23,287 nucleotides of DNA from Boothiomyces macroporosus. Taxonomy: Eukaryota; Chytridiomycota; Chytridiomycetes; Rhizophydiales; Terramycetaceae. Under the pieces are notes generated by a model that did no database searches, was not told the origin of the DNA, and saw nothing but the letters and a program-made list of their open reading frames with translations. The stretch spans positions 1-23,287 of the forward strand of contig JADGKB010000162.1 of assembly GCA_027604185.1 (NCBI GenBank). The letters run 5' to 3'. This document shows positions 1 to 23,287 of the stretch, piece by piece. Made by a program: the position numbers and the translations under genes. The first letter of the stretch is position 1. Every line of letters begins with the position of its first letter.

Positions 1-297
1 CACGAGTCATTGTCAGTTGACTAACATAAAACAAAGGCTCTTTATTTAAGCCTTTTAATGTTATTCAAGGGAACTTACTATAAATACTGCTATTATTCTA
101 ATAAAAGAATTAATTCAAAAACTACTTTATTATGCGCGCCAATTCATCTTCTAAATCACATAACCTTGTTTTACTCACTTTAACAGAAAGTAGTTTTTGT
201 TAGGATTGAATCCCGAAAGATTTTCTCATCTAGAAAACACGACTGAAAAACCGTTTCGTGAATGTGAAGCAAATCAAAGAAATTGCGATTTATTTCT

Positions 298-1237
298 TCA
301 TTGTCTTTCTGAGGTTTGTCGAGAGAGTTTATCAGTTTGCACTCGGCGAACTTCTATAGTTCTCTTACTGTCTTGTTCTAATTTTCCAGAAACTTGGCTG
401 CTATGGCTAGAAGCGTTTGCTGAAGCGATTTTCATATCGCCATTCTTCTTGTTGGCTAAAACAAACATTGCTCCGTGACTGTTGATTGCCGAGTCAATGC
501 AAATGATTGGAAACAATACAGAAGACATGTTCCACAACCCGTTCGAGTAGATGTTGGCCATGCCGCGATCATACAAGGACGCGCCTTGGAGCAAGAAGCA
601 CACCCCAGTGCATGTCCATCTAAAATTAATTATAATTACACTACTGGAATAAACAACCTAATCATTCGTTTTTTCCCTGTGGTAATTTTGGCATCAGTTG
701 CTAATTTCCCCAAAAGGTAAAAGTAGTAAACATCAAAGTACAAGCAAGAAATAACCGAAGAGGCATCGCTATAGTCACATTCAACCGGCCAGCAGATCCC
801 TGCATCCATTACCAAACAGGCGGATTTACCAATACAAGTTAATGCGAGTGTAATGAACAAAACTACAAAATCAAGATTGAAAGAGAGTTTGAATCCTGAA
901 ACGGTCCAATTTACAGGTTCGATTGGTCTGGATTAATCAAGAATACCTAATCATTCGTTTGCGATAGTAGAGAGCAATATCAGCCAGAAAGTCAACCAAT
1001 CAAATACTTTGTATATCTTGTATATACGACCTTCATTCAGATCGCCAACAGTGTCCATAACAGTATACATCAAGACAAAAATAACTTTACAGATATTGCA
1101 GATTATCGCGATGGAATAATATACCTTTTTTTGAATTGAGTTATTACTTCAACAGTCAGTGGTAATAACCAATAGGCACCAAATAGAGCAGATGCAAACC
1201 ATGTGTAATCGTCTCCTGCTACCCAAGCTCCTCCCAT
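298..1237 (-). CDS. Multi-pass membrane protein, about seven hydrophobic segments, several exons
   Basis: Reading from ATG at 1237, exon 1 (1237-1148) joins across a 23-base intron (1125-1147) to a hydrophobic stretch. Further introns fit at 928-946 (19 bases) and 620-639 (20 bases), and the frame ends at 298. About six or seven hydrophobic segments are visible, followed by a polar, serine- and charge-rich tail, which is a receptor- or transporter-like layout. I recognise no family. The second exon does not stay in one frame. The N-terminal half reads in the frame giving ...KIYKVFDWLTFWLILLST, while the part leading into the 928-946 intron fits another frame (...DIALYYRKRMIR), with no AG acceptor between them, so a base error, a real frameshift or a missed splice is involved. 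The motif KRMIR occurs twice, before two hydrophobic segments. The tail has an alternative frame reaching 180. The gene starts 78 bases after the methyltransferase stop on the same strand. Confidence 0.55.
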
Positions 1238-1314
1238 AATTAGAAAATTAGAAAGAAAATTATGACGTATACACTGGCGATTACTGAGTGGAAAGTTTAT
1301 TCGTATAGTAGAAT

Positions 1315-2343
1315 TCAATTTTTCCTTTTCGGGACTGTTCCAGGCTCAAATGTAGATGGGGGTTTTCCAACTGTATCCATCATTTGGCGATATTCTTTTG
1401 AAAATTGCCCGTTAGAATCGCGAATATTTATCTTTTGGCTTACAAAGTCTTTTTCAGTCCATTCAAAAACGAATACGCTGAATAATGGTGGTTTTCCTTC
1501 TATTCCGCAGAAATCATAGCGTTCGTTAAGATGAAACCCTACTTTTTCACCGCTATTTTTTGTTCTTTCTATATCTGAACTGGTGTTTGCTACTATGAAG
1601 CAGCCATTTTTATCAAGGTACTGGCTAGCGACTTTGCAATAAGTTTCAATGCCACCGCGTAGTTCAAAGGCACACATTCCCCTCCCTCCATCTTCTGGTA
1701 AGCTTCCAGTGTTTGCAGGAAAGTAGGGTGGAGTACCAGTGATACAATCCATAATTGGAAGGTCAATCTTTTCGTTTTCAAGATCTCTCAAGTCTTTATG
1801 AATAATCCGTGCTTCAAATCCATTAAATTCTATTGTTTTTCTACACAATTCTACATGAATTGCTTGTGCTTCAACACCAAATGAATTTAAATGAGGGAGT
1901 CCCCAGTGTACTATATTCAAAACACTTCCTAATCCAGTTCCTATATCCAAATGGTTCTTTTTGGGAGCATGTTTGATAGCTATTGCAGCCACACAAACAT
2001 CATCAGTAGTCATTCTATGCCCATTCATTAATTGGTATATGCAATAATGTCCACACAGCGAAGTAAGCATTTCTCCTTCTTTCGGAGCAATAGCTGGATC
2101 GTTAATATCGTATTTGGCTTTCGTTCCAGGTATTATCCAGTCTTTAATCTTGAATGGCCTCAATTGAGGTTTCTGTTTCTTGCTAATTTTATCTCTAGTG
2201 CAAACTGTACATTTCTGTTTTGGTTTTTTGGGCTTGGTTGGTTTGAATCCGGTGCCTTTACATTTCCAGCAAATCGGTTTATTCGTAATATAAGTATTGG
2301 CCACTATTTCACTGTCTGCAGTTTCTTTTTTTTGATTTGACAT
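1315..2343 (-). CDS. TrmN6-like SAM-dependent N6-adenine methyltransferase with N-terminal zinc-ribbon-like motif
   Basis: A single uninterrupted frame of 342 residues starts at ATG 2343. A Rossmann-fold class I methyltransferase is clear: SAM motif I is D133-x-G135-x-G137-x-G139, an acidic motif II residue is E158, and the catalytic-type motif IV is TPPYF at 204-208, a variant of the NPPY/DPPY motif of N6-adenine methylases such as bacterial TrmN6 (tRNA1Val A37). The N-terminus carries two CxxC pairs (C25/C28 and C45/C48) around a lysine- and proline-rich loop, resembling a zinc ribbon that could bind RNA. Roughly the last 25 residues are polar. Inference: an RNA (tRNA or rRNA) adenine methyltransferase; substrate unknown. 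No intron is needed. It is divergent from the gene starting at 2506, with about 160 bases between the two starts. Confidence 0.8.
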   Translation of the reverse strand: MSNQKKETADSEIVANTYITNKPICWKCKGTGFKPTKPKKPKQKCTVCTRDKISKKQKPQLRPFKIKDWIIPGTKAKYDINDPAIAPKEGEMLTSLCGHYCIYQLMNGHRMTTDDVCVAAIAIKHAPKKNHLDIGTGLGSVLNIVHWGLPHLNSFGVEAQAIHVELCRKTIEFNGFEARIIHKDLRDLENEKIDLPIMDCITGTPPYFPANTGSLPEDGGRGMCAFELRGGIETYCKVASQYLDKNGCFIVANTSSDIERTKNSGEKVGFHLNERYDFCGIEGKPPLFSVFVFEWTEKDFVSQKINIRDSNGQFSKEYRQMMDTVGKPPSTFEPGTVPKRKN

Positions 2344-2505
2344 TTTTTTGGAAAAGAAAAATATTCTTGGAAATATTCGTTGTTTATATTCTAGTCACAT
2401 GATATATAAACTAGTATTCGATTAGTATGTACAAGATAATGGGGTTCCAAAGTTGGAAATTGTTTTTTTTCTTTCGGACAATCTCTTACAATCTGACTTT
2501 TCGCA

Positions 2506-3172
2506 ATGGAAAACCAATCCATACTTGGCTCAATATACGGATCTGTTAAAACTAAAGTAATTCAAATTAACCCAGTTCAACTCCATTTACAATGAAATTA
2601 ATTCAGTCTTATCTTCCAGGACAAAGAGAAACAAAATAGTTTCAACACCAGGCAAGATTACAAAAAGAAGAGTAAAGACATTCGAGACGCCAAAAAGGAG
2701 GAGAGCAGTGGAGCAAGTAGAAGACGAGGAAGAACCAGATCGATTGCGTCTAGTAGAGAAAAAGATTCAGTGGTTAGTGGATCAGCAGCTAACTAATTTT
2801 GACGGATACTTACAGCCTCAATTCACTCCTACAAAGGAAAGAGAAACTCCTACAAAGATTGATTCATTACAGCCAACCCCTCTGATTTCTTTGGAGCAAA
2901 ATATTCCTGAACTTGCCAGTCAAACGAATTCTCCCTTATTGGATAAGGTTCCTGTTCCCCCACCACCTCCACCAGTTACTAAAAGAGTAGATACTCCCAT
3001 ACCCATGAAAAACCTGCTATTGGAGATGAAACAAGTGGTGCTCAAGCCAGTCAATCAGCGCGTGTTAAAAGAAAGACAAGATCACGAGTCACTACTCAAG
3101 AAACAATTGGAAAAGAGGTTGTCATTTATTCAGCAAGAAGAGGAAATAGAAAATGACGAGTGGGATTCTTGA
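2506..3172 (+). CDS. Proline-rich protein with acidic tryptophan tail; WASP-like candidate
   Basis: Exon 1 (2506-2556) and exon 2 (2576-3172) are joined by a 19-base intron (2557-2575) that keeps the frame, giving 215 residues. A basic, probably nuclear- or lipid-binding stretch lies at about 32-61 (TKRRVK, TPKRRR), followed by an acidic patch. Residues 145-150 are six prolines. Residues 163-176 (NLLLEMKQVVLKPV) resemble a short WH2 actin-binding motif, next comes an amphipathic charged helix (about 181-203), and the end is acidic with a tryptophan (EEEIENDEWDS). PolyPro, WH2-like, connector and acidic-Trp is the order found at the C-terminus of WASP-family Arp2/3 activators, and the next gene is an Arp2/3 subunit. 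The WH2 match is one residue short and no WH1 or CRIB domain is seen, so this is a hypothesis. It could equally be an unrelated disordered protein. Confidence 0.75.
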
Positions 3173-3295
3173 TCTGGTTTAAATATTAATTGATCTATTA
3201 CTATATTTTATTATTATTTGATTTACTAATTCTGGTAGTAGGTTTACTCTGATTCTACGTCTATTAACTCTATTAATTTATCAAAATCAGAGAAA

Positions 3296-3442
3296 ATGAG
3301 CGCCACCTTGTTTAACGATTTCTGGCGAAACAATCTTTCTTGTTTCCTTACTCGCACTACTACTAATCCTATCGCGCAACTCGTTAATACTAGTTTTCAT
3401 CTTTGGGTTTTTATTCTGGATCATATACTTTCACTTTTGTAA
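3296..3442 (+). CDS. Possible short ORF (48 residues) upstream of ARPC3
   Basis: ATG at 3296 (context AGAAAATGAG) opens 48 codons ending in TAA at 3440-3442, 17 bases before the ARPC3 start. The peptide has a polar first half and a hydrophobic end (residues about 34-48). It could be an upstream ORF controlling ARPC3, a tiny separate gene, or chance. I see no family resemblance. Confidence 0.2.
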   Translation: MSATLFNDFWRNNLSCFLTRTTTNPIAQLVNTSFHLWVFILDHILSLL

Positions 3443-3459
3443 CCCATATTAACCTAGAA

Positions 3460-4029
3460 ATGCCTGCTTATCACTCTTCGTTTAACCAAACCGACGCCAA
3501 AGTCATTTCCATTCCTATCCTTCCCATCAAGACCAAAGCAAGACAGTTTGCTCCAAGTAAGACGTTGCTAACCAGATCAATTGGAAGAAGGCGATGATAT
3601 TATTGATGAAGCACTCGGATTGTTCAGAGCCAACACTTTCTTTAGAAACTTTGATATCAAGGGAGGTGCAGACAAGCTGTTGATTTACCTAACTCTGTAT
3701 ATCCAAGAATGCTTGAACAAGCTTTCCAAATTACCAAACGCTATTGAAGGTAAATTAGAGTAACAATAGGCAACAAGATTCTGCAGACACATGCAGTTCA
3801 AAACTTTCCCTTACCTGGCGATGCAACTTTTCCGTTGAACTCGATGTTTGAAAAGCCATTGACCAGACAAGATGCTGAATTCTTGAAAGGGTACTTGACA
3901 CAATTGAGACAAGAATTGGGTCAGCGATTGATTGAGCGTATCTATGAAGACGACAAGCCTAGTAAATGGTGGATGTGTTTTTCAAAGAGAAAGTTTATGG
4001 GAATGGCTGGTGTTGGAACTCTGCAATAA
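3460..4029 (+). CDS. ARPC3: Actin-related protein 2/3 complex subunit 3 (p21-Arc)
   Basis: Three exons (3460-3556, 3576-3749, 3770-4029) with introns of 19 and 20 bases give 176 residues, the usual length of this subunit (about 175-180). Family landmarks appear in order: MPAYHSSFN at the start, LPIKTKAR, then DIIDEALGLFRANTFFRNFDIKG and KLLIYLTLYIQECL, then FPLPGDATFPLNSMF, and KPSKWWMCFSKRKFM near the end. The protein is part of the seven-subunit Arp2/3 complex that nucleates branched actin filaments. Family conservation makes both splice junctions firm: the residues on either side of each removed segment match the family without a gap. This gene is therefore one of the best proofs in the window that introns of about 20 bases are real. 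Confidence 0.97.
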
Positions 4030-4036
4030 ACTTTAT

Positions 4037-4140
4037 TTTACTCTATATCAAGCTTTTACTTTAAGCCTTTACTCTCTAGTAAACTTTTACTGTTTATTAA
4101 ACCTTTTTACTCTCTAGTAAATCTTTTTTTACTCTATAGG
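4037..4140 (+). repeat. T-rich spacer with repeated TTTACTCT motifs and two identical small hairpins
   Basis: Between ARPC3 and the sugar transporter, TTTACTCT recurs four times. Two copies extend to the perfect 16-base inverted repeat TTTACTCTCTAGTAAA (4068-4083 and 4106-4121), each with a 6-bp stem and a 4-base loop, 38 bases apart. The spacer must hold the ARPC3 3' end and the transporter promoter or leader, so the repeats may be 3'-end processing or factor-binding sites. Function is unknown. Confidence 0.5.
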
Positions 4141-4169
4141 ATATTAAACTTTAACTTTTCTTAATCTAA

Positions 4170-5618
4170 ATGTTCATTTTCCTGGTTACTTTTGCAGCAG
4201 CAATTGGAGGGTTACTGTTTGGATATGAAATAGGAGTAATCTCGCAAGTACTAGGAATGCCTTCCTTTCGCTCTGTTTTTAAACTGGATGCTTTCACCGA
4301 AGGACTGATTACCTCTACTTTTCTACTAGGATGCACTGTAGGAGCAGTAATCGTATCTAGGATAGCAGATACTCTAGGAAGAAGGAAATCTATTATTATT
4401 GCGTCTGTGCTGTTTATTCTCGGTGGGCTGTTTCAAAGCTTAACCTTGAATTTGTTTTATTTAGGAAGAATAGTTTCTGGATTAGGGATAGGAATCTTGT
4501 CCAGTGTGGTTCCATTATTTATTGGTGAAACCGCTCCTACTTTTATCAGAGGGCAGCTGATATCTGTTCAACAACTTATGATTACTTTGGGTGTATTCCT
4601 AGCATCTGTAGTTAACGCTATCATCATTATCAATATTGAAGGTGACTTTGAATGGCGGTTGGCACTAGGAATTCAAGTTATACCATCTGCAGTGCTCCTG
4701 TTTGTGATGCTTTCGATGCCAGAGTCACCCAGATGGCTGGCAAACAATAACTTTGAATCTGAATGCTTACAAACACTAATTCTGTTGAGGGAAGGTTATT
4801 CAAATGAAGAGGTCGAGCAAGAGTACCAGGAATTGCTGAATAGTATTAAAATGGAAAGAACGATTGGCGAGGGATCTTTTAAGGAATTATTGAACAAAGG
4901 TATAGTGAATAGAGTGTGGCTAGCAGTGCTGATTCAAATGTGCCAGCAGTGGACAGGTGCATCTAGACTAAATAGGGATTAATGTAATATTGTATTACCA
5001 AAATACACTCCTTCAAGGGATGGGGTTAGATGCAGAACAAGCAGCAATTCCATTTACTATTGCAAATAATTTCGTCAATTTCATTGCCACGTTTCCAGGA
5101 ATCTATTTTATTGAAAAAATGGGAAGGAAAAAGCTGCTTGTTATTGGTGGTATTGGCATTTTCATTTCTCATTTCCTTGTTTTTGCATTTATATCCCTTG
5201 GAAATGCCGGGATGAAGAGCATGTATTATTTAGCAATTTGTTCGGTTTACTTGTTTATTTTTTCTTTTGCCAGTAAGTTCATCTCTAATATAGGTACATG
5301 GGGGTAAGTAGCGATTGATGTAGGCCAATTGCATGGATATACCAGAGTGAGATATTTCCACTTCGAGTTAGGGCAAAAGGTACTAGTTTAGGAACCATTT
5401 CTAACTGGATAAATAATGCAATCATAGCACTAATTACGCCACTAATGATTGGCAAGATTAATGAGCAAATCTATCTTGTATTTAGCTGTTGCGGATTGAT
5501 AATGGCGTGGTTTGCTTATGCACATGTTCCTGAAACTAGCGGCAAGTCTCTAGAAGAGATGGATCTGATATTTGGCGATGGATATGTTGGTTTAGATGAT
5601 CATTCCTTTATCGAATGA
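4170..5618 (+). CDS. MFS sugar (hexose) transporter
   Basis: Four exons (4170-4956, 4976-5272, 5294-5303, 5324-5618) give 462 residues, typical of the 12-helix sugar porter family. Signatures in order: GGLLFGYEIGVIS in helix 1, DTLGRRK in the helix 2-3 loop, PESPRWL after helix 6, QQWTGINVILYYQ in helix 7 (created only by removing the 19-base intron 4957-4975), GRKK, the helix 10 signature STWGPIAWIYQSEIFPLRVRAKG (created by removing introns 5273-5293 and 5304-5323), and PETSGKSLEEMD at the C-terminus. The third exon is only 10 bases long. The start gives a very short N-terminal tail; no better upstream start is apparent. Predicted location is the plasma membrane, moving a monosaccharide by proton symport or facilitated diffusion; the exact sugar cannot be read from the sequence. 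Confidence 0.95.
5294..5303 (+). other. Ten-base micro-exon of the sugar transporter
   Basis: GTACATGGGG lies between introns of 21 bases (5273-5293, GTAAGT...TATAG) and 20 bases (5304-5323, GTAAGT...TGTAG). Splicing both out gives S-T-W-G-P-I-A-W, the conserved helix 10 motif of sugar porters. The upstream intron is a multiple of three with no in-frame stop, so its retention would add seven residues without breaking the frame. Confidence 0.85.
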
Positions 5619-5678
5619 AAATACCAAAATAAACAGCGTGAAAATGGTTTGTTTGTGTGAGCGCGTTTTTTCACTCAA

Positions 5679-8318
5679 ATGCCCTTGGACGATATACCAA
5701 ACCTCAAAGAACGCTCAGCAGTAACAAACAACCCATTCGTAATCAACGACGAACCCAAGCTAAAAAAGAGCTCCAGTTTGATGAATTTATCCCCAGACCA
5801 ACCCCTAAAAACAAACCCATTCATCAAACACGACCAAGAACAAAAGCAAGACAGGCTTAAAAGAGCTGTTTCACTGGTAAATAGAATTAAACTAGAAATC
5901 AAAAAAACAAGAGTCAATGTTGGACCTCCTACGAAACTTTGACCAAACTGAAAAACAAGAACGAATAGTTTATCAATCCAAGCCGCCATTGAACAAGAAG
6001 ATTCCAGTTGAAAGTAAAAAGCCTGTTTTGAATAGCGAAATTGTTTATGAAGAAGGTGGGAGTGTTTTGGATAGACTAAAGAAATTCACAAACATGTCAA
6101 TTAAAGGTGAAACTGGACAAAAGTCAGAGCCATCTCCCAGTCAATGTGATGCAAAGGGTGGAGCTGCTAAAGAGAATGTAGAATCGCCAATTGGCCAAAC
6201 AAATGGAATCAGCGATTCACACATTACAGTACCTGAAGCAAACACACTTTTAAAGAAAGAATCAAATGGTGAATTGGCTAAACAGAAACCTGAACTACTG
6301 ATTAGTAAAAGAAGCGGTAATAGTGATTCAGAGAGTAAGGATACGAAACAAATGCCAGCGTCACTTGTCAGTCAAACCAACCTTAAACCAGTTGCAAACT
6401 GTGAAATCGTTCATGAGCAAAACGGGTCAATCAAGGATAGATTAAACAAGTACAACTCCAGCCTTCAAAATGACGAGAGAAAACCGGTCGTTTCGAAATC
6501 TATTGACGTAAAAGAAATTATTAAAATCGAATCAAAAGCAAAGAGTTTAAAAGAAAAGAATTCAGAGATTGTTTATGAAGAAGGGGGATCACTGTTTGAT
6601 AGAAGAAGCAAGTTTTTGAACGATACCAACCCGAGAATCCCCATTGCATCGTTCTCGACTCCAATCACAAAATCCATCTTGCAACCAAAAAAACAGTTTG
6701 AGACTAAACAGGAATACAAAGTAGAATTGGAATCTAATGATGGAAAACAGATTGTAGAGTATGCAGACTGTTTGAAGGAAGATAGTTTTGAGGATGGTCA
6801 TCTATGCAAAGATCCTGTCTACCAAGAAAAGCCAAAAACGACACTTGACCTAGATGTAAACAATTTCTAATGTATAGATTCCAGAAATTAGTTTGGGGTC
6901 AATTTTTGAAGAAAAAGACCAATGGATAACGAATCTATGGGGGTTCAGTAATGTAAAGCCAGAACCAGTAAATGAAGACGCGGTTTCAGACTCATCTGCT
7001 TGTGATGAAGAGTTTAATACTTCCCAAGAACAAATCGACAATTTCATTGATTCTTACGATAGCCAAGAGCCAGAAAAAGAACCCCAAGTTGATCACGTTT
7101 TGGATACCTCAAAAAGCTCAGAAACGCTTCGATTGAGCGCTGAAGAAATACCAATCACAAAACAGATCGAAAAGAAGATGAAAAAATCAGTTTCGTTTGC
7201 TTCAGCATGGAAAGGCGATTTGGAAAACACTAGAGTTGTTTGCTCTGACCCAGTATACTTTGACCAAGTTGACCAAAGTGTTGGTCGATTGCTAGTAAAA
7301 AGTAAAACAGTATTAATCTAGTTACCAATATCCACGATGTCTTTATTGCCGCAGAGTATGATCGAGTGGTTGATTTGGAAATTTGTCAAGGAGTAATCTG
7401 TCAGACATCACCCCCTTACACTCTTAAGCAAAACCAGACTAGTTTGGCAATTGATTGGGAGACGCAATTATCAATCGTCCCAAATTCCCCAATTCATTTT
7501 CGTATTAAAGTCCGCCAAGTTTGTCCACCAGAAGGATTAAAGAGAAGCCGATCAAAACAAACCATTGGATCAGGAATCAAGCAAATGTCGAGTAAATTAT
7601 TGACCAAATTCAGTCAAACCAATCTAGCAAATTCTGAATCATTTTCCTCAATCTCTTCAGAATCTTCAACCAATTTCAAAAAAGAACCTTTGTTTGGATC
7701 AGTCCAGAACATGCGAACTGGGCATTTTATGATTTGTAATGTGGGAGAATGGACAACTGAAATGTCACAGCAAATTAGCACTACGGTCTTTGAGCTATTT
7801 GAAATTGATTTCTCTAAACCAAAACTGTTTTCATTCAAGAAAACTGATAACGTAATTTCAATCGGTAAAATTACTAGTCAGGTATTGTTCATGAAGAGTA
7901 TTGCAGATGGAAACGAGTTGCTTCCAATTAGTATATCAGAGTACAAGGATGATTTGCAAACCATTTCTTTACACTCCAAAGTATGGAAAGAAGGACAATT
8001 AAGTCAGCTTGGAGGAGATTGCGCAGACTGGAAAAGTAGACATTTCAGACTAAGCGGAACATTTTTGATTGGATGCCATGAAACGGTAAATAGTTTTTGA
8101 TCTAGACATTGGAAGAAAAAGTAAAGATATGCTTGGGCCAACTAGAGGCAATCAAGTTCAACGACAAGGACAATGCATTTTCACTAGAGTTCCGAGATGG
8201 CGAAATCATAAAGTTTCAATGTAGAGATGAGATGGAACGCAAGCATGAGTGGATCGAAGCTATCGAAGATTCTCAAAATATATTGGCGGATAATCCGCTG
8301 CCTGCTTGGGCACAATAA
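5679..8318 (+). CDS. Anillin/Bud4-like cytokinesis protein with C-terminal PH domain
   Basis: Five exons (5679-5876, 5896-6855, 6878-7301, 7322-8085, 8106-8318) with introns of 19, 22, 20 and 20 bases give 852 residues. The first ~515 residues are disordered, rich in Ser, Lys and Glu, and contain three copies of an 18-residue motif, consensus SEIVYEEGGSxxDRLxKF, at about 113-130, 235-252 and 289-306. From about 521 (VGRLLVKITNIHDVF) to about 740 the sequence resembles the anillin homology/C2-like domain of Bud4, Mid2 and anillin. A PH domain follows at about 748-838 (KEGQLSQLGG, WKSRHFRLSG, and the closing helix tryptophan in HEWIEAIED). Such proteins bind membrane and septins and organise the division site. 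The splice joining VGRLLVK to ITNIHDVF restores the start of the anillin domain. Whether it is a true Bud4 orthologue or a more general anillin is not resolved. Confidence 0.85.
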
Positions 8319-8329
8319 CTTTTTCTTTT

Positions 8330-8335
8330 AATAAA
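8330..8335 (+). promoter_or_regulatory. AATAAA, probable polyadenylation signal
   Basis: AATAAA lies 12 bases after the stop of the anillin/Bud4-like gene and only 14 bases before the end of the oppositely directed transcription factor gene. The 3' ends of the two transcripts therefore probably overlap. Confidence 0.5.
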
Positions 8336-8348
8336 GTAACAGGAAATA

Positions 8349-10139
8349 TTATATTCTAGCAATCAGTTTTTCCATATCTTGGCCAACTAATCGGGCTCTT
8401 ACAGAAAATTCACCGATTTGTTTGATCAAAAGAACCAATTTCTTCATATCGGCTTTTACGCTTTGTAGTACTTGTTGGTTATCCCTGAACGCAATCACAA
8501 GTGTTGTGCAAATGCAAAATTGGAAAAAGGCAATCATGGGAGTGGCAATCAACGGGCTACATACACTATTTTCATTCAATACATTTTGAGACCCAGTTGC
8601 TACATCTACTACATGACAAGCAGCTTTGAAACTAGCCAGTAATATTTCTTTTGGAGAAACTTCTGGTCCACCTAGTTCAAGAGGATAAAGTGTGTCATCT
8701 TGATGGAGAATCGCTGACAAATGAAGGTATGAAAACATTGACAAAATAGTCATTTGAACAGAGTATACCTCCCTCAAAGATTTTATAGAAGGCACTATAA
8801 AAGTTTTCAGGGATTTGGCCATAACAGCTTGGCCTGGAAATGACGCGAGTATAGACAACAGTTGATCATGGAAAGCTCTTCTGGTTGCAGCATCAGTATC
8901 AAGCTTTGGCTCGTATTTTTTCAGCCTGCTAAATTTGATAATTTCCCTAAAGAATTTCAATCGCTTGATTTGTCCTTGTACCCTTTTCTTGGCATTTGGT
9001 AGGAAATAAGTAAATTTGGTAGAGTTTTCTTTACATTCATCAAAAATATCTGCATGGATTGTGTTTTCCCACACAGTGTTTTTTGCTTTTGAGGGTTCAA
9101 ATTGCCTGGAAAGATAGCTAGAGAATATTCCATGGATTTTGTTTGAATAGTCGAAAAATGTATCCAATATTGTATCGTTTACATTTATATCGGGATATAA
9201 CGTTTCATCAATGATAAAGTTGTCTCCTTTAGCGATAGCCAAGTGAGTGTCAATCGTAAATGCCATCAAGTACAGAGTATATCTCTCCGTAACATCTCGA
9301 GGGGATAAATCTCCAAACTGTATTCCCAAGGAATCGACCTGTGTTATCAAGTCATCTATAGATATTTGATGTGATTCCAATTCATGGTATTCATTTGGAT
9401 TAAATATTTTGTATTTCTTTCCAAGAATGTAAACTGCATGGAATAATTCAAAAGCCCTATCCCGGTTTCCAATCATTTCCTGTGTTGATGAATGCAGCAG
9501 CAGTGCCCTAATATCATCACATAATTCTAAATTTGTTTTATATTCGTGGATGGGTTTCATCATTGAAATATCGATATCAAACCTCTGGGCTGCTTCATAA
9601 CGCTCTTTGAATGTGGGCGGTGAATGGAACAGCAAAGGGTGATTCGAATAAAACGTGGATGCATAGCACACTGCATTTTTCAGCAGTTTCGACATTGGTT
9701 CTGGTCTGTTCATTGGAATTACCGAAAAATTATCCGCAGTGCAACAGAACCCGCAATAGTACAAGAAGGAAAGAGAAATCAAATGCGTTTCCAATTCCGA
9801 TTGTTGCAGTTCCGTAATATTAAATTTAGGTGCGGATAATTGAAATTCAAATACAAATTGGTCTGGATCAAATAGGCTTTCGTTTGAATCCACAAATCCA
9901 GGATAATCGTATTGGGTCATTTCTGGAGATACTTCCTGAACATGTTCGTCATTTGCAGAATAATCGCTAGAGTTGGTTGCCGAATGAGATAGTTCTGCAT
10001 CCTCATATCGACATGTGCTGTTCTTGCCATACATGCTTTTCTGGTAGAGAGTGCACTTGCTGCATGGGAATTTGCCATCGCATTTCACTTTCCGCTGTCG
10101 ACATACAATGCATGGATTGTTGTTTCTCTTTTGCTTCAT
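8349..10139 (-). CDS. Zn2Cys6 (Gal4-type) fungal transcription factor
   Basis: A single exon of 596 residues starts at ATG 10139. The DNA-binding domain is at the N-terminus: C10, C13, C20, C26, C29 and C43 give CxxCx6Cx5CxxCx13C, with the basic RQRKVKCDG loop, which binds two zinc ions and CGG-type half sites. The last loop before C43 is longer than usual (13 residues). An acidic, Ser-rich linker follows. The long helical middle region includes a segment near YLMAFTIDTHLAIAKGDNFIID that resembles the fungal-specific transcription factor domain. Six-cysteine factors of this type are essentially restricted to fungi and some amoebae, so this gene is the best taxonomic marker here. Target genes are unknown. 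It is one of the few long genes in the window with no intron. Confidence 0.93.
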   Translation of the reverse strand: MKQKRNNNPCIVCRQRKVKCDGKFPCSKCTLYQKSMYGKNSTCRYEDAELSHSATNSSDYSANDEHVQEVSPEMTQYDYPGFVDSNESLFDPDQFVFEFQLSAPKFNITELQQSELETHLISLSFLYYCGFCCTADNFSVIPMNRPEPMSKLLKNAVCYASTFYSNHPLLFHSPPTFKERYEAAQRFDIDISMMKPIHEYKTNLELCDDIRALLLHSSTQEMIGNRDRAFELFHAVYILGKKYKIFNPNEYHELESHQISIDDLITQVDSLGIQFGDLSPRDVTERYTLYLMAFTIDTHLAIAKGDNFIIDETLYPDINVNDTILDTFFDYSNKIHGIFSSYLSRQFEPSKAKNTVWENTIHADIFDECKENSTKFTYFLPNAKKRVQGQIKRLKFFREIIKFSRLKKYEPKLDTDAATRRAFHDQLLSILASFPGQAVMAKSLKTFIVPSIKSLREVYSVQMTILSMFSYLHLSAILHQDDTLYPLELGGPEVSPKEILLASFKAACHVVDVATGSQNVLNENSVCSPLIATPMIAFFQFCICTTLVIAFRDNQQVLQSVKADMKKLVLLIKQIGEFSVRARLVGQDMEKLIARI

Positions 10140-10336
10140 GAGTCGAATCTGAGCTGCGAGCTATTTAAATCAACGCCACATCCTTTTTGTTATCTCCACC
10201 CAATTGTAGAATCCAGCAAGGAATTAAGGAAGCGTTTTTGGGAGGCCAGTGGAACCCTAACCCTTAAATCTGATGTATTCAACGCTACGCGAAAGCCAAT
10301 CACACCTCTGAAACTACCAGACTGAATCAATGTCTT
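10140..10336. promoter_or_regulatory. Upstream region of the Zn2Cys6 gene with telobox-like repeat and CCAAT
   Basis: Roughly 200 bases separate the start of the transcription factor gene (minus strand) from the end of the GyrI-AHSA1 gene. AACCCTAACCC lies at 10253-10263, about 115 bases upstream of the start codon. A CCAAT motif lies in AAAGCCAATCAC near 10293-10304, and TATTTAAAT lies about 20 bases upstream of the ATG. An open frame on the plus strand here is unlike any protein I know and was not called. Confidence 0.4.
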
Positions 10337-11257
10337 TTATTTGAATACTTGATTGAAGCTGTCAATCATAAAGTTCCACCCATCCTTGTGTTGTCTTCCC
10401 ATTTTACAGTTTGGTAGCCCTTTGTGTTCAATCACGACAAGAGTTTCACTTCCGGAAGGAGTAAAAGTAAAGGTAACAAGACTGTCGAGCCCTTTTGTAT
10501 ACATGGACATCCATCGCATTGAAACCTTTTCCCCGTCTTTAAGCTCAACAAATTTGCCATAATGCGGATAGCGATTCCCTCCAAATTCAACACAATGGTA
10601 AAATAGCCCGCCTTCTTTGATATCAAGGAAATAGTCTTTGACAGTGTACCAAATTGACCCAGGTTTAGTGCGATCCAAGAGGGTATCATATAATACTTTT
10701 GGACTAGCTTTTACCTTTCCTTCAACCTTGATTGTAATTGTCTTTTTTAAAGGCACATAGATTTCGGTGATCAAATCTGCTTCTGGAGTAGTTTCAGGAG
10801 TATTGACATAACGTTCGATATACGAACCAGATTCTTCCACCTGTTCTTTTTCATGAGCTCGTTTCATTACATTTCCCATTTCAACTGGAAGTTGATCATA
10901 CGATCCCCGCAATACAAACTTTGCATAAAGACCGCCATCAGATTTAATCTGTACAAAGCCGTCCGGAACGTCTTTGGCTGGTTCTGTAAGTTGAACACCA
11001 GCTCTATAGATGGGTTCTGGCTTTAATTGAAACACTGTTTGTAAATATTCGGTGTTTGCAGGAAGAGGTGCAGCTTTGAAAGCCTTCCAAGTGCTTGGAG
11101 CTGTCTCCATAAACGGGCCTTTAGCTTCAATACCATAAAAGTAGAATGGATCAAGATCAACGATAGTGTACCCTGATTCAAGCATTTGTGGGAAAACAAT
11201 TTTTTGACCCAAAGCCACTTTTTTAATATTATCGAATCCGAGTGGTGTTAAATACAT
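10337..11257 (-). CDS. GyrI-like ligand-binding domain fused to AHSA1/SRPBCC domain
   Basis: An intronless frame of 306 residues starts at ATG 11257. Residues about 33-171 match the GyrI-like (AraC effector-binding) fold: FYFYGIEAKGP, STWKAF, YRAGVQLTEP, GGLYAKFVLRGSYDQLP and, at the end, SYIERYVNTPETTPEADLITEIYVPL. Residues about 174-306 match the AHSA1-type SRPBCC fold: ITIKVEGKVKASPKVLYDTLLD, EGGLFYHCVEFGGNRYPHYGKFVELKDGEKVSMRW, SLVTFTFTPSGSETLVVIEHKGLP, and the closing GWNFMIDSFNQVF. Both are small-molecule or hydrophobic-ligand binding folds best known from bacteria, where they occur as separate or AraC-linked proteins. The fusion and the lack of introns hint at transfer from bacteria, but this is inference. 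The ligand is unknown and no signal peptide or membrane segment is seen. Confidence 0.85.
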   Translation of the reverse strand: MYLTPLGFDNIKKVALGQKIVFPQMLESGYTIVDLDPFYFYGIEAKGPFMETAPSTWKAFKAAPLPANTEYLQTVFQLKPEPIYRAGVQLTEPAKDVPDGFVQIKSDGGLYAKFVLRGSYDQLPVEMGNVMKRAHEKEQVEESGSYIERYVNTPETTPEADLITEIYVPLKKTITIKVEGKVKASPKVLYDTLLDRTKPGSIWYTVKDYFLDIKEGGLFYHCVEFGGNRYPHYGKFVELKDGEKVSMRWMSMYTKGLDSLVTFTFTPSGSETLVVIEHKGLPNCKMGRQHKDGWNFMIDSFNQVFK

Positions 11258-11466
11258 GTTGATTGGAATATGGTTCCTTTAGTTCACTTTTATGTATCAG
11301 GCAAAGCCGATCCGCTCAAGGCTTGAATCGGTTTCTTTTAAGACTACCAAAGTACCTTGAAGTTACTCTGAATTACTAGTGCGAGTAAACAAATACAACA
11401 GCCTTTTTGTTTGGAATGTAACTCTAATTAGCCCGTGAAAGTCACGTGTACTGTATTCATTCCTGA
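11258..11466. other. Divergent intergenic region, no gene seen
   Basis: About 210 bases lie between the GyrI-AHSA1 gene (minus) and the small gene on the plus strand. They presumably contain both promoters. A CACGTG E-box palindrome lies in AGTCACGTGTAC around 11442-11447. Nothing else stands out. Confidence 0.3.
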
Positions 11467-11874
11467 AACTCTTCATTTTCTTTTGATGAAAATTCGAAGC
11501 AAGACTGCAAGACTCAGCAAAAGCTGAAAGAAAGGTATCCCGATTGGAATGAATATGAACTTGCAGTACCAAGAGAAACTGAGAAATGGCAATTGGAAAA
11601 CAAGCTAGGGTTTTTAAATGGTATCATTCAAGAAGGACTTGAAAATGACGTTCTAAAGCTATATGACCTACTTTCCAATGAGAATCTGGATTATATTGAG
11701 CAAGAATTAGTACTTTCATCGGATTATCTTTTAACGTATAATTGCCCCAATACTTTAATTGACAGGCTATTCATTTTCTACATTGGCCCATTTCACAAGA
11801 ATTACACTGACTTGAAAAGCTGCATCTCTTCATATCGAGGATGGGAAGATTTTAGAGAGGAGAATGATGAGTAA
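11467..11874 (+). CDS. Small unknown protein, N-terminus unresolved
   Basis: An open frame runs from just after a TGA at 11464-11466 to a stop at 11872-11874, about 135 residues, with helical, charged composition (QKLKERYPDWNEYELAVPRETEKWQ, then ENDVLKLYDLLSNENLDYIEQELVL). It looks protein-coding, but it contains no ATG near its beginning. An ATG at 11486 is in another frame and hits a stop after 13 codons. No GT donor exists in the short stretch that could shift the frame, so the start may lie across an unseen intron, a base may be missing in the assembly, or this may be a decaying gene. I do not recognise the family. Confidence 0.4.
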   Translation, partial: NSSFSFDENSKQDCKTQQKLKERYPDWNEYELAVPRETEKWQLENKLGFLNGIIQEGLENDVLKLYDLLSNENLDYIEQELVLSSDYLLTYNCPNTLIDRLFIFYIGPFHKNYTDLKSCISSYRGWEDFREENDE

Positions 11875-11971
11875 AATAGATTCATCTCACATACGAAAGG
11901 TTTAATATCTATGAGCCTAACTGGAGTCTGATCACAGTACTATCGCAGTGCTAGAATATCTTGTTTATTAA

Positions 11972-12066
11972 CAATAGAACTGGTAGTGTGGAATAGAACT
12001 GGTAGTATGGAATAGAACTGGTAGTATGGAATAGAACTGGTAGTATGGAATAGAACTCGTAGTATG
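11972..12066. repeat. Tandem repeat, five copies of a 19-bp unit
   Basis: The unit GAATAGAACTGGTAGTATG occurs at 11991-12009, 12010-12028 and 12029-12047 without change. A first copy at 11972-11990 has two changes and a last copy at 12048-12066 has one. It lies between the ends of two convergent genes, just beyond the stop of the 12106-13475 gene, probably in its 3' untranslated region. There are no spacers, so it is a minisatellite and not CRISPR-like. Confidence 0.95.
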
Positions 12067-12105
12067 TTTATTAGTGGGTTCAAACCTATAAATTATCCAT
12101 CTATA

Positions 12106-13475
12106 TTAATAGTAAAGTGGGTTCGTTCCTGCAGGGATGAAAATATCAATGAATTTGGGGATATAAGAGGACTTTTCTATAGTGTAGCAGGAATAGGAGT
12201 AGTTGAAATCCACGATGGCTACATATTCCGACAAAACATTCACAGCAACTACTCTGTTGGGGTAGATTTTTTGCAGCCTGGAGAGATGATCACAATAAAT
12301 AATTTGGGATCCATTTGGGTAGAAATCTACTGGGTGTACTATTTCACGCCCCAATATATTTACTTTAACATTTCCATCAGCAGTTATTTCTCCAACAAAG
12401 AGCATGTCAGGGTTGTATTTGAAATACAAATCTGATGGACGGGCATATACCATTTTGAATGATGGTTTTGCCCTGTCATGCACTGCCAAATAGCTACCAT
12501 CTAATACTACAATGGTTACTTGATCTGTAACTGCGTCACAGTAGCCGTCTCTTAGCTCTACACTTTCCTCACCATTACGAATTATAAATGCTTTACCAAT
12601 ACTTTCTTCTGAAATGATTCTACCGTAAATTGTAACTCCATTTGGAGTTTTATCTGAATCACATTTTCTGATAGAATCAGACGCAAGCCAATATTCACCT
12701 TCTTTTAATGAAGGCAAGTGTACCCTGAATACTTCAGTGAGCAATGTATACTTTTTTGCATGATGTTCTGGTATGCGGGCCATCCAATTCATAAAATTAC
12801 TCTTCAACTTTTCTTTCCTAGTTTCAATTTCATGCATTAGTTTCATATCAAGAGTTATTGGTAACTTTGCAGATTTGTTAATGGAAGATTCAAGGGCTAC
12901 TAAGGATGGATTTGGTGTATTTGATTGGAGAGATCTGTCAGAGTCAGAACAAATTGAAATTTCACCGTTCTCTCCACCACTAATGTTTGGCAAGTCTTTG
13001 TCACGCACTATATTTATTTCGTCCAAATCTGACTCCCCAAGAGTGCTTTCTTTAGTTGTTTCTCTGGCCGCTGGTTCGTGATCATCCTCTTCATCATGCG
13101 CTGAAACTGACTGTGATTCATCATCTTTGTTGAATATATTGCAATCTCCTTGCCTTTTGAATAGTCGTTTAGCAGGATTGTCAATTTCAGTACTCCCTAC
13201 AGTTAAACGACGAAACCTTTGCCATGAGTTAACCTGTTTTCGATATCACTATCGTTTTTCCGTTTACAACTAGAAATTGGATACTCTTTAGGATTATCCA
13301 TGTAATTTTCTTTAATGGATGCTTTTGCGAAATTTGATTCATGGTCAGAAATACTATTCGGGTAAGCTAGTACCTCTTTCGGACTTTGTATTGTACCACC
13401 AACATCCCTCTTCATTGAAATAGTGTAAGCGGTCAAGCTATGCAGGTTAGGGTTACAAAAAAATCCTCCTTCCAT
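12106..13475 (-). CDS. Unknown protein, tandem paralogue of the 14068-15425 gene (copy 1)
   Basis: Exon 1 (13475-13217) and exon 2 (13196-12106) joined across a 20-base intron (13197-13216) give 449 residues. The first ~200 are polar and probably disordered, with acidic stretches and one basic patch (AKRLFKRQ). From about residue 205 to the end, a conserved domain of roughly 245 residues aligns almost without gaps to the neighbouring copy: SLKEGEYW, GRIISEESIGK, the AKP motif in HDRAKPSFKMVYARPSDL, YNPDMLFVGEIT, KVNILG, PNGSQIIYCDHLSRLQKIY, VAIVDFNYSYSC, KFIDIFIPAGTNPLYY. It looks beta-rich. No signal peptide or membrane segment is seen. I recognise no family. ATG 13475 is the first in frame. 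The frame is open a little further upstream without an ATG, where a possible 18-base intron ends, so a 5' exon may be missing. Confidence 0.75.
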
Positions 13476-14067
13476 TTCTACAAGCCATGTGGAATGGTTG
13501 CTCTTTTGGGAACGGCACCAAGAACACAAGAACTAGAAAAAAAAGTTTACCAAAATATTGTGAAAATAGATAAAAAACACGCTATTAGAACCGCGTAGTC
13601 ATTAAACTGATTCAAGTATCTTTATTTTAAAACTTGGTTGGTGAGGTGCTTTACACTTTGCGTAACTTTGTACCTGTGGCACATTTATTCATTTGAATAA
13701 GCACCTGCTAATTCAGTATTGGTGATCTCAATGGGATAGATATGGAGCAAGTAGTGCTTCCATAGTACTATTATGAGATACTCCTATGAATTAATGAGGA
13801 ATGGGTGTATTAAAATCTTGCTTGAAAAAAAATAGTTTAATATTCTCAGTTGATAGAACAATTCATTAATTAAAAGCCTTTTATTGAAAGAATGTGTGAT
13901 TCAGATATATATGATCATTCCATCTTTATGAATATACCAAGTCTTCAATTTTTGCTACGATGTCTCGTAAAAAATTTTCGGATTCCTAAGGATATTCAGA
14001 AATTTCTCGCAAGGCTTTATAACTCTGACATTTTTAATTTGATAGTTGTTTCAATGAGATAGTTTTA
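13476..14067. other. Intergenic region between the tandem paralogues
   Basis: About 590 bases separate the end of the downstream-lying paralogue (stop at 14068) and the ATG of the other (13475). The DNA is AT-rich with many short stop-filled frames. I see no gene, RNA or repeat array. It should contain the promoter of the 12106-13475 gene and possibly a short 5' exon near 13530-13600. Confidence 0.4.
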
Positions 14068-15425
14068 TTAAAAGTAATGTGGATTTACGCCTGCGAGTAT
14101 TACACGATCAATAAACTTTGATTTATATTTCCCGGGTGCTGTACACATGTCACAAACATTACATGCGTAAGAATAATTGAAATCCATTATTGCTACATTG
14201 TCTGATAAAACAGTTAGCTCAACTACCCTTGAAGAGTAGATGTTTTGCAATTTGCAAAGGTGGTCAATGTAAAAAACTTGACAACCGTTTGGGAAAACAT
14301 CCACATCATACACCTCATCCTGACCAAAAATGTTTACTTTGAACTTTTGATCTGAAGTGATTTTTCCAACAAATACCGTATCTGGGTTGTAGTCAAAAAA
14401 CAAATCTGGGGGTCCAGCACAAACTTTTTGGTAAGCGGGTTTGGCCTTGTTATACAGAGCGAAAAAACCGTCATTACGGACTTTTACGGCTATCAATTTC
14501 GTAACTGATTCAGTATAACCAACATTCAATTCGACTCTATTGCGGCCATTGAGTAACAAATGCTTTTTACCGAAAGATCCCTCTGAAGTGATTACCCCTA
14601 AAAATACTGCGTCCTCTGGTACTTGAGATTGATTACTGGTAATGATAAAATCAGGACCAAACCAATATTCTCCCTCCTTGAGAGAATGTAAGTCTAATGT
14701 AAAGACTTCAGAAAGTTTACCAAGTTGGTTTGCAAAATGTTTTGGCAAAGCAATTTTCCAATCCAAGAAATCTTCATGAGTTTTAGTTTTATATTCTTCA
14801 ATCTTAGTCAGCAACTCTAAACTCAAAGACAAAGAATTCTCTTCTGACGTACTTGCACGAAAGGGATTGCTTAATTGTAATTTGTCTTTTGTGGAACTGA
14901 GTTGGCACTGACTTGTGTATGAATTATCGATAGTCGTCTGAACACAGTGAAAATTGTTCAAGAGTTGTGTAGGTATGCTAGAAGCAAGTTCATCTAACTT
15001 AGATTCAGGACTTACTGTTATATTTCAAAGATTTACCAAGTTCAGCTCTTTGATATTCTTGAAAAGCTAGCTCATCACTTGGGGAAACTGAGTCTATTAA
15101 GCTACCATTTGATTCATTACACTCTTCGTTGGATATGAAAGAAGTCTCCGCAAGACCCCCTTGATCCAAAATGAATCTCTGAGTCCTGAGATAAGTTTCT
15201 AAGGAGGCTACTGTTAGTTAAATTTACAACTGTTTGGAGTGACTTCATTTCTGGCTTCAAAAAACCCTTGGTTATTGGACAAAGGCACGTCTTGAATGGG
15301 TGGTGGTAAATTATCACCGTTAATGGACACATCTGCCAAACTAATTTCATAATCAGAACTACTATCAGTACTTCCGAGAAGTTCCCCAGGACCTGCTATT
15401 AGTTAAATTTACCGTCAATGTTCAT
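14068..15425 (-). CDS. Unknown protein, tandem paralogue of the 12106-13475 gene (copy 2)
   Basis: Four exons from ATG 15425 give about 433 residues: 15425-15413 (13 bases), 15395-15228, 15210-15016 and 14993-14068. Introns are 15396-15412, 15211-15227 and 14994-15015 (22 bases). The first two can be read as 17 bases, or as 20 using a second AG three bases on (15393-15412 and 15208-15227); all choices keep the frame. The N-terminal ~185 residues are acidic and disordered and share little with copy 1. Residues about 186-433 carry the shared domain: SLKEGEYWFG, GVITSEGSFGKK, AKPAYQKVCAGPPDLFFDYNPDTVFVGKIT, KVNIFG, PNGCQVFYIDHLCKLQNIY, VAIMDFNYSYAC, KFIDRVILAGVNPHYF. Copy 2 has an extra Cys-rich loop (CNVCDMC) near the end. 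Same orientation as copy 1 and about 590 bases apart, so they arose by tandem duplication followed by strong divergence. Function unknown. Confidence 0.78.
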
Positions 15426-15764
15426 TGAATTGCTTCTGGCTGAACCGTTTGAAAAGTAGGGTGCTTCGAAAACTGTGGCTATTTAATCAATTAGTTCAGG
15501 TCCCAAAACATGTGAGATTATTTCCTGTTTTAGAAATTCTATTCTAAACACAAGAAAAACGGGACCTCTCTCGACCTCTAAAAAAATAAAACTAATCAAT
15601 AATCTGTAAAAAAAATTTGAAAATTATTGAAACAATCGATATTTTTTGCTCTAGAAACTTGATTTGAACTTCACCTCTTGCATAATAATTCTTTGTGATT
15701 GTGGCGCAGGGAAAAACAGTCTTTTGCACAGGAAACAAACGTTGTCTGTACTTTGTCAAAAAAA
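15426..15764. other. Divergent intergenic region, possible 5' coding extension of copy 2
   Basis: On the minus strand the frame of copy 2 stays open for about 55 bases upstream of ATG 15425 with no ATG, bounded by ...TAAATAG, which could be a splice acceptor. An earlier non-ATG exon is therefore possible. The rest is AT-rich with A- and T-tracts around 15580-15650, likely promoter sequence. No other gene is seen. Confidence 0.35.
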
Positions 15765-15893
15765 ATGAACTTTATCAAAATTGCCTTAGTTGCTGTGTCT
15801 GTAGTATTGGCGTCGAATGTCCCGGTTGGGCCAGAAGAGGTTGTACCAGTTTCATTACGTGATATTGACAATGGTAAAGCTCAAACAGAATAA
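15765..15893 (+). CDS. Possible short secreted peptide (42 residues)
   Basis: ATG 15765 follows an A-run (AAAAAATG) and opens 42 codons. Residues 1-17 have the shape of a signal peptide: MNFIKIALVAVSVVLAS, with one lysine, a hydrophobic core and a small-residue cleavage site around A16/S17. The remaining 25 residues are acidic and Pro/Val-rich. The product could be a secreted peptide or the N-terminus of a longer protein, although splicing at the GTAAAG near 15872 leads quickly to a stop. It could also be chance. No family recognised. Confidence 0.35.
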   Translation: MNFIKIALVAVSVVLASNVPVGPEEVVPVSLRDIDNGKAQTE

Positions 15894-16330
15894 GATTAAT
15901 TGTCTCATTCGTACTACTGAATGCATCAATAAATTGTCGTGTATTTGCAAAACATTGTGTTTCTATTAGTGAAGTCTAAAGTATTAGTCGAATTGAGTAT
16001 TTCGGAAAGTCCGTCAATCAAATAAGAAAGAGTGATAAAAATAAGGCTAATTTCAAAATATTGCACAATCTGTTTATCCAAGGTTCAGTAATTCATTTAC
16101 TCAGTTTTCTTCAGTATGAATTAGAAGAATTGATATAGAATAAGGTTACTTATTTCATTAATAGAGTGATCAAAATAATTTTTTGTGTTTGGAGGAACCG
16201 ACCACGCATCCCACCTGACGTCTGTGTCCATTTTTACCATCTTGGGACAAAGTACCCCTGTGATAGCTCTTTTTGGTAGCTCAACCAAAAACTTTGTGTT
16301 CAAAAGCGCAAAGTAATTTCCTTCCTCCTT
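15894..16330. other. Upstream region of the ABC transporter
   Basis: About 437 bases. An 83-codon open frame on the minus strand (16121-16372) begins with GTG and overlaps the ABC exon 1, so I treat it as antisense to coding sequence. TGACGTCT, close to a CRE-type bZIP site, lies near 16215. In the ABC frame the DNA is open back to a TAG near 16276, so a few more N-terminal residues by an upstream exon cannot be excluded. Confidence 0.4.
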
Positions 16331-19300
16331 ATGACCAAAGTAAAATTCAACTTTCTCAATCGCTTTACGCACTCATGGGCCACGCCAATAATTAAAAAAG
16401 CAGCGAAAGACGATTTGGCAAATGACGTTTATTTTCTCTAAATTAGGATTTTCCAGAGCTAACTGATTCATATGAACAAATGACTGCGCAATCAGCACCG
16501 TTTTTCCATGAACTGAAATTATACTTGGATGGAGTGAGCCCTAAACCACCAAGTCTCTATTGGCATCTGTTCAAAATATATCGAAAAGAAATGTAACTTC
16601 TGCTTAAACTAGACTTTCAATCACTATTCTAAAGTTGATTTCCATGCTAGTTTCTGGGTTTAAACCATTGTTGATTGGCCAAGTAGCTCTGCTTTGACAC
16701 TAGTTTATTTCTTTTCTTGACCCAACAGCTCCGCACGAATATTGGTTCAACAGCATTTCAATAGTACTGGGATTACTACTTTTGACCTCAGTCTGTATTC
16801 CAACCATTGACTCTTTTACTAATGGAATTGATGGAAGGTTTCGTGCTAGATTCTACATGTATTTTTACACTATGATGTACGAGAAAATATTGAGGCTCAG
16901 TGCAAATAGTCGCATAGTAATTATAGCTAACGATAGAAATTTGAAACAGGCAACTTGATTAATATGTTTGATCGAGACTCTTTCAGGGTTATTCAAGGTC
17001 TGACTATAATGAACACGTGTGTTTTTCCAATTGTTCAAATTACTACAAATTTGATATTTCTTCAGTCATTAATTGGCCTCACCGCATTATTCACTGGCAT
17101 ATGCTATTTCACTCTGTTGGTACCAGTTATCTTTTTGCAAATGAAACTCCAAAAGTTATCTACCACTGTCCACATACTCCAAGATAGCAGATTGAATATT
17201 CTGGAAGAAGTATTCAAGAGTATTATAATTTAATAGTAGATATCAAGAAAATCAAACTTTCCAATATTCAAGACTATTTCTATAGCATAGTGAAAAGAAA
17301 TTTGGACAAAGAAATGGGTATATGGCATAAACTATATATCGTGAATAGACTATGCAACACGGTGATGGGAAGTTTTACCACAATTCTTAGTTGCTCTACT
17401 TTTGTTATATACAGTATTCTAGGAAACACTATGAATCCGCACATTATATTTCCAACTTATTTGTATTTAGATTCAATTGCTGGCCAATTTCAACATCTAC
17501 GAAGGGTGTTTGGGTCCTCTTTGGACACGTATGAAGGTTATGCGATCGTAACCGATATTCTACATTCCGAAGAGAGGCCAGAGCAAATTATAACTGACAG
17601 GGACAGCAGCAATGCAATTGTATTGAAAAAAGTTACTTGGAAATGGTGTGATCCAGTATATGTGAAAAAGCTCCATGATCACGAACTAAAGAAGAAACGT
17701 TACATTAGGGAGAAAAAAGATGAATTCACCGAAAAAGAAAACTTGAATACCTTTGAATTGAAAGGGGTTAACGTTGTGATAAAGAAGGGGGAAAGAATAG
17801 GAATAGTTGGCGCTGTAGGAGCTGGGAAATCGACCTTGTTTAATGGATTGACGAGGGAGTTGATACCAAAAGACGGAAAGGTATAACAAGGTATTAATAC
17901 TAGATGGAAATTAATGGAACAATTGCTTACTTTACTCAAGAACACTGGATAATGATGGACTCTATGAAAACCAATATCACTTTTGGAAAAGAGTTGGATT
18001 ACGAGAAATTAGAGAGGATTGTTAAAGCATGCTGTCTGGTGAAGGATATCAACTCGTTTGAAGATGGTATTAATTCAATGTTGGGAGAGAGTGGGATCAA
18101 TTTATCTGGTGGACAGAAAGCCAGAGTGTCTTTGGCAAGGTGTATCTATTCAGAGGCTGATATTTATCTGTTGGACGATCCACTAGCAGCCCTTGATGCT
18201 TACGTTGGCAGGCAAGTGTTTGAGAGAGCAGTAAAAGGAGAATTAGCAGGTAAAACGGTACTGTTATCTACCCATCAGTTGCAATACATGAACCAAATGG
18301 ATAAAATTATTGTGCTTGACAAGGGGCAAGTGGTTGAATTTGGCACATTTGATGAATTGAAAAACACTGAAAATGGTATCTTTAAAAACATGATTGAAAA
18401 TCATAAATATGATGATATTGAAGAGTTTGCTGGTGTAGAAGAAGAAGAATTGCTTTATCCACTGTCAGAAATTCAACAAAAACCAAGGGAATTGATTAAA
18501 GAAGATTCAAAGAAAACTGTAATTCTATTTAATTGTAGGGAGATATCAAATGGCATTTATACACAAAACTTTTCGACGGAATTACAAGCAATCTGTGGTT
18601 TATATCTATGGTTTTCGGTTTCTTGTTGAACTTTGGGTTTGAATTCTTAGGGTTGGTTCGTTTGGTCTAATGATTCTAGTAGAGATATGTTTTATATTGG
18701 AATTCTCAGCGCATCAACTGGTTTAAGGTTACTTGTATTTTGTAAAACATGTTGACAATAGATAGTGTAACCTTTGGATGGTTCATTGGAGGAATTAACA
18801 ACCACAAGTACTTTTACAGTAAAATGACGACCTCGGTACTAAACGCACCCCAATACTTTTTTGAAGAAAATCCAATAGGTAGAGTTTTAAGTCGATTTTC
18901 AACAGACTTGAGAATATTTAATCACGTAATGTTTGATTCTATGCAACAAATAGTAACTGGATCTCTCTCTTTCATTGGAAAGAATGTTTTGGTTTGTCTT
19001 GCGAGCCCATACTTGATTGGTAGTTTAATTTAATACTAGTGTTGTTAATGTTTGTATATTCAATCATCTGGACCATACGTGGAGTCTTTGAATCTGCAAT
19101 TGTTAGAATCACCAGATCAATGTTAGTTTCTCTCTATCAAAGCAGAGGCTGTGAAAGGAATGACAACAATCACCAGTTTTCCAAATATTTCAACCTTTTA
19201 CAAAATGAGGTGTGTAATATTGTGCATCCCCTTTGTAAACAAATTGGGAATTCAGATATACACACAGTCATGGTATCAGTTCCGAGTTTCCATTATCAAC

Positions 19301-20378
19301 TTGCTGATTTCATTTGGGATTATTGGGGCAGCAATGCTATCAAATACTAAAAGCACAATCTTTAGCTCTTTGGTGGCATTAGCATTGACTCAATCAGAAA
19401 CATGTTCTGCTCAACTCCTAGATTTAGTTCGTTCTATCGCTCAAAACAAATCACAGGTAATATTTGCTTATTCTAGATGAATTCTTTCGAAAGAGTTTTA
19501 GAGTATTGCGAAGAGATTGATCAGGAACCAGCAAAGACACTTGATACTGATCCAAAAGAGTGGCCCATTCAAGGTGAAATACAGATTGCTGATTTAACAA
19601 TGGCATATCACAGCAAACCTGAAGTAGATGTTCTCAAAAATATCAATCTTTCGATTAAAGCTGGAGAAAAGATTGGTGTTGTTGGAAGAACAGGGTCTGG
19701 GAAATCTACTTTGGCAATGGCATTCTTTAGAATCATGGAACCTAAATCTGGAACGATTATAATTGATGGAACAGGTATTTCTTTGTTAATCCAGACATTA
19801 CCAAAATTGGCATTTCTACTCTGCGAAGTAATCTGTTTATCATTTCACAAGAAGCAAACGTGTTTACTGGCACTATTAGATACAATTTGTCCTTGGATAC
19901 CCAGTATTCAGATGAAGAATTATGGGAAGCATTGCATCTTGTTGGCTTGAAAGAGTATGTATCCCAACTTCCAGACAAACTAGATCACCAACTGGTGGAT
20001 AATGGAAGCAACTTGTCTGTTGGTCAAGGACAGCTACTGTGTCTAGCTAGAGCAATTGCAAAGAAACCCAAAGTATTGATATTAGACGAAGCAAGTTCAT
20101 CGATTGATGGTGAAGCAGACAAGAAGTTGCAGCAAGTGCTTCGTAAAGAGTTGGTTGATACAACTATTATCAGTATTGCTCACAGACTAAACACAATCGC
20201 AGATTTTGACAGAGTGATGGTGCTAGACCAAGGAGAGTTGGTTGAATTTGACTCTCCTTTCAATCTCTTGTCAGATCAAGGAAGCGAATTCTCAAAGTTG
20301 GTGGATGCATCTGGCTCTGCAAACTCGGTCGCAATCAGAGAAATCGCAGAACATAAACATAGAAGTAATAAAGCTTGA
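16331..20378 (+). CDS. ABC transporter, subfamily C (MRP-type), full-length, many tiny introns
   Basis: Fourteen exons totalling 1,256 residues fit an ABCC protein without the extra N-terminal TMD0: 16331-16426, 16447-16592, 16613-16682, 16704-16916, 16937-17219, 17240-17880, 17904-18518, 18539-18651, 18680-18741, 18762-19019, 19040-19101, 19127-19456, 19477-19774, 19795-20378. The start shows the ABCC linker NFLNRFTHSWATPIIKKA. NBD1: Walker A GAVGAGKST (460-468), signature LSGGQ (550-554), Walker B YLLDDP (571-576). NBD2: Walker A GRTGSGKST (1033-1041), LSVGQ (1136-1140), LILDEA (1157-1162). NBD1 has a charged insertion of about 35 residues before Walker A. Eleven introns are 20-23 bases (one readable as 17 or 20). 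Two junctions (18652-18679 and 19102-19126) need 28- and 25-base introns or one-base frameshifts and are uncertain. Likely an export pump for conjugates or organic anions in the plasma or vacuolar membrane. Confidence 0.94.
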
Positions 20379-20534
20379 ACGGTTGATTTCACTTTGATTT
20401 CTCAAACCTAATCACCCATGTAAGCTTCCAGTTCAAAAATGCTTATATCTTGACTTTTAATCTTTTACAATAGTGCTTATCCTTGCATTAAATTAATGCA
20501 GTGATAACATTTGAAGGTGTGCAATTAAATCACA
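20379..20534. other. Spacer between the ABC transporter and LRR genes
   Basis: AT-rich, about 155 bases. It holds the ABC gene 3' end and the LRR gene promoter. TTAAATTAATGCAGTGATAAC near 20487-20507 resembles an intron end but no exon before it can be supported. Confidence 0.3.
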
Positions 20535-22101
20535 ATGTCAAAAAGATTCCTCAACGTTGAATACAATGGATTGAAGGCAGAAATTGATGTTACAGATGCA
20601 GAAAGGCTTGGTCAGGTACAACTTACTATCAAGACAACTTTTGGGAATACTTTTGAAAAGGTAGATGCTCCATACCTGCAACCTTTCCAACCTCTAGATA
20701 GTGAGAAAAGGCATATAAACAAATGGAAACAAGTCAATTCTCTCCCTCAAAATTACTTTGAAGAAGGTCGCTATCGAATGCAGACAAATGTGTTCCAGTG
20801 CACCCCAGTTTAGCGACATTCACGAAAGGATACCGCACTTGTCAAGTATCAAATGGAAGTTTCCAAAGATTGAAATACTTTCCAATTCGTTTCAGTACAT
20901 GTATCGATACCTGCCGAAATCTAATGATCTGGTTTTATCTGTAGCGGAGCAAGTAAATTATCGAAAGTTGGAAAAAGCAGTAAAATATCGACCAGCAAAT
21001 ATATTGGAAATCTGCACGAATAGGAAAATGAATTGTTTGAGTTTATCAAAAATACTGGCAGAAAACAGTAGGCTAACTCATTTGAATTTGTATTGCGAAG
21101 TGGACAAGAGTGTCCCTAAAATACTTGCAGACATTATTCCCCATACCCCGATACAAATTCTAGAATATGCTTGTAGTTTTATGACTGACGATCTAATGAA
21201 AGATTTGTTTGAAGCACTACCTAAATCGTCCATCAAACAATTAAGTTTGGGAGGAAACTATTTGACAGACATTTCCATCTTGTCACGAGTATTAAAAGAC
21301 ACAAATATCACGTTTTTAAAGTTGGATGATAATAGAATTGATGAAGCGGGAATAAAGAACTTGTCCAAGGGATTGATTGGGTCTAAAGTTAAACACCTGG
21401 ATTTAGAGAACAATCCAATGGATGATATCTGCGATATCTTGGATGTGCTACCTTTGATTGAACTGGAAAGCTTGTGTGATGATGGGGATGATGTATCACA
21501 AGAATTACTAATACGCAACCTCCCAAAATCAAACCTAAAAGAATTGCGATTTGGATTTGTATCGGAATATATCAAAGATTTCTTGATTGCATCCAGTCAA
21601 TCAAAACTAGATTCAGTTGCGATTTATTCAGAAGATCCTGATGAATGTTGTGCAGAAATCCAAGATAGCATCCAGTTTGTCAATTTCAAGAAACTCTTGA
21701 TTGATGATATTACTCTAGACGGTTTATACCATCTTGCCGCACTAATACATACAAATTTAGAGTCACTTGATTTAGGAAATTCCAATATTGAAGATGAAGG
21801 TATGCAATGTCTGGCATTTTTCCTGCCTCAAACCAAAATCAAGTACTTGTTCGTGAATGACTGTGGGTTTGGTGATTCTGGAATGGCATACGTTGCTGCA
21901 TGCTGGAACAAAACATTACTTGTACATTTAGAAATGCGATCTGCACTGGCAACAAATTCGGGTGTCCAACTTGCTTTACTTGGGTTACAATTCTGTAATG
22001 GATTCTTGCGCTACTTGGATATCTCACTTGCTCAAAATGTTGATTTGCCTCTTGCTAAAAGTATGGCGAGAAAATATCCACAGATTGAGATTATTTTTTA
22101 A
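20535..22101 (+). CDS. Leucine-rich-repeat protein with possible Crinkler-like N-terminal header
   Basis: Exon 1 (20535-20789) and exon 2 (20809-22101) joined across a 19-base intron (20790-20808) give 515 residues. From about residue 170 to the end are LRRs of the ribonuclease-inhibitor type, 25-29 residues each (IKQLSLGGNYLTD, ITFLKLDDNRIDEAGIKNLSKGL, VKHLDLENNPMDD, LESLDLGNSNIEDEGMQCLAFFL, IKYLFVNDCGFGDSGMAYVA). Such domains are protein-binding and usually cytosolic. The first ~75 residues, with EIDVTDAERLGQVQLTIKTTF then FEKVDAPYLQPFQ, resemble the ubiquitin-like header of Crinkler (CRN) effectors (an 'x-V-G-x-V/L-K/Q-x-x-I-K' core and 'DA-x-x-L-x-L' strand). That resemblance is from memory of the family and not tested. 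No signal peptide is seen. Confidence 0.85.
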
Positions 22102-22138
22102 TGTAATATACAGATTTTCTTGCACTAAAATCGTCTTG

Positions 22139-22153
22139 CTAACCCTAACCCTA
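22139..22153 (+). promoter_or_regulatory. Telomere-repeat-like motif upstream of the ankyrin-like gene
   Basis: CTAACCCTAACCCTA is two and a half units of the vertebrate/fungal telomere repeat, about 50 bases before the ATG at 22204. A similar motif lies upstream of the Zn2Cys6 gene. Such teloboxes are binding sites for Tbf1/TRF-like factors in fungi and others. Activity here is inferred only. Confidence 0.45.
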
Positions 22154-22203
22154 TTCATTTGGTTGAATTATTTTATACTGGTTTTTTATCAGTCTTTTGC
22201 CAA

Positions 22204-23046
22204 ATGAAATTACCCACTGAAATTTGGGATAGAATCTGGCTGCTATGCGATAATGAAACCTTGTTCAATACCAGAGAATTACAAAGCGATCACGTAAAGC
22301 AAACAACAGAGTCATTCACTGCAAATGAAGCAGTGCGAAAGGGAAATTTGAATAATCTAAAATGGCTCAAGTTGAATGGATGCACTTGGAGCGCTCTGGT
22401 GTTCAGTAGCGCTGCTAGAAATGGAAATCTGGAAATAATGAAATGGTTGTTAGAGAATGGTTGTCCTTGGTATTATACCACATTCAGCCAAGCGACGACA
22501 CATGGGAAATTGGAGAACTTGAAATGGCTTAAAGATAATGGATGTCCTTGGAATGAATGGACTTTTGATTGTGCGGCAGTGATAGGAAACTTGGAAATAA
22601 TGAAATGGTTGAAAGAGAATAACTGTCCTTGGGATGTCTCTACATTTAGCAGTGCTGCTCAATACGGGGATATCGAGATTATGAAGTGGTTGAAAGAGAA
22701 TGGATGTCCATGGGGATCAGGAACATTTTGTTGGATTGCACGAAATGGCAATTTGGATATCCTTCAATGGTTGAAAGAGAATAACTGTCCTTGGGACGAA
22801 GATACGTTTGAGTTTGCTGCAGAGTATGGAAGTTTAAAGAATTTAAAATGGCTCAAAGAAAATGGATGCCCTTGGAATAAAGGTACATTTGAATGGGCTG
22901 CTAGAGTTGGAGATTTGGAAACTTTGCAGTGGCTCAAAGAGAATGGATGTCCATGGGATGCTGACATATTCAATATAGCAAAGGAGGGTGAAAACTGGGT
23001 AGTTTTGGAATGGTTGCGCGAGAATTTAACCTTAACGAAGGACTAG
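22204..23046 (+). CDS. F-box-like protein with eight ankyrin-type NGCPW repeats
   Basis: A single exon of 280 residues starts at ATG 22204. The first ~30 residues (KLPTEIWDRIWLLCDNETLF) look like an F-box helix, so the protein may recruit substrates to an SCF ubiquitin ligase. From about residue 45, eight tandem repeats of 27 residues follow, with consensus GNLEIMKWLKENGCPW then DxxTFxxAAxx. The first copy is divergent (NGCTW) and the last decays at the C-terminus. This ankyrin-like type, with CPW at the repeat end, is abundant in oomycetes, some algae and amoebae, and in large DNA viruses of protists. The middle copies are similar enough at DNA level to expand by recombination. The last four copies differ mainly in the variable surface positions after CPW. 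In-frame sequence stays open for about 20 codons beyond the stop TAG. Confidence 0.87.
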   Translation: MKLPTEIWDRIWLLCDNETLFNTRELQSDHVKQTTESFTANEAVRKGNLNNLKWLKLNGCTWSALVFSSAARNGNLEIMKWLLENGCPWYYTTFSQATTHGKLENLKWLKDNGCPWNEWTFDCAAVIGNLEIMKWLKENNCPWDVSTFSSAAQYGDIEIMKWLKENGCPWGSGTFCWIARNGNLDILQWLKENNCPWDEDTFEFAAEYGSLKNLKWLKENGCPWNKGTFEWAARVGDLETLQWLKENGCPWDADIFNIAKEGENWVVLEWLRENLTLTKD

Positions 23047-23287
23047 ATTGCTTTTGAAAAGATTGATAATGAAGAGGCATTTGCAGTTGCAATTATAGAC
23101 TTTTTTACCGTGGTTTGAAAGGTACCCAGAGTTTGTACTGAATTATTTAGCTGTGAGAACGAATATTCTTGTATCAAGCTATCCGGATAAGATCTGTTAA
23201 TACAGCAACTTTCGAGAGACTTTACATGTTAATTTACATGTGACGATAAACTCTAACTGTATGAGAAATCAACATCACCAGTATATT
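23047..23287. other. Right edge, no gene resolved
   Basis: About 240 bases after the ankyrin-like gene. A short open stretch continues in frame after its stop (to about 23118) and might be relic coding sequence. Nothing else can be supported. Confidence 0.3.

Follow-up and report, generated by a model that had tools for sequence, protein, structure and literature searches.

Can introns of about 20 nucleotides be the norm in the genes of a fungus, and can an ordinary spliceosome remove them? The question arises from one whole contig of Boothiomyces macroporosus (Chytridiomycota, Rhizophydiales), analyzed here over its full 23,287 nucleotides (the window). Short GT...AG segments interrupt the reading frames of its genes. 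B. macroporosus is a free-living soil chytrid, with a genome of about 15 Mb. The original prediction, made from the letters alone, spoke of a fungus-like organism. The fungal affinity was right, but the wording was too weak for what is a true fungus. To our knowledge, introns of about 20 nt were known before as the norm only in ciliates, mikrocytids, and a nucleomorph.

Introns of the ARPC3 and sugar porter genes

The five segments proposed in ARPC3 and in the sugar porter gene had been located to the exact base. They measure 19, 20, 19, 21, and 20 nt (Table 1). ARPC3, translated from position 3460 without its 19- and 20-base segments, is letter for letter the deposited B. macroporosus protein. 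Using a profile built without Boothiomyces, its score rises from 173 to 292 bits after splicing. The removal of intron 2 ranks first among 2847 distinct deletion products, and shifts of the 20 nt by 1-2 bases give the same product. For intron 1, the 19-nt removal (291.7) scores slightly below a 16-nt deletion that keeps the frame (294.7).

Likewise, the unspliced sugar porter matches PF00083 in three pieces (203, 55.8, and 77.8 bits). With its three introns removed, it gives a single continuous match of 365.9 bits over profile positions 1-452 of 452. The original prediction had described the restored residues as conserved family motifs. Deleting 5273-5323 as a whole breaks the downstream frame of the sugar porter; the version that keeps the micro-exon matches PF00083 over its full length. 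The gene model missed the introns of these two genes, which rest on homology. A search of IMG/VR with the ARPC3 alignment for DNA of relatives found none.

Table 1. Predicted short introns of the window and the micro-exon between two of them.
Feature	Position	Strand	Length (nt)	Evidence
Intron, gene 298-809 (weak model, score 3.3)	620..639	-	20	Gene model and frame scan
Candidate intron, gene of unknown function starting at 2506	2557..2575	+	19	Removal restores frame
ARPC3 intron 1	3557..3575	+	19	Spliced protein equals deposited ARPC3
ARPC3 intron 2	3750..3769	+	20	Top deletion product; deposited protein agrees
Sugar porter intron	4957..4975	+	19	Restores QQWTGIN; PF00083 match
Sugar porter intron	5273..5293	+	21	Upstream of micro-exon; PF00083 match
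Sugar porter micro-exon	5294..5303	+	10	Between two tiny introns; TWGPIAWIYQSEIFP once both are removed
Sugar porter intron	5304..5323	+	20	PF00083 match and frame scan
Intron, gene 5679-8318	5877..5895	+	19	Gene model
Intron, gene 5679-8318	6856..6877	+	22	Gene model
Intron, gene 5679-8318	7302..7321	+	20	Gene model and frame scan
Intron, gene 5679-8318	8086..8105	+	20	Gene model and frame scan
Intron, gene 12106-13415	13197..13216	-	20	Gene model and frame scan
Candidate intron, gene at 14068-15393 or beyond	14994..15015	-	22	Frame restored
Candidate intron, gene at 14068-15393 or beyond	15208..15227	-	20	Frame restored
Candidate intron, ABC transporter	16917..16936	+	20	Frame scan
Intron, ABC transporter	17220..17239	+	20	Gene model and frame scan
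Intron within first ABC_tran domain	17881..17903	+	23	Gene model; flanking frames match PF00005 1-42 and 59-137
Intron, ABC transporter	18519..18538	+	20	Gene model
Candidate intron, ABC transporter	18742..18761	+	20	Frame scan; low site score (1.2)
Candidate intron, ABC transporter	19020..19039	+	20	Frame scan
Intron, ABC transporter	19457..19476	+	20	Gene model and frame scan
Intron within second ABC_tran domain	19775..19794	+	20	Gene model; flanking frames match PF00005 1-50 and 48-136

Other introns in the window

The window holds 22 supported short introns. Eleven come from the gene model, five are those of ARPC3 and the sugar porter, and six are segments that restore the frame (five found by the frame scan, and 2557-2575 tried by hand). 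About 29 segments had been proposed; the presence of short introns stands, and their number does not. The frame scan gave 18 candidates, of which 14 are within the 22; those left out start at 1125, 14320, 17686, and 21823. The segment 20790-20808, taken as the proposed one that ends at 20808, carries no branch-site motif and was not counted. An Rfam scan of the window gave no match.

Intron lengths across the genome

We extended the analysis to a sample of 223 kb, composed of the window and 20 further stretches of the assembly (21 sources). These stretches were picked by position, mostly bases 20,001-30,000 of larger contigs, and are not random. Counts of GT..AG and of decoy dinucleotide pairs were based on a gene model with a flat length prior. 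The first intron cost of 10 was too strict, with only 35-36 introns; the lowered costs were identical for all decoys.

The flat prior gave 45 GT..AG introns of 18-22 nt, compared with 0-7 for ten decoy pairs. Adding splice-site profiles at flat length placed 81 of 111 calls at 19-23 nt (0-5 for nine decoy pairs). Between 19 and 22 nt, a scan blind to coding found 126 strong GT..AG pairs, where about 18 were expected. They amount to 44, 46, 24, and 12 at 19, 20, 21, and 22 nt, with four each at 18 and 23 nt; the background at 26-60 nt is 4.5 ± 1.8 for each length. As for the gene model, it is blind to stop-free introns of length 3n, so its drop at 21 nt is in part a bias.

Across the whole genome, a single intron pattern was matched 993 times, against 313 in a reversed control. 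Among the first 100 matches listed, 88 measure 19-22 nt and none 18 nt; within the 223 kb, two matches are of 17 nt and one of 18 nt. The assembly contains duplicated stretches (one pair is identical across 3111 bases), so the genome-wide count is somewhat inflated. Introns of 19-23 bases are common in B. macroporosus genes and among the shortest known. They are the norm well past the window, as the original prediction held, and decoy, coding-blind, and genome-wide pattern counts all agree on it. The length distribution is narrow and has a sharp cut-off at 19 nt. By rough extrapolation, the genome would hold about 9,000 such introns.

The same counts bear on whether the model missed a large second class of ordinary introns of 50-300 nt. 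Under flat priors that allowed up to 300 nt, GT..AG exceeded the decoys in no length class beyond 23 nt, and there is no second mode: 1 against 2-12 at 24-35 nt, 2 against 4-16 at 36-60 nt, 3 against 8-20 at 61-100 nt, and 24 against 25-39 at 101-300 nt. What speaks for longer introns is the ISY1 gene. Removal of a 46-nt segment there gives the best of 3500 deletion products, and a deposited model implies a 49-nt intron in the same gene. The spliceosome is therefore not confined to tiny introns. Nevertheless, a large hidden class of ordinary-length introns is very unlikely. The original remark that no intron above 28 bases could be placed with confidence holds for the gene models of the window, but longer introns exist in the genome.

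ISY1 also carries tiny introns. In deletion scans, the product of one 20-nt segment came first of 2389 and that of a 19-nt segment second of 2369; another 20-nt segment, in a poorly conserved stretch, ranked only 100th. The longer ISY1 introns might provide splicing-dependent control of this branching factor gene.

Splice sites and branch-point geometry

A run of the gene model with a learned length prior gave 137 calls. Leaving out one of 57 nt, a set of 136 introns below 30 nt remained, with at least one short intron in each of the 21 sources. Their 3' ends are TAG in 98, CAG in 29, AAG in seven, and GAG in two. In 116 of the 136, the branch motif [CT]T[AG]A[CTA] is present and places its A 3-12 nt upstream of the final G. 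This motif is degenerate, and TTAAT is the commonest branch site. The consensus first read by eye, a GTA(A) start and a TAAC-like branch site shortly before a final TAG or CAG, is borne out in this set.

The distance from the 5' site to the branch site is fixed. Of the 116 introns that have the motif, 100 place the branch A at position 14 or 15; the 20 introns without it are outside this count. The two sites nearly touch, as anticipated. From the branch A to the last G there are mostly 5-6 nt, which leaves no space for a downstream polypyrimidine tract. G is not enriched at position +5 of the 5' site.

These regularities weigh against a reading of the segments as frameshift noise, or as insertions from sequencing or assembly, that would only resemble introns. 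The duplicated stretches do indicate that the assembly may be imperfect, and the original prediction had itself named assembly artefacts as what could refute it. But the segments appear in 21 of 21 sources on a fixed branch-site ruler, and GT..AG is far above the decoy dinucleotides. Moreover, the spliced ISY1 agrees with the deposited ISY1 of a second isolate at 240 of 241 residues. This protein-level agreement is with deposited models, which are predictions and may share the same assumptions. An origin in such errors is extremely improbable.

Equally remote is that the elements are U12-type, self-splicing, or eliminated at the DNA level. U12-type introns start with GTATCC and have a CCTTAAC branch site. 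In our set, one intron of 136 has that start and none has that branch site. A length of 19-23 nt is too small for a ribozyme, and the ends and branch site are of U2 type. Judging from the sequence, the segments are almost certainly true spliceosomal introns of the U2 type, which in this fungus have shrunk to a hard lower limit. We infer that they are removed from RNA.

The spliceosome of B. macroporosus

Components of the major spliceosome are present in the genome: U1, U2, U6, SF1, U2AF65, Cwc25, and Isy1. The U1 5' end, the U2 branch-binding sequence, and the U6 ACAGAGA are canonical. U2 carries GUGUAGUAUCUGUUCUU, and the branch site fits its GUAGUA. The U1 match scores 68.8 bits, just under the gathering score of 69.5. 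The Rfam model of U5 gave no match, in a search whose controls also matched nowhere. SF1, U2AF65, and Cwc25 look ordinary, so the inspection of U1, U2, U2AF, and SF1 suggested at the outset revealed nothing unusual. As a check for SPF45/RBM17, a protein with a G-patch and a UHM on which a group of human short introns depends, we examined seven G-patch matches by eye; no UHM-like domain adjoins them in models or frames.

Does splicing at this size need a specially altered spliceosome? Such a change was proposed for Stentor, which lost the glycine plug of Cwc25 and the conserved N-terminus of Isy1. In Boothiomyces, the N-terminal Cwc25 glycine plug is intact. It reads MGGGDLNLKKSWHP and matches the CWC25 chain of 6zym, which we take to be human, at every one of 14 residues. 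Isy1 may point in the other direction. The deposited Boothiomyces model has a divergent N-terminus (MAPKTLAQKQEANILKKYDG), where most other full-length relatives aligned start with MARNEEK. Its alignment with the best solved ISY1 chain (6ff7, presumably human) begins only at its own residue 34. Yet its first exon is an unproven prediction, and another reading of that exon exists. With the plug in place, we consider an altered spliceosome unlikely, although less so than the alternatives weighed above.

Comparison with other ultrashort-intron genomes

The closest likeness is with Stentor coeruleus and other heterotrich ciliates. According to PMC9505925, their GU-AG introns are uniform genome-wide, at 15-16 nt. 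The branch A of Stentor is nearly always at position 10 of 15, with the last G 5 nt later. Its most abundant intron starts with GUAAU, without G at +5, and the U2 and U6 recognition sequences are conserved. Both organisms have tiny uniform introns, a distance of about 5 nt from branch A to last G (mostly 5-6 nt in Boothiomyces), and conserved U2 and U6 recognition sequences; G is missing at +5 of the most abundant Stentor intron and is not enriched there in Boothiomyces. They differ in the loop (10 nt in Stentor, 14-15 nt in Boothiomyces), in the Cwc25 glycine plug (lost and kept, respectively), and in lineage, a ciliate and a fungus.

The original prediction named ciliates and the Bigelowiella nucleomorph as precedents. 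This agrees with PMC10245619, but the list falls short of the mikrocytids. The same paper gives 16-17-nt introns in a very narrow range for Mikrocytos mackini and Paramikrocytos canceri, and 18-21 nt for the chlorarachniophyte (Bigelowiella) nucleomorph. The mikrocytids, as described there, are parasites whose spliceosome is much reduced, with 224 introns predicted in M. mackini. In contrast, Boothiomyces has about 9,000 introns by extrapolation and keeps SF1 and U2AF65. The nucleomorph range is nearly that of Boothiomyces, but it belongs to a relic endosymbiont nucleus and not to an organism's own 15-Mb genome. In Paramecium and Nyctotherus, both ciliates, PMC5014332 gives ultrashort introns as the norm at about 25 nt, longer than those of Boothiomyces. 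On the other hand, the 23-nt intron of Trichomonas vaginalis is reported from a genome poor in introns, where it is one of 63 active ones and not a norm.

No earlier description had been known to the original prediction. Among the literature matches listed, with subscription journals mostly outside the search, no chytrid and no other non-microsporidian fungus is reported to have introns of about 20 nt. Nevertheless, the public annotation already splices ARPC3 in the same way. The data are therefore public, even if the phenomenon is undescribed.

Proposed mechanism and meaning

We propose that splicing proceeds by intron definition. U1 would read mainly AG/GTA(A), since G is not enriched at +5. 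U2 would then pair with the branch site adjoining the 5' site. A stretch of about 13 nt is unlikely to engage U1 and U2 fully at the same time, so branch-site recognition and the exchange of U1 for U6 probably overlap. At the 3' end, the AG that comes first after the branch A would be used. The floor of 14 nt may correspond to the smallest lariat loop that the B. macroporosus spliceosome can close.

For the overall reading, we see about even chances. It holds that an ordinary, unreduced fungal spliceosome (U1, SF1, U2AF65, and an intact Cwc25 plug) would remove some 9,000 introns with a lariat loop of 14-15 nt and a hard floor of 14, needing neither G at +5 nor a 3' polypyrimidine tract. A second and different loop floor, 14 nt as against 10 nt, would make the minimum lineage-specific and testable.

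A fungus in which dense tiny introns coexist with SF1, U2AF65, and an intact Cwc25 plug speaks against the view that introns of this size make loss of the plug necessary. If the ordinary-spliceosome reading is true, the splicing of tiny introns needs no such loss. A culturable fungus would then allow experiments on how small a spliceosomal intron can be.

Short introns in the window

The original prediction had placed five introns in the ARPC3 and sugar porter genes of the window, and their coordinates are exact (see table). With its introns removed, the porter gives a single PF00083 match across the whole profile (365.9 bits). Unspliced, it matches in three pieces of 203, 55.8 and 77.8 bits. 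A micro-exon of 10 nt lies between the last two of its three introns, and the frame is lost if 5273-5323 is deleted as a single block. Against a profile built without Boothiomyces, ARPC3 scored 292 spliced and 173 unspliced. Removal of the 20-nt GT..AG segment (intron 2) gives the top score among 2847 distinct deletion products. At intron 1, a same-frame deletion of 16 nt narrowly outscores the spliced product (294.7 vs 291.7). The deposited Boothiomyces macroporosus protein shows full-length identity to the spliced ARPC3. The trait was already in public data, because the deposited annotation splices this gene correctly. In the window 22 short introns are supported, fewer than the 29 or so predicted; this count excludes four candidates of the frame scan, as well as the segment that ends at 20808.

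The window is one complete contig (C162), and the assembly containing it has 15.2 Mb in 216 contigs. The genus is placed in Chytridiomycota, Rhizophydiales, Terramycetaceae. A methyltransferase gene of the window is 99% identical to a Boothiomyces sp. JEL0838 protein; for a protein from Terramyces sp. JEL0728 the identity is 83%.

Coordinates of features in the window and in other contigs of the same assembly
Feature	Contig	Position	Remarks
Methyltransferase gene	window	1315-2340	single exon
ARPC3 introns	window	3557-3575, 3750-3769	
Sugar porter introns	window	4957-4975, 5273-5293, 5304-5323	
Short runs of telomere-unit-like CCCTAACCCT	window	10255 and 22139 onwards	interstitial, between gene models
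One protein, GyrI-like and AHSA1 domains	window	10337-11257	minus strand; GyrI-like N-terminal half, AHSA1 C-terminal half
Ankyrin-type gene	window	22204-23046	WLKENGCPW-form repeats
ISY1	C39	29935-30720	
U2 snRNA genes	C80; C178	60682; 9607	5' halves nearly alike, 3' parts differ
Recurring intron-pattern matches, identical letters	C2	269637/312233, 282417/325013, 305031/347627, 306894/349490	fixed offset of 42,596 bases

Test against chance and length distribution

We analysed 223 kb, consisting of the window and 20 stretches of 10 kb, with a gene model of codon-periodic Markov exons and GT..AG introns of 10-200 nt, all lengths having equal prior. It called 45 introns of 18-22 nt. Ten decoy dinucleotide pairs in the same model gave 5, 5, 5, 0, 4, 7, 5, 4, 2 and 2. 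A second run added splice-site profiles under a flat length prior (12-300 nt). Here 81 of 111 calls had 19-23 nt (18, 40, 11, 9 and 3 by length), and the other 30 were scattered over 34-297 nt. Nine decoy pairs gave 0-5 calls at 18-23 nt and exceeded GT..AG in every longer length bin.

In a coding-free scan the strong pairs numbered 44 at 19 nt, 46 at 20, 24 at 21 and 12 at 22. Its profiles, trained on the 18-23-nt calls, may favour such sites but would not create the sharp 18/19 edge. The flanks had 4 pairs each at 18 and 23 nt, and the baseline at 26-60 nt was 4.5 +/- 1.8 pairs per length.

Genome-wide extent

Under a learned length prior, short introns are present in 21/21 sources. The pattern GTAAN{4,34}TTAATNTAG has 993 matches across the whole genome (reversed control, 313). 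Among the first 100 matches listed, 53 have 19 nt, 23 have 20, six have 21 and six 22; none has 18, one has 17 and 11 are longer. The 223 kb hold 15 matches, of which nine have 19-22 nt, one has 18 and two have 17. Extrapolation from density gives about 9,300 introns in the genome, and from the pattern 5,600-22,000. Some matches recur in C2 (see table), and C49 and C100 share identical stretches of 3111 bases. These repeats are either segmental duplications or haplotypes or repeats assembled twice.

Longer introns are also found. In ISY1 we ranked the distinct products of deletions of up to 70 nt. Removal of a 46-nt GT..AG segment ranks 1st of 3500, of a 20-nt segment 1st of 2389, and of a 19-nt segment 2nd of 2369. 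Another 20-nt segment, in a poorly conserved stretch, ranks only 100th of 2451. When the 46-nt segment is removed together with another of 49 nt close to the start, the product differs from the JEL0838 protein in 1 of 241 residues. The annotated 49-nt intron opens with a good 20-nt intron candidate. The 46-nt intron, in a gene for a splicing branching factor, is the sole homology-supported one above 28 nt that we saw; SF1 has a 24-nt intron in the gene model.

Ultrashort introns as the norm are known elsewhere. One source gives 16-17 nt for mikrocytids, 18-21 nt for the chlorarachniophyte nucleomorph and 15-16 nt for heterotrich ciliates (PMC10245619). A 2025 paper still counts a 23-nt Trichomonas intron among the shortest known, and a pan-eukaryotic survey left out introns <30 bp in all species. 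Among the matches listed in the literature searched (few subscription journals covered), we found no report of ultrashort introns in a chytrid and no earlier example of them as the norm in the fungal kingdom.

Intron anatomy and splicing machinery

The 136 introns <30 nt of the learned-prior run end in TAG (98), CAG (29), AAG (7) or GAG (2). A branch motif is present in 116. Its A lies at intron position 14 (53), 15 (47), 16 (10), 17 (3), 10 (2) or 11 (1), mostly 5 nt (59) or 6 nt (40) from the last G. Both arms contribute to the length variation. Position +4 is A in 88 introns and +6 is T in 81, while +5 is G in just 23 (95% interval 11-24%), and G makes up 19% of the genome. G at +5 is not preferred in the 5' splice sites of the 223 kb, though the U1 5' end is canonical (AUACUUACCUG). 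The length is not a multiple of three in 113 introns, and 20 of the remaining 23 have an in-frame stop; these counts are biased, because the gene model is blind to stop-free introns of 3n length.

The recognition sequences are kept in U1 (68.8 bits, slightly below the gathering score), in both copies of U2 (142 and 135 bits) and in U6 (62 bits). The Rfam model gave no match for U5, in a search whose controls matched nowhere either. SF1 has helix-hairpin, KH and zinc-knuckle domains, and the spliced U2AF65 model reaches 315.4 bits, above the curated cut-off of 310.3. In Stentor, with introns of 15-16 nt, the glycine plug is absent from Cwc25 and the Isy1 N-terminus is not conserved, according to PMC9505925. 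Boothiomyces departs from this pattern in Cwc25. It keeps the glycine plug, with the N-terminus MGGGDLNLKKSWHP shared with the CWC25 chain of 6zym. The Isy1 N-terminus looks divergent in the deposited model, where the first exon is an unproven prediction.

The introns have U2-type signals and a fixed geometry, and most recognition factors tested are canonical. Splicing would proceed via intron definition. U1 and then U2 may engage in sequence, not simultaneously, over about 13 nt. The 3' site would be the first AG past the branch site, and the active site might set the loop floor at 14 nt.
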